From: Tricholoma matsutake
Lineage: Eukaryota; Basidiomycota; Agaricomycetes; Agaricales; Tricholomataceae
Direction of reading: 5' to 3'
Assembly (NCBI GenBank): GCA_026075535.2
Contig: AP026542.1
Span: 7,998,001 to 8,062,000, forward strand
Length of the DNA stretch: 64,000 nucleotides
Below are positions 1-64,000 of this stretch, in pieces. Below the pieces are notes generated by a model. That model had not been told where the DNA came from. It searched no databases and was given only the letters and a program-made list of their open reading frames with translations. Numbering within the stretch: position 1 is the first letter of the stretch; each line of letters starts with the position of its first letter. A program made the translations under genes and the position numbers.

Positions 1-48
1 ATAGTTATTGAATCTAATCTTTGGTTTTCCCTTGCAAGTATCGAGTTC

Positions 49-1838
49 TTAGGACTCTGATCGTATGGTTGCCCTTACACCAGGGATACTTTCATTCACC
101 ACAGAGAGTTTTTGGCAAAAATCATCATTTTTGTACCCCAAGGGTACATCACATAGGAAAGATTCATCTGCAGAGATCGACAAAATAGTGTTGCAAGAAG
201 TTCCAATTTTCAACCAGTTGTCCCACCACAAAGGCAAGTCAGTGACATCAACATCTTCAGACACTTCTTCACATAGGTCATCAGGTAGACTGGACAGGGC
301 ATCAGCAACTGTGTTATCTTCACCATGAATGTAGTGAATGGTCATGTCAAATTGGGATAGATGTTCCATCCAATGGGCCTGTCGCCATGACAAGTCCTTC
401 TGAGTATCAAAGTTTTCCAAAGTTCTATGATCAGTGTACACAATGAATTGTGAGCCTAGCAGGTCAGAGTGCCACTTTTTCAGCACACAAATGATTGCTA
501 GCATCTCTTTTTTGTGCACTGGGTAGTTTTTTGTGCATCATTGAGTTGCATCGAATCAAAGGCCACCGGCCGAGCACTTTCCCAAGTTGGGCCCCAGCTC
601 AGCACAGTGCCAGTGCATTTATCACTGGCATTGCACATCATGAAAATTTTGTTGTTGCCTGGATTTGCATAGTCGATCACCATCAGGCACTCCCTGCTGA
701 CTACCAGATCTTTGATTGCCTCAAAAGCAATTTGGTGTTGGGAAGTCCAAGTAGGGAAGTGTTTCTCACAATCTTTCATAGTCAGAGGTGTCAGGGTTGT
801 AGTGTGTTCTGCCAGGTTAGGCAGGAAAGCAGCAATATATCACACCAAGCCTAAAAAGGTCCTTACATCGGTTGCAGAACTTGGTATTGGCCAATTCAAG
901 ATCTTGTCCACCTTGGACGAGCATGCTTCAATCTCTTCTTGAGAGATTTGGTGTCCCAGGAAGATCAGTTCCAATAGGTAAAATTTTGACTTCTTTGGAT
1001 TGCAGTACAGCCAATCCCTGCGCAGGGCACTTATAACTTGTTTGATGTGTTCAGTGTGCTCTGCCAAATTGTCTGAATAGATCACAATGTTGTCCAGATA
1101 AATGTGGCAGAAAATCCCCAGGAAAGGACAAAGACAAGCTGTAACGCATTGCTGATGGATGGGAGGAGAGTTACGCAGTCCTTGGGGCATTACAACCCAC
1201 TCATACAGGCCCAACAGTGTCATCACAGTGGTGAGATGAATGCTTTCAGGGTCCATTTTTGTGTGGAAAAAACTGTTGGTCATATCCAGTTTGCTCTATA
1301 TTTTGCCATGGCTAGCATCTGCAAGAATGTCATTGACATGAGGCAGTGGGTGAGAATCAGTGATAGTATTTGTGTTAAGCTGTTGGTAGTTGTTAACCCA
1401 ACACAGGAGCATAGTATTATCAGCCTTAGGAACCAGGAAAGTGGGTGACGCATGTTCTGATGATGATGGCCAAATGTGTCCTGCTTCTAAGTGTCATTGA
1501 ATCAGAACACTCCATGCCTCATGGAACTTTTGCAGGCATGAGTAGCTCCATGTGCTAATAGTTTTATCTGCATCTTTTAATTTAATTTTACATTGCACCG
1601 TATTCGGCATCTCATCCACATGTGGGATAGGTTTGAAAATGTCTGCGTATGTCTCATGAATCTCTTCGTTCAGTTTTTCCAAATGTTCAACAGCAGCTAG
1701 TTGTACTATACATCCATGAACAGCAGCAACAATGTCGATGCCATTCACAGGTGCACAATGCACATCAATTAATGGTCGATGCACAGCACACATTTCCTTC
1801 AGTTCTTTTAGCAAAAGCTTTCTGTTCACAATATTCAT
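49..1838 (-). pseudogene. Gypsy-1 reverse transcriptase and RNase H, catalytically broken
   Basis: RT fingers and palm are spread over 1838-1494 and 1283-840, and RNase H over 779-498 and 519-49. The RT active-site box reads IYLDNIVIYSD: the second Asp of YxDD is Asn (codon AAC at 1089-1091), which should abolish catalysis. The RNase H core begins MCNASD, where family members normally have an Asp before AS. Conserved downstream blocks (HEKEMLAI-like, YTDHRTLENF, GEDNTVADALS) remain. Both Asp-to-Asn changes are G to A in a CpG context. Several family arginines are His, Trp or Cys, as expected from CpG decay. Confidence 0.85.
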
Positions 1839-1850
1839 GGAGATAACATC

Positions 1851-2952
1851 TCATAATTTCACAATAGGTTTACATACAAATGGGGCTACAGGGTGCAGGA
1901 GGTCAAAGTTCATACTCATATCTATTGCTGAACCGTCGCAGACATTTACCATGACATTATTATGGTAAATAAATGGAAGTCCAAGGATTATCGGATGGCA
2001 TAAACTAGGTGCAACAAGCATGCAAACTGTCTGGGCTGAATACCAATTATTACGGTCATGCAATTCAAGTTTTACCCAGTGGGTAAGCAAAATCTGAGGA
2101 GTTGTATTCATGCCATTGAAAAAAGCACCAGAAACAGCAAATGGTCGATGAAGTAAGCATATTGGTAATTGCAAGCAAGTGACAAGGTCCTGATCAATCA
2201 AAACTGGACCAGAACCATGGTCAATTAGAGCTTCAACAGGTATGCGAGAAATAGAGGAAGGATCACAGCTCTCAATAGCGCATTTCCACACAAGGTGGGG
2301 CAGAAAGAAAGGCTTTTACCCAGTGGGTAAGCGAAATCTGAGGAGTCATATTCATGCCATTGAAAAATGCACCAGAAACAGGGAACAGTTGATGAAGTAA
2401 GCATATCGGTAATTGCAAGTGGGTGACAAGGTCCTGATCAATCAAAACTGGACCAGAGCCATGGTCAATTAGAGCTTCAACAGGTATGCGAGAGATAGAG
2501 GAAGGATCGTGGCTCTCAATAGCACATTTCCACACAAGGTGGGGCAGAAAGAAAGGTATGTGTGTGCTTACCGAGTCATTGGAGTCACGAGATAGGTCAC
2601 TGTCCCCCCCACCTAGGATTGACCAATCATTGGATGGGCAGACAGATGTGATGGGGTAAGCAGACATACCCAACACTGCCACAACAGGCAGCACCGGAGG
2701 AGCCATCATTGGCTGTGGAGGTTGAGAAGACATGTTGGCTACAGAAGTGATATACAACAAGTATTCATCATGGGGGATTGGCAGTGGAGCTAACTTGATG
2801 TGTTTCCTTGCCTCAATCATGGAAGCCATTGTGCGTTCTACGTATCCATCTCCGGACAGAAATTCACAAGGATGTCCATCTGGCAAGTAAAATCTGCAGC
2901 ATTTCTTACATCTGCTGTGGCTTTCCAGATATGATCGCTCTGATTCACTCAC
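1851..2952 (-). pseudogene. Gypsy-1 zinc-knuckle and aspartic protease region, internally duplicated
   Basis: The protease signature appears twice in the minus-strand translation as VEALIDHGSGPVLIDQDLV, where the catalytic D-S/T-G is changed to D-H-G. The first copy (within 2952-2272) is cut off after THWVK and runs out of frame. The second (2291-1851) continues into the normal C-terminal half with LGLPFIYHNN. The cause is a 244-bp tandem duplication in the DNA. An acidic linker and a CKKCCRFYLPDGHPC zinc-knuckle-like motif precede the protease. No functional protease can come from this arrangement. Confidence 0.75.
2070..2556. repeat. Tandem duplication of about 244 bp inside the Gypsy-1 protease
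   Basis: Bases 2070-2313 and 2314-2556 are adjacent direct copies with about ten scattered substitutions. Both start with TTTTACCCAGTGGGTAAGC and end with GGGCAGAAAGAAAGG. Several differences are CG against TG or CA, so the duplication predates part of the decay. Confidence 0.9.
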
Positions 2953-4104
2953 AGTTCATCAGTTTAGGGGGACATGACAATGAAGAAAAGGAAGACGTCA
3001 ATTGCATATGGGATGGAGCAGTGGGCTGGGAGCAAGCATGGGGGGGACAGTGAGAGGAATCGGACAAACTGACTGTAGAGCTTGAGTGTTTCAGGCTGCA
3101 TGCTGCATCCTCAGCATCATATCTACATGCATTGCGGTCTTTGATAAGCTTCTGATCAAGTTTCATGAGCGTATCAATGAAGGACTGTAGTTTCACTTCA
3201 GCTTTGAGCACCATAGTGCTCGCTTTGGTTGCAGTAGCAGCAGCATCACCCTCAGGTCCATCTGAACCTTTGTTCTCTTTGTCTGACTTGTCGTCAGACA
3301 ACTCGTGATTGTCTTTCCATCAGTCAAGTGCAGAGGCAAGTTCTGGGGAGATGTTGGATTTGATCTGTGTATGGAGTTGAGGGGGAGACAGGTGATATTG
3401 AGAATTTTTCAGCAGGAGGTTATCGCGGTGCAAGGCATCAACAAACTCTGAGAATGGGGTTTTGTTCTGTTTTGTCGAGTGAACCTTTTGCGTGAGGTCC
3501 TGTTGCCACTGTTTAGGCAGCCAGCATGCACAGACCCTAGACATGAACTCGAGGAAAGACATGGGAGACAGAAGGTCTTGTTGTGACTGGTACCAGTCAC
3601 AGAATAGAGGGTCCTCGAAAGAGTAGACAATATGGTCAATGAAATTCTTGGCATTGAGGCCATCTTTGTTCTGTAAATATCCATGTGCATGGTGTTCAAA
3701 TTTGTGCAGGAGTTCAGGTGTCATCGCACCCACAGATATCATAGGATGTTTGCCATTATTGAGGCTCAATACTGCAGTCATGCCAGTGGAGGACATGTTC
3801 ATTGTCAATGATAGTATGCAGTATTCATCGGAGGAAGAGGAAGAGCTTCATTTACGGATCTAGCAGGTGAGGGAGGTGAGGTTAGAGGGCTGGATGCAGA
3901 TGTGGAAGGTGTGGTGGGAGGTGTGGATGTGGATGTATGCATGTCCAAAGCGGCAGTTGCGGCTTTTTTCACAAGAAGGGCAGAAGAGGTGGATGTATGC
4001 GCATCAATTGAATCAATGGGTGTGAGCAATTTTATCAATGTGGCATTAGCAGTGTTTGCAGTGGAAGAGCTTGTAGTGTTCATCTTCCTCGCCCTACTAC
4101 ACAT
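2945..4104 (-). pseudogene. Gypsy-1 gag region, frameshifted
   Basis: Three minus-strand reading frames cover a retroviral-type gag. A Ser/Thr/Ala-rich leader (4104-3805) is followed by a helical gag core (3808-3320) with a Trp/Phe/Leu pattern typical of the retrotransposon gag domain (for example FCDWYQSQ and WLPKQWQQDL). A charged spacer (3301-2945) follows. The frames differ from piece to piece, so at least two frameshifts separate them. The product would form the virus-like particle. The short CxxC...H...C stretch that follows at about 2905-2860 is a possible zinc knuckle. Confidence 0.7.
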
Positions 4105-4326
4105 TGTAAGGGAGGTGTTGACTGAAGGCTGGCAAGACAGGGTTTATGTTGAGCGCCATTTAGTTGTCTAGATAGACAATGTCAATGCAGCTAATATACA
4201 GGCATTGTCAATGTCAAAAAAAAAGTGGAAACCTACCCCATAGTTGGGGATAGGTAACACTAAAGAGAGAGAAATCAATATAACACTCACATCTAATCAC
4301 CAAAGTGACAGGACAACAACATGGTA
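4105..4326. other. Intervening sequence, nothing recognised
   Basis: This interval lies between the 5' end of Gypsy-1 and the left inverted repeat of the giant transposon. It holds a short A-run and no open frame or repeat that I recognise. A 5' LTR of Gypsy-1 could be hidden here, but I cannot show it without its partner. Confidence 0.4.
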
Positions 4327-4404
4327 TTACAGCACTTTCAGAATGTTATGACATTAGTTTTTTTTTCAAAAGTGTGACATGATGACGTATTTCCAAATTG
4401 GGAC
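4327..4404 (+). repeat. Left terminal inverted repeat of the giant transposon
   Basis: It starts TTACAGCACTTTCAGAATG, followed by GACATTAG, nine T residues, then AAGTGTGACAT and a TTTCCAAAT block. It pairs with 39424-39503. The first plausible cargo start codon (4470) lies only about 65 bp inside it. Confidence 0.8.
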
Positions 4405-4469
4405 TTAGTTATATCAGTGAGTTTTTTTCAGCTTGTAAATGGTTACACAGTGTTTCTTGCTCGTTGTAT

Positions 4470-6285
4470 GGAGGCTAGATCTCCATCTGCTGGGTCTTCT
4501 CATACTGATACCTTGGATGACACTGACTGGGATGAAAACCCTGACTATGAAGAACCCATAGGCACACTCAACAACAATGTACAAGAGCTTAGAGCCAAGA
4601 TCAGGCGTAAGTCTTATCATGTCTAATCACAGCATATAACACTTTTTCTATGCAGAAGGAAAATTTTTGTATGTCACTCTGGCAACCCAGAAGGCTACAG
4701 CCCTGTGGGCAAAGGTGAATGAAAGGCAACGAGAGTCTAGGAAGAGGAAGAAAGCAGAAAAGGAGAAGGAAAATGTGGTGAAGCATAGTGAAATTAATGA
4801 ACTGGAGTCAGATGATGAGGCAGAATCGAGAGGGAAGAAGGCAAAGCAGGCACAGAAGGTCACTGCATACATCCACATCCAGACTCCTGCTGTACAAACG
4901 AAGGGGCGAGCCAAGACTGCAGAATCAAAACCAATTGTCAAAGGGCCATGTTTTTTCACTTCCAATGATGACTACAAAAAATTCAGGGAGACTATTGCCA
5001 AGTTGATACCCTGTAAACTGAAACTCTTGCTGATCACACAAATGCATTGGCAATATGAGAAACCTGCAAATGACAGCAAGAAGCCACTCTCATCAGCTGT
5101 GGGATATGAAGCCCTGAAAGACTTGCTTTTGGATTGTAAAAAGGACTTTGTTTTATTCATTATGATTCCTCCACCTACAAAGGATGATGAGGTGATTTAC
5201 CTGTTCATGTGCTGTAAATAATGTGCTTATAATATCTCTACTTAGGACTGAGATACTGGAGAAGGTGACTACATCATGAAGCCTTATGATCATTACAAAG
5301 AAATTGTGTTGCAGGTCCTGGGTGACACAGAGATGAGTGCAAAGGCACAAATCGTGAGTCACTCTGCTTCTCCTCATTGATACCCTGAAGTAGTACTAAT
5401 TTATATGACAGGCAGCTATGGCCAGTAACTGTGCCAAACATGTAGAGGAGTTATGGGGCCAATATAGTATCAGAAACTGTCCCCTGTTCCCGACCTCATG
5501 TATATACCAACATCTGATAGGCAACAAAATGTATTACTGGGACCTCACGCCAACTCGACTGCAGGTCTGGGGCAATGCACTGGTATGTAATCAACTATTG
5601 CTAGTCATTTCCTAACTGACAATATTCACAGGCAGTCAAAAAAAGTGGTGTTACGCTCACATCTCCTCCCAATTCTAACCACTTCAACATCAAACATGCT
5701 TGCAAGGCCCCTCCTGCAGCCCTCATTGTTGCACCTGCTAGCATTACTGAGGGTGATGCTCTGCCCCCTCCTACTCTGCCTGTGGTACCCCAGTATCCTC
5801 CTTGGGCATATGGTTATCCTCCGCCGCCTCCACCCAGCTTTCCTCATGCACCCGTCTATCCTCATGCACCTGTCTATCCTCATGCACCCATCTATCCTCA
5901 TGCACAAGGTTACCATCCCTCTCATGGCTACTCATATCCATATTGACCTAATCCATACGCATGACTCTCAGACCAACAGCACCCTGCCTATCCCACCAGA
6001 AATCCTTCTCAGCCATTCTCACCTGTTCCGTTGCCAAGTGTTGCTATTCATCTCCAAGTCCCCCTCAAAGTATTTTGTGCTCGATATGATATCCCTGACT
6101 CAGATAAGGAAAAGCTGGCAAAGCTTGAGTACCAGCCAGGTGATAACATCGTCATGAGGTTGGAGGAGAAATACTGGGAGCATGAGGGTTTCACTGTATT
6201 GAGATGGAAGGGGTTTCTTGCTCCCCACAAGCAGTTCATGAAGGAGGTGCAAAATGGAACTTGGGCTACCACCAACGATACATGA
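4470..6285 (+). pseudogene. Uncharacterised Agaricomycete-type multi-exon gene, transposon cargo, with in-frame stops
   Basis: Exons join cleanly over short introns (for example about 4610-4654, 5194-5246, 5355-5412 and 5584-5632). The product has an acidic N-terminus and a Lys/Arg/Glu-rich, probably helical segment (about 4700-4860). A conserved-looking core follows with LITQMHWQYEKPANDSKKP and IMIPPPTKDDE. After it come a Pro/Tyr/His-rich linker and a C-terminal block with KLAKLEYQPGDNIV and GFTVLRWKGFLAPHKQF. I recognise the general shape from mushroom lineage-specific hypothetical proteins but know no function. In-frame TGA codons occur at 5944-5946 and 5962-5964, and another follows the third intron where Trp would fit. 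It abuts the left TIR, so it is probably cargo. Confidence 0.65.
5842..5905 (+). repeat. 18-bp coding tandem repeat, about 3.5 copies
   Basis: The unit CCTCATGCACCCGTCTAT repeats at 5842, 5860 and 5878 with a partial fourth copy. It encodes YPHAPV/YPHAPI hexapeptides in the linker of the orphan gene. Confidence 0.9.
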
Positions 6286-6639
6286 GATCAGGGATTGTAT
6301 GTTTTTTATATGTGCTCGAGATACTCTGCTTTGGACTTGTCGCATCTTTTCACTATACATTGCTCATGCATCGCTTCAGGGTTTTTTCTTAGTTCTGTCA
6401 TTGCTGTTAGATATCACAAATGGACTTTATAACCACACAGCATGTACAGACTCATAGATGCAATTACAATGTTTGTTCACTGAATGTAGCCCAAATTGGT
6501 GAACCATGCTTACACATCTCTGCCATGATACAACCGCATGCTTCCAATAATGTTTGGATTGGATCTGGAGTGTGGCATAACACGTCACCGTGTCGACAAA
6601 GATATGCCTTTACTGTATGAAGGTGAGATGATTACAGCT
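6286..6639. other. Noncoding spacer
   Basis: Only short, unsupported frames are present. It separates the orphan gene from the mariner remnant, and the 3' end of the mariner element probably lies here. Confidence 0.5.
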
Positions 6640-7450
6640 AGCTGCGAGACATAGAAGGCTCACATGTGCTGAATGACTCTTCAATCGGATTTAGATCAGG
6701 TGAATATGCAGGCAAATAAAGAATCAGACAGCCTATGAATGTGAATGGGACTGTTGAGTTTGTGCATCAAATAAGGTGGATAAACCTGACCTGCACTCTT
6801 TACTAGTTGAACAAGAGCATCGTTATGATGTATTCAGCAGTTGTCAAGCACCAGGATAGATTGTTCTGCAGGAAAGGGTTGCATTTCTGGAAGCTAGCAA
6901 TGATTGAGCCAGATGTATGAACTCATACGCAATATGAAAACATACTACTTCCTCTTGAATGAAGTCATAGAATTCCAGTGAATCAAACAAGCCAGGAACA
7001 ACTTGAGTGGCAAGGTAGCCATCGCAAGTCATAGCAGTCAGAAGGGAGTAACGATCACCATGCACAAAGACATCCTTGAGTTCAGCTCGTTGTCCAGCAG
7101 GAGCTAGGCCATATTGGTGTGCATAGCTGTGTTCATTCTTGCTGGTTTTGTCAAGACAGATAAATTCTGAGCCATCACCAGACAAGCGAGGGTCCTGCTG
7201 CACCTCCCTCCACTGTGCTAGCAACTCTTCATCTCATTCAAAGGCAATTTTGTGGAGCATCTTTTGAGTTTCTTGAGATTCTCATGGAGCGCCGAGACAG
7301 AAATGATGATGTTGTGATTTATTGCAAGCCAGAGAACCAGCTCGTCAAGATAGAGATCAGATTCTTGCTCATAGATAGTGTGGACTGCCATGAGAACAGC
7401 TCTAGTAAGACGCCGAGTAGGTCCATAAGGTGCAAAATGAGGTCAGTTCA
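6640..7450 (-). pseudogene. Tc1/mariner-type (DDE_3-like) transposase remnant
   Basis: The minus strand reads DELVLWLAINHNIIISVSAL (a helix-turn-helix-like piece, about 7370-7290). It continues with an LDKTSKNEHSYAHQYGLAPAGQRA block, an HGDRYSLLTAMTCDGYLA block and GLFDSLEFYDFIQEEV. These are the first-Asp and central blocks of the Tc1/mariner DDE domain. After a frameshift near 6870 the second Asp box appears as SILVLDNC. Further on AYSPDLNPIEESF, the third acidic box, is visible. The normal E or D before RT in the first box is altered, and the gene is split by at least two frameshifts and a stop. No TIRs were delimited. Confidence 0.75.
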
Positions 7451-8525
7451 CTGATCTGTTGATGATACTCAACCCGGGAAAACCACCAAAACTGCTGATG
7501 ATATTTGCACAAGTCAGAGGAAGGGTGCGAGATGTTCTGAATGTTTGTGATCCAACCAATGGGAAGACAACTAGTTGGTACTAGTTGTAAAGGTAGTTCT
7601 ATAAGGGAGGAAGGTGTTTAGCACGGTCCAATGGAGTATCAATCGATATCGAGGACAATCAACAAGATTGATGGCAAACGATGTTTATCATTGAGGGTCG
7701 ATGTGTGAATTCTAAGGACTTTTGGTGGATCGATAGTATACGAAGATTATAGCTGATGGCTATGAAGTACCAGAGTGGTTACTAGTGCTAATGATAAGAG
7801 GATTGAAAGTTGATCGAGGATGACAATGGTCGCAGAGGTTTCTTGTCAATCGAGAAAACCCATAGAAGTTTCAATTGTTTTAGAGGATAGATCAGATTCT
7901 TAGAACTTTACACGAGACAATATGTGAAGACGATTTCTTGTATTTCCAAGTAGATACTACAGTGTTTTATATGTTTTAAAAGAAACTTCCTAAAATGGTA
8001 TAAGAAACATGTGTAGAACATGAGGCAAAAGATATGAGTTAAGACACGAGGCCAAAAGGAGACTGGAATCCGAACAAGAAAGAGATATATCATATGATGA
8101 AGGAGTAATAAAGGGAAAGAACTAAAAAGAGACTGTCCTTTGTGTATAAACTGCGCTAAGTCTTGCAATAATCCATCCAGCAGGTTCTGTATGCGATAGG
8201 GACTTGGAACAAGGCTGACCTACTATCAGCAGGTTTGAGCACAAGTTGGAATACTTCCTGGTGCATGGTATTCCACCATTTAGATAACGAATGCAGTGCC
8301 TGATGTTGCTCGTAGTTTCTCGATGTTGATTGATAACACTGTTCGATCACGGTCATGGTTGTTTGAAGTTGATCGGCATCAGGAAAACTGCTTTTGGACT
8401 CAGAATATTCTCAGGGTACCTGGCTTTTCCCAGGGTTTCTCAAAGTATCTCAAGGGAACACAGGGTACCTCAAAGTATCTCAAGGGAACACAAGGTACCT
8501 CAGAAACACATACTGTATTAATTAT
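7451..8525. other. Gene-free spacer with a 30-bp tandem duplication
   Basis: No coding region is supported. At 8439-8498 a 30-bp unit (starting CTCAAAGTATCTCAAGGGAA) occurs twice in tandem. Similar TCTCAAGG/CCTTGAGA motifs recur at about 37660-37680. The rest is AT-rich sequence without recognised structure. Confidence 0.5.
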
Positions 8526-11500
8526 CTACCAAATTGTCTGATAAGCATAAGAATGAGTCCAATTATTAACTAAAAATGATTTGGAACTATCCAACACGTT
8601 AGTACTAGTCCATGATGATATATCTTCTGTGAATCTAGGAATCAGCATGCAGCTTTGTCTAATTTCAGTCAAAGGAATAATAGAACATTGAGGTGACGGT
8701 GTTTTCTTAATAGTGTACATCCCATAGTGTTCATGAGCAGTTGGCAGCAATGGTGAATACCATTCCACATATGCCAAAGGATCCTGAGGCCAGTTTTGAG
8801 GGGACAGGATACTGTTTAGAAGAGCAGGGAGCTTGAATATAACCCTTACATGTCCAATGCATGTGCCTACAAATACATATGTCTTGAGTGGCAATTCAGC
8901 AGGGAAGAAGTATTTGTATGACTATACCTTGAAGACCAGTGGCCTCTGCATGGTCCTTTCTCAATGCTACAACTGTATCAAATCTACCTGTAGGCATCTT
9001 CTTGGTTATTGGCAATGCCTTGACAGTATCACACTCATCATCTTCATTATGGAGACTGGCAGGATGGAATCTGAACTGGGTGAACAAGTCAAGACATTGG
9101 AAAAGTATTGGATTTGAAACTGCAACCAGATTTGTTGATCTACGTCCACATTCCAGAAAAAGGTTGAGATATTTCTTGAGATCTTTGGCAAAAGAAGGTG
9201 CACAATGTAATTTTTCAACATGGGCAAGATGGCATCTAGGATAAGGGCAATGTTTTGCCATCAAGATAGGAAGCCTGGTCAAAGTGGGGAGGGGTGGCTG
9301 AGTAGGATTACTTTGCTGTTCTATCCACTCCAGATAGTTGTCAAAGGAGGATATCTTCTCTTGACATGAGAGCCAAGTGATCATCTGGGGGAATTCATCT
9401 CTTCGATTGGATGCGCGCCATCCTTTTTTGGCAAAACTGATATGTAGTCATTCAAACATTTCTGTGTTGTAGTTGTCTGTGGTCCCAAATAGTTGGATTG
9501 AGTCGATGTAATGCATCAGAGAGTGAAATTTAGGAATGTTGAGATCATCACGTAAACCAGGCTGAATGAAAAAGGCTTTGTTCTGGTTGAAAATGTTGAG
9601 GGCATCTGTCATGTACCCTAAAGTGAACTTGTCATGTGTCTTGTATTGAGCCAAGTACATGAAATCCAATAGTGCTTTGATGCAGAGGTACCCCTGTCTA
9701 GGGATTTTTCCAACCAAGCAACCTAGAAGAATGTGTGCCATGTGTTTTCTCTCTGAGCCAGATATTTGGGATAGAGCTGATATGCCATTTTGGAAATGGC
9801 ATACTCCATGAGCAGGTGGGAGAGTTTGAATTCTCAGGTCAAGTTCCTCTGGTGACATGACAAGCTGGCACCAGTGCACAATGTGCTTGAAAACTCCCTG
9901 ATACAACTGATGCAGGACGTCTGGCATGATAGCACAGTGAATGTCGGAATATGGAAAACTGACCCAGAAAGGCTGGTATACGCTGCCAGAGACCTCACAT
10001 TCCATGCAGAACTTGTGGAACTCTGACTTCTTGGTAGATGAACTCTTGGCCTCAGAAATAACATTCCACGTCCAGGTCTGGGTTCGTCAATCCCAGGTAA
10101 CATCGTCTTGATGATTTTTGGCTGAACACTGGCATTTGGGATAGGTACCATATTTAGAGCAGGAGACCAGACATGGTTCAGGGTAGTCAGCGACATAGGA
10201 TGTAAGAACCAGAAACACCAGACGGACTGTGCCATCACCCCCACATATCTCTATCCCTGTCTTCCCAGCTTCCATCAATGGCTGCAACATGTGGTGCATG
10301 GTCTCGTAAAAGAGACACTGATTCCTTCCAGTCTGCTCATGGCAGGTAAGACCCACTCAGGAAATTTTGTCGACAGAGAGGTAGGCGATGAGTACACAAG
10401 TGTGTTTTGTAGGTTTTCAACGCATTATTTCCTATGGTCAAATACACTGGATATGCTGATTTGCTGCTGGAGAATTGAGTCAACTGAGTCTTGTCACTAG
10501 CAATGATTACAGGGGCAAGCATCGCTCCACTTGGGAGTTTGCTCTGAGATAATTTGTGGTACATTGAATTTAGGGCTTAAACTTAGGGAGGGAGGAGACT
10601 TGCCTGAACTGCGGTCCACCACTTTGCAGTCCACATCTCTGAAAAGATATGGTTTTCTAGAGTAGGGTCAGAATAAACCTTGCTGGGTCAGTAAACCATG
10701 TGTTTAGACAGAGTAGGATCTGCCCATAGACTCCATATAGCTTCAATTGGATCGCGATATCGGATAGTGAATGTATAGCCAGGTCAATCATTGAAGGTCA
10801 AGGACTTTGTCGACCACAGCCCTGCTTGTTCAGGTATCAAGTCTATCTTCTGATGTAAAGCATGGGTATTGTGGAAGGAGAGACCAAGTTTTTCAGTGAC
10901 CTGAATAAATGAGAAGGTAAGCTACCAGTGGGCAACATTAAAGACAAGATGGTCTCAAATGTACCCCAGGAATTGCCAAGAACCTGTCAAATGACTTGTG
11001 CCCAATCCCATCCTTTACCATCCACTGAGCTACCCTCCAATCCATTTCTGAGGCAAAGGGTGCATAAAGGTTATCCTTGTCTGTGGCGGCGCCATCATCA
11101 TCACGCATCACCACATCCCCATCGCCATCTTGTTCCCTAAAGAGCTGGCGCCAGTGGTCACAAAGGCATTCATCCATTTGAATAACTTTGCCAGCTCCTT
11201 CATCATCATCTTCATCCAAACATCGACTCTGATTTGTTGCCCTCTGGTTTGCCTGGGAACTTGGGCCAGGCCCTGGTTGACCAATCGGGTCTTCTTCATC
11301 AGTGGTGTTGGGGGGCACATTGATAAAATAGTATGGATCACCTTGCTCTTGATTCCATTGCCACAAAGCATCATCAGGATCTTCTTCTTCCTCCTCCTCG
11401 TGTTGCACCTGTTGCTTGTCTGTTGCAACATCTCCCTCCTGAACCACCATGTCCCCTCCACCACTTCCATGAAGGTCTTCGTCATCCAGTTCCTCCATCA

Positions 11501-11687
11501 CTTCAGCCAACTTTCCCCTCTTCCACCAAGAACATGAGTGGGAGGTCTTGAAATACCTAGTACACACTGGACAATGATGATCAGCCTCCATATGTAAGAA
11601 GTATTGGTAGGACAAGATAGAGGTGTATAATGTGATGGTCAATCTGAGGGACGGAAACGGAACACCCACTTGGAGAAAGATAATCAT
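8526..11687 (-). pseudogene. Plavaka-type (CACTA/EnSpm-like) transposase, disabled
   Basis: Minus-strand blocks appear in order. First comes an N-terminal Cys/His motif (CPVCTRYFKTSHSC), a long acidic region and NLYAPFASEMDWRVAQWMV (11687-10938). Then APVIIASDKTQLTQF and AYPVYLTIGN (10564-10440), a Cys-rich block (10356-10087), and IMPDVLHQLYQGVFKHIVHW with FGTTDNYNTEMFE (10005-9448). A C-terminal part ends in a TNVLDSSKSF..NNWTHSYAYQTIW-type block (9384-8526). This is the block pattern of basidiomycete Plavaka transposases. Frames shift between blocks, some perhaps across introns. In-frame TGA at 9448-9450 stands where the family has Arg (MFERLH), and another is at 10087-10089. It is divergent from the TET/JBP gene, with about 800 bp between starts. 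Confidence 0.8.
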
Positions 11688-12489
11688 GTTGATATTCTGA
11701 TACTATTTATGCACAGAATTGTACTTTAAACCCAGTAGATCAGAAGTGATGGGTCATGGGATAAGGAATGTGTTGGTGAGAATGAACATGTCTGGGCGCT
11801 AAATGGGTATATGTGACAACCATGTTGACAAAAATCTGAAGGGGCCTTGGTGGTTGCTCGAGTCTTGTTTCTAAATGATGACGCTGAAAGGCTGGGTGTA
11901 AGATCATATGTCAGATTGGTAGTCAGAGGATTACAAATGAGAATCACATGCCTTGTTTCACATGGAGTAAATGTGTACAATGGTGATTGTTACTATTCTT
12001 TCAACGGGTATAATGTTTTGTTTTACGTTTAGGCTTTGGACCCCTGGATACAATGGGCACTACGACATCAATTTGTGATTTTAAGTTAAGTGTAAGTTGA
12101 TGCATACCTTTTTCAGTCAAATCTCCAGGGAAGTTGGGGATACCAGTAATATGAGAGAGTTGGAGCAGGTAATCCAGATGCCCACTGGAGGTCAGAGCAG
12201 CAAGGCCTAACAGACCCAGCCAGCTTTCACTAGCTAGTGAGGATGATCATACCATTCCTGATTCTTTGGAGTGTAGGAAGATGACCCATAGCAAAAATAT
12301 ATAGGATAGCAATTAAACGTTAAACACCAGAGCAAAGCACAAAAACAGGGAAAGCACACCAGGAAAACTAGAGAGGAACACTTGACCAGACTTGAACTTT
12401 TTTTTTTTGACGCATTGGTAAGAGGGGTGGGAAACAATTTGACCGACCAAATTGTTTCCCATGAATCTTGGCATTTTTCAAAGAACTCC
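11688..12489. other. Intergenic region between transposase and TET/JBP gene, with a perfect palindrome
   Basis: No gene is supported. It would hold the divergent promoters of the transposase and dioxygenase genes. A T-run (about 12401-12410) and a perfect hairpin (12429-12460) lie just before the first exon of the dioxygenase gene. Confidence 0.5.
12429..12460. repeat. Perfect 13-bp inverted repeat
   Basis: GGGAAACAATTTG (12429-12441) and its exact complement (12448-12460) flank a 6-bp spacer, ACCGAC. It lies 30 bp before the likely start codon at 12490. It could be a cruciform, a protein-binding site or the scar of a small element. Confidence 0.9.
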
Positions 12490-12555
12490 ATGCCTTACCT
12501 GCTGTCGGACAAGGAGATCATGGTCTTGGTATGCTACTTCAAGTTCCAACAGGTG

Positions 12556-12674
12556 GACGCGCCTCTGTATCCTCTGGTCCAGCGCTTGGAAGCCCATCAA
12601 CCAGAAGTTTGTTGTTATGTGAACAACAAACTTCTCTCTGACCAGCTGTCTGATGGGCGACCAGATGGCGCGTC
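12556..12674. repeat. Imperfect 119-bp palindrome within exon 1
   Basis: The core arms AGAAGTTTGTTGTT (12603-12616) and AACAACAAACTTCT (12622-12635) are perfect complements around a 5-nt loop. Outer arms GACGCGCC...CCCATCA and TGATGGG...GGCGCGTC extend the stem. It lies in coding sequence. Confidence 0.85.
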
Positions 12675-13207
12675 AATGTTCGACGGATGGTCAGAACCTG
12701 ACCCAGGTATGTGATTCTTTTACTTACCTGTCTAAACGAGCTCATGTTCCCTTGGTCACCAGACATTGCCAGTGATGAATCCCATTGCTGCCCGGATAGC
12801 TGCTCAATCCTAACCCCCGAGGACCCAGGTGAGTGAGCATATGTTTTCTTCACTCATCCTTTGTTGAATTCCCTTCTCTCCTCTCAGCCAGATTGGCACT
12901 TGAAGACCGTGAGGAACAGGATGACTACTTCTCTAAAGTGAGTTGTCTTTATTGTTGAGCTGCCGGATACCACTAGTCTACATGTGTCATTAGGCCTTGG
13001 GGTCGCCATGTGCAGATAGTTCATTTGACACCTTTCTAGATACTCTCAACACCACCGGCTCGGATGACTCAAATCTCCACATTTCCACCTGGGCAGATGG
13101 TGTTGACAGGGTGGATAGAGGTTGCCATGTGTACACCGGATGGAGTGGGGGTGTAGAGACAGCAGCTGGGTGGACAAGTAAGGCTGACAGTGATGGTGCC
13201 TACTCGG

Positions 13208-13212
13208 GTGAT
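13208..13212 (+). repeat. Target site duplication of Gypsy-2, left copy (GTGAT)
   Basis: GTGAT immediately before the 5' LTR is repeated immediately after the 3' LTR at 32437-32441, as expected for a 5-bp staggered integrase cut. Confidence 0.95.
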
Positions 13213-15207
13213 TGTCAAGAACTGTTCCTCGCCTGATTGGAACCTGCATCTATCTGACCCTTTTCCGCACGTCAAACCTGACATTCATCTACTCCTCCCG
13301 TTTTCATTCCCACTGCCCACACTGCTGTGCACCAGGCTGCCTTGTACAGCACCCACAGCTGCTGTCTCTATTGCAAATTCGACTACAGATTCCTGTGTGG
13401 CTCCCGCTAGGTAATTTATCTATGCAGTCAAGACACTGCCGCAGTCTTCATTTCTGTTCTGCCTTTGTTCCGGACTACAGTATTTAAGCTTAGTTAGTTT
13501 CACCTTGTATTCCTCAGTTCATATATCGACATAGACTCGACTTTAGGGCATGGCACGGGTACGGGTAACACCATGTGTTTCCAGTCATGGGTATGCATGG
13601 GTATGGGTACGGGTATGGGATTGCCATACCCAGGCAACACCATACCCTTTTCCACGGTGTTATGGGTATGTATGGGTATGCTGGTACCCAGATTTTGGTC
13701 AGGTGAGTAATCATCTGACCTTGTTGAATACTCACGACACATCTAATTTTAAACTATAGGATGGTCCAACCACCATAGCATGGCCCAAATGATGCAAATC
13801 ATTGTTTGGGCCTATAGTAAGTTTTCTTGTGTTTCATTTCTTGTTTTTTGTAAACTAACTGATTATGTTTCTTCTTTTTCAGGTTATAAACTACTGATAA
13901 TGATGGACGACAACAGCTAATGACACACACCCAACAGTGCCATGTCACCCAGGCCCAAACGATGTGATTGTGTTGTTTGGGCCCATGGTAATTTTTTTTA
14001 GTTCATTTCTTTTTTTTGTAAACTAACTATTTTGTTTCTTTCATTTCCTAGGTTGGAATTCCCTCGGAACAAGGAGCTCACATGGAATGACCCCATGCCA
14101 ACACCACCATGTCACGACGGCACACCACCTGCCCCAGCCTCACGAGCAACTGCTCGTGGGGTGGATAGCGGATGGAATGACGATGATGACTAGGAGGAGG
14201 ACCCGAGGACCCAACTGCTCATGGGGTGGAAACGGGGATCAACAACTACGGGCACACCACCTGCCCCAGCCTCACAAGCAACTGCTCGTGGGGTGGATAG
14301 CGGGGGGAATGACAACGATGACCAGGAGGAGGACCCAAGGACCCAACTGCCACCACAAGCAACTGCTTGTGGGGTGGAAACGGGGATTGACGACTACAGG
14401 CAGCACCCCCCCCTCTCTCACTGCAAATGCAAGCGGGGGGGTTACTCATTCTGTTCTCGGTGACTACAGGCACCACCCTCCTCCCTTGCTCCAAACGCGA
14501 GAGGGGGGGGGTTTTGTTTTGTTTTCATTGACTACAGGCACCACCACCCCCTCCCTCACTCCAAATGTGGAGGGGGGGGTTTCTATATTAATTTAATGTA
14601 ATTTATTTATTAGAATAGGTCCACCACCCCCTCCCTCACTCCAAATGCGAGCGAGGGGGTTTCTATTAACTTAGTTTAGTGTAATAAGTTATTAAAATAA
14701 GTATTCTTCTCGAAACCTGCGAATAACCATGGGTAACCTGTGGAAACCTGCGGTAATACTGTACCCATACCCATGCGGGTATGGTGTTCACAGGTACGGG
14801 TAAGGGTATGAGGAAATATACCCAAGGGTTACCCATGCCATGCCCTACTCGACTTTAACCTGCCAATCCAAATCTCCTTCTACTCCTACCTCAGTTTCTC
14901 TAAGAGTCTGAACTCCATTCAACTCGACCTCTAGTCTTCCTCTGAAGTTCTAATCTCATCTGAACTTAACCCAAGTTCCTCTGTACTCCTTCCCGCATTT
15001 ACCCGCACTTCCCCGCTTCGACCTCCAAACCTTCGTCTTGAAATTAGGACACCAGACGAGGTGAAGGGCGCAGCTTCTTACAAGCTGAAGCCAAGTCCTT
15101 TCTGTTTTCCCTTCCGCAGAATCCGCCACGACCCGACAACCTTCTGCTATCATCACCCACAGGGTCCGATCGGATTCTGACATACCTTCTAGGATCAGTT
15201 CTTAACA
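13213..15207 (+). repeat. 5' LTR of Gypsy-2, interrupted by an hAT-like MITE
   Basis: It aligns end to end with 31738-32436 once the MITE (13544-14847) and its duplication are removed. A TATA-like TATTTAAG lies at 13481-13488. The predicted transcript start, about 28-35 bp downstream, falls at AGTTCATATAT (13516-13526), which matches the priming site. The net LTR length is about 0.68 kb. Confidence 0.95.
13544..14847. mobile_element. hAT-like MITE with 8-bp target duplication
   Basis: The 1304-bp insertion has ends TAGGGCATGGCACGGGTA and, on the other strand, TAGGGCATGGCATGGGTA, flanked by CTCGACTT at 13536-13543 and 14848-14855. The undisturbed 3' LTR shows the empty site CTCAACTT once. An 8-bp duplication and a TAGGG terminus fit the hAT superfamily. 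The subterminal regions are rich in GGGTATG/GGGTACG repeats. The body has Gly/Pro-type GC-rich repeats around 14080-14660 with G and C runs. It encodes no transposase, so it is non-autonomous. Confidence 0.9.
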
Positions 15208-15209
15208 GT

Positions 15210-15220
15210 ATATATGAACT
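15210..15220 (+). promoter_or_regulatory. Probable self-priming primer-binding site of Gypsy-2
   Basis: ATATATGAACT, 3 bp after the 5' LTR, is the exact reverse complement of AGTTCATATAT at 13516-13526 in the LTR (also present in the 3' LTR), at the expected transcript 5' end. No tRNA-like TGG primer site follows the LTR. This matches the Tf1/sushi mode in which the first about 11 nt of the RNA prime reverse transcription. The assignment is inferred from complementarity and position. Confidence 0.7.
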
Positions 15221-15438
15221 CACACTTCACTCATCTCATCCTCTCTATGACCCCTACCGAGACCCGCCAGCACACAACCAGAAATTCCCAATGCGCCGGT
15301 ACTATTCCTGGGATCTCTGCAATTCAGCAATCCATCCTTCCCAACCCTTGACCCGCCACTACGTTCGGAGTGTCTTCCAGACCCTCAAACATCTTTTGAC
15401 AAATCAGCTCAGGAGCCCCCTCAATCAGTGTCAATCTC

Positions 15439-16620
15439 ATGTCCACCCGTGCCCCGCACCCTTCTGCCAACCCGGAAGGTTTTCGATCAAGAACTCCCCT
15501 TGAGTATGTAGGGGGCATCAACCAGCCTGAACACTTTGGGTTGGAAGATCCTGGTCTAGAGGATGGACCCCCCGGCAGACCCGATGACCCTAGTGGTCCT
15601 GACGGCCCTGGGGGTGACCCCAATCCCAATGATCCAGATGATCAACCTCCCGCAGTGGAAAACCCTGATCCAGGGGATAGGTTCATAGATGTCCTTTACA
15701 ACCTCTCAGAGAGTATCTGCACCCTTCATCAGAACAACGCACCCAAGACCAAAAAAATCAAAGTTCGCGACCCCGACACTTTCAACAGGGCCAATCCAAA
15801 GAAACTTAGAGACTTCCTAGTCTCCTGCAATCTTCATTTCCGCGACCGTCCGCACGTATTTTCCTCTGATGAGAAAAAGATCATATTCATCCTTTCTTAT
15901 CTTAAGGGATCAGCTCTCAGTTGGTTTGAGCCTGGTCTGAATGACCTGACAGATTCTGCACACTGGATGTGGGACTACGAAGCTTTCCTCGCCAAGCTGG
16001 AAAGCAACTTTGGTCTGCACGACCCGGTCAGAGACATGGAAAAAGCTCTCTCTGACTTAGCAATGAAGAAAGGTGGTCGTATCACGAAATATAACGTTGA
16101 CTTCTGGGAATTAGCTTCTAGGGTCAATTGGAATGAAGCAGCCCTTTGTGACCGCTATTTCCGTGGTCTTCCACTCCAGCTTCGCATAGAAGTTCTCTGG
16201 GGTGGTAAACCCAATACTCTGGCAGAACTGCGCTTGAAAGTGCAGGACAGTGACAACATCTACTGGATGCAAGAAGATGAATCCCATTTTGAAACAAAGA
16301 ATTCCAGTAACATCACTAACTCTAGTCAGAAGGACACTTCCAAAAGTCCTTCCCCATCGACAAACCAAACCTCTTCGAACTCTGCCCACGGTAACACCTC
16401 CAACCAGCAGTCTTCCGCGACAAAGAACACTCCCCAGGACAAGCCCAAGTTGTCCATCTCCGATAAATTGGGGAAGAACAGCAAGCTTACTGGGGAGGAA
16501 CAAGAACATCGCATGAGAGAATGACTTTGTCTCTACTGCGGTGAGGAAGGGCATGTAGCAGGAAACTGCCCGAAATCCAAAGCCACAAAGCCTGTGCATC
16601 CACTGTCATTCCTGACACCA
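15439..16620 (+). pseudogene. Gypsy-2 gag with zinc knuckle
   Basis: ATG at 15439 opens a 361-residue frame. It has a Pro/Gly/Asp-rich N-terminus, then the gag core (about residues 105-275, with FRDRPHVFSSDEKKIIFILSY-type and SALSWFEPGL blocks) and a Ser/Thr/Asn-rich linker. A TGA at 16522-16524 stops it just before LCLYCGEEGHVAGNCP, a CCHC zinc knuckle (about 16525-16572). The gag core packages RNA. Beyond the knuckle the frame is lost, so protease lies in another frame. Confidence 0.85.
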
Positions 16621-16693
16621 CAGACTCAGAAAAATAGTCCGCAACCCTCAGGAAACAGCCATTGGGGCTGGGGGTTGCATTGACCTTACCCAC

Positions 16694-17958
16694 TTGGCTG
16701 CCTATGTCCATCTCAACATGTCCGCTCTTTCTGACCCTGACTCCCTGACCACTCTTTTAACCATTCCTGACAAATCCGCTCTTGTCCAAACTCTTATTGA
16801 TTCTGGTTCCTCCCATTTCTTCCTTGATTCCTCCTTTGTGTTGGATAACCAACTCAGCACAAAACCCATTAAACCAATCAGATTACAGCTCTTTGATGGA
16901 TCTTGCAACTCCACCATAACTCGAGTCGTCCAACCTCCAGTCACCTTCCCTACCAGTGAAGTGTTCAATCTGTCATTTTATGTAACCTCGCTAGACTCTT
17001 CCTGTTTCATTGTACTTGGTCATAACTGGCTGAAGCAATACAATCCATTGATTGACTGGTCTTCAAGCCAAATTGCTTTCCGCTCTGCAGATCATAGAGG
17101 TCCAGCACCCCAGATGTCACCTTTGTCTCCGATCCTTCCAGTAGATACCATGGTTCACCCACACCTTTAGAACCCCCCATTCCACCTAAGTTTTCTCATC
17201 CCGACATTTTGTTCATCAATGCTGCTGCGTACGCATGCGCTAGCAAACTTCCTGGGGCAGTAGCTTTCCAGATGACCTTCACTCCAGAAGGGCTATCCAC
17301 CCGCTCTGCTCAATCTTCACCCCCGCCGGATTTATCTGACATCCCCGCCGAGTATCATGAATTTGCTGATGTCTTTAACAAGACTAAGGTGGACACCCTT
17401 CCTCCACATCACCCTTACAACCTCAAGATAGAAATGGAGGATAATGCTCCCCCTCCTCTGGGTCACATGTATTCTCTCTCCCCCTCTGAATTAGAAGCCT
17501 TACGAGTCTTCATTGACAAAAATGTCTGCTCAGGTTTCATCTGCCCATCTAAATCCCTGCACAGCGCTCCTATTCTCTTCGTCAAGAAGAAAGATGGCAG
17601 CCTATGACTTTGCATTGATTACTGAGGCCTCAACCGTCTCACAAAGAAGGACCACTACCCACTTCCGCTCATTTCCAACCTCCTCAACTCCCCCCGAAAA
17701 GCCCGCTTGTTTACCAAGATAGACTTGCGGCACACTTATCACCTAGTCCACATTGCAGATGGTGACAAATGGAAAACTACTTTCCGCACCCGCTATGGAT
17801 CCTTTGAGTGGTTGATAGTTCCATTCAGGCTGACTAATGCACCCACAGCATTCCAGTGTTTTATGAATGACATCTTCAGCGACATGTTGGATGTCTGTGT
17901 CATTGTCTACCTCGATGACATCCTCATCTACTCTGATGACAAATTGCAGCACGGAGCT
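16694..17958 (+). pseudogene. Gypsy-2 aspartic protease and N-terminal reverse transcriptase
   Basis: Protease: QTLIDSGSSHFFLDSSF with the catalytic D-S-G, then LGHNWLKQYNPLIDW. After a stop near 17168, the RT begins with DIPAEYHEFADVF, SLSPSELEALRVF and PILFVKKKDGSL. Two TGA codons (17605-17607, 17623-17625) fall at the two arginines of the usual K-D-G-S-L-R...D-Y-R-G-L-N stretch. The palm continues [13 protein letters not shown] to [12 protein letters not shown] with an intact YxDD box. The coding sequence then stops because a long-TIR element is inserted after KLQH. Confidence 0.9.
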
Positions 17959-18539
17959 TACACCAGGGGCAAAACCTAGGGCAGTTGAAACTCAACTGCC
18001 TTCGAGGTGGTGGGTACGGCAGTTGGATTTTTAATGATTGTGACTATCTTGTCACATCAACTAATCTTCCCTGATCTTCCCTAGATGGAAAGTAGATAAC
18101 GCAAAGGGAATGTTACCAGGGATGTGTTCCTCCATTCCCACCCCTGATCATCACCTGATCACTGTCTCCCACGGTTGATTGACAAGCACCATAGCTTCGG
18201 CTAATGTCGCACTCATCATCCCTGACAACAAGCATGCCCTTCCACTCATTCCTGATCATTCCCCTTCGCTTTTTTTGCTGTATGCCATTTATATATGTAT
18301 CTATAGGCATAATACACCTTTATTCTTCATTTTATACCAATATTAAGCTTGTAGTGAGCATTCTCTCTTGAGGGTGAGGTCTCTTCTCATCATTTATGGG
18401 GTCTACTACATGTACATGAATAACTAATAATATACCTAGCTCAATACATGACATGGAGTGAAGCTACATGGGGTGGGAAGGAGGGAAATGGGGAGAAGTA
18501 AGGGGAGTATGAGACAGGGTACCATCTACAGGGCTTGTA

Positions 18540-19505
18540 CACCATATACAGCCATAAAGTGTATGTAGATGGGTCTGGTAATGCATGTAGGGGTGGGGAT
18601 TAATGATTGGAGAGGTGGGGACAAGGTGCTCTCTGTCAGTGCACCTGCCTGGGAGAGGTTGCCACTTAGCTGCATGCTGAGGACTTCCCCTTATGAAAGG
18701 CACATGAGAGAAGCATGAGATATCCATGATGAACAATGTAATGGAGCCCCTGGAGACCCTACACTTGTTAGTATAGCCAGAAAAGGAAATATGTGCTCAG
18801 GAGGAGATATGCTTGTCCTGTGAGATCCGTGGTGCAAAAATGTTCGCTTTCTTCGATTCCTGGGCCTAGTAATAAAGTAGAACAAAGGTTAATAAAGATG
18901 ACAGCAGAGAGGGAAGGTCCTGGCTCACCATGACATGGGTTCCCCATCAACAGATGTGAACTTTGCTCAATCTGGGTCACACACTATACCTGTTGTCTAA
19001 AGCCCAGCATAGACATCCAGAGTACACCTTTACCCTTAATTTAAAGCCCACAAACAGTGCATATAATCAATACTTCATCCTACAAGATAGGATCTTCACA
19101 TGCTCACCCATTCTCCTTGTTACTCAATGCTGGCTCATGAAAGCAACTGATAGCTTTGTAGACAGTCATACCAATGCAGTAAAAGTAAAATCAACACATT
19201 TCAATGGTTGAGTTGTCTGTAAAAAGTGCTAGAGACTAAATGTATTGAGGTAGGTACTAGGGAACAACCACTCACCCAATGCTAACAGTACTTCAACTGC
19301 TTGGTGTAGTAACAAATTCAAGGCAAAGAATCATAGTAGGCAAGATTCCCTTGAGTTATAGACCATCCATATGGAAGGAGAGGCAGAGCTATGCACCAGA
19401 GAGCAGGTTGAACCAGATGTTCCCAAAAAGGCAATAATCTTGGAATATCTAGACAGTGAAGCAATGCGCCAATGAATGAAAATTAGGAGTAGATAGCACT
19501 GGACT
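18540..19505 (+). repeat. Dispersed repeat copy A
   Basis: It shares a series of blocks in the same order with copy B (20960-21855) and, inverted, copy C (22105-22790). Examples are GACAAGGTGCTCTCTGTCA, TCAGGAGGAGATAT, TTTCTTCGATTCCT, GGCCTAGTAATAAAGTAGAA and AGGCAATAATCTTG. It is the most diverged of the three and has no coding potential. Confidence 0.8.
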
Positions 19506-20959
19506 CTGCAGGGAGATCAGACATGGGCAGTGCTACAGCTTTGTTGGCAAGCATAACATGGGGCGAGAGGGCATCCAGAGGCACATAGACTGAGACCATG
19601 GGAATGCCTAATTCTTTAGTGGTACGCAAGGAGCCCCCAAATTTTTTTTTGGACCTCTCCGTACACAGGTCTCAAAACACGATTTTGAAGGCTATAATGA
19701 CTACTCAACTATCCAAAATGTTGTATTTAACAATAGGAAATAAACCGAAGGTGTTTAACAGTACAAATGCCCCTAATGTAATCAAAATATCAAAATATAA
19801 TGGTGATTGGGACAGATCAGCCATGATCAAATTGCAAGCCAGAGCCTCTGTTGAAATGGATCCCACAAAGGAGGTACAGAGCAATACTGGTTTTTTTTAG
19901 GACTAGCATTGACAGTGGAGGCAGCTTTCTGTTCTTGATGCAGATGGTTATGCTATTTGTCCAGATTGCAGAACACAAGTGAAATGTGGAAGTGCAGGGC
20001 TCGCAAACCTTGAAAAACACCATCGGACAAGCAACACCTGCAAAAATGCTTGAGAAAAGCATGACAAGGATCAGAAGAAGAAGAACACAAACCCATTCAA
20101 CTATATCAAAAGGCCAAAAGCCCCTGCTGTTCCCTCAACAGTTAGCCATTCAGGACCGATTCTGAACCATCAATTGGCTCCAGCAGAGGCCATTGTAGTG
20201 ATGTGCAAGGCTCAGCCCAAAGCCCTGAAGCCTGGGCTGCCGAGCCCCAGAAGCCTGACCCAAGCCAAGCCTTGGAGTGGGCTTGGTAGGGCTTAGGGTT
20301 CGGCTCATTATTTCTGAAGCCTGAGCCAAGCCCAAAAGCCCGGCCTTTGTGGCTGTGATTCAGTCACTACTCTCAAGCATCGTTGTGCACCATCTCCACC
20401 CCACCCCTCATCTATTGGAAGCTCCTGCTACACAACAGCAAGCTATTGCTCACTGCCTGGCTTACAGGAGCTGCACAGATAATGGGGTGGGGGAAGTGAG
20501 GGGGGACTGCAGTCGTTGGTAGCCATTCCTTGGGCATTGAGGTTGTTGATGTGTTTATGGCCACAGCAATGAGCGACGAGTGATGCAAAGTCAAGCTCAG
20601 GTGGTGTTTCCTGTTTCAAGGGATAGCAGTGCAGTCAGTGGAGATGGGACAGGGCTATGGTAACTATGTACACACCTTATGGCTATCTTGCTCCACAATT
20701 CTCCCGGCACCTCCAGTACATCACTGTGGGATGCATAATGAACTCAACACCTGGAGGAAAGGCAGTTGCTTTTGAAGTGTCATCATTATAGTGACAAATG
20801 ATCTGTGTGACAAACTTAGTATCAGAGAAAGATAAGCAAACGATAAAAAAGACTTACATTTCCTTATATAGATATTTGCCTGAAAACATAGTAGGGTTAG
20901 TTCAGCCTCCATAGTTGAAAAAAAAAATGACCAGTTTGGTTTTTTTTTTGCGATGGGCT
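19506..20959. other. Noncoding repeat debris between copies A and B
   Basis: It contains poly-T tracts (19646, 19890) and a GC-rich stretch at about 20195-20345 with repeated AAGCCC/GGGCTT motifs, resembling hAT-like MITE ends in fungi. No TIR pair or target duplication was delimited, and no gene is supported. Confidence 0.5.
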
Positions 20960-21855
20960 TGTACAGCCTCTACAGCTAGAAAAATGTATGTAGATGGTAA
21001 AGCGATGTATGTAGAGGTGGGGATTGATGTTGGGAGAGCTGGGGACAAGGTGCTCTCTGTCAATGCACCTGAGGGGGTCACTTACCTGCATACCTAGGCC
21101 TTCCCCTGATGAAATCCACATGGAAAGAGGATATAATGGTCTAAATAAACAATCTGGTAGAACCCCCAGAGGCTTTGTAGATGCTATTATAGACAGAAAA
21201 GTGAATATGTACTCAGGAGGAGATATACTTACCCTGTAAGATCTGTGGGGCCAAATTGTTCACTTTCTTCGATTCCTAGGCCTAATAGTAAAGTAGAACA
21301 TGGATCAGTAATGCAGATAGCAGGGAGGGAAGACCATGGCCTACCAGAGCATGGGTTCCCTATCAACAGAAGTGAACTTTGCTCACCATAAATCACACAC
21401 TTTTCACATAGTCTTGACATAGTCAATACTTCGTCCTACAAAGTAAAATCTTCACCAACTCACCTAACCTCCTTGTTACTCCATGCCACCTCATGGGACT
21501 CACTAGTAACCTTATATACATGCATACTAATGTAGTAGAAGTATATTCAACACCTTTGAATGGTTCACTATTCTATAAAAGAGTAGTAGAGAGTGAATAT
21601 ATTGAGATATGATATAGTCACTCACCTAAGAACTATAGGACTTCTATATCTCAATGTAATGCAGATATAAAAATATAATAATGTAGTGATATATTGTCCC
21701 TACAGCCATGAAGTATCCAGATAGCAGGAGAGGCTGAGCTATGCACCAGGGAGTCAGTTGAACCAGGTGTTCCAAAAATGGTAATAATCTTGAAATATCT
21801 TGGCAGTGAAGCAACACGCTGTTAAATGGAGAACAGGAGTAGATAGAGGGTAGTG
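20960..21855 (+). repeat. Dispersed repeat copy B
   Basis: It is a direct copy relative to A and forms a near-palindrome with copy C about 250 bp downstream. B and C are more alike than either is to A. Shared blocks include CAACTCACCTAACCTCCTTG and CACTCTCTACTACTCTTTTATAG (read on C). Confidence 0.85.
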
Positions 21856-22104
21856 TTTTGCATAGCAGGAAAGCTGACCACCAGGGAATCTGTGGAAGAA
21901 TGCATGAGTAATGTGCAAAACCATGTATTTTGCATTCATTGATCAGGTGAGCCTATTGAGACGCATCCAATCATACCAGCTGATCACTATACTGCCGGAA
22001 CACACTCTTTTCCTCATTCCTCTGCAGATCCTCATTGGTTCTCCTGCAGTCTATGGAATGAACCTGTCTCTATTGGCTCCTGCTTTCCAATTAGCAGTGT
22101 GTTG

Positions 22105-22790
22105 AGTCACTGTTGAGCTATGTTCATATTATTGCCTTTTTGGGACTACTTGGTTCAAGTGTCTCTCTCGTGCATCCTGTGGCCTCACCTCCCATCTGCC
22201 TGGTCTCAAACTTAAGGGAACCTGTACTAATATAATACTATGCAGTTATCTCTGCTCTAAGTAGAGATCTAGAAGTCTAGTTGCCCTTTGGTGAGTGAGT
22301 GTGCCATATCTCAATATATTCACTCTCTACTACTCTTTTATAGAATAGTGAACTGTTCAAAGGTGTTGGATATACTCCTACTACATTAGTATGCATGTAT
22401 ATAAGGTTACTAGTGAGTCCCATGAGGTGGCATGGAGTAACAAGGAGGTTAGGTGAGTTGGTGAAGATTTTACTTTGTAGGATGAAGTATTGACTATGTG
22501 GATTATCTGATGGCTATACATCGAAGTTAATGTACTACTATGACACCCTGGAATAAGTTTTGGATGATAGGAAAAGTGTGTAATTTATGGTGAGCAAAGT
22601 TCACTTCTGTTGATGGGGAACCCATGCTCTGGTGGGTCATGGTCTTCCCTCCCTGATATCTGTGTTACTGGTCCATGTTCTACTTTACTATTAGGCCTAG
22701 GAATCGAAAGAAGCGAACGGTTTGGCTCCACGGTTATTACACAATGAGTATTCCCCCTCCTGGCCCTATTTTCGCTTTTTTGACTCTATT
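22105..22790 (-). repeat. Dispersed repeat copy C (inverted)
   Basis: It is the inverted partner of copy B. The arms could fold into a stem several hundred base pairs long with a loop of about 250 bp (21856-22104). No open frame is supported. Confidence 0.85.
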
Positions 22791-23518
22791 GGCTATCTTT
22801 AAACCACAGGGAAGCATTGTAAACTATATACAATGTTTGAATTATACTTTTGACATGTGCAGATAGCAGGAGGAATGCACAGGAGAACAGGTAAGCACCA
22901 TCTCCCTTACTACCATTCACAGCTTCATTGATACTTAATCCTTGCTCCCATTGCTTCTAAACTGTATTCCCCACTCCTCAGGACACTCCACTACTCATTT
23001 GTGAGTCCACTTGTGGTCATGGAGCATGTAATGGTAAACAGAAGGCATCCCTCCCCCCCTCCCACTTACAATTTCGCTTTTTTCCCTATGCTATCCTTTT
23101 TCTACTGCATGTATAACCATTACCCATCATGTATATAGCTTATTCTTTGAATGCACTTGAAGCAGGACCATCTGTATAAGAGTACAACAGCCCCTCTCAT
23201 CCCCTGCCAAAGGAAGGGTGTCCCCGGTAACTTACTATGGCTATAAAATGACAAAATAAAAGTTCAATTATCACCCCATATACATAGATAATTGATATAT
23301 ACAAAAAGCACAAAGGGAAATGGAGTAGAATGAGGGGAATAGCTTGCTCACTGTCAGAAACAATGGACAGTGATTGGGGGGATTGATGGTGACAGGCGCG
23401 TGGGATTGGGACAGAGCAATTAGCCGAACAATGTTGATAATGATGGCCGAGGGTATGCCGAGCACAATCTGCAGATCTCAAAAATCTCAGCTGTAATCTA
23501 TTGATCACTTTCCTAGTG
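22791..23518. other. Right inner part of the long-TIR element
   Basis: No coding region is supported. From about 23230 the reverse complement resembles 18085-18310 (shared TTCGGCTAAT, ATTCCCCT, GTATAT blocks), so the TIRs are longer than the well-matched 120 bp. Confidence 0.5.
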
Positions 23519-23640
23519 AAGATCAGGTGGGAAGATTAGTTGATGTGACAAGATAGTTACAATCATTAAAAATCCAACTGCCATACCCACTGCCTCAAAG
23601 GCAGTTGAGTTTCAACTGCCCTAGGTTTTGCCCCTGGTGT

Positions 23641-25183
23641 CACATCAAAGAAGTTCTTCGGAGACTCTGGAAGAATGGACTTTATGAAATGTGAGTTCCA
23701 CAAAGACACCGTTGAATATCTAGGTTTCATCCTTTCACTGGATGGACTACAGATGTCAGAAGATAAAGTCAAAACCATGCTCGACTGGCCCGAGCCTAGG
23801 AAAGTCAAGGATATACAATCCTTCTTAGGCTTCTGCAACTTTTACCACCGCTTCATCAACAGCTACTCCAACATTGTCATTCCACTCACCTGCTTGACGC
23901 GGAAATCCGCACCCTGGGACTTCAACAAGAAGTGCCGCAACACTTTTGAAAAGCTCAAACAAGAATTCACTCATGCCCCCATCTTAACTCAATGGGTACC
24001 TGACTCCCAAATGGTACTCAAAACCAACACCTCCGACTATGCCCTAGCAGCTATCCTTTCGGTTTACACTGCGGATGGAGAAATCCATCTGGTCACCTTC
24101 CATTCCTGCTCCTTTAATCCCGCTGAACTAAATTACAATACACACGACAAGGAACTTCTGGCTATATTCAAAGCCTTCAAACATTGGCGGCAATATTTCA
24201 AGGGTTCTGCAAACCCGATCGATGTGGTCATAGACCACAAAAATCTGGAGTACTTCAGCACTACTAAATTGCTCACCCGCCGTCAAGCCAGATGGTCCAA
24301 GTACCTCTCAGGGTTCAATCTCATTATCCGCTTTCACCCCAGAAAATTAGGGGCCAAGCCAGACACACTCACAAGACATTGGGATGTCTACCGCAAAGGG
24401 GGAAATAGCAACTTCGCCTCTGTAAACCCAATCAACTTCCGACCTGTATTCACACAGGAACAGCTCACCTCTTCCCTTTGCGCCACCTACCTTGCAACAC
24501 CTATCCTTCGACAAGCAGTAATCATGGATGTTGAGAAACTTCACCATGACATCCGCACCTCCCTACCCCTTGACCCCTTATCATCCGCACATCTTCCGAC
24601 ACCTGTCGACCCCAACTGGACCATAGACGAGGCAGGTCTTCTCCACCACTTTGACTGGATCTATGTTCCAGATGTCACGGATCTTCGCCTCAAAGTCCTT
24701 CAGTACAAACATGATCACATCCTCTCTGGCCACTTCGGACAAAACAAAACTCAGCAGCTTGTCCATCAGGAATATGTCTGGCCAAACCTCCGCACCTTCA
24801 TGCAGAAATTCTGCAAATCCTGTACCACTTGCAAATGATCCAAATCGCCTTGACACAAACCCTATGGGTTCCTAAAGCAACTTCCATTCCCAGAATGACC
24901 TTGGAACTCAATCTCCATGGATTTCATTGAACAACTACCTGACTCCGATGGCCACACAGCGATCCTGGTCATCGTTGACCATCTCACCAAACAAGGCATC
25001 TTCATCCCAACTGTCAATGAAATCACAGCCCAAGATTTAGCCAACCTGTTCATCCTCCACATTTTCTCCAAGCATGGTGTTCCATCACACGTCACTTGTG
25101 ACCAGGGATCCGAGTTCATCTCCCATTTCTTCCGCTCCCTCGGAAAAGTGCTCGACATGCAGATCCACTTCACTTCCAGTTAT
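23641..25183 (+). pseudogene. Gypsy-2 RT C-terminus, RNase H and N-terminal integrase
   Basis: RT resumes after the insertion with HIKEVLRRLW and CEFHKDTVEYLGFILSLDG. RNase H follows: TNTSDYALAAILSV (the usual DAS is TS), NYNTHDKELLAIFKAFKHWR, VVIDHKNLEYFSTTKLLTRRQ. The integrase zinc region ends at CKSCTTCK, followed by three in-frame TGA codons (24836, 24851, 24896) where Arg fits. The catalytic core starts SMDFIEQLPDSDGHTAILV and reaches HVTCDQGSEFISHF, giving the first two catalytic Asp. It is cut at FTSSY by the Copia insertion. Confidence 0.9.
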
Positions 25184-25392
25184 TGTTGAAAGTGAGGCGA
25201 CGTATTAGACGACACCGACACCGACACCGAACAATGGCAGTGGCATAGCCACAATTATTTATAATACCGATACTTAGTTACTGATTTAGTTTACTGGGCA
25301 GTGCCCCAACGTTTAGTATAAATATTCATTGTAAATACTTTATTAAATCTAACAAAGTGTTTTCTACTACATCGAGTCCTCAATTCTCTACA
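25184..25392 (+). repeat. Copia 5' LTR
   Basis: It is the same length as the 3' copy and begins TG and ends CA. TpG or CpA appears at three of the five variable CpG sites. A TATAAAT-like stretch lies at about 25317-25324. Confidence 0.97.
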
Positions 25393-25406
25393 GGTTATGG
25401 GCCCTG
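25393..25406 (+). promoter_or_regulatory. Copia primer-binding site, tRNA-iMet anticodon-arm type
   Basis: GGTTATGGGCCC starts directly after the 5' LTR. It resembles the complement of the anticodon arm of initiator Met-tRNA (GGGTTATGAGCCC). That internal half-tRNA primer is known for Drosophila copia and relatives. Confidence 0.6.
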
Positions 25407-25473
25407 GCCTTAACTGAATCTTCTCGTATAAGCTTAACTCAACACTGACACCACCGCGGATCAATCTTACACA

Positions 25474-28400
25474 ATGTCCGAGGCTTCTTCTGCGATGATT
25501 GGATCATCGCATACAAACGTCTACCAGATCGACCCCTTGACAGGTGCCGATAATTACGCCGTATGGAAAATCAAAATGATGGACATTTTGACGGGGCAAG
25601 ATCTATGGGAATATGTTGATGGAACAACTACGGAACCCTCTGATGTGGCGGCTAAGACGGCTTGGAAGAAGAAAGACAGAATGGCATTATCTACGATCTG
25701 ATTAAGGGTGGCCGACAAAATGTTGGTGTATGTCGCGAGTTCAGCAACGTCTAAGGAGGCGTGGGACGGGTTGAAATCATTATTGGAGACTCAGGGGGCG
25801 CTTGGAATCGTTTTAGCATGGAGGAAGCTATTCCGATCACAATGTGCGGATGAAACACCCATCGAGGAACATCTTCGGACACTGCACGGCTATCAGGAAG
25901 AGCTGCACAGTTTGGGTCAGAAAATTGATGGGGAGGAATTCTCCATTATTTTGCTAACCTCACTTCCCGAGAGTTGGAATAACTACATTGCATCTATAGA
26001 TACTACGGCCCTAAAGGATTCCTCGAAGCTCATAGCACGTATTCTGGAACATGATCGACGGCTAAATATTAAAGGCTCCGATGACACGGCCTTGGCAGGG
26101 AAGCATGGGAAAAAGAAGTTCAATCCCAACATCACATGTTTCAATTGCGGGGAAAAGGGGCACATAGGCCGGCAATGTAAGAAGAAGTCCAAAGATGGAA
26201 AGGGGAGTAAGGGGGAGAAGCAGAAGGGATCGACGGAGGCTCATGCGGCGGCAGATGATGAATTTGCTTTCTGTGGGAATTGCGGGGATGATTTCGCGCT
26301 GGCAGTTTTGGCCGATTCTTGGTTGGCTGACTCGGCATGTACTTCACACATAGCGCGGGACAGGAGTATTTTTACTGACTACACTCCTACCCCTGGACAT
26401 CAAATCTCAGGTTTTGGGAAGGCTTCTGGACTTGGAAGAGGGACCATCAGGCTGGAAAGCACTGTGGAAGGGAAAACCTCGACCATTACACTCAAGAATG
26501 TTGTGCATGCACCCGATGCGCCATTTAATCTCATTTCAATCTCACGCGCAATCGAGGCAGGGGCGGCCATTCTATTTTCGTCACCAGGAGTCAAAATCTG
26601 CTCACCCACTGGAACGATCATTATGGAAGGACAGGCCGCTAATCGGCTTTTTGAAATGAATGTCAAAGGAATTGGCAAACATGACCAAGCATGCCCAGCC
26701 AAACATGGGAGAACGTGGGACGAATGGCATAGGATTTTCGGGCATTTGAACATGGCTTCAGTAAAGTTGTTGAAAGATAAGGGAATGGTTTTAGGAATGG
26801 AGGTGGATAGGACAGTTGAGCCGGCTGCACAATGCAAGGCATGCATCATTGCGAAACAGCATGTCCAACCTTTTCCTAAAAATAGCGAAACGGAGATCAA
26901 GGAGATTGGAGATTTGACGGTTAGTGACGTATGGGGACCAGCACGCACTCAAGCTCCAGGGGGAGATCGGTATTTCATTACGTTCACAGATGGCAAGGCT
27001 CGACGCACAATGACGTACTTCATGAAAAACAAGTCCGATGCATTTACGAAATTCAAGCAATACAAAAGTTTCGTGGAAACGCAAACCGGCCGTAAATTGA
27101 AGAAACTTTGCGTTGATGGGGGAGGGGAATTTCTTAGCAAGGAATTCAAGAAATATTTGCTGGATAACGGTATTCAATTGGACATTACAGCACCTCACTC
27201 ACCCTCCCAGAATGGAATAGCCGAGCGCCTGAACAGAACTCTGGTGGAGCACACACGCGCAATGATCCATCAAAACGGGCTTCCTTACTCGCTTTGGAGG
27301 GAAGCGGTCGCTTATGCAACTTATCTCAAAAATAGATCACCAACACATGCAATCAAAGAATTCAAGGTACCCGACGAAGTCTTCTGGGGAAAGAAGCCGG
27401 ATGTATCACACTTGCAGGAATTCGGAAAAACATGCTGGGTTTTGCAGCAGGGTGGGAATCTCTCAAAACTTGATCCGAAATCACGCGAATTTATTTTTGT
27501 GGGTATTGCTGATGGTACAAAGGGGTACAGGTACTATAATACCAAGACTCATCAAATCCTTACCTCTCGAAATGTGGTATTTTTAGTGGAGGAGGAGAAA
27601 AATGATGAGGTGGAGGTCACTCACCCTACGCGGCTTGAGGGGGAGAGTGGGAATGATGGCAAGCAGTCTTCGGGTGGAGAAGGTAGTCAGGCACAGGTCC
27701 AAGCACCGGAAACGGAACCGGAAACGGCATCAGCACCACAGGCATCAGAAACCCCATCACGCATACCAGTTCGTCGGGAAAAATCGGCCCGGATTCTATC
27801 ACAACCATTGATTAATTACCAGACACTCAATAACCCGAATTCCCGAGGACCAATGGAATGGAGACACCACGTGCCAACAACAGAAGAACTCGGTCACATC
27901 TCGGTGGATTATGCAATGATCGGGGCATCACTGGAGGATGATCCGCTCTCACTGAAGGAAGCAAGGGGGAGAACGGATTGGCCAAAGTGGAAGGTAGCTA
28001 TGGATGTCGAGGTGGACCAGTTAGTCAAGCGGGGGACGTACAAACTCGTCAAGTTACCTCCAGATCGCCAAGCAATCGCTTGCAAATGGGTATACCGCAT
28101 CAAACGTGACCATATCGGGGAAATCACGAAACACAAGGCGAGACTCGTTGCTAAAGGCTGTTCCCAAATCCCGGGCGTGGATTTCATGGAAACATTTGCA
28201 CCGGTCATGCATTTGGAAACGTTACGGCTATTATTAGCACTCGCTACAGAATTGGAACTCGTAATACATGTGGTCGACATGGTAGGCGCATATCTAAATG
28301 GGACTCTGGAGGAAATCATCTACATGATGCAACCCCCGGAATATGACGATGGCAGCAGACGTGTCTGCCAACTACTGAAACCGCTTTACGGCCTGAAACA

Positions 28401-29472
28401 GGCAGGACGCGCGTGGAACGACAAACTTAATCAAACATTTCACCAAATGAACTTCACGCGACTCTTCTCTGATCAATGTGTCTATATTAGGCATACCGAT
28501 CATGATCTTTTAATAACATCGGTACACATTGACGACATGACTATTTTTGGATCGGATCAGGAAGCCGTTACCGAAATGAAGGTGGAATTAAGGAAGCATT
28601 TCACGATCACGGATCTCGGGGAGGTGAAACAGATTGTAGGATTGGAATTGGCGAGGGACGCAGAGGCGGCTACCCTCAAAATCATGCAATCACAGTACAT
28701 CAAACGGGTCTTGGAGAAATTTGGAATGACAGACTCGCATCCTGTCAGCACACCATTGGACCCAAATGTTAAATTAATGAAAACTCCAGAAAACGAGCAC
28801 TACGACATCCCAGACTACCAGAGCGCTATTGGATCACTCATGTATGCAGCAGTTGGCACCCAGCCTGACATTTCCTTCGCAGTGCAAACCCTTAGTCAAT
28901 TCATGAGCAACCCTGGTCCTACTCATTGGACAGCTGTCAAACACGTTTTCTGGTACCTTAATGGAACGCGGGACTTAGGAATCTCCTACCGGAAAGGGGG
29001 AGAAGTCGAACCATTTGCTTATTCGGATGCCGATTGGGGATCTAATGTCAACGATCGGAAGTCTATTTCTAGATATGTCTTCCAAATGGCGGGCAGACCA
29101 ATTTCGTGGCAATCAAAGAAGCAACCAACGATCACATTATCATCTATGGAAGCCAAATACATGGCAGAAAGTCTAGCTACTCAGCAAATCATATGGTTGC
29201 GGACCCTTACAGCCGAACTCGGTATCCCCTACACTGGACCCACCATTCTCAACATCGACAACCAAGGCGCAATCAATTTTTCCTACAACGCCATCAGTCA
29301 CAGTTGAACCAAGCACATCGACATTCAGCATCACTTCGTATGCGAGAAACTCATCTCTAACGAGATACACATTCAGTACTGCGTGACGGACAACAATTTG
29401 GCGGACCTGCTTACCAAGGCATTACCAAAGCCAAAGCACGAGAACTTGGTCAAGCGGTTAGGGATGGCGTAA
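25474..29472 (+). pseudogene. Copia gag-pol polyprotein with two in-frame TGA codons
   Basis: ATG at 25474 to TAA at 29470-29472 is one frame of 1333 codons. Stops at 25699-25701 and 29305-29307 split it, leaving a 1199-codon open stretch. Domains: gag; zinc knuckle CFNCGEKGHIGRQC; protease WLADSACTSHI; integrase with GDLTVSDVWGP, LCVDGGGEF and AERLNRT (DDE residues kept); RT with CKWVYRIKRD, VDMVGAYLNGTL, PLYGLKQAGRAW and the variant active box VHIDDMTIFG; RNase H with YSDADWGS, SSMEAKYMA and NIDNQGA. The C-terminus, KHIDIQHHF to LADLLTKALP, lies beyond the second stop. Apart from the two TGAs the element looks nearly intact. Confidence 0.95.
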
Positions 29473-29477
29473 GTGTC

Positions 29478-29486
29478 AAGGGGGAG
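29478..29486 (+). promoter_or_regulatory. Copia polypurine tract
   Basis: AAGGGGGAG sits immediately upstream of the 3' LTR and would prime plus-strand DNA synthesis. Confidence 0.85.
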
Positions 29487-29695
29487 TGTTGAAAGTGAGG
29501 CGACGTATTAGATGACACCGACACCGACACTGAACAATGGCAGTGGCATAGCCACGATTATTTATAATACCGATACTTAGTTACCGATTTAGTTTACTGG
29601 GCAGTGCCCCGACGTTTAGTATAAATATTCATTGTAAATACTTTATTAAATCTAACAAAGTGTTTTCTACTACATCGAGTCCTCAATTCTCTACA
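29487..29695 (+). repeat. Copia 3' LTR
   Basis: It is identical to the 5' LTR except for five CpG transitions and is followed by the GTTAT duplication. Confidence 0.97.
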
Positions 29696-29700
29696 GTTAT

Positions 29701-30510
29701 CACCCGCAAGGTGATGGTCAGACGGAATGACTTAATCAGACCTTGGAGCAGTACCTCCAGATCTTCTGCAACTATCAGCAGGATGACTGGTCTCACCTCT
29801 TACCCTTGGGAAAATTTGCCTACAACAATGCTCCCTCCACCTCTACAGGTGTATCCCCTTTCTTCGCCAACAAAGGCTACCACCCAAACATTTCTGTCTT
29901 CCCCGAACACGACTTAGCCTCACAACGTGCCCGCAAGTTTGTCGTCGACTTAGACAACCTTCATCAGAAACTTCAGAAACAGCTTGCGGCCACTCAAGAG
30001 CATTATCAAGGCCCTGCGGACAAACATTGGGCACCCACACCCAACTTCAACATTGGTGACTCTGCCTACATCACTGCAGAAAATATCCGCACCACTCGTC
30101 CCTCCAAGAAACTTTCCAAAAAGAAACATGGCCCCTTCAAAATCATTGCCCGCCCGGGTACTCACTCAGTCACCCTGCGGCTTCCGGACCACATGTGGGC
30201 CATCCACCCTGTTTTCCATGTCTCCCAGCTAGAAAAACACTTCCTGAACACAATTCCAAATTGAGCACAACCTCCACCTCCTCCTATCACTATCGATGAT
30301 GAGCTTGAGTATGAGATCGCTGAAGTCCTCGACTCCAAGGTCAATAATCAACGTCGCTGCAAGATTCTCTACCTCATCCAATGGGAAGGTTACCAGGGAA
30401 CCAATGAGGAAACCTCCTGGCTACCTGTTACAGAACTTGACCACACTCAAGAACTCCTCACGGATTTTCACACCTGCTACCCGCTGAAACCTGGTCCATT
30501 ACCCGCTTAA
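29701..30510 (+). pseudogene. Gypsy-2 integrase C-terminal half and chromodomain
   Basis: It picks up exactly where integrase was cut: HPQGDGQTE, then TGA (29728-29730) at the Arg after the catalytic Glu, then LNQTLEQYL. Next come DDWSHLLPLGKFAYNNA, the GPY/F-like KKHGPFKIIARPG, and HPVFHVSQLEKH. After TGA 30262-30264 comes a Pro-rich linker and a chromodomain (about 30301-30480): YEIAEVLDSKV, ILYLIQWEGY, EETSWLP. Integrase chromodomains of chromoviruses bind modified histone tails and bias insertion. The frame ends with TAA at 30508-30510. Confidence 0.92.
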
Positions 30511-30811
30511 AGTTGATTCACGTTATTCATTCACTCAGCTAGAACTCGGAAACAAATTTATTTCAAAAAAGAATTGTTTTTCGGATCCAACCGGATCCCT
30601 ACACTACCACCTCAACTTCTCCCTTGCCGTCTTTGTCACCCTCTCCCCCAACCTTGCCCTCTTCTCCACCCTCGTCCTTCTCTCCACCCTCACCCTCTTC
30701 TCCACTCTCACTCTCCTCCTTGTCATCCACCTGCCTTTTCTCCAGATATCTCTGGAATGCCACCCAGTCATCTCCAGACTGGTGGATCCCGCATCTTTCC
30801 CGCTGGGACTC

Positions 30812-31647
30812 TCACACCGCCCACTCCACTTCTTTGTCTCCCTCATTGCTCTCATCCCCGGCGCTTTCATCCTCCACCCACTCTGGGTCCAAAGCATCCC
30901 GGATCTCCCCTATCGATTCCCGCACCGCAGTTGCCACCTCAGCAAACCCCTTCCTCATCATCTTCATCATCTGCTGCATCATCTCCACATTTTCCCCGCT
31001 AATCCCTGTTGCCCCCATCGTTCCCACCATTTTTGTTGCAGGGGCCTCCTGCCCCTCCCACACTACCTCTTTGCACTTGTGTTTGACACATGTGCAGTTA
31101 TCGCACATGCATCCCCTTGCACCCATCTTGAAACAAGCAATCTTCTGATATTTGCATCTGGGCCACTTGTCAGTAAAACAAGACTGGGAAGGAAAACAAT
31201 AATGCACCTTTTGCAGGGCAATGCCACCTGCACCCGCACTGGACCCTCCGACTCCTCTGACCCCACTCATGCCTTCGACTTGGCGACTTTCTTTTTCTTC
31301 GGGGACTTGCTCCCCTCGGCCTCATCCTCCAAACCCATGGCCACAGCCGCCCACTTCTTCTCTGCTCATCATGTGGCCGCTGCCTCCTTCTTGTGTGCCT
31401 CTGCCTGGTGCACCTCCTCCCCCTTTGCAGCCTCCTCTGCTGCCTTTTGCACATCCTGTGCCCTGCACTCCTCCTCCCTCACCACTTCCTCCAGCTCCTT
31501 CATCTCCCTTTCCATCTGCTCCTTCATCGCCCGCTCCCTCTGTTCATGTTGGGCCCTCATTGTGGCCAATTTGATCTGCGCAGGTACTGCTGGGGGGGAC
31601 ATATTTGATAGTTGATGGGGGTAGGAAAGAACATGAAAATCTTTCAA
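30812..31647 (-). pseudogene. Antisense coiled-coil / Cys-rich gene between pol and 3' LTR of Gypsy-2
   Basis: On the strand opposite to pol, a frame starting near 31600 encodes a strongly charged, probably coiled-coil N-terminus (RAQHEQRERAMKEQMEREMK and a following Glu/Ala-rich run). It continues past three TGA codons (31366, 31369, 31267; read as tca on +) into a KKKKVAK basic patch and LPCKRC. After a frame change a Cys-rich segment follows, with RCKYQKIACFKMGARGCMC and CTCVKHKC, then an acidic C-terminus. The CxxC...CxxQKxxC layout recalls fungal zinc-cluster proteins found in mushrooms. It may be a captured host gene or an extra ORF of this Gypsy lineage; I cannot tell which. Confidence 0.6.
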
Positions 31648-31737
31648 CCAACTACCACATTCGGAAATTCAACCAACTTCCTTATTCGGACTCAAACACT
31701 CACGTGCCTCATAGGCTCAGCACTAAGGGAGAAATAC

Positions 31738-32436
31738 TGTCAAGAACCATTCCTCGCCCAATTGGAACCCACATCCATCTGACCCTTTTCCACACGTCAA
31801 ACCCAACATTCATCTACTCCTCCCATTTTCATTCCCAGCTGCCTTGCACTGCCCACACTGCTGTGCACCAGGCCACCTTGTACAGCACACATGGCTGCCT
31901 TCCCAAGGCTGCCATCTCTATTGCAAATTTGACTACAGATTCCTGTGCGGCTCCCGCTAGGTAATTTATCTACACAGTCAAGACACTGCCGCAGTCTTCA
32001 TTTCTGTTCCGCCTTTGTTCTGGACTACAGTATTTAAGCTTAGTTAGTTTTGCCTTGTACTCCTCAGTTCATATATCGACATAGACTCAACTTTAACCTG
32101 CCAATCCAAATCTCCTTCTACTCCTACCTCAGTTTCTCTAAGAGTCTGAACTCCATTCAACTCGACCTCTAGTCTTCCTCTGAAGTTCTAATCTCATCTG
32201 AACTTAACCCAAGTCCCTCCGTACTCCTTCCCGCATTTACCGGCACTTCCCCACTTTGACCTCCAAACCTTCATCTTGAAATTAGGACACCAGACGAGGT
32301 GAAGGGCGCAGCTTCTTACAAGCTGAAGCCAAGTCCTTTCTGTTTTCCCTTCCACAGAATCTGCCACGACCTGACAACCTTCCGCTATCATCACCCACAG
32401 GGTCCGATCAAATTCTTCTAGGATCAGTTCTTAACA
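31738..32436 (+). repeat. 3' LTR of Gypsy-2
   Basis: It starts TGTCAAGAACC and ends GTTCTTAACA, preceded by a purine-rich AAGGGAGAAA. At many sites it has CA where the 5' LTR has TG, or the reverse. It preserves the empty target of the MITE (CTCAACTT). Confidence 0.95.
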
Positions 32437-32441
32437 GTGAT
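32437..32441 (+). repeat. Target site duplication of Gypsy-2, right copy (GTGAT)
   Basis: It matches 13208-13212 exactly. The host reading frame (GGT GAT ACA ATG) continues across it. Confidence 0.95.
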
Positions 32442-35400
32442 ACAATGGGCAATACAACAGGCAATACAACAGGTGAATATCAAGGTGGGGATGGTAACAC
32501 ATCCCTCCCACTCCACTCCCTGATGCACTTCTTCCTCTCGTGCCTCGTGTCCCTCAAGCACCTGTCCCTCCCACTCCTGTCCCTCATATACTTCTACCTC
32601 TACCTCTCGCCCCAACCCTCTGCCCTCACTTCCTTGACATCCCTCTGGTTCCTTTTCATCTCCCCCAATTGGACCTCCCCACTCCTCAGACGGATGCAGA
32701 AGCCTCGCAGCATGGTCGAGCCCTTGAAGACAATGGAAATAACTCACATGCTCACAAAAGGAGGTGACTTGGGAACATCGAACATAGAAGGGATGGGTTA
32801 CAGCAGGAAGGAGGGTGTGGAGGATTGGATGGGCAGGATGGACAGGGTGGAGGATTGGAGCAAAGTAGATGCAATCCACGTTGTCTAACCCATGGTCGAC
32901 AACTGCTGCGCAAGGGAAGGACTAGAGGTGATCCTAACCTTGCCTTGCCCAGGTGCCCCCATGGTACCATACCATGGATGTCCAATGCTATGCCAGCTCA
33001 CGCACCCAACATTTCACCCAACATTTCTTGTAATGTCAATGATTTTCTGAACAACATCACTGGACCCCAACTCCTGGTGACCTCACTTCTTCCCTGTCCC
33101 GCACCCACCGCATTCGGCAGCACCTTGTTGCCCATCGCGTCTGGCAGTGCCATGTCATTGTATGGTCCCTCGTTGGGAGATTATGTTGCAGGGAGGGGAT
33201 GGGAGGCTGCCACTCAGGCTTTTCATGATAATTCCCTTATATCCATTGCTGAACACTGTGGGGCCTCCAAGGCATTGGAAGCTGGTTTGAGTTTTATTGG
33301 AATGGTCAACAAAATCCAGTTCCATGCTAAGGTGGAAAAGTGAGTTTGTCTGACTATGTTTTGGTTTGGCTGAAATTGAAATGGTGAAACACTTCACAGT
33401 ATACATTGTAAACTGGGAACCAGTGCAAAAGATGCATGCGCCCAGCAACTGAAGGGCAAATATAAACGGAGTACACTGGAGGGCTGGCTGTCAGAGGGTT
33501 CAAAGTTTGCGCATCTGGCTGCAGCAGGTAAGTCTGCCAAGTGAATCAATGTCAAGCTCATTTAAGTTGAGACCCTGCACATTAGGAACCATCTATATCC
33601 TAATGGTTATCGCTGCTATGGAGGAGAAGAAATGGTTGGCCAGCCTTTGCATCTCTGATATCACTCAACTTTGTGGCATAATTTGTCATCCCAATGTAGC
33701 AATGCCAATCGGTCGAAGAATTGTAAACTCCCTCATTCCTACAATTACCCACCTGAGGAATACATACCCCATGTCTTTCTCGTCAATGTTCTCCTATGAT
33801 ATTCTTCAGGAGCTTGGTCTGCCATCTACAATCAATTGTGGGGATATGGAGGCCTCCAATTGTTTCTTTGAAACCTTTCTGTCCAAGTAAGTGGTTAATA
33901 TTATGATTGCCTTCAACTCTGGTGTGATGGTGGACAGCTGCCTAAAGTCAAAGTGTTGCCAGAAATCATGGCATGCCTGTCTGGTTCCCCCACCACTGGG
34001 TCTAATGCCCTTCCCATTGCATCAGAGCAACCGTGGCTTGCTAACATGTGGGGGATCCTCAGCACATACCTCTCCATCAAAAGAAAATGCAGACAGCCCC
34101 ACTATAGACCCACCCTCTCCATGTACAGATTTGGAGGATGATGATGAGTCAGAAAATGTGGCCACCCACCAGCAGATGTCTCCCTCCTCTCGTTCTCTGA
34201 ATCTTTGAGTAATCAACATGAATTATAACCCTCAGCTAAAAGTCAAGAAGTCCTTTCCTCTGGATGGTAAAGATTGTGCAGCAGTCCTGCAATGGACAAA
34301 CGCTCACCATCATCACACCAAAATGGCTCCCAAGGCCCAAGATATTGATGCTCTGGAGAAAATGGTGAGTTTGACATTTAATCTCAGTCTCATTGAGTAA
34401 ACCATTTATACACCATGTAGTTGAAAAAGCAATTGGAGCATGGGAAGAAGAAATCTGTAAAAGATTATATTCGAATGTCAGCCAGTGATCTAAATTACAT
34501 CATCAATCTATTACCTGGGTGAAACATGACATGCTAACCAACTCTTGGATGCATTATAGAGAAACATTATGTTTGAATGGTGTTAAATGCCAACCCCTAC
34601 TGTTTATATGTCCAGATATGCCTCCAGAGGTGGGTGGACCTATACTGGATGACCTGCAATGCGTTTTCCAGAATTCAATTGTGGATATTGACTCTGAAAA
34701 GGAAGAAGAAAAACAACGTGGAGCGCCAAATTATCAAGGAGTGTCTTCTAGTCTCCATTTCATTTGGTACAACAGATACTCTACCCACGTAAGTGATAAA
34801 ACCAAACAAAATATGCAGCCAGCTACTGAAAGTTTGCAAAGGGTCATGGGGCACCAACTGATATAGACATTGATCTTCTTCAAAGAGAAGGGAAGCGCAA
34901 AACAAATACAAGCCAGTTTGTTCCCAGGGCTTCCAAGGAGATGAAGGACAATATGAAAGAGTATGTACTGCTGTCAGCAGCGCTATGACATGTCTTTGAA
35001 TGGCAAAAGGTCAAGGTAAAGGTTTACGTCCTTTGAACTCAATGAATATTTCTGATACAAGAAATTATTTCCACAGTTGGAATCTACCCTTCCTGAAGCT
35101 TACAATACTCTGAAGACATATGCTGACAGTCTCCCAAATGAAGAACAATCTCCAGCTTACCCCTTTATGGGATATGTCGCCAATCTCAATGTTGTGACAC
35201 TTTGTCACCATGATAAGGGAGACAAGGATTGGTGTTTGGTTATTGTCGCCTCAGATTGTGAAGGTGGTGAGATTATGTTTCATGAACTGGGACTGGTGGT
35301 TGAGTTGAGGAGTGGAGACTGCATCATTTTCAAATCCGCTGAAATAAGTCATTTTAACCTTCACTACAAAGGTCTCAGGGCTTCTCTGGTTCTTCATTCT

Positions 35401-35472
35401 GATAGAAGCTTTGATTCTTGGGTAAAAGATGGCTGGGAGAATCATTACATGTTTAGTGGTAGCATTACTTAG
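32442..35472 (+). pseudogene. 3' part of the split gene: TET/JBP-type 2OG-Fe(II) dioxygenase
   Basis: Exons continue in frame from 13212. The first runs to 32472, an intron ends at 32558, and a Pro-rich exon follows. Exons around 33343-33900, 34422-34521 and 35077-35472 join over canonical introns. The last exon holds the oxygenase core. It has the iron ligands H-x-D (CHHD, His 35206-35208, Asp 35212-35214), DWCLVIVASDCEGGEI, RSGDCIIF, the distal His (ISHFN, 35350-35352) and the 2-oxoglutarate Arg (LRASLVLHSD, Arg 35377-35379). This is the pattern of the fungal TET/JBP family, which oxidises 5-methylcytosine. The gene is dead: the Gypsy insertion, TGA at 34574-34576 and 34986-34988, and an unresolved frame break near 32760. 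Family call 0.75; gene joining inferred. Confidence 0.75.
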
Positions 35473-35536
35473 CCAATGTTAATTGTCCTCCAGCTCACAT
35501 AACAGTGTGACATGTCATCTCTTTGCTTTTTCAACC

Positions 35537-37511
35537 ATGACACTCACCACTAGAAAAAGTGCTGCAGCTGCTGCCAGTCCACAAGAAGCTGCCCCCCCTC
35601 CCTCTAAAGGTAAAGCAAAGCCCAAGCCAACAGCTAATGTAAATTCTGGGGGAAAAAAGAAAGGTCAACCTGCCACCACAATGGATTCCAACAACTCCTC
35701 TGTTACCAAACCTCTAACACCTGCCGAAATACAACTCCTCAAGCAACTAACTTCCAGAAGTCGAGTGTCTGCTCAGGCTTAGAAATACCAAGAGGATGCA
35801 GGTATTCACCCACTATTTTGCATTTCATGCCCTCAAGCTGATATATTTATCATTTACCGTGTTTGACAGAGTTAAGGAAACATAATGCAGATCAACTGGC
35901 ATTGGAGGGAGGAAGTGACGATGAAGAAGAAGACCCTGCTTCTGTTCCTCCAGCAAAGTGTCAAAAGGCCAACCCACTACACCCAGTATTAGATGATGAC
36001 GAGGAGGATATTGCTGATGATATACAGGTTCCTGATGACAAGGAGGATAACACTGGAAATCAAGATAACAATGAGGACATACCAGGAGATGAGGGGCCAG
36101 TCGATGATGATGACCTGGATGCCGGGAATCCTGATCCTTTCAGCAGCAATGGTGCAAGTGTTTCCTATATTACATCCACTCCCCTCTTTGACCTCCCTAT
36201 ACAATCAGCTCAAGATCAATGTGCCTGAGTTCAAACCATTTTTGAAGTTGGGTAGCTCTCATTCTAGGTCCACCTCTCGTTCCATGACTCCCATGACTCC
36301 CATGACACCCACCACTCCCGCTATCTCAACAAAAGGAAACCACAAAATCCGGGAAAATCAATTCTCTCCTGATACTATTCGACTTACTCAGGCATCCAAG
36401 TCTCTTCTTCGACCGATGACAATGTGTGGCCTTGGGAGACGTTTTTCAGGGTGTCAAGGTAGATACCAGAGACAAATTCCTTTGGGATGTTATACATGCA
36501 GCTTCTATTGTGGGAGACAGCTCACCAGGTGGTGTATCATTGGCAGATGTTTTTGATGAAGTAAAAGGGAATAGTCTGAACAAGGAGCTTTTGCCTGGCT
36601 GCATAATTCTTTTTATTTATGTGGCTATTCCTTTCTAAATTTTGTATACTTTAGGTCTGGTTGGCCTGTGGCACATTATTGAACAGCGTCATCACAAAAG
36701 CTTGTAGTTTAGTCAAGGGCGCTTATGGACTACCTGGCAAGATGACAAGGGATGAATTGGTCGTCACTGTCAAATGGCTTACAGATCAAGCGGCATTTGC
36801 ATATGGAGGGGTGGATATCCAAGTAAGTTTGTCATTTATCAACAACTATTTATGGTAACAATAATTTTGTCAAGGCGAAGTCATACAATTCATCAGAACC
36901 GCTCAGCAATGACATCATATATGACTTGGTCTTAGCTCAGTGGTTTCCAACCGAAGCCAAAGCAGATTTAGGAGCCACAAGAGTAATGGCTTCAGAGCAA
37001 AGGATCTCTGAGTCAGTTTTGCTAATCTCACTGGTGGCGGTAACTTTATTTGTGTCATTCTTTTTACCACTGGATTGATTGGATTGATTGAATTCTTAGA
37101 TTGAACACGCTATCAAGGAGTTTCAAACAGGAGTCTATATGAAGATCTCCTTTACGGATGATATTCTCAAATCAGGGTAAGTGCCATGCAATTTTTTGGA
37201 CCTGGGGGTGTCTCGATGTTATTTATTGTATTCTTTAGATACTTCTGCCATGAAGCTACTTGGTCGATCTTGGTACAGAAGTGCCCCACTTGGACAAAGC
37301 AATATCTGTCCAATTTATATCATTGTGTCATGTGTGTAGCTGGTTTTTATTGATCACGCATATATTAACTTATCAATTAATTTTTATTAGCGGTCAAAGT
37401 AGTCTGTCATTTCTGGAAGAGGAGGAGGGTAATGGTGAGGATGGAGATAAGGATCTTGTAGAGGTTGATTTTGCAGCTTTGGAGGCCCAAACGAAGGCAG
37501 CGGTGTCATAG
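35537..37511 (+). pseudogene. Nuclear-type acidic protein with DUF6532-like C-terminal half, damaged
   Basis: ATG at 35537 (MTLTTRKSAAAAASPQEAAP) opens a Lys/Pro/Ala-rich N-terminus. TAG at about 35780 interrupts it. After an intron comes a long Asp/Glu-rich region (about 35900-36170), then a frameshift and a Ser/Thr stretch with four TPMTP-like repeats. Further exons read LACGTLLNSVITKACSLVKGAYGLPG, SEPLSNDIIYDLVLAQWF and HAIKEFQTGVYMKISFTDDI, followed by an acidic tail to TAG at 37509. The hydrophobic helices and the IxxAIxEFxTG...FT motif resemble DUF6532, a domain common in Agaricomycetes with no known function. It lies 65 bp after the dioxygenase stop, on the same strand. Confidence 0.55.
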
Positions 37512-38216
37512 TAATTTACCAGTGTTGTTTTTATACCATTCCATAAATGCTATCATCATTGTGGACCGTCAAAGCTGACAAGGCTGAGAGGATATGGAAA
37601 ATTGAGCAATCTGAAAGGCCCTCTATATGGCTTTTAATGATATTTGTGTGACCTTGAGATGCCTTGAGATACCCTGGCAATGGCATTCAACCTCAACACT
37701 TGTTCTTCTGAGTCCCTGGGAGAACTTTGGAGCTTTGGAGCCTTGAAAGCTCTGGGAGCATCCAGGAGCAACCCAAAGTCTCTGAAGGTGTCCTGGGACC
37801 CAAGTCATTTTTCCTGATGGGAGATACTCAGTGTTTGTTCAGAGGGATCTTAGGGGGTTTCGAGGTAGTCCTAAGGTTGTGCAATGTGGTTTCTCAGTAC
37901 GATCGATGTCGCTGGTGATGTTTCGACACAGTCGATATAATATCATGATTGATAGACTGGGTCACACTGCTTCTGGGACATCGTAGGAGTTAGCTGATGT
38001 GATTAGAATGTGGTTGTAATGGTGAATCGGCCTTTGAGCCAAGGAGACAACCTATCACTGTGTTCTTCAAATATGGCCCTCCAGTGGTAGATGCTCGAGT
38101 GCAAGATAAGCAATGTGTCTATAATGGCCTCCAGCTCTCATCCCCAATCCCAGAGGCTGAGAGCACATTCCTTCAGATCCTTGCTGATTCTATGGTTGAC
38201 CATTGTTGTACTGTTA
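37512..38216. other. Gene-free spacer with CCTTGAGA-type short repeats
   Basis: Around 37650-37870 there are repeated CCTTGAGAT, GAGCCTTG and TCTGGGAG motifs in both orientations. They resemble the tandem unit at 8439-8498. No gene is supported. Confidence 0.5.
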
Positions 38217-39345
38217 GTGATTGTCACGGGTATTAGCCACAGATAGTTGCAGGTGCAGGTACAGGTACAAAATTTGTGACCCTCCACAAACCCATACCTG
38301 CAGCATGGGTTGCTGGGTTTTGTTAGCACTCAGTTCTGCATTTTGCATTTGTTATCTATTTACAACATAGCATATCTAGTAGTATTTACTACTACTTACG
38401 AAGCGGGGGACATGCATAGGATTAGATGGAAGAAAGTGGGGGTTATACATTGTTGAGTGTGCACATATTTGTTCAGTGTAAATAGTCAAAAATGTGTCAA
38501 CAACAGAAAACATGTGACTCCATTGACTCAACAACACGTCAATCAACTACCACCACAGGCTCGACAACAGCGGTAACAACATGGGCGATGCAACAGCAGC
38601 AACAACAACGGAAACTGGGGCTCGAGGCCCAGGTATGTTTTTCTTTCTTCGCTAACTTGCTAACGGCGACACAAGGCCCAGATGACTACAAATGTCGTCT
38701 GGGTTCTAGGTAAGTTGTTTTTCATGTTCCTTTCTAGTTATCTTCAACTAACTAATCTTTTCTTTTGATTTTTAGGTTATACAGTAATGATGTCACAGCT
38801 CCTGAGGAGGTGCAACCTACGACCACCCACACCACAGCTGCGAGCCTCTGCTCGCTGGGTGGACAACGGAGCAACAAGGACAAACAATGCAGTACCCGCC
38901 CCCAGCCCCATGAGCCACTGCTCGCAGGGTGGGTCATGGGTGCTAACAGCCGACAACGAGGGATGATGGGATGGAGACGACAGGAGCAGGGAGACCCAAG
39001 AAGTGGGATACCCACCATGTATGCACCCTACACCTGTAATCAGCCATGTCAATGCTAACACCACCTATCCCCACCAAAACAGAATCAGCAGCATCTCGAC
39101 ACAACATGGCTGAAAAGGGGACCCACCACGACCACAGCTCCCCTCCATGGCTGTAAGCACCTGCTTGCAGGGTGGGTCGAGCTGATGGCCAGTGATGGAC
39201 AACAAGACCCGTCATACCCATGCTGTACCCTTGACCCTTACCCACCCTTACCCTTACCCTTCATTCACAGGTACGGGTATGCATGGGTAAGGGTATGGGT
39301 CAGATTCTTTTACCCCAGGGTTACCCGCGTCATTCACTATATACT
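38217..39345. mobile_element. Second, diverged member of the hAT-like MITE family
   Basis: Its body parallels 13544-14847 in order: CACGGGTATTAGCC-type subterminal sequence, GTAAGTT...AACTAACTAATC...TTTTTAGGTTATA, a CACACCACAGCTGCGAGC...CTGCTCG GC-rich block, and finally repeated CTTACCC/GGGTATGCATGGGTA. The ends and target duplication were not resolved, so the boundaries are approximate. It lies just inside the right TIR of the giant transposon. Confidence 0.6.
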
Positions 39346-39423
39346 GTTGCCTAGGAAGGAAGCAGGATGAGCAGAACGACATCTGGGACAGTCCAACAAG
39401 TAGGAATCTCAAAATAACCTTTC

Positions 39424-39503
39424 CAAATATAGAAATGTGTCATGATATCACACTTTCAAAAAAAAAAAAAAACTAATGTCATTACATTCCGAAAGCGCTG
39501 TAA
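39424..39503 (-). repeat. Right terminal inverted repeat of the giant transposon
   Basis: Read as reverse complement it starts TTACAGCGCTTTCGGAATG, followed by GACATTAG, fifteen T residues and GAAAGTGTGATATCATGAC. Compared with the left copy, two of the early differences (GCGC against GCAC, TCGG against TCAG) are CpG against CpA. The T-run differs in length. Confidence 0.8.
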
Positions 39504-39680
39504 GAGTAGACAATGATTATCATTGATACAAAAGTGATAGACAAGCAAAGTATATGGGGGGAAAGGAAGAATGGGGAAAAGTGATGTGATATCATGTATA
39601 GTTCATATGGTCAGTTCTTCAACTGTGTACAAATAAGAGTCAATGATGTGTACATAAGCAGGCTTACACTACTATGTGAT
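39504..39680. other. Sequence outside the giant transposon, nothing recognised
   Basis: This is AT-rich DNA between the right TIR and the Copia fragment. No gene, repeat or RNA was seen. Confidence 0.4.
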
Positions 39681-39800
39681 TAGGCACTATTCGAACTGTA
39701 TTAGCTTTGGCAGCAATAGAGGACTTACACCTTCATTCAGTTGACATATCTCATGCATTTATCAATGGAGATATTGATACAGAAATATATTACAAGTCCT
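39681..39800 (+). pseudogene. Copia reverse-transcriptase fragment
   Basis: A 40-residue stretch, TIRTVLALAAIEDLHLHSVD followed by ISHAFINGDIDTEIYYKS, matches the Copia RT block that contains the first catalytic Asp (V-D-I-x-x-A-F-x-N-G). Nothing before or after it continues the domain. It is unrelated to the intact Copia element by sequence. Confidence 0.8.
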
Positions 39801-39848
39801 TAACAAAGTTAACTCGTTCTTCAAACTGGGAATTGATGAAAAATTCAG

Positions 39849-40170
39849 TGTGACCATTTTTCCATGTGTTTTCCCCACGGTCAGTAATTTTTTCCCACCT
39901 TCCAGCAACCATTACAAAAATTACTGACTTTACTAACCGTGGGAGTCAAAAATTAGCCGAGATGCGGATTTCGAGTATAAAAGGAAATTAAGTAACCGGC
40001 TATCTCAATTGCCGGTAGACTATAGTAACTTGACTTCAATACAACACATTACAAAGTGTTATTGATAGTTTCATTACAAACTGTTCTTGATCAGTTACAA
40101 ACTTTGTAGTCAATTGTTACAACTGTAACCCGGAAAATCAAAATACAAATATCATTAAACCAAGTACACA
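39849..40170 (+). repeat. Putative solo LTR upstream of SKI3
   Basis: It starts TGTGACCATT and ends AAGTACACA, so the ends are TG...CA with a short inverted match. A TATAAAAGG box lies at 39976-39984. It is followed at once by TGGTGCCTGGTGTCGG, a plausible tRNA-type primer site. No second copy is in the window, so the call rests on terminal and promoter features only. It ends 210 bp before the SKI3 start codon. Confidence 0.45.
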
Positions 40171-40380
40171 TGGTGCCTGGTGTCGGCAGGAGACCCACTG
40201 GCATTGAGAGAGATCTAGCCATTCAAATATTCTTGGAAATTTAGCTAATTTATTTCACATTGAATTATTGAAAATTGGTGATACTGCGGGGACATTCCCT
40301 AAAGTTATCACGTGCGCCACATATCGACTTCTCTCCCCCCGTTATCTGGAAATCACAACAAATTCTAGTCCCTTGTTCCA

Positions 40381-43300
40381 ATGTCATTTGTCAAGAACAA
40401 ACTTAAACTTGCAAGAGACGCGCTCAGCAAGAAGGATTATGTGAAAGCTCGAGACGCCGCCGCTCAAGTCCTCGAGGACGAGCCAGATAATTATAATGCG
40501 TAAGTAACTCCTAATTTCGGACGTTCGTCCTCACCTCCTGACTAGAAATGTATTCCTCGGGCTTGCTTCTCTCGAGTTGGGTCAGCATGAAAAGAGCGAG
40601 CAAGTAATTTATAACCGCACTGTCCATTTTCGAATATGCTTACAACTCTGACAGGCTTATCGCAATGCAATCCAATTGAATCGAGACCAAGCGTTGGCCT
40701 GGCAGGTTAGACTGCAAAATTGCTTGGTCTCATATCCTACTTATAGGATATTTTAGGGTATCTCCAAATTCTACGAACGTATGGAGAAATGGGAAGCATT
40801 TGCTGACACCCTCCAGCATCTGATGCAAATACATGCCAGCGCGTACGGTAATCTAATCGTCTCAAAACCATCTTCTGCTGACGGAATGTTTTCAGAGATG
40901 ATGCAGTAAGATGTGCGGAAGCATGGCAGAAACTTATTGAACTGCGTCGTGAAAGAGGCACGTCGTTACAGGTATCAATAATTTCGAATCAATTTGCACT
41001 TCCTCAATTGATTATGCAGCTGTTCGACGCTTTATCCCTCATTCTCCCTCAATCCTCACTATATCCAGTACTCGCCACCCTCCCACTTCCTGACCCTACC
41101 AACCCGACCTTGACTGCAACATATGTAGCCCAAACTGCAATTCTTAACTCCTTGCCTGTCCTAGAGCAGTTAATTACATTGTTGGAATCATACGAGGACC
41201 AGTATCTTATAAAGGAAGTAGAGAAACGGCGGACTCGTCTTGGCTCGTCTCGTCCAGAAATATTGAAAAACGAGGTTGGGATGGAGATATGGGCCACATC
41301 TCGAGTGCGAGCCATCGATTTGATCTTTAAGCGTTGATTCTCAAGTTTTGCTTATAGCTCCCTGGTCTCTACAACGAAGTCCTCATGCACCCCAGCACAG
41401 GGGATGATCTACGACGTCAGACGGAGTCCAAGCTTATCCGGTATAAGCAGCGCTATCTATATGCAATACCAGATACAGAAAAGAGCGCCTCTGCAAAAAC
41501 CGTGGCGTTGAAGGAGTTAGATGAGTTGGTAAATGGAGTAGTGCTTTTGGGCATTCCGGACGAACTTGCGTGGACGATTTTTCTGGAAGGCCAGGATTGT
41601 GACAATATTGGTTAGTGCCGATTCTGTGGCTGCTAACGTCAACACGGCTCATTCCCGCGTAACCTCAGCTGCCTATGACCGTGCTCTGATGAGGCAATTC
41701 ATGGCACTTTTCTCGACATCACCTATAGCTCTTCTACTCGGAGGATACTTCTCCTATATTGGAGTTCCCATAGCTGACGAAGAGGGCAAGCCACTTATCG
41801 TCCTAGAGGATGATCCCTTTGACACAATAATTGTCAGTACGATCCTTAGTAGACTTCCATTGATGTACCTGACGTCGTTTGTCAGAATGCCTTTTCGGCT
41901 GCTCCCGCCTCCATCATTGCAAGCAGGATCTTGGCTTATCTATATTTGAACGAACTAGACTACCCGAATGCTATCAAAGTTGCAGAAAGTGGCCTGGAAT
42001 TTTTGCATCGGGCTGAAAGCAGCACCGGGCGCAAACTTCCGAGGTCAGTGTTCGAATTCAGGAATTGTTCAAGGGTTTAAAAGTCCAGTATAGGGTTCGG
42101 ATAGGATTTCAAGCCACCCTTGCTACATCTCTGGTTCATCTTTTCCCACCAAAGCATCATGCCCGCGCACTCCTCATCATTGAGGAAGTCCTTTCACAGT
42201 CTCCAGATAACGTGGCATGCTTGATGGGCCATGCATACGTTTTGCAAGCTGCGAAGAGATGGAAAGACGCCTCTGTCTTGTTTGCAAAAGTTGACAACTT
42301 GCTTCAGAACGATCTAGAAATTGGGCTACGTGCGCAGGAGGAAAATGCTTGGTGTTTGTGTCAGATTCAGGACTTTGAGACAGGGCTACAAGGCCTGCTA
42401 GGTGTTCATGAGACGTTGCAAACTTTAGATGATCGAAAATTGGACATCGCCAGGTGTTTATGGCGACTTGGTAAATGTTACTGGGATATTGGTGGTGCGT
42501 CATACCGAGCTGACTTTTTCTCGTCATCAGTACTCAAGTTGGGTTGCACTAGATTCCAGGCGTGAAGACGCATATGGATATTTCATTGCATCCCTGAAGT
42601 CCAACGCCACATATCCACCAGCATTCACGTCTCTAGGTATCTACTACTCCGAATACGCTTCTCCTAGAGATGCTATCAGAGCATCCAAATGTTTTCAGAA
42701 AGCTTTTGAATTGGATCCGCGTGAAGCTTTTGCTGCTCGCAAATTGGCGGAAGGCTTTGCAGAGGATAGAGAGTGGGACCTGGTGGAAGTGGTTGCTCAA
42801 CGAACAATCGAAGGCGAGGGTGGTTTGGATGCCGGAATTAAGGGAGCTTGGGCAGAGCCAGCGACGCGATATCTGCCTACCAACGCGTGGGCGTGGAAAG
42901 CTCTAGGGATCATTGAATTAGTGAGTAATGCTGTTGTCGTATACGCGGTCCAGCTCATTCAATCCGAATCAAAGAACCGTAGGAATCACCCTCCAGCCAT
43001 TCGAGCCTTCCAAATTGCGCTAAGAGGTGAACCAGAGGACCAAATGTCGTGGCTAAGGCTGGGCGAGGCCTATAATAAAGATGGGCGACATGGTGCAGCG
43101 CTGAAGGCCCTTGCGCGGGCTCATGAATTGAAACCTGATGACTGGATGTGCTCTTACCTCATAGCAGATGTCCATCAGCATATGGGACACTTCGAGGATG
43201 CTATTGCTGCCTTTGAATTGATCTTAAAGAAGCGGCCCTCTGAAGTTGGCGTGTTGTTATCTCTTGGGGAGGCTTACCTCAAGCTCGGATGCACAGAACT

Positions 43301-45445
43301 CTCAGAAAAGTTTCAAGCAAGGGCAGAACATTCATTTGTATCCTGCATCCGCGTGTGTGTCAAAACAATACAAGAAAGCCCCGGCTTTCGCAGTTTGTTG
43401 TGGAAAACGATGGCAGATGCCATTTTTTACCTCTCCAGTAAACCGATGTTGAGCGATGAGGAGGATGTCCGCAGAACCCTCGATGCTGTCATGTCCATTC
43501 TTCCGGCAAAATCAGACTACTTGCCTGATTTCATGTCACCGTCGTCATTGCAGAATGAAAGCATGTTAGATGGGACCAAGGCCCTCGAAATCGCGATAAC
43601 CGCGTATAGCTATCGAATATCCCTTTGCTCCTCCGAGTCAGTGGCAACAGGCGGAAGTACTTGGTTTGATCTTGGAGTTGCTCTCCACGTGTGGGCCACA
43701 AAGTCATCCAGCAGTGAAAATGGAGAGAGCGCTAGAGCAAAGGCCGTCAGCTGTTTCAATCAAGCACTGCGCGAGGATCCGCGGAATGTCATATATTGGA
43801 TAGCTATGGGAGATGCACATTTTCTTTCTCATGCCAAGACTGCTCAACATGCGTACGTCAAGGCTCTAGATATCGAGTCGAAGGTACGCTTTATTGTCAG
43901 TTTGTGGTAGAGCTTTCATCGATCACTTGTGAAGAATGTTGTCGCATGGACGAATCTCGGACTTCTCTATCTCCATCATAATGACGTTGAGCTTGCAAAT
44001 GAAGTACTCTATCGTGCTCAGACCTTGGATCCTGATCATGAAGCTGCTTGGATTGGTCAGGCCCTTGTTGCCACTGCCAACAACCACGACACTGAGGCAG
44101 ATGCGATGTTTGAACACGCCATAGGACTGACAGCCAGCTCGGTAAGGCGTTACGCCATCTATCTGCATGTTCATTGGTTTACCTTCGTGATAGCCCGATA
44201 CAGATCTCCAATTTGCTTCAAGAGCGTTCTCTCGACTGCGATCCATCATAGGGTACGACAAGGCGACGCTTCTTGATGCACTCCTTCCTGCATTCTCTGT
44301 CTTGGCTCGATATTGCGAACATTACCCTTACGACGCATCTGGTCTACATCTTTTCGGTTTGATTTGTGAAAGCCTCGGTCATCCGGAGTGGGGCATAACC
44401 ATGATTGCACGCGTAATAGCTATCTTAGAATCAGCTTACGAGGTAGCAGAAGACCCAGAAGTGGAGAGACGATTCACCATAGCAAACTCAAACCTGGCTC
44501 GTCTGCGATTATCCCTAGGAGATTATCAAGGCGCTGTTGAATCGTTTGAAAGTGCTCTTGGGTTATTAGGGGAGGTTTCAGACCACACATCAGAAGTGCT
44601 CCGAATTCAGGCGCATTTTGGTCTGGGTATCGCAAACTTCATGCAAGGCCATCTACAATCAGCGCTGGGTCTATTCGAGGTGGCATTGGAAAGTGCTAGC
44701 AACGATCTAGCCGCCAGAGGCCAAGTATCCGTTCTTCACGCTCAAACAATGTGGGCTATTCAAACAGAGGAATTTAAGGAAACTGCCAAAGCACGACTTC
44801 TAGAATGGTCCCTCAATTTCTCTCAGAGTGGCACCCTAATCACTGACAGATTTTTACCGTTTTACTAGTATTGCTGCAGATCCCGAAAACCTGACGGCCA
44901 TCAACACCTTAGCAGGGATGGGCATATTAACTGATGATGATAGTCTTGTGGACGCAGCGCTATCTGAACTCCTTACCCTACCACTAGAGAGAAGACATGA
45001 ACTGGATCCTCGAAGAGATGCGAACTATGTTCTCATTCAGCACCATCTTGGTCAGGTAAGTCCACTGAATACTGATCAAACTTTTGTTGACAAATAGAAT
45101 AAGAATGATGCTACGAAAGCATTATCAGTGGCGCAACGTGCAGTGCACGCTGAGCCGTCCCGCCACGAGCATCGTAACGAATTGGCTAGCATGATGCTAC
45201 AAAATGGGAGATGCAATACCTCACTTTCAGTACTTGCAGGCACAATCTCTAACGACCTACACGCTCTTCCGACGTCATTGATTCTCCGAGCCATTGCCTT
45301 TGCTATGGACGGGACTAGGCACGAAACATACCCTGCGCGCCGAGAAATCCAAAGAGCAATTATGTTGTCCCCCTCGAACATTCGTCTCTGGACAGCCCTA
45401 GCGTATGTAAGGTCACGGGCAGAAGTAACAGCCCTCAAGGGATGA
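40381..45445 (+). CDS. SKI3: Ski3-like TPR subunit of the Ski complex
   Basis: The product is a long TPR protein on many short introns. ATG at 40381 gives MSFVKNKLKLARDALSKKDY, then VLEDEPDNYNA (exon 1 to 40499) and successive helix pairs such as FLGLASLELGQHEKSEQAYR and NAIQLNRDQALAWQG. Later TPRs include AFQIALRGEPEDQMSWLRLG, GRHGAALKALARAHELKPDD, EDAIAAFELILKKRPSEVG and the C-terminal DALSV-like array to TGA at 45443-45445. The layout matches fungal Ski3/TTC37, the scaffold that holds the Ski2 helicase and Ski8 and feeds mRNA to the cytoplasmic exosome. I see no lesion. Exact exon borders near 42500 and 44160-44280 are uncertain. The gene is convergent with the LETM1-like gene, 76 bp between stops. 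Confidence 0.8.
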
Positions 45446-45521
45446 GTAGAAATGTATACTAGGGGTGACGGAAGTGAGTAGTTTACGCAAAGATTGGGAG
45501 AAGGTGCCTCGGTGTCTAATC

Positions 45522-46855
45522 TCAATGTCTGGTCATCAACAGAAGGAGACGATCGGTCACAGATGACGATTGTCCAACAGAATCAAGCCACCACTGCAGC
45601 CGAGTTTCTTTCGTCTTGAAGGCAAGGCCTTGTGTGATCCTGTCCAAAGAGGATAAGAAAACCTGTATAGGGACCCGGAATACACTGACATTCCACGTTC
45701 CTCCAAAGCCTGATCCAGATCTTTCTCTGATAATTGTCCGAGCAAGCCATCCTGTAAAAGCAGCTGATCGTCTATCGCAAGAAACTCCACGTGGCGTTTG
45801 ATGCGTCGTATCCGTAAAGCGTTGAAACCCGCAGTGGAGAGTCTCAAGAGCCTAAATTATCAAGTATAGATCTGGTCAGGAATATTCATGATATTGAACT
45901 GACCCACAAAGAGCGAACGACACTTCGTCCTCTTTGAGAATATCTATCGAGAGATGACCGGCAGGGCCTTCTTTCAACTTAAGTTGTGCGAAGAGAGGCC
46001 GGAAGTTCCTGGAAAATGCAATAGCCTTATCCGTCCTTTTCGCCTCGATCCTAGCACGTTGTGAAGGTAGGATGCATGTGGACGGAAGCATGAAAGGGGC
46101 GTAGATAGCGATAAGGGGAATAACCTCCTCGAGGAGAAGAGCGATAAAAATAAATGGAATGACTCTGTATATATTCGGTGTTATAAAGTATTTTGGATGA
46201 GTAAGAAAGGGTGCTGCTTACTTGTTCACGTCATCCTTCTGTGTCTTTATTATTCGATTCTCGAATCTCGACAGAGGTCTACCGCCTGCCTTGATGCGCG
46301 ACCGAATCTGATATATTTGTTTGCGGCGGACAAAAATGAGTTTCACGCCTGCATAATAGAATTTCTACATGAAATATAAGACTAGAGAGGAAAAGGTCAA
46401 AGAACACAAACGTACAGCGAGCTGAATGGCTTTGTGCAAAATTCTCTTGAACCAATTGGCATCAGGTGGAGGAGGCGTTAGGATGCCGTGAGTCTCTGCA
46501 TGTTCGATGTCTCGCTGGGCGGTTTCTTTTACCTTACCTATGGATGGAGATGACTGGGAAGTAGGAGGACGGGAGATGGGTTTTCTAGGGGTATGGGTAG
46601 CTGAAAGTGTAGAGGTCTTTAGCTTGATTGGTGCAGGTCTAAGGTCAAGTTTTTGTTTGGGGTGGGTGATGGGGATGTGATGCTGAGAAACAGAAGAAGT
46701 GGTAGACGAGGATGACTGGGAAGATGAAAACCTGGAAAAAGCAGGACGGATGGGACGACGTAGTGCTATTGACCTGAAAAGGAGAAGAAAATAAAATAAA
46801 AACAATCGACTTGTCGATCGGAAACAAACCTTTGCAAGGTGAAAGAACGAAACAT
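45522..46855 (-). CDS. LETM1-like ribosome-binding-domain protein, mitochondrial
   Basis: ATG at 46853-46855 encodes MFRSFTLQ. A first intron of about 55 nt follows, then RSIALRRPIRPAFSRFSSSQ, an Arg/Ser-rich mitochondrial presequence. After a Ser/Thr/Pro linker comes a hydrophobic segment, then QKDDVNKLVPF, LIALLLEEVIPLIAIYAPFM and LPSTCILPSQ, the hallmark of the LETM1 domain. Further exons read ILKEDEVSFALCG, IRRIKRHVEFLAIDDQLLL and LDQALEERG. A 50-nt intron leads into ITQGLAFKTKETRLQWWL and TGA at 45522-45524. LETM1/Mdm38 relatives sit in the inner membrane, bind mitochondrial ribosomes and affect K+/H+ exchange. Which paralog this is cannot be said. Its start lies 70 bp after the DOCK stop. 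Confidence 0.75.
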
Positions 46856-46925
46856 CAAGGAAACTGTCAAACCTCAATTCGTGGCTGTGCATTCTTTACC
46901 AAAATATACTTTACTACATAAAAAA

Positions 46926-49900
46926 TCAAGATCCTCCTCGACGACCAAAGCTTAGACTCCCAAACCTCGAAAACCGTCCTTTTAACGAGCCAAATGAACC
47001 AAGACTTCCCATTTGAGATGTCACAACCGAAGCACCTGACATTTGAGCCCCAGGAAAACTATGAATAGCGTTCGCTACATTCACAAACGAGTTATGAGGC
47101 GAGTCGGCAGAAAAGGAATCACTGCCTCCATTCTCCCCTGGCGCCGAGGACACACCGTTAATTCCATGCTTAGCGAGGTGAGCTAGGTGTTTTTGTAGAG
47201 GCGTTTGTTTAGAAGCAGGTGGAACATTATTCGCGCTGAGTAGAGATCGTGACGGCAACGGAGGTGAGGTTAATGCAGATCGTCCAACTTGCAGTGCCGG
47301 TATGATATAACCGTTGCGAGCCGTTGAAGCTGTCGACATGCTTCTCTGCAGAGATTGTTCATACAGCGACGGTTGATACTGAGAAGCATCCCGGCTGCGG
47401 GGCGTGAGCGGTGGCGTGATACCCGCTGATTTGGAAAGACCATCATCCACAGCAAGACGTCGAACTTCCTCCCGAAAGTTTTTCTTAAAGAATGTTTCGA
47501 GCGTCTCGTGGAATGGTATGAACTCTGGGGGACACAGATGTCCGTGCAACTTGAGACAACTATCGATCACGCGAACCTAGGGAAAATACAGTCAGTGGCC
47601 ATGGAACAATAAGAGTTTCAGAGGTAAAGTCACTTGATCATCTATAGCTGCTCGCAGTTTCTCGACCAGCTCCGCTCGTTCCGGATTACGGGCTAGGTAA
47701 TCGGGACTGAAAAACATCTGTCGGTAGGATGCTATACCAGTGCTCAGTGGTGTGTCCACCGCGCTATTCAAGGTCATAGCCAATGCGTTGGTCGATACCA
47801 ACTGTGAGGTCTTCGCAAGGGCCTGATACTTCATATGGAGAGCTGTCAACTCCTTTGTCTTCAGCTTCACTTCATTCAAGGCGTTCTCAAGAGGCGAGAT
47901 TTCCACCACCTGAATACCCACGACCTCGGAGCGTCGCAGGACGGTGGGGAAAGCTTCTTCCGTTGTGAAATAAGTTTTCTCTAACCAACCTTCTTCTGTG
48001 CCATCACGAGTCGACTTCTTCACTTGCCGAGAGGAGCTGAACAAATTGATGGCGCTGGAGAAACCCGATCAATATTGCCTGGGTTCATGATGTACGTATA
48101 GTCAACCGCACCTATGCTCATAATAAGTCCGAACTGATATCGGAACATCGGGATTCGTGAAGATGGGACTGGCACGATCTGGCTCTGGAGTGACTGCAGT
48201 ACACTGAATGTACTGCTCATTGCCAAACCGGATATCCACCGGAGGATCGCCCGAACTTTTCAATAGTTGAGCTCCAGTGTGCTTATTCAGCATTCGCTCG
48301 CAGAAAGCACCAAATTTTTCCCACTCGTAACCCCGATACTGAGCAGAAGTTCAGCCGGCAATCGTGATAATGGAGAGCTTGAGAGCTACATACAATGAAT
48401 CGCTTGTCACGGATGGCTGCCGGGAAGTTTCCATAGAAGGTGACTCTGTAGTAGTCAGGATAATATCGCTGATCAGTGACGATGTGTTCCAAGAGCATAG
48501 CCTGGTGCCTCAAAATCTCAGACAATCGAGCGCTTCAACACGTAACTATAAGAAAAGAGCTAAATCACATCAGTGTCTCGCAGAGGGCTTACTAGTTGAA
48601 CGTGACTTCGGCATGCTGGTCTGCCAACTCCTTGCAAATATCGATTGCACGCTCCCAAGCTTTTCCTTTACCTGAAAAATGACCCATGAGCATATACCCC
48701 CCTCCACAATGAACGTATTCACCGAGATAATCAAGAATCAGGAGGCACAATGTTTCCTTGCGGTGAAAATGCGACTGTTGCGGCAGTCCAAAATCTTCCA
48801 TTGGACCAACGAATGCATTCAAATCCCACTCATGAAGGTCAGAGTGTAACTTGAGCGTTAGTGCTGCCTCGACGTAATTCTGAGACTGCAGGTGCATCTA
48901 CAAAATATTCAGCGATACGCAGAGTGAAAAGAAGGTGTCCGTTACATTGACAAGTTGGTGGACATATTTGATGTATATCTCATCCCGTCCTATCCGTCGG
49001 ATGAAGTTCATAAGCCTCAGCTGTAATGGAGAAACTTAGTGAACGATTAACTGAACTAAGTGGAAGGACGTGCCGTAGCGATGACGCGATCATCAGCAAA
49101 CTCTTCACCCTCCGGTAAAGCACGCACACTAAGTAAAAGCTCTAGGAAAAGATCGACGGAATCGAGGAAGTCAGAGACCCGTTCACGCAAATGGTCTTCA
49201 ACATCAGATGTGTCAAACAGATGGCGCAGTTGCGAAATGAAGAAAGCCCGCGATATATCATCGCCTTTACTGTCCGACATAAACAAGGAATCCAGCCGTG
49301 TGACAAGTTCGTTCTCGATCCCACCGAAATGCCCCAACTGATGATACTCAGAAACTATCATGCTGTACAGAATCTGCACTGCATTGTTTCGCAGCTGGTC
49401 GTGATGGCTCAGACATAGGTTGACTACATGCCCAACAAGGGAATGGAGATAAGCTTGATAACCCTACATCAGGAGTTAATGAAGGTGTTGTGTCAACATG
49501 TTAAACTTACACCATATCGCATAGGTGGTTCACCGATACTTGAGACGTGCTCCGCCCAACCAAGAGCTTGCCAGAGCGTCAGCAAAATCGACGCGCCTTC
49601 GCCTCGTATATCACCAACTAGTCGCCAAACTGCCCGACGTTTCTTGCTCAACATCAGGCCAAGTTGCGCTCAAGGTCGACGGTACTCACCTGCGGGCTAA
49701 ACTCTTCAATAATAAGCTGTTCCGATGATAGAAGTTTCAGCAGCATTTGCAAGCCACTTTTCCAGAGATTCGCATCAAATTGTGACTCAGAGTCTTGGGC
49801 TGGAATGAATTCCTTTTCCATTACAGCTGCAACAGGATCCATCATCTTGATCAACACCTTGTGGGCAAGAACATTGACGTTGAGCCAAGTCTTCGGAAAT

Positions 49901-52900
49901 GCATCGTTCTCGAGGATGGAGGTGGCCACGCTAAAGAAATGTGACAGCAAAGTTACAAACCTGTCACGGCCTTCGATATCCAAGCTTGACTCGAGGAACT
50001 CTAAGATATGTTTCGTCGGGGATGACAAGATCAAAACTAGGAAGACTATAGCGATCTCCCCTAGACCTGGATTGAAGAGAGAATCTTCCTCCCGTGGCAA
50101 AGAAGTGCTATTGGGGCCTCGGTGCGCCTCCGGTAGGTATGCTAACAATGAGAATGGATAGGACTCCGGGAACGTTACAGGTACGGCATTCTTCAGTGTA
50201 GTGGGAGACTGTTCCATAGCTTTTCGTGAGGCAGGACTTTGGAACTCGCGGTACGAGTCCAGTAACCTATGAAAATTCAATATCTCGCCTTTTGATAAAG
50301 GGTGTTTATCACACGTACCTAGGTAGTAGGGGAAGAAGGTATTCAACATTATCTTGCTCCGAGCGAATAGCTTGTCGATCAGCGACGATGCTAGGAGATA
50401 CAAGATTTTGCTGTAACTTGTCCAACATCACGGCCATAATGGTAACACATAATCGTATGCTTTCCAGCCAGCTCAGCCGAGCAGCATCCCGAGCAGCCTC
50501 TCCATCATTAGACTGCGTGTGGGAATACTCGTCATATCGACCGAAGTGAGGCTTGATCCATATAACGACAGCTTCAACTAGGAGAGGTCGGGACTCAGGA
50601 TTGTCGAACAAGAAGCCTTTGACGATCTGCAGATACATGATGAGCTTCCAGATCACAATTTTACCCTTCCCCACTGTCACTGCATTTGCGAATGTGGTGG
50701 CGATTGAAACAAGCTCGACGGTCGGGAATATCTTCGCCAGCTCGGGAAGAATAGACGTGAAGTGTTGGAGAGCAATTGTTTGAGTTCCAATAATAGATGG
50801 AGGAGAAGAGGTAGACATCATGCGGGTAACTTCAGATAGGTGTGATCGTAGCTCCCGCTTGAATGTGGTGTCAAGATGATCTGCTGTCGCGCCTCCCCCC
50901 ATACCAATCTCCTTCGCCTTCTGTAATTCCCTGGACCTTGCGATGAACTTGAAGATATAGTGCCAGACCTTTAAAGCAGCTCGAAGAGGGGAGGCCGTGT
51001 CACTAGACGTAGGGTTTGCAAGAAGTCGATTCATCGAATGAATCATATGTGACGACGCCGGAGCACAACTGAAATGTTTCTCGATGTAAACATCCAATAC
51101 GGGCCGGAAATTACTGAATCGCCGATCTTGGATAATTCCGAGCACTGTTACTAGTGCATTGAAAACCAAAAGGTCCATCTCGCCAGATTGGTTACTTTGT
51201 GAGACCAATATCCCAAACAGAGAATCAAAAATATCACGCAAGAATTTGACGATCTCCCCTTCTCCCACAAACGTAAATTGGGTAAGAATCGCAGAGAGAT
51301 GCTCCCTGTCTCCCAGGGTATCCCAGCTCAAGAGGCTGCGAAGAGAAGGATTCTGGGTAAACCTTGTAGAACATAGAGAGGAACGGATCGTGAGCGTATC
51401 CCTCAGTGGAGGAGCAGCACGATATATCTCGGAAGGTACCGCAAGTTGATCTGGCTTCTGGGATGACGGAGCAGCAAGATAGACTTCAGGCGTGATCTGA
51501 GATAGCTTGTCAGCGCGGTACATAACAAGCATATGGCTCCCATCTTCCACGAAAGCGTGTTTATCGAGAAATAAGGGCTGGAATGCAAAGGCGAACGGAC
51601 GGTCTATGTGTTCGGGACCAGAACGATTACCAGCCCGCTCTCTACCTGTACGGTTCCGGAACGTGAAGAATAAGTGCCATTGTGGTCGTCCCTGAGGCGG
51701 CAGTTGGATCTTGATGAGCTCACCAAAAGTGGGCTCATTGCAACGTTGGAAGACCATGGAATGAAACTGCGTCATAAGTGGTTCGCCACTCCCCTGCGAT
51801 ATTACAGACTCAACGGTCTGTCCCTTCTGATCTCTCACCTCGACAGTAACCTGTACGTTGTTGGCTGCGGTCCCCACCTGACCCCTGGCCATCTTAGCCA
51901 CACTAAGGCGCCCTGTGTTATAAGACGCTGTGAAATCTCCAGACCAAAGCTTTATATATAACTCGTTTCGGACATCGCCTGGGAAAACGACATCAGGGAA
52001 CCCAAGACGCAGCGTATGCGGTGTGTCTTGGAGTAATGACATGTTTTCTCGAACAATTGTTTCCACATCGCCACGGAATACTTTCACAGACACTGCCAAC
52101 ATTTCCGCCCTGCGTGTCGGAACGGAACATCACTACCAAGTCTCGAACAGTATGATATGATGACATACCTAACAGACTTGTCAAATTCTTTAACGTTGTT
52201 ATTGATGATATTCTGATGTATCATTGAAAAGGATACTTCGTTGGTTGGGATGAAGATAGGCATCGTGTATTCCCGCATCGGCAATACGTCCGACTGCTCG
52301 GTCGATATCTTGCTTAACTGTGTTAGCTCGAGAACTGCACAGCCAAACGGCCGTCGAAATTGCGTTGAAGAGTCACTAGGTACGGTCCCGCGAACACTAG
52401 AATTAGTAGTAAGACCATTATTTATTTCACTTGATCCGCCAAAGTTGCCGTTCTCAGTACGGGAGGATGCTTCCGAAGCCCTCCTGCTCCCATCGGGAAC
52501 TCCGGAACTCATGTTGCTTCCAATCTTAAGCGCGCCATTTCGAACGATGCGACACACAAGGTAGATTGGGTCTACGACGTCAGATGGTGCCAATTCTGTA
52601 AACAATGTGCGAATGCGCCCCGATGGGTTGCGGGCAAGAACACCATTATGATTGAGAATGGCGCAAAATTCTTCGGTTATGAACTGTGTTCCCTGCCCTT
52701 TGTACAACGAAAAAAAAAGTTCTGCCGTTTCGCCAGGGGAACAGGGTGAAGCGACAAAGGCACGAAGATCTAGAAATACATGGTAGAACTTGGTTGGGGG
52801 TGGCTTGAGAGGCGGTGTGGGGGCAAGGTATCCTTGGGAGCGAGGTCGTGAGTGGTGCGGGTATTGAAGATCGGGGAAAGCAGAATGAGCTGGTGTTGGC

Positions 52901-54144
52901 AATGGTCCCGTTTGTGCGTAATCGATGGCAGGGCTATGATAGGGTCTTGCCCCATCCAGTGATACATCGAGATATGCTAATGAGGTTTGCATTGCATACA
53001 TGCGAACCGCACTGACCCAACTTCGAGGATCGATGTCTCCCTCGACATCAACACTGACCAGACCACCCCAGGTTGGATGGCGGACAATGACATCTAAGCC
53101 TTGCACAAGATTGCCACTGACAAGTCTTATTACACATTCTCGTCGCATGTTAATCGTTTCCTCAGCGCTCAGAGTTTGAGCAAGCAACTGTCGACGGCCC
53201 AGATGAAGAGCCTCGATATGTTCCCGCACAACATGAAAGAGTTTATAGTCGCGCCGCGCAAGATACTGAAACATGAGTGTATGCCATTCGCGCAACGCAG
53301 AGGCAATTTCGTCGATAATGGGTTGGAGCGCTCCAGAAGCAGTGTCATCACCAGACTTAAGGGATGGGCGTGGAGGGAGAGGTTTCATAACTTGGGAATC
53401 AGCCGGTGATGATGAGCGCAGACTTGTGGAATACACTGGCAACCCAGCTCGAGATGAATTGGCTTGGTCAGGAGGAGGGCCCAGTCTAAAAGACTTTCTC
53501 GCCGCGTTGATATCCATTGGTTCATCTTCCTCTCTAAGGATATCCATCCCATTGCTTGAGCCAGCTTTGCTCCATGATAGAGCGTCAGAGGAGCCAACGC
53601 TGCCATCTCCATGGCCGTTTCCATGACTATTTAGACCATTGTGACTTGCACCACCATTCAAGGAGCTGGCAAGATCTTGGAGACGGCCTTCCGCGTCAGA
53701 TAGCTCATCGCGAACAAATATGTGGGACGCTGGAAAGATTCCAATAAACACTTGCTGCGGCTCCTCGGCCTTTGCAGGTGGCTTGATAGGCGAAGACGAC
53801 GAGGAGTCAGTGTTTGCCCATGATACTGGAGGTCGGCGAGTGGTACAGACCACATAACTAACAGAAATTTGATATCAAATTGAGAAATAGAATAGATTTG
53901 CGACGCACCCTCTGTACCATATGCCCTCGACCGGCTCCTTGTTTTTTGGCGAGTACTTTTCAAATGCATAAATCTCATCTCCCACCTCCAAGGAAACCAC
54001 ATCGCGCAGAGTGAAATGATCTTCCGTGGAAGCCTCCGTCAAAATCGAGAGGCGATTACGATTGGAGTACCTTGTGTCCCGGCGAGAGGGAGTAAGGGGA
54101 TGGATAGCGTAGCCATAAACGATCAGGGGCAGCGGCTCCCACAT
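46926..54144 (-). CDS. DOCK-family Rho GTPase exchange factor (Dck1-like)
   Basis: ATG at 54142-54144 begins MWEPLPLIVYGYAIHPLTPS. An SH3-like N-terminus follows (EVGDEIYAFEKYSP...WYRG, then IGIFPASHIFV). The helical region contains EWHTLMFQYLARRDYKLFHV. DHR-1/C2 comes next: YVKLW-like NELYIKLWSGDF, VEVRDQKGQ, FTFRNRTGRE, PFAFAFQPLF (about 51500-52100). A long armadillo-like region follows. DHR-2 is at 49380-46990, with YVEAALTLKLHSDLHEW, YYRVTFYGNFPAAI, RTYYEHR-type and EKTYFTTEEAFPTVLRRSEV blocks. The Ser-rich tail ends GRFSRFGSLSFGRRGGS. DHR-2 exchanges GDP on Rac/Cdc42-type GTPases, usually with an ELMO partner. Length (about 2,100 residues) and domain order fit yeast Dck1. Several introns are short; their exact positions were not all fixed. 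Confidence 0.85.
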
Positions 54145-54354
54145 TAGTCGCCCACGAAACCGCGATTCCCAGTGACTTTGCAGGTGAAAAGGGAGAAGAA
54201 GCTTGTAGATAGCTGGTGTAGTAAATAAACCCTTCAAGTGATACAAACGCACACACATCTACTAGCAAACAACGCGGTATGTCGAATAGCACACAAGCAA
54301 GTACCCTGCAGTTCACTTCATTTAACAGCGATTAACTTGAAATCAACCACCGTC

Positions 54355-56213
54355 ATGACATCTCTTACTAGCCAGATAGATCGTTTCTCGCGCAATGCAA
54401 AAGCTATAAAGGCTACTGCAGCATCTACTGTAACCTCGCATAGCAATCAGCGCTCCATACCTGGCCCTTTCATCAGCGCCGTGCTACACACTCACTTGGG
54501 CGATCTCATTCGTGACATCGATCCGTTAGAACTTGGTCTCTTCAGTCTTATCAGCCCCACACCCAGCCATTTTCGCGAGCAGGATGCACAAGGCGCACCT
54601 ACTACGGAGGTTGCACGGACAGAGTTTCCTGCTCCAACTCCTCTGCGGAAGCCTGCTTCCCAGCGCGAAGTACCTAAGCCAAATGATGTTGAGCCAGAGA
54701 TATATGCTCAGGCTGCTCTGAAGTACATCGACCGTTAGTGAGTTGCATATGCTGTAGTTGTGCTTCCACATTTCCTAGGCTCTTATAACAGTCAGACCAT
54801 TCGACCGATGCCCCGTGCTCATTCTCAAGTCATCGTGGTATTAGAGCGGCTTGGTGTTGTCCGTAAAAATATTCAGAGCCTCAACGATATGCTACAACAA
54901 GTTAGCCCTTACTGTGACCACCTACGCTGAAATTTGCGACGATTAACTTTAGACCCAATCCACAGGACCCCTTCCTTCCAAGAAGCTGACAGAGGATGAA
55001 GACAGACATCTTCTCGACCTTCAATCGAGAGCAATTCAGTTGAAAAAGCGGGTATGTTCATTGATCCCTTGACTCTATATCTTTGAAGAATGATATTGGT
55101 TTCCTTACATAGAAACAAATTGCCATCACTCAACAAAATGCACTAAGATCGTCCCATAAGCCTTATGACATGCCCAAACCTGAGGCGGCTTCACAGGCTT
55201 CACCTCACGAGGACAAATTCTGGAATACCCCTGTAGTAACTGCGCGAACTCTTCGCTTTACGGAGAATCTGTTGGATGAAGAGATGGAAGAAGGCGATAT
55301 CTCCGAGATTTCATTAAGCAGTCCGAAGACTCCTTCAATCCCTGACAGTCGATCTTCACCACGTTTTGATATCGAGGAAGATTCAGAAAATAATCTACAC
55401 CACAATGATTTAGGTGTTCCTTCACCTCAAGACCACTGCGGAAATGGTGTTCAATCTGATAAATGTACAATCTCTAATAACAGTGAAGAGGATCGGGAAA
55501 ACCAACAAGACAGACGTGATGGTCTTGACGCAGAGGGCGACAACCTTGCTGTACAAAAGACGCGCGTGGCAAGTCAGCCTGCCGTTTCAGATGTAGATCT
55601 TGTGTCACCAATACTTGGTCCAAGCCTGTATGGCGCTGTGGGTACGAAGATTAGGGTGAACAGCGAAGTCGAGCGTATTGTTGTAGGTCTTTTTGATCGA
55701 TGGTGCATCTACTTACCACTGACACCATATGAAGGCAAGAATATGGGCTACTGCCGGCGAGGTCATTATGCCTGGCCATCCTTTCGACACAACCATTGGC
55801 AATAAGCCACCTCGAGGCAAAGAGACAATGTAAGTTCGTTTAGCTTTCTGATTTAATGTAACTCATCGGAACTTCGTGCAAGTGCACATCTCCAATCCTT
55901 ATCTGTCCTATCTCCTTCTCCCGTATCTCCTTCACCATCTAGCATCTCCTCGGCGCCAAATGGCATACCTGCTTTTCCAACCTCTCAGCAAATTTTGACG
56001 GCATATCTACTTCTTTTGCTGCTTGCTTCCCCCCCTCAGTTTTCGATGCCTCTAAGCAAAGTCAAAGATATGCTTGCTTCGAAGGCTCGTGCCGGAAGCA
56101 GTTCCATAAGTACTGGACAAGGTTCAGCAAGGATTCTATATGGGTGCGTTGCTAAGAGATTGATTAAGATTGAGAGGGGGGGTGGCGAACAGATCGTTAG
56201 ATTCGATATTTGA
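54355..56213 (+). CDS. SPC34-like protein (DASH/Dam1 kinetochore complex), extended
   Basis: Six exons (54355-54737, 54792-54900, 54953-55051, 55113-55682, 55735-55829, 55883-56213) join in frame into 528 codons. The N-terminus has IPGPFISAVLHTHLGDLIRD, then DPLELGLF. Later come KYIDRYQTIRPMPRAHSQVI and a short coiled coil. This resembles Spc34 (initial helix, R-D...E..LF, and a PMPR segment). A long acidic, Ser-rich middle follows. A conserved-looking end reads ARILYGCVAKRLIKIERGGG. Spc34 is part of the DASH ring that couples kinetochores to microtubules; yeast Spc34 is about 300 residues, so this one is long. The family call is tentative. It is divergent from the DOCK gene (210 bp between starts). 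Confidence 0.5.
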
Positions 56214-56514
56214 GTTATTCTTCATGGTCTGAACGTAAGTATTCAGCTTGAGGGCTGTGCTTTAGTGGAAGGAGAGGATCTTATTATCGCTCGGTAACCT
56301 CTTTTGTAGGAGATGAAGACACTCGTTCGCTCAATAAAATGGTATCGCATCTATACTCTTTGATATATATTGTGATTGTGATATATTGTGGTGCCTCATG
56401 TTTCTACCATGCAACTTGTTCATTTTGTATATTTTGCTTCGACAGGCTTCGATGTGCATTTCACCGACAACATCGGTTGTGCATAAATTTACTTATCATG
56501 CCGAACGACTACTC
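56214..56514. other. Convergent 3' intergenic region
   Basis: This is the 301 bp between the stops of the SPC34-like gene and ATG5. It is AT-rich with no gene seen; it must hold both 3' ends. Confidence 0.5.
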
Positions 56515-57756
56515 TCAGCCTCTAGCTATGCCAACACAGATGTTGAGCCAACCATCAGCGCCAGCCATGCACGCACCTAGCCAGGCCATCTCACCCTCCG
56601 GAGGGGAAAGAACACCTTGAATGAGGGCGTACGCAAATTCTGAGGCTGTGACGGAGGTGGAATTTGATTGTGTAGGCGTCGAAGCGATGGACCCAGGAGG
56701 GAACAGGAGAGGTATATGCGTTGAAAGAAAATGAGCGAGTGTGTTTGAAATACCTGGATAAGGAATAATTTTAACGTACAAAGAGACAGGGAAAGGGAGC
56801 GAACCGTCTTCTAACACAGGGGGGACTAGATCCTGGAGCACTGGACCATCCGGCAAGTAAACTCTGACAGGTACACTACGAACATTGTATGCTCCATCAC
56901 GTTCTGACGGACCTGCAGGGTCTGCAGATGGAGGACGAGCATGCATAGAGGCTGAAGAGACGGGTGGCGGGGAAGGAGACCGCGGGGGGACGGGCCCTGC
57001 CGTTGGCGTCACCTTCGATGCAACTCGCCAATAATGGTCAAAGTTATCTGTCAAGCACGAAAATAGGGTTATTTCAATAAAAAGGTTAACAAGATATACT
57101 GACGTTCTCTAATTCCCTCCCATATCCCATCTTGATCTATCTTTCTCAGCCCAGTCATTCGCTTGGTATTTCCCCAACGGATGAAGTCGGCTTCCTTGAG
57201 TTGACCCATGAAAGCTTGTTTGCAAGATTCAGCACTCGGAGATTGGAGAAGTTTCTCTGTAGGAGGAGACGCAAGATGGAGGACAAGACGCATCGGAATG
57301 GTGGAGGATTGCAACTGGGAAGACGATGAGCGGACAGACATTGATATGGTATGATTGTCATAGATAAGACCGATGGGCCAGTGCCTGGAGGAAAGGAGAT
57401 AAGCACGAAGAGTACTGGGATAGGAATGAGCAGGACCATTTGAGTAAGGTTCCTGCTTCAGTTTCAAACCACCATTCATCGTCCCTGATAATTTTTGCAG
57501 AAGCTTCGTCAAAGACTACATCCATTAGGAAACGACGAATCTCTGGCATGAGTAGGGGAAGATAGCTGACGCGCGGAGCCTGTACATAATAACATTCAAG
57601 ACCGCGATCTGAATTTGCAGGAAGTTCCTTTGGGTCAACACGAATTTCCAAAGGTACTGTTCCCTCCCAAGTCAAACGGCGAAAGAGAGTTGTGTGGTAG
57701 TCAGTTGTTCGTTCCTTTGTAGAATAAGAAATCGTCGTTGGCGCATGCTTTGACAT
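56515..57756 (-). CDS. ATG5: Autophagy protein Atg5
   Basis: Three exons (57756-57437, 57384-57104, 57047-56515) join in frame to 377 residues, a usual size for fungal Atg5. Landmarks: LFRRLTWEGTVPLEIRV, PRVSYLPLLMPEIRRF, WWFETEAGTLLKWHWPIGL (spanning intron 1), FMGQLKEADFIRWGNTKRM, HNFDHYWRV (spanning intron 2), and a C-terminal half with PVRVYLPDGP and GADGWLNICVGIARG. The two ubiquitin-like folds flank a helical bundle. Lys in QLKEADFIRWG is the likely Atg12 conjugation site. Atg12-Atg5 with Atg16 is the E3-like factor that lipidates Atg8. No defects were seen. Its start codon is 88 bp from that of DBF4, on the opposite strand. Confidence 0.93.
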
Positions 57757-57844
57757 GACAGTCGTCGTCGAGGAACGCTGTCACGTGCAAGTCACATACA
57801 ACGCGTTTAAAGTCACAAATTCTCTTCCAACTGCAGTACCAACC
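57757..57844. promoter_or_regulatory. Compact bidirectional promoter between ATG5 and DBF4
   Basis: Only 88 bp separate the two start codons, so the core promoters and 5' UTRs of both genes must overlap or reach into the other gene. A TCACGTGCA E-box-like element (CACGTG) lies at 57781-57788. Confidence 0.7.
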
Positions 57845-59838
57845 ATGGACCGTAAACCCCTAGCAAATCGTGTTCCCTCAAATCGCTCCGCTTCTTTGTC
57901 AAAGCGTCCCCGCTCTCCAGATATCCTTCTTGATCCTTCTGGTCTTCGTTCATCTTCAAAGCGCGTAAGACCGACTCCACCGGCCACTCGTTCATCTACC
58001 AAGGATCGTAAACATGCAGAACGCGAGCAACAAAAAGCCGAGTTCAAGGACAAATTTACTCGCGCATTTCCTACCTTCACTTTTTGCTTTGACATAGACA
58101 ATGTTGGCCCTGTGGATGCTCTCGTTTCTATGATTCGTCAACTTGGTGGTGTATGACTTTCGTCTCAATATTCGTAAACACTTTTATCTCATCATATTTC
58201 TTCAGAAAGTTGATGATTTCTTCTCAAATTCCATAACGCATTTTGTCACCAATCGTTTGGTGCCGCACAGTGTTGCTGCTCTTGCAGACAAGGAAAACAA
58301 CCCCAAGTTCGGCAACACAAGTGTACTTAAGAGTCCTATCAAACTGAAGTCCCGGTAGGTTAATTATTAAATTATGCCCACACAAACGGTACTCAGTGTC
58401 TTCTGTTGCTTTCTCCTCAGATTAGGAGATGACACCGATCATGAACCTGGATTCGACGTCCTCACTAAAGCTGTCAGTTATAACAAGAAAATATGGAACA
58501 CCACGAAACTCGAAAGCGTCCTTACGCGTCTTATTGACTCTTCATCGACTTCCACATCTGCCGTATCCAGGAACAATTCTATATCTTGCTCCTCTGTTAC
58601 CATGAATTCCCAGCGCGTTCTCACAAGACTATTGCAGTCTGAACGTCTTCACGGAACGCTGGAACGAGACCCATCCCAGAAGCGACACGATTTCAGGTAC
58701 TTTTCGCGTGCAAGTCGATTCGTGCTCGTCGAAGATATGCGTCAAGAACTTGCTACAATTTCTGTCCATGAATACCCTGTAGCCAAAGGACGGGACAGTT
58801 CGGCGATGGTACCATGGCCTGTTCTGCATTGTCACCCTTATGCTAGAGGCCCTTTCATCGCCTACGACGAAAGGGAGAAGAAAAGGTGGGAGAAGACACA
58901 GAAGGTAGATACCTATCAAAAAGAGGAACGAAAGAAGCATAGGAATAAGATAAAGCAAACAGAGGCTATGCAGAGACACGCGGGAGGAAACATGCACTCG
59001 AAGAAGACTGGTGACTTGAGACGAACGATGTCGATGAATAACCTTCGCCGCGGGGCAACTTTCCCTTCCACGAACCCTCATGAAGAACTCTTGATTGATC
59101 TCGATAAGGATGGCGACTTCCGGGACTCTACCAACCCTTCAGGATTTCTAGCATCAGGTGTAGGGGGAGGTTACATGGCTGCGTCTGGCAACAGTGTTGG
59201 GATCACCTCTACGACTGGTATTACTTCGAATGCGGGTTGTGCGTTGAGAAATGTCAAGTTGCCTGTCGCTCTCAGTGGACGGATGAAACAAGAGATTGTG
59301 ACTTCGCGAAAGTTTCCTTTGGCTGCTGCAGGAAAGGAACACAAAGTGACTTCGATGGGCCCACCCAGTGTTGTTCCAGAGAGACAGCCTATGTTGAAGA
59401 AAAGTCGGAGCACCAACACGTTAAAATTGCCAAAACGTGAGGAAGGTAGCAAGCCTGGGTATTGTGAGAGCTGCCGCGTCAAGTTCGACGATTTCAACAA
59501 GGTATGTATTGCCGCGCTTCCTTTTCCTCATACTCATTATATGGTGGTAGCACATTGTGGGGCGTAAGCACCGGAAGTTTGCAGCAGACAGTGCCAATTT
59601 CTTGCAGCTAGACTGTGTCCTTGCCCGTGTGCAACGACGGACAGGACAGGAGATTCAACAGCAGCAGCGAAAAAGGGAAGAAAGACGACAATCTTATTGT
59701 GGCAAGATACAAGGGGAAGTAACTCCATGTTTGGACCTACCACTCCCTATCCTTACGGAACAGATTCAGCGGATGGCGCAAGCCGACGATGCTGAGATGA
59801 CAGCTGGTGGTGTGGACGTAGTCTTGACCCTTCATTGA
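57845..59838 (+). CDS. DBF4: Dbf4/Dfp1-type regulatory subunit of the Cdc7 kinase
   Basis: Exons 57845-58150, 58206-58354, 58421-59501 and 59551-59838 join to 607 residues. Motif N (BRCT-like): FTFCFDIDNVGPVDALVSMI, KVDDFFSNSITHFVTNRL. Central motif M (Dfp1/Him1): ASRFVLVEDMRQELATISVH, then WPVLHCHPYARGPF. C-terminal zinc finger (motif C): GYCESCRVKFDDFNKHIVGR..H, with the two Cys before and the His residues after the last intron. These three blocks in this order define Dbf4/Dfp1. The protein activates Cdc7, which phosphorylates Mcm2-7 at replication origins. ATG 57845 was chosen because it is the first Met (MDRKPLANR) with no upstream exon visible. Confidence 0.92.
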
Positions 59839-60246
59839 CATCCTTCATGATGTTTAATATATACTATTTCTTCAGTCATTAGAAGCCGCCAGCATATAGA
59901 CACAGTCAGTGTATAATATGGTCTTCTGCTCTTATCGCAAGGAATATTGTGCTCGCGGTGAAGGAAACCATGCCTCAAGGGTTGACAGTACTCTTGAAGT
60001 TCGACAATGCTCAATCTTTGAACGCCTGCCTAACCTATATTCACAGGGTTTACAGCGATTCTTCCTTCATGCGAGATTCGTACCTTTGTTCTGGGTCTTT
60101 TGTAGGCCATACCTTACTTGAGCAATGCATACTGTCCTCTCCCCGAATCCTGTGTGGATTTATAAGATGTGGTCGACACGAACGTTAACACTTTTATTCA
60201 TCGTGGGTATATGTAAAACATGGCCCATGTCCATGGGTGTAGTTTG
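59839..60246. other. Convergent intergenic region between DBF4 and the phosphatase
   Basis: This is 408 bp between stop codons. A 79-codon frame exists at 59949-60188 on the plus strand but has no recognised features, so I do not call a gene. Confidence 0.5.
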
Positions 60247-61733
60247 TCAGTCGAATCCAACTCGTTGAATCAATATAGTCGTATCATCCATCCAGCGTTC
60301 TTCCATCTCTACCGTCAAATTGCGGGATACCACTTGTGTGTCATCTCCCCCCAACACATGCCGCAGGAGGGTCAAAGCTGCGTTGGAACTCCGATCCAGA
60401 TCTAATCCTTGTGCAACGATTTGGATCCAATGCCCCACCGTCTCCCGTATATCTATGTCACTGTACTGAGTCGATGCTGACACCAATCCATCCGAAGCCA
60501 GCAATATCAAACACGGCGAATCAGGAAGAACATGATGATACACGTCAGGAATGTTGGAAACATACGGAGGAGTCAGAATTCGCTTGGAATACTCTTTGAA
60601 TTTCTCCGGAACTATCCACTTTTGTCTGAGGTTAGGGTAAATTCGAGAAGCATATATTCCAGGTAACTTGAGCCAGACATCGCCAATGGCTAAGTATAAG
60701 CAGATGTTTGTTTTGAACGGTGCTGGAACTACGTTGTTGAACCTACCTCGGGTCGGTTCTAAAAACCCAATTACACGATTGTTTCTGATTGGATCCGCTT
60801 CATCTGGATGCTCATCCCTGATGCGGTGAACTTCGTCCATGTTATTTGCATCATGTATCCAATTAAGTTGAATGCCACACCAACGATCCTGGTTGCGATA
60901 CCCTAAGACTGTCCAAGTTAAGCCTATCTCCGGAGCGCATGGAAATTCAGGTACCTGCTCGACAATCTTCTCAAAACGAGTCAGTAGTTGAATAGTGCCA
61001 AGTCCGCGGTCTCATACCTCCAAGATTTGCGACCCACATGTTCCTTTTGGAATCAGTCAAACTGAGGATCAAAGTAGTCCCACCAAGACTTCTGGCCATG
61101 ATATCATAGTTACGATTGCCTCCTGTATTTTTGTCGAAGATGGGCCGAATGTCAGAGTCCTTGAGGCGACTGAGACTGTCCACGTCTCGTGGGAAGAGGT
61201 CGAGAAATTGTGATGCAATGGAATTGTCGATGTCAATCACTGACGCTTGTAAAATTTCAGAAATACGAGCAGAAGGAATGGTCCCTTGAGCGGCGAGTGC
61301 AGAATGAAGGGATTGTTTAATGATGAGCGGCAATGTTCGCACAACATAATCCACAGCTTGATGATTCAGGTGACCTGCGTTGCGTTGAGGGAACATGCGT
61401 TTCAAGATTTTCCGTATATTTACCGTCAAAAACACCGTTAAACTTCCAGGCTCCTCCTGGAAGATCCCATTCTTCTATAACGTAGCGATCTTGCGATAAG
61501 TATATGTGAGGAGGACAAGGCTGGAGTGTTATAATGTCAACACAACCATAAGATCTGGCTCCAGACATTTGGGCGAGTTCCCTTGTTAATGCTGGATCAT
61601 GGAGGATACGATAGGTCCAGGGTCCTTGTCCTTTATAACCCATGTCAGTAAGACCAAAGTGGCTTACTTCTGCAAGAGCTTGTGAATTCTCGGAAGAGGT
61701 CGCGACAGGAAGCGAGATGACATTAGAAAACAT
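60247..61733 (-). CDS. PP2C-family (PPM-type) Ser/Thr phosphatase
   Basis: The reading frame has GGAWKFNGVFDG. A short intron (ending near 61389) completes the D-G-H motif, followed by LNHQAVDYVVRTLP. Then ARSLGGTTLILSLTDS, MWVANLG with a D-C across the next intron, ILLASDGLVS, and WMDDTTILIQRVGFD at the end. These are the metal-binding Asp motifs of PP2C. The glycine after DGH is replaced by Leu, so the family member is divergent. The ATG at 61731-61733 (MFSNVISLPV) is the first in-frame Met I trust. An upstream exon in 61734-61860 is possible. The substrate is unknown; mushroom relatives often resemble pyruvate dehydrogenase phosphatase. Confidence 0.8.
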
Positions 61734-62264
61734 AGAATGGCAGACAGCTGGATCGTCAGTGTGCAAGGTAACAAGTCAAGTGGGTTTCCGTCATGCATTC
61801 ACCCGGCACAGGATCAGCATATTCCTGGTGTCAGTCTGAGAAAACCACATTGAGAGACAGAGTGCCGAGAAGCTGGCGTGAAGACGACTGACCGGGATAT
61901 AAGCAACCTGACAGAAGTTGACCCTAACTTGATCGTGATGATCATAAGATCAAAATTTGACGGGTAACGTGAAGCTCCGAGTCATTGCTACCTTACTTGT
62001 GGACCCAGTATTGTTGTCATGCTTGGGACAGAAAGGCGCGGAATGCAGATGAAGGAGCGGTAGAATTAAACGTGGATGGGTTATATGGAGTCTGTTCGAT
62101 TGTCCACTGGTCCATCGATGTCGGTTGCTTCGACACGATGCCGACATAAATGATTCTGATGTGTGCCCTATGCTCATCTCAGATACCAACTGTCAGATGT
62201 GGGTACCTTTTCGGGATGTTTTGGATGCAATATGGGAGTATATACATTGTTCTACATACCTGCT
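61734..62264. other. Intergenic region between the phosphatase and SPE2
   Basis: It holds the phosphatase promoter and the SPE2 3' end, both minus strand. A minus-strand ATG at about 61854 starts a 19-codon frame (MWFSQTDTRNM...) ending before the phosphatase. It could be a uORF or a leading exon. No other gene was seen. Confidence 0.5.
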
Positions 62265-63613
62265 TCACGATCTAAGCTCAAAGCTGGCAAACGCAAGTTC
62301 ATACCCCCCAAATTCATAATTGATCTTGTCAGTCCTCTTATATAATCGTTTCCAATTCCCATCCACATTTTGTTGAATGTTGTTCGAATCGATGCAGGAA
62401 TACCCACAGTCAAAGTCCGCCTCCGTCAACGCCAATTTAAACGCGCGCTGGACTGCTTCGATGCTCTCCCCTTGTTCAGCCTCATTGCCTCTGCTCGAGA
62501 TAAACAAGGTAAGTGTCAGGCGGGCTGGCTGAAATATCGCAACCACGCGTTGTACGAGAGATTTGAGGTCGGGGACAGTACGAGTGCTTCGGGAGGAATG
62601 AGTCGGAACATTGCATTCAAAACTGGCATATGACCAGCCTTCTTCGGGAGTGACATGGATCGTGTAGTAACCCTCTCTGGGGATTCTAGGTGTCCCAGTG
62701 GAGGCGTCTTCTTGGAGATCAGATGGAGACTTCCAAGAGGGATCAGCACCCCATTTGATAAGGGCGTTCGCAGAGTAACCACATGGGTGAAATGAAAACG
62801 CATCCAAAGTTGTAAGATGAGGAGGGAATATTCCAGATATTCCAAGTGTGTCCGAAAGGACACTAGCATGGTCGTGCGGATCATCGGAAGGCGAGAGGGA
62901 GGAAAAGAAATGCTGTTGCGCCTCCTTTGCAAGGCCACTCATGAGAATTTCTATTGTATAATCGGGTAACAAGTCATTTCCCGAAGAATCAAAAGGATCC
63001 GTGGTCGCAATTTGAGACTCGTCTCCTGTTTCTGGGGTTGTCAGATATAGTAACCAATGGTCACCATTGACCTTCCCGACGGTATACGCGGCACCGTCCT
63101 TGAAAATATTATCCAGGTATTCCACCTCTTGTTTCCAATCTCGATGTGGCCCTGACTGACGTTCGGGAAACATAAAGGATTTACGTGAATAGAAGCAACG
63201 ATGAACAGAAGGCAAATCTGCTTCTGTCGCGGCTATTTCGAGGATACGGGGGAGTCCGAGGAGGTTTAGAGTTGTTCCACAAGTCTTAAGAATGATGCGA
63301 TGGGGAGCGACGAAGAAAGATGATTCACTGAAAGATGATCAGTAAATGTAAAATTGTTGACTGTAGAATAAATAAAATCGAACCTCAATAAATAAGCATC
63401 CATTTCGGTGCCTTCAATGACACTGATAACTTGGCACTTAACAATGTCAAGCATTTCTTCCCAAATTTTTCGATCGATCTTTCGGAGACCTATTCTGCCG
63501 TCCATGGATGGATCGGTTGGGTCTGGTAAGTCGGCCGCAGACGGTGCGAACCAAATTTCAAGAAGCTTTTCAGGCCCTTCAAAAGGGGCACGATAGTCAT
63601 CAGCTATGACCAT
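62265..63613 (-). CDS. SPE2: S-adenosylmethionine decarboxylase proenzyme
   Basis: Exon 1 (63613-63384) and exon 2 (63327-62265) join to 430 residues. The intron falls inside the key motif: YLLS | ESSFFVAPHR. Here E78-S79 is the self-cleavage site that makes the pyruvoyl group on the alpha chain. N-terminal FEGPEKLLEIWF carries the conserved Glu pair. Also present are TCGTTLNLLGLP, KSFMFPERQ, HPCGYSANAL (catalytic Cys) and YYTIHVTPEEGWSYASFE. The enzyme makes decarboxylated SAM, the aminopropyl donor for spermidine and spermine. Length fits fungal members (about 400 residues). All active-site motifs are intact. Confidence 0.95.
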
Positions 63614-63631
63614 TGTATAGAAGTAGCGATG

Positions 63632-63691
63632 CTATCGAGGAGCTGCAAAAGGAAAACGATATGGGCCACTGAGGGCAGCTTCTGGATGCAT
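63632..63691 (-). promoter_or_regulatory. 19-codon uORF in the SPE2 leader
   Basis: On the minus strand ATG (63691-63689) begins MHPEAALSGPYRFPFAAPR and stops at TAG (63634-63632), 18 nt before the SPE2 ATG. uORFs control AdoMetDC translation by polyamines in plants and mammals. Whether this one is translated or regulatory is unknown. It could also be an accidental frame. Confidence 0.4.
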
Positions 63692-64000
63692 GTAATGGGG
63701 AAACAGAGAGAGTAAGGATATGAAGAATGGATTGCCTGGAGAGTTTATATTGCAGCGGATGTTTTAGGAGGAGGAAGTTTACTGTAATGACGGAAGTTTG
63801 AGGAATGGATCGAATCGTTTTTTATATATATACTGGCGCATCTCACGTGACCTTATACTTTATACTATTTCTTTTTTTTTGTTTTTTGCTTCTGTTATTA
63901 TAACTCCTCCATGCTTCGCAATTTTATTCTACGATTCCCTCTATTAAAGGCAATGTTTCCTCGAATGCCTGCACCACTCTTGCCAATCATTCGCCTACGA
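63692..64000 (-). promoter_or_regulatory. SPE2 upstream region
   Basis: A TATATATA run (about 63823-63832) and T-rich tracts around 63870-63890 are the only landmarks. They are consistent with a promoter for the minus-strand SPE2 gene. No coding region is supported. Confidence 0.4.

Follow-up and report, generated by a model that had tools for sequence, protein, structure and literature searches.

A TET-bearing Plavaka transposon with a recurrent DUF6532 gene, nested among other insertions in Tricholoma matsutake

Our analysis of a 64,000-nt stretch of the Tricholoma matsutake genome (the window) indicates that positions 4327-39503 are very probably a stack of insertions, in which a Tc1/mariner-like element was entered by a retroelement now left as a solo LTR, the LTR by a TET-bearing Plavaka transposon, the Plavaka element by a Ty3 retrotransposon and the latter by a Copia retrotransposon, and that the Plavaka layer is a coherent unit with a putative anti-silencing TET. 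The earlier note on this DNA had united a Plavaka transposase, a TET/JBP oxygenase, a DUF6532-like gene and an orphan gene in one giant transposon bounded by inverted repeats at 4327-4404 and 39424-39503. All four genes do lie between these repeats (transposase, PF18759; TET/JBP-like exon, PF12851, weak; DUF6532, PF20149, E 1.4e-18; orphan gene, best Pfam match at an unconvincing E 0.074), but the apparent giant was produced by accidental nesting. Nor are the genes packed, as had been claimed: 19.2 kb of the interval (13213-32436) is the Ty3 element with its nested Copia element. The Plavaka element and its contents are as follows.

8377..37819: Plavaka (PlavakaB-like) TET-bearing transposon, CATCAGGAAAA...TTTTCCTGATG, with a 2-bp duplication GG
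8445..8485, plus strand: two subterminal repeats GTATCTCAAGG, at 8445 and 8475
8529..11606, minus strand: Plavaka transposase gene (approximate model)
13213..32436, plus strand: Ty3/Gypsy retrotransposon in the Plavaka element, 5-bp duplication GTGAT at 13208-13212 and 32437-32441
25184..29696, plus strand: Copia retrotransposon within the Ty3 element; its LTRs share 98% identity across 210 nt
34218..35472, plus strand: TET/JBP-like oxygenase gene, modelled by hand, with the motif HHDKGD and an in-frame TGA at 34986-34988
35534..37510, plus strand: DUF6532 gene (approximate model) with what looks like an in-frame TAG at 35780-35782
37652..37672, minus strand: two inverted subterminal repeats GTATCTCAAGG, at 37652 (one mismatch) and 37662

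The Plavaka element is a true TET-bearing cut-and-paste transposon of the CACTA-like PlavakaB kind, a placement based on its PF18759 domain, CATCA..TGATG ends and 2-bp duplications. PF18759 was detected on two transposase exons (E 1.9e-17 and 3.9e-20, both above the cut-off). The end repeats are 11 bp long and perfect, and the ends CATCA...TGATG are exact on both sides in 10 of the 11 copies read, the window included; the left end at C1:0.26M reads CATCC and is slightly ambiguous. Identical 2-bp flanks were found in 10 of 11 end pairs examined, the exception being C9:6.58M (TT/TC). Empty sites are provided by other copies of the LTR, where 41 of the 42 rows of a joined-flank search cross the Plavaka insertion point within 155-227 bp. 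Freed of the Ty3 insert and one copy of the Ty3 duplication, the window element measures 10,214 bp, and a copy on C3 (310836-321084), 10.2 kb long, retains both ends and the three genes. The Ty3 insertion and the in-frame stops mark the window copy as dead. An ORF of 1201 aa (25702-29307), considered as a cargo gene, is the Copia polyprotein.

Of 22 window-type TET places in this one genome, Tricholoma matsutake, 8 show the arrangement transposase(-)/TET(+)/DUF6532(+) (25 search rows, with 3 second pieces merged; the trio count used 48 of 156 Plavaka matches, mostly the best-scoring). DUF6532 lies within 6 kb downstream of the TET gene on the same strand in 13 of the 22 places and is not found nearby in the other nine. 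A Plavaka match on the other strand, no more than 30 kb upstream, accompanies 11 of the places (with the same 48 of 156 matches), and the other 11 have none in the proper position within that set. Four of the eight trio loci form a subfamily with TET identity of 44-49% and transposase identity of 60-62%. An independent set of 120 Plavaka places came within 30 kb of 9/22 window-type TET places versus 2/61 general PF12851 places; random placement gave a mean of 0.96 for Plavaka-TET proximity and a maximum of 5 in 2000 trials. DUF6532 is thus a recurrent third gene of these TET-bearing Plavaka elements and travels with the TET gene. The assignment to PF20149 scores 67.9 bits with concatenated exons (curated cut-off 24); a protein-database search with the approximate model returned no matches. 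Exons at 32768-33890, upstream of the TET gene, have no Pfam match.

The TET gene is under purifying selection: summed dN/dS is 0.37 among 9 near copies, and against a relative with 73% identity dN is 0.12-0.14 and dS about 0.8. Its PF12851 scores, with the Pfam copy used, range from 17.4 to 29.1 bits, short of the curated threshold of 34.9, and PF12851.14 is annotated for 5 of 11 relatives in the protein database. A profile search of the PDB identified TET2 as the best match (E 0.008), with CMD1 at E 0.78, and hhalign comparison with CcTet-like proteins gave 92%; phmmer against the PDB, queried with one TET model, gave no relevant match. Two structure predictions were poor (pLDDT 54 and 44), and the top Foldseek matches, CcTet (6.6e-07) and NgTET1 (8.2e-05), came from the low-confidence model with pLDDT 54. 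Among the iron ligands H150 and D152 are invariant and H198 is conserved in at least 90%, and an Arg follows H198 by nine residues in 10 of the 11 rows with letters there. The motif HxDxxD is present in 12/12 alignment rows and in 15/15 aligned copies (the window and 14 of 21 others); HxE, the mark of the PE type, was seen in none of these rows or copies, all of which have HxD. AG-type TETs have Gly/Ser at the position of CcTet residue 331 and Asp at 337 (Kojima 2025, PMC12730594). The Plavaka TET has Asp at the 331 position in all rows and no Asp at the 337 position. Judged by these motif residues, both assignments, AG and PE, were rejected, and the enzyme matches neither type as described.

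It is reasonable to infer that the TET has a demethylating role on its carrier. The transposase would bind the Plavaka ends and move the element; the TET-like enzyme, with activity and substrate as predicted, would oxidise 5-methylcytosine on the element's DNA, and this could relax silencing by CpG methylation for as long as expression or transposition requires. The DUF6532 protein may be a helper, perhaps steering the enzyme to the element. We tentatively propose, as a possibility short of the probable, that the transposon is a three-gene anti-silencing system, in which a canonical-type HxDxxD TET and DUF6532 would be a dedicated pair, DUF6532 would guide the TET to the subterminal repeats, and the TET would stem from an acquisition independent of the AG and PE types.

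A doubtful alternative is that the TET gene was captured from the host and travels in the Plavaka element as passive cargo, without helping it. In its favour, two end-bounded derivatives contain DUF6532 with no TET seen (C1:10.46M and C4:2.62M), and no TET or DUF6532 search match falls in 20 short relatives that have both ends, 18 of which measure 1.9-4.7 kb and whose interiors are unread, with target duplications in 4 of 5 sampled; any transposon, however, is expected to spawn non-autonomous derivatives. CpG values also fit passive cargo, at 0.16-0.24 in 7 TET-linked Plavaka loci versus 0.12-0.69 in 23 other Plavaka loci (whole loci with flanks): the TET-linked loci are strongly CpG-depleted, and in the long run the enzyme therefore failed to protect its carriers from methylation-driven decay. 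Against a mere passenger speak the low dN relative to dS and the retention of TET and DUF6532 together, in the same order, in two diverged subfamilies.

It also seems unlikely that the oxygenase acts on another substrate (6mA or thymine), or, like CMD1, yields a product different from 5hmC, and so marks the element rather than demethylating it. The Asp three residues past the ligand D152 (D+3) is shared with CMD1, which reads 5mC through it (Asp350; PMC11040006), and the product of CMD1 is glyceryl-methylcytosine (PMC12730594); CMD1 is also among the PDB profile matches given above. The same residue corresponds, however, to Asp234 of NgTet1, a residue in contact with 5mC that reportedly excludes 6mA (PMC11040006), and TET2 heads the profile matches.

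Around the Plavaka element lie the remains of its hosts.

4327..4404, plus strand: left TIR (TTACAG...) of the outer Tc1/mariner-like element, a CAG end with TA
4468..6288, plus strand: orphan gene of the outer element (approximate model)
6541..7459, minus strand: DDE_3 transposase gene, main part, cut at 7459 (PF13358, E 8.2e-14)
7460..8376, plus strand: solo LTR, left part (TGATGATA...), target duplication CTGT at 7456-7459
37820..38057, plus strand: solo LTR, right part (...CCTATCA), target duplication CTGT at 38058-38061
38058..38215, minus strand: rest of the outer element's transposase region, pushed away by the insert (blastn against other copies)
38216..39341: separate 1.1-kb insert in the outer element, AGTGA..TCACT-like ends, absent from the C3 and C13 copies
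39424..39503, minus strand: right TIR of the outer Tc1/mariner-like element

The inverted repeats noted earlier are real (arms of 40 nt at 93% and 62 nt at 74%), and more than chance, because their sequence recurs at three other loci of the host genome, two of them with complete pairs. They nevertheless do not bound one unit, because blastn against the other genomic copies shows 4327-7459, 38058-38215 and 39342-39503 to be collinear parts of one small element, split by two stretches foreign to it, 7460-38057 and 38216-39341. The first of these is the span of the solo LTR, with CTGT on both sides. The complete copies elsewhere (C3:1971118-1975886, with an additional 1.35-kb insert, and C13:7934679-7937984, 3.3 kb) contain the orphan gene together with the DDE_3 gene; neither includes a Plavaka, TET or DUF6532 gene, so that the genome search for the TIR pair recovered the four-gene set in 0 of 2 other complete copies. 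For the TIRs this is the outcome that the earlier note had named as refuting its reading. TA adjoins every readable end (both in the window and in C3, one in C6, the right one in C13), where the TTA/TAA context leaves the TA border ambiguous and the left end of the C13 copy is truncated. Apart from one distant relative (67%), the orphan gene has two near copies in the genome, both within these TIRs; it is part of the outer element and was discarded as a partner of the TET.

The single 35-kb transposon, with the genuine repeat pair as its ends and the four genes between them as one unit, is accordingly ruled out by the C3 and C13 copies and retains a negligible probability, since the insert is flanked at its start and end by its own target duplications, the near copies of the orphan gene lie far from all listed Plavaka, TET and DUF6532 places, and Plavaka occurs with its own ends at many loci. 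From the earlier proposal there remain a TET/JBP gene on a Plavaka carrier, with ends other than those then named, and DUF6532 as a cargo partner (three genes in one arrangement at 8 loci), without the orphan gene. Nested insertions can make unrelated genes resemble one giant element, which calls for caution in annotating large TIR-bounded elements.

Selfish DNA with its own eraser of a host silencing mark would directly exemplify an epigenetic arms race. If the three-gene anti-silencing reading is true, fungal DNA transposons would have captured 5mC oxygenases at least one more time than described, and DUF6532 would obtain its first suggested function.

In comparison with known systems, the outer element shares with the Tc1/mariner superfamily a DDE_3 transposase and inverted repeats ending CAG..CTG beside TA, but adds a second gene, found in all three complete copies. 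The linkage of TET and Plavaka is already known: TET-bearing PlavakaB transposons of Agaricus bisporus and Gymnopus confluens carry a PE-type TET with HxE (Kojima 2025, PMC12730594). They have in common with the Tricholoma elements a PF18759-type transposase, CATCA...TGATG ends, 2-bp duplications and an internal TET/JBP gene, whereas here the motif is HxDxxD, the host is Tricholoma and DUF6532 recurs, a word that does not appear in the main text of Kojima 2025 (PMC12730594). New here are the HxDxxD type of TET and the recurrent third gene on a TET-bearing Plavaka element; the Tricholoma family thereby adds a TET with the 5mC-recognition residue of conventional TETs and a DUF6532 partner without known role. 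The AG-type TETs of Kyakuja/Zisupton (CcTet of Coprinopsis cinerea) belong to the same superfamily, and CcTet-like proteins are abundant in the host genome (61 PF12851 places, of which one tested matches CcTet at E 4.5e-21). Among the 30 of these 61 places that were read, 28 have Ser at the first AG position and 24 have Asp at the second, in contrast to the Plavaka TET, with Asp at the first and none at the second. By analogy, we conjecture that DUF6532 might play an anti-silencing role like that of maize Spm TnpA or Arabidopsis VANC, which are not known to be oxygenases. Like the Tricholoma proteins, these two are encoded by transposons, and they have been tied to the loss of DNA methylation from their own elements (PMC10398659).

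The earlier note had placed four genes (for a Plavaka transposase, a TET/JBP-like oxygenase, a DUF6532 protein and an orphan protein) in one giant transposon bounded by inverted repeats at 4327-4404 and 39424-39503. Repeat search and alignment bear out these repeats as a genuine pair. In the host genome assembly (G000; 161,040,721 bases, 13 contigs, numbered here C1 to C13, with the window at C5:7998001-8062000) complete pairs also occur at C3:1971118-1975886 and C13:7934679-7937984, and C6 holds a lone end of this type. Neither complete copy contains the Plavaka, TET or DUF6532 genes, so that the same repeats surround other content and the single four-gene transposon must be given up. Window segment 4327-7459 aligns to the C3 and C13 copies at about 93% and 92%, and 38058-38215 at 96% and 94%, while 39342-39503 is matched whole in C3 and piecewise in C13. 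With both loci read and aligned to the window, these three blocks prove to be consecutive parts of one small element, which contains the orphan gene and was split by insertions. Three parts of the region are:

4468-6288, plus strand: orphan gene, within the outer element
13213-32436: Ty3 element within the Plavaka element, with capsid, protease, RNase H and integrase-zinc matches and LTR copies
25184-29696: Copia element within the Ty3 element, its LTRs 98% alike over 210 nt

A gene product encoded in the outer element on the strand opposite the orphan gene matches DDE_3 (E 8.2e-14), and the element ends with CAG..CTG next to TA at every readable end (the C13 left end is truncated), which fits a Tc1/mariner-like transposon carrying an additional gene. 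Four places in the assembly match the orphan gene: the window, the C3 and C13 copies, and a far relative (67%) at C4:12633955-12634829. The C3 copy carries an extra insert of ~1.35 kb (positions 3307-4659 of the fetched locus, L014) that is missing from the window and C13 copies, and the 1.1-kb insert at 38216-39341 of the window is a small DNA transposon whose ends resemble AGTGA..TCACT and which is flanked by a duplication of about 7 bp (TACTGTT). Outside the outer element, 2070-2556 is a 243-bp tandem duplication (92%).

The block that splits this element, 7460-38057, starts with TGATGATA, ends with CCTATCA and has CTGT at either side. Near copies of its left part occur at no fewer than 39 further places in the genome (40 scored among 1613 candidates), and the block is therefore read as a solo LTR. 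Within it lies a further insertion, 8377-37819, which starts with CATCAGGAAAA, ends with TTTTCCTGATG and is flanked by GG. When the LTR flanks were joined and compared with the genome, 41 of 42 matching rows crossed the junction within 155-227 bp, which shows that empty sites exist for this insertion. This is the Plavaka element, and the Ty3 element inside it has GTGAT on either side. The observed/expected CpG ratio (outer element 0.27, Plavaka 0.26-0.27, Ty3 with its inserts 0.50, Copia 0.88, and 0.90 at 45-64 kb, where host genes lie) fits this order of insertion. The genes at 42429-63338 are ordinary host genes (a TPR protein, DOCK, DBF4, a PP2C-like protein and S-adenosylmethionine decarboxylase). 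Inside the Ty3 element, 17960-23640 has 112-nt arms (96%) and a number of nested repeats, both inverted and direct, which hint at a further insertion. The left Ty3 LTR has an extra 1.3 kb (13545-14847) containing tandem repeats of ~65-81 bp, which the right LTR lacks.

Without the Ty3 element the window Plavaka is 10,214 bp long, and a C3 copy with both ends present (310836-321084) measures 10.2 kb. Both ends were read at 11 insertions: the window, five copies matching beyond the ends (C3, C1:0.26M, where the left end is CATCC, C11, and the 4-kb derivatives C1:10.46M and C4:2.62M) and five short relatives. Identical 2-bp flanks were found at 10 of the 11, the exception being C9:6.58M (TT/TC). 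When up to one mismatch is allowed, the 64-kb window has four sites for the motif GTATCTCAAGG: two at the left Plavaka end and, in inverted orientation, two at the right one. In addition, 26 of 41 search rows match just the last ~340 bp of the element; 20 of these have a correctly oriented left-end match within 10 kb (18 at 1.9-4.7 kb), as expected for non-autonomous derivatives. Upstream of TET, the Plavaka interior at 32768-33890 has open exons, for which a Pfam search gave no match; they may belong to a fourth Plavaka gene or supply the N terminus of TET.

The three remaining genes recur together. The window-type TET occupies 22 distinct places in the assembly (25 search rows less three second pieces of places already counted). 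At 13 of them DUF6532 follows on the same strand, 0.95-1.9 kb downstream; at 11 a Plavaka transposase lies upstream in opposite orientation (excluding a twelfth neighbour with wrong orientation and 24% identity); and all three genes are present at 8, as counted with 48 of 156 Plavaka matches, for the most part those with the best scores, together with two weak ones included for their nearness to a TET. Half of these eight loci (C10, C9:7.8M, C5:10.2M and C11:6.05M) form a second subfamily, with identities of 44-49% for TET, 60-62% for the transposase and 35-43% for DUF6532. DUF6532 itself has 18 places: 13 adjoin TET, three belong to copies that have element ends but no TET, and two are unlinked. 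With an independent list of 120 Plavaka places and a limit of 30 kb, 9/22 window-type TET places have a Plavaka neighbour versus 2/61 places from a general PF12851 search, a list that does not overlap the first; when 22 places were set at random, 2000 trials averaged 0.96 and never exceeded 5.

We propose that the Plavaka transposase most likely moves the element and that TET most likely lifts CpG methylation from the element's own DNA. The mark to be removed probably exists in T. matsutake, since a CpG hypermutation pattern and two masc2 methyltransferase homologues are reported for it (PMC6980582). The DUF6532 protein is a candidate partner. Spm TnpA and VANC have been linked to demethylation (PMC10398659), and on this precedent we conjecture that it may bind element DNA. 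TET was under constraint during the spread of the family, because its exon has a summed dN/dS of 0.37 (36 pairs, nine near copies, including one, L105, in which misalignment of the start raises dN) and, against a 73% relative, dN of 0.12-0.14 with dS of about 0.8. The corresponding signal for the DUF6532 exon is weaker (0.42; 36 pairs, nine copies; the last 11 residues are probably intronic). The window copy itself is dead, as it bears the Ty3 insertion, an in-frame TGA in TET (34986-34988, where the compared sequence P0001 reads through), an apparent TAG in DUF6532 and three TGA codons inside the Plavaka transposase match. A lasting benefit of TET to its carrier is disfavoured, as the CpG ratios of TET-linked loci rank among the lowest (whole-locus values of 0.16-0.24 in seven versus 0.12-0.69 in 23 other Plavaka loci); either the protection is transient or the sampled copies are old. 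This depletion, beyond that of most other fetched Plavaka loci (loci compared: window 8377-37819 and L048-L077), has age, stronger methylation and TET-driven C-to-T change as candidate causes.

That Plavaka can carry TET is already known (Kojima 2025, PMC12730594), and the carrier type is thus not new. In our literature search DUF6532 turned up in one paper, among the domains listed for two Ganoderma species. The main text of Kojima 2025 does not mention it, and the freely accessible article texts searched contain no report linking it to TET or Plavaka.

The 61 PF12851 places (e.g. L018-L047) are mostly a high-copy CcTet-like family with frames of ~189 aa, seldom near Plavaka (2/61) and probably carried by Kyakuja elements. 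They are AG-like, because among the 30 of the 61 that were read the first position (CcTet 331) is Ser in 28 and the second (CcTet 337) Asp in 24, and the single sequence tested matches CcTet (E 4.5e-21). In the window TET family the iron motif H-x-D-x-x-D is invariant (H150, D152 and D155 in 12/12 aligned rows) and is present in 15/15 copies aligned from the genome (the window's own plus 14 of the 21 remaining ones). Counting residues from the iron-binding Asp, the third motif residue corresponds to CcTet Gly331, a position equivalent to human Tet2 Asn1387, NgTet1 Asp234 and CMD1 Asp350, and whose residue is described as contacting 5mC N4 directly and also blocking 6mA (PMC11040006). A profile of the family has human TET2 as its top match (E 0.008), and its alignment to the AG-like profile has a probability of 92%; Foldseek, queried with a poor model (pLDDT 54), still ranks CcTet and NgTET1 high among its matches. 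Of all database proteins, one from T. matsutake comes nearest to the TET model, at 91% over 55% of the query. Of the two types described by Kojima 2025 (PMC12730594), AG is marked by Gly/Ser plus Asp337, which the window TET lacks, and PE, the sole type listed there for Plavaka, by HxE, whereas the window TET has HxD, a comparison with the described hallmark rather than with PE sequences; neither residue pattern is thus matched. From the motif residues and the profile and Foldseek matches we therefore read the window TET as a probable 5mC-type TET outside both described agaricomycete types, set apart from PE by that described hallmark.
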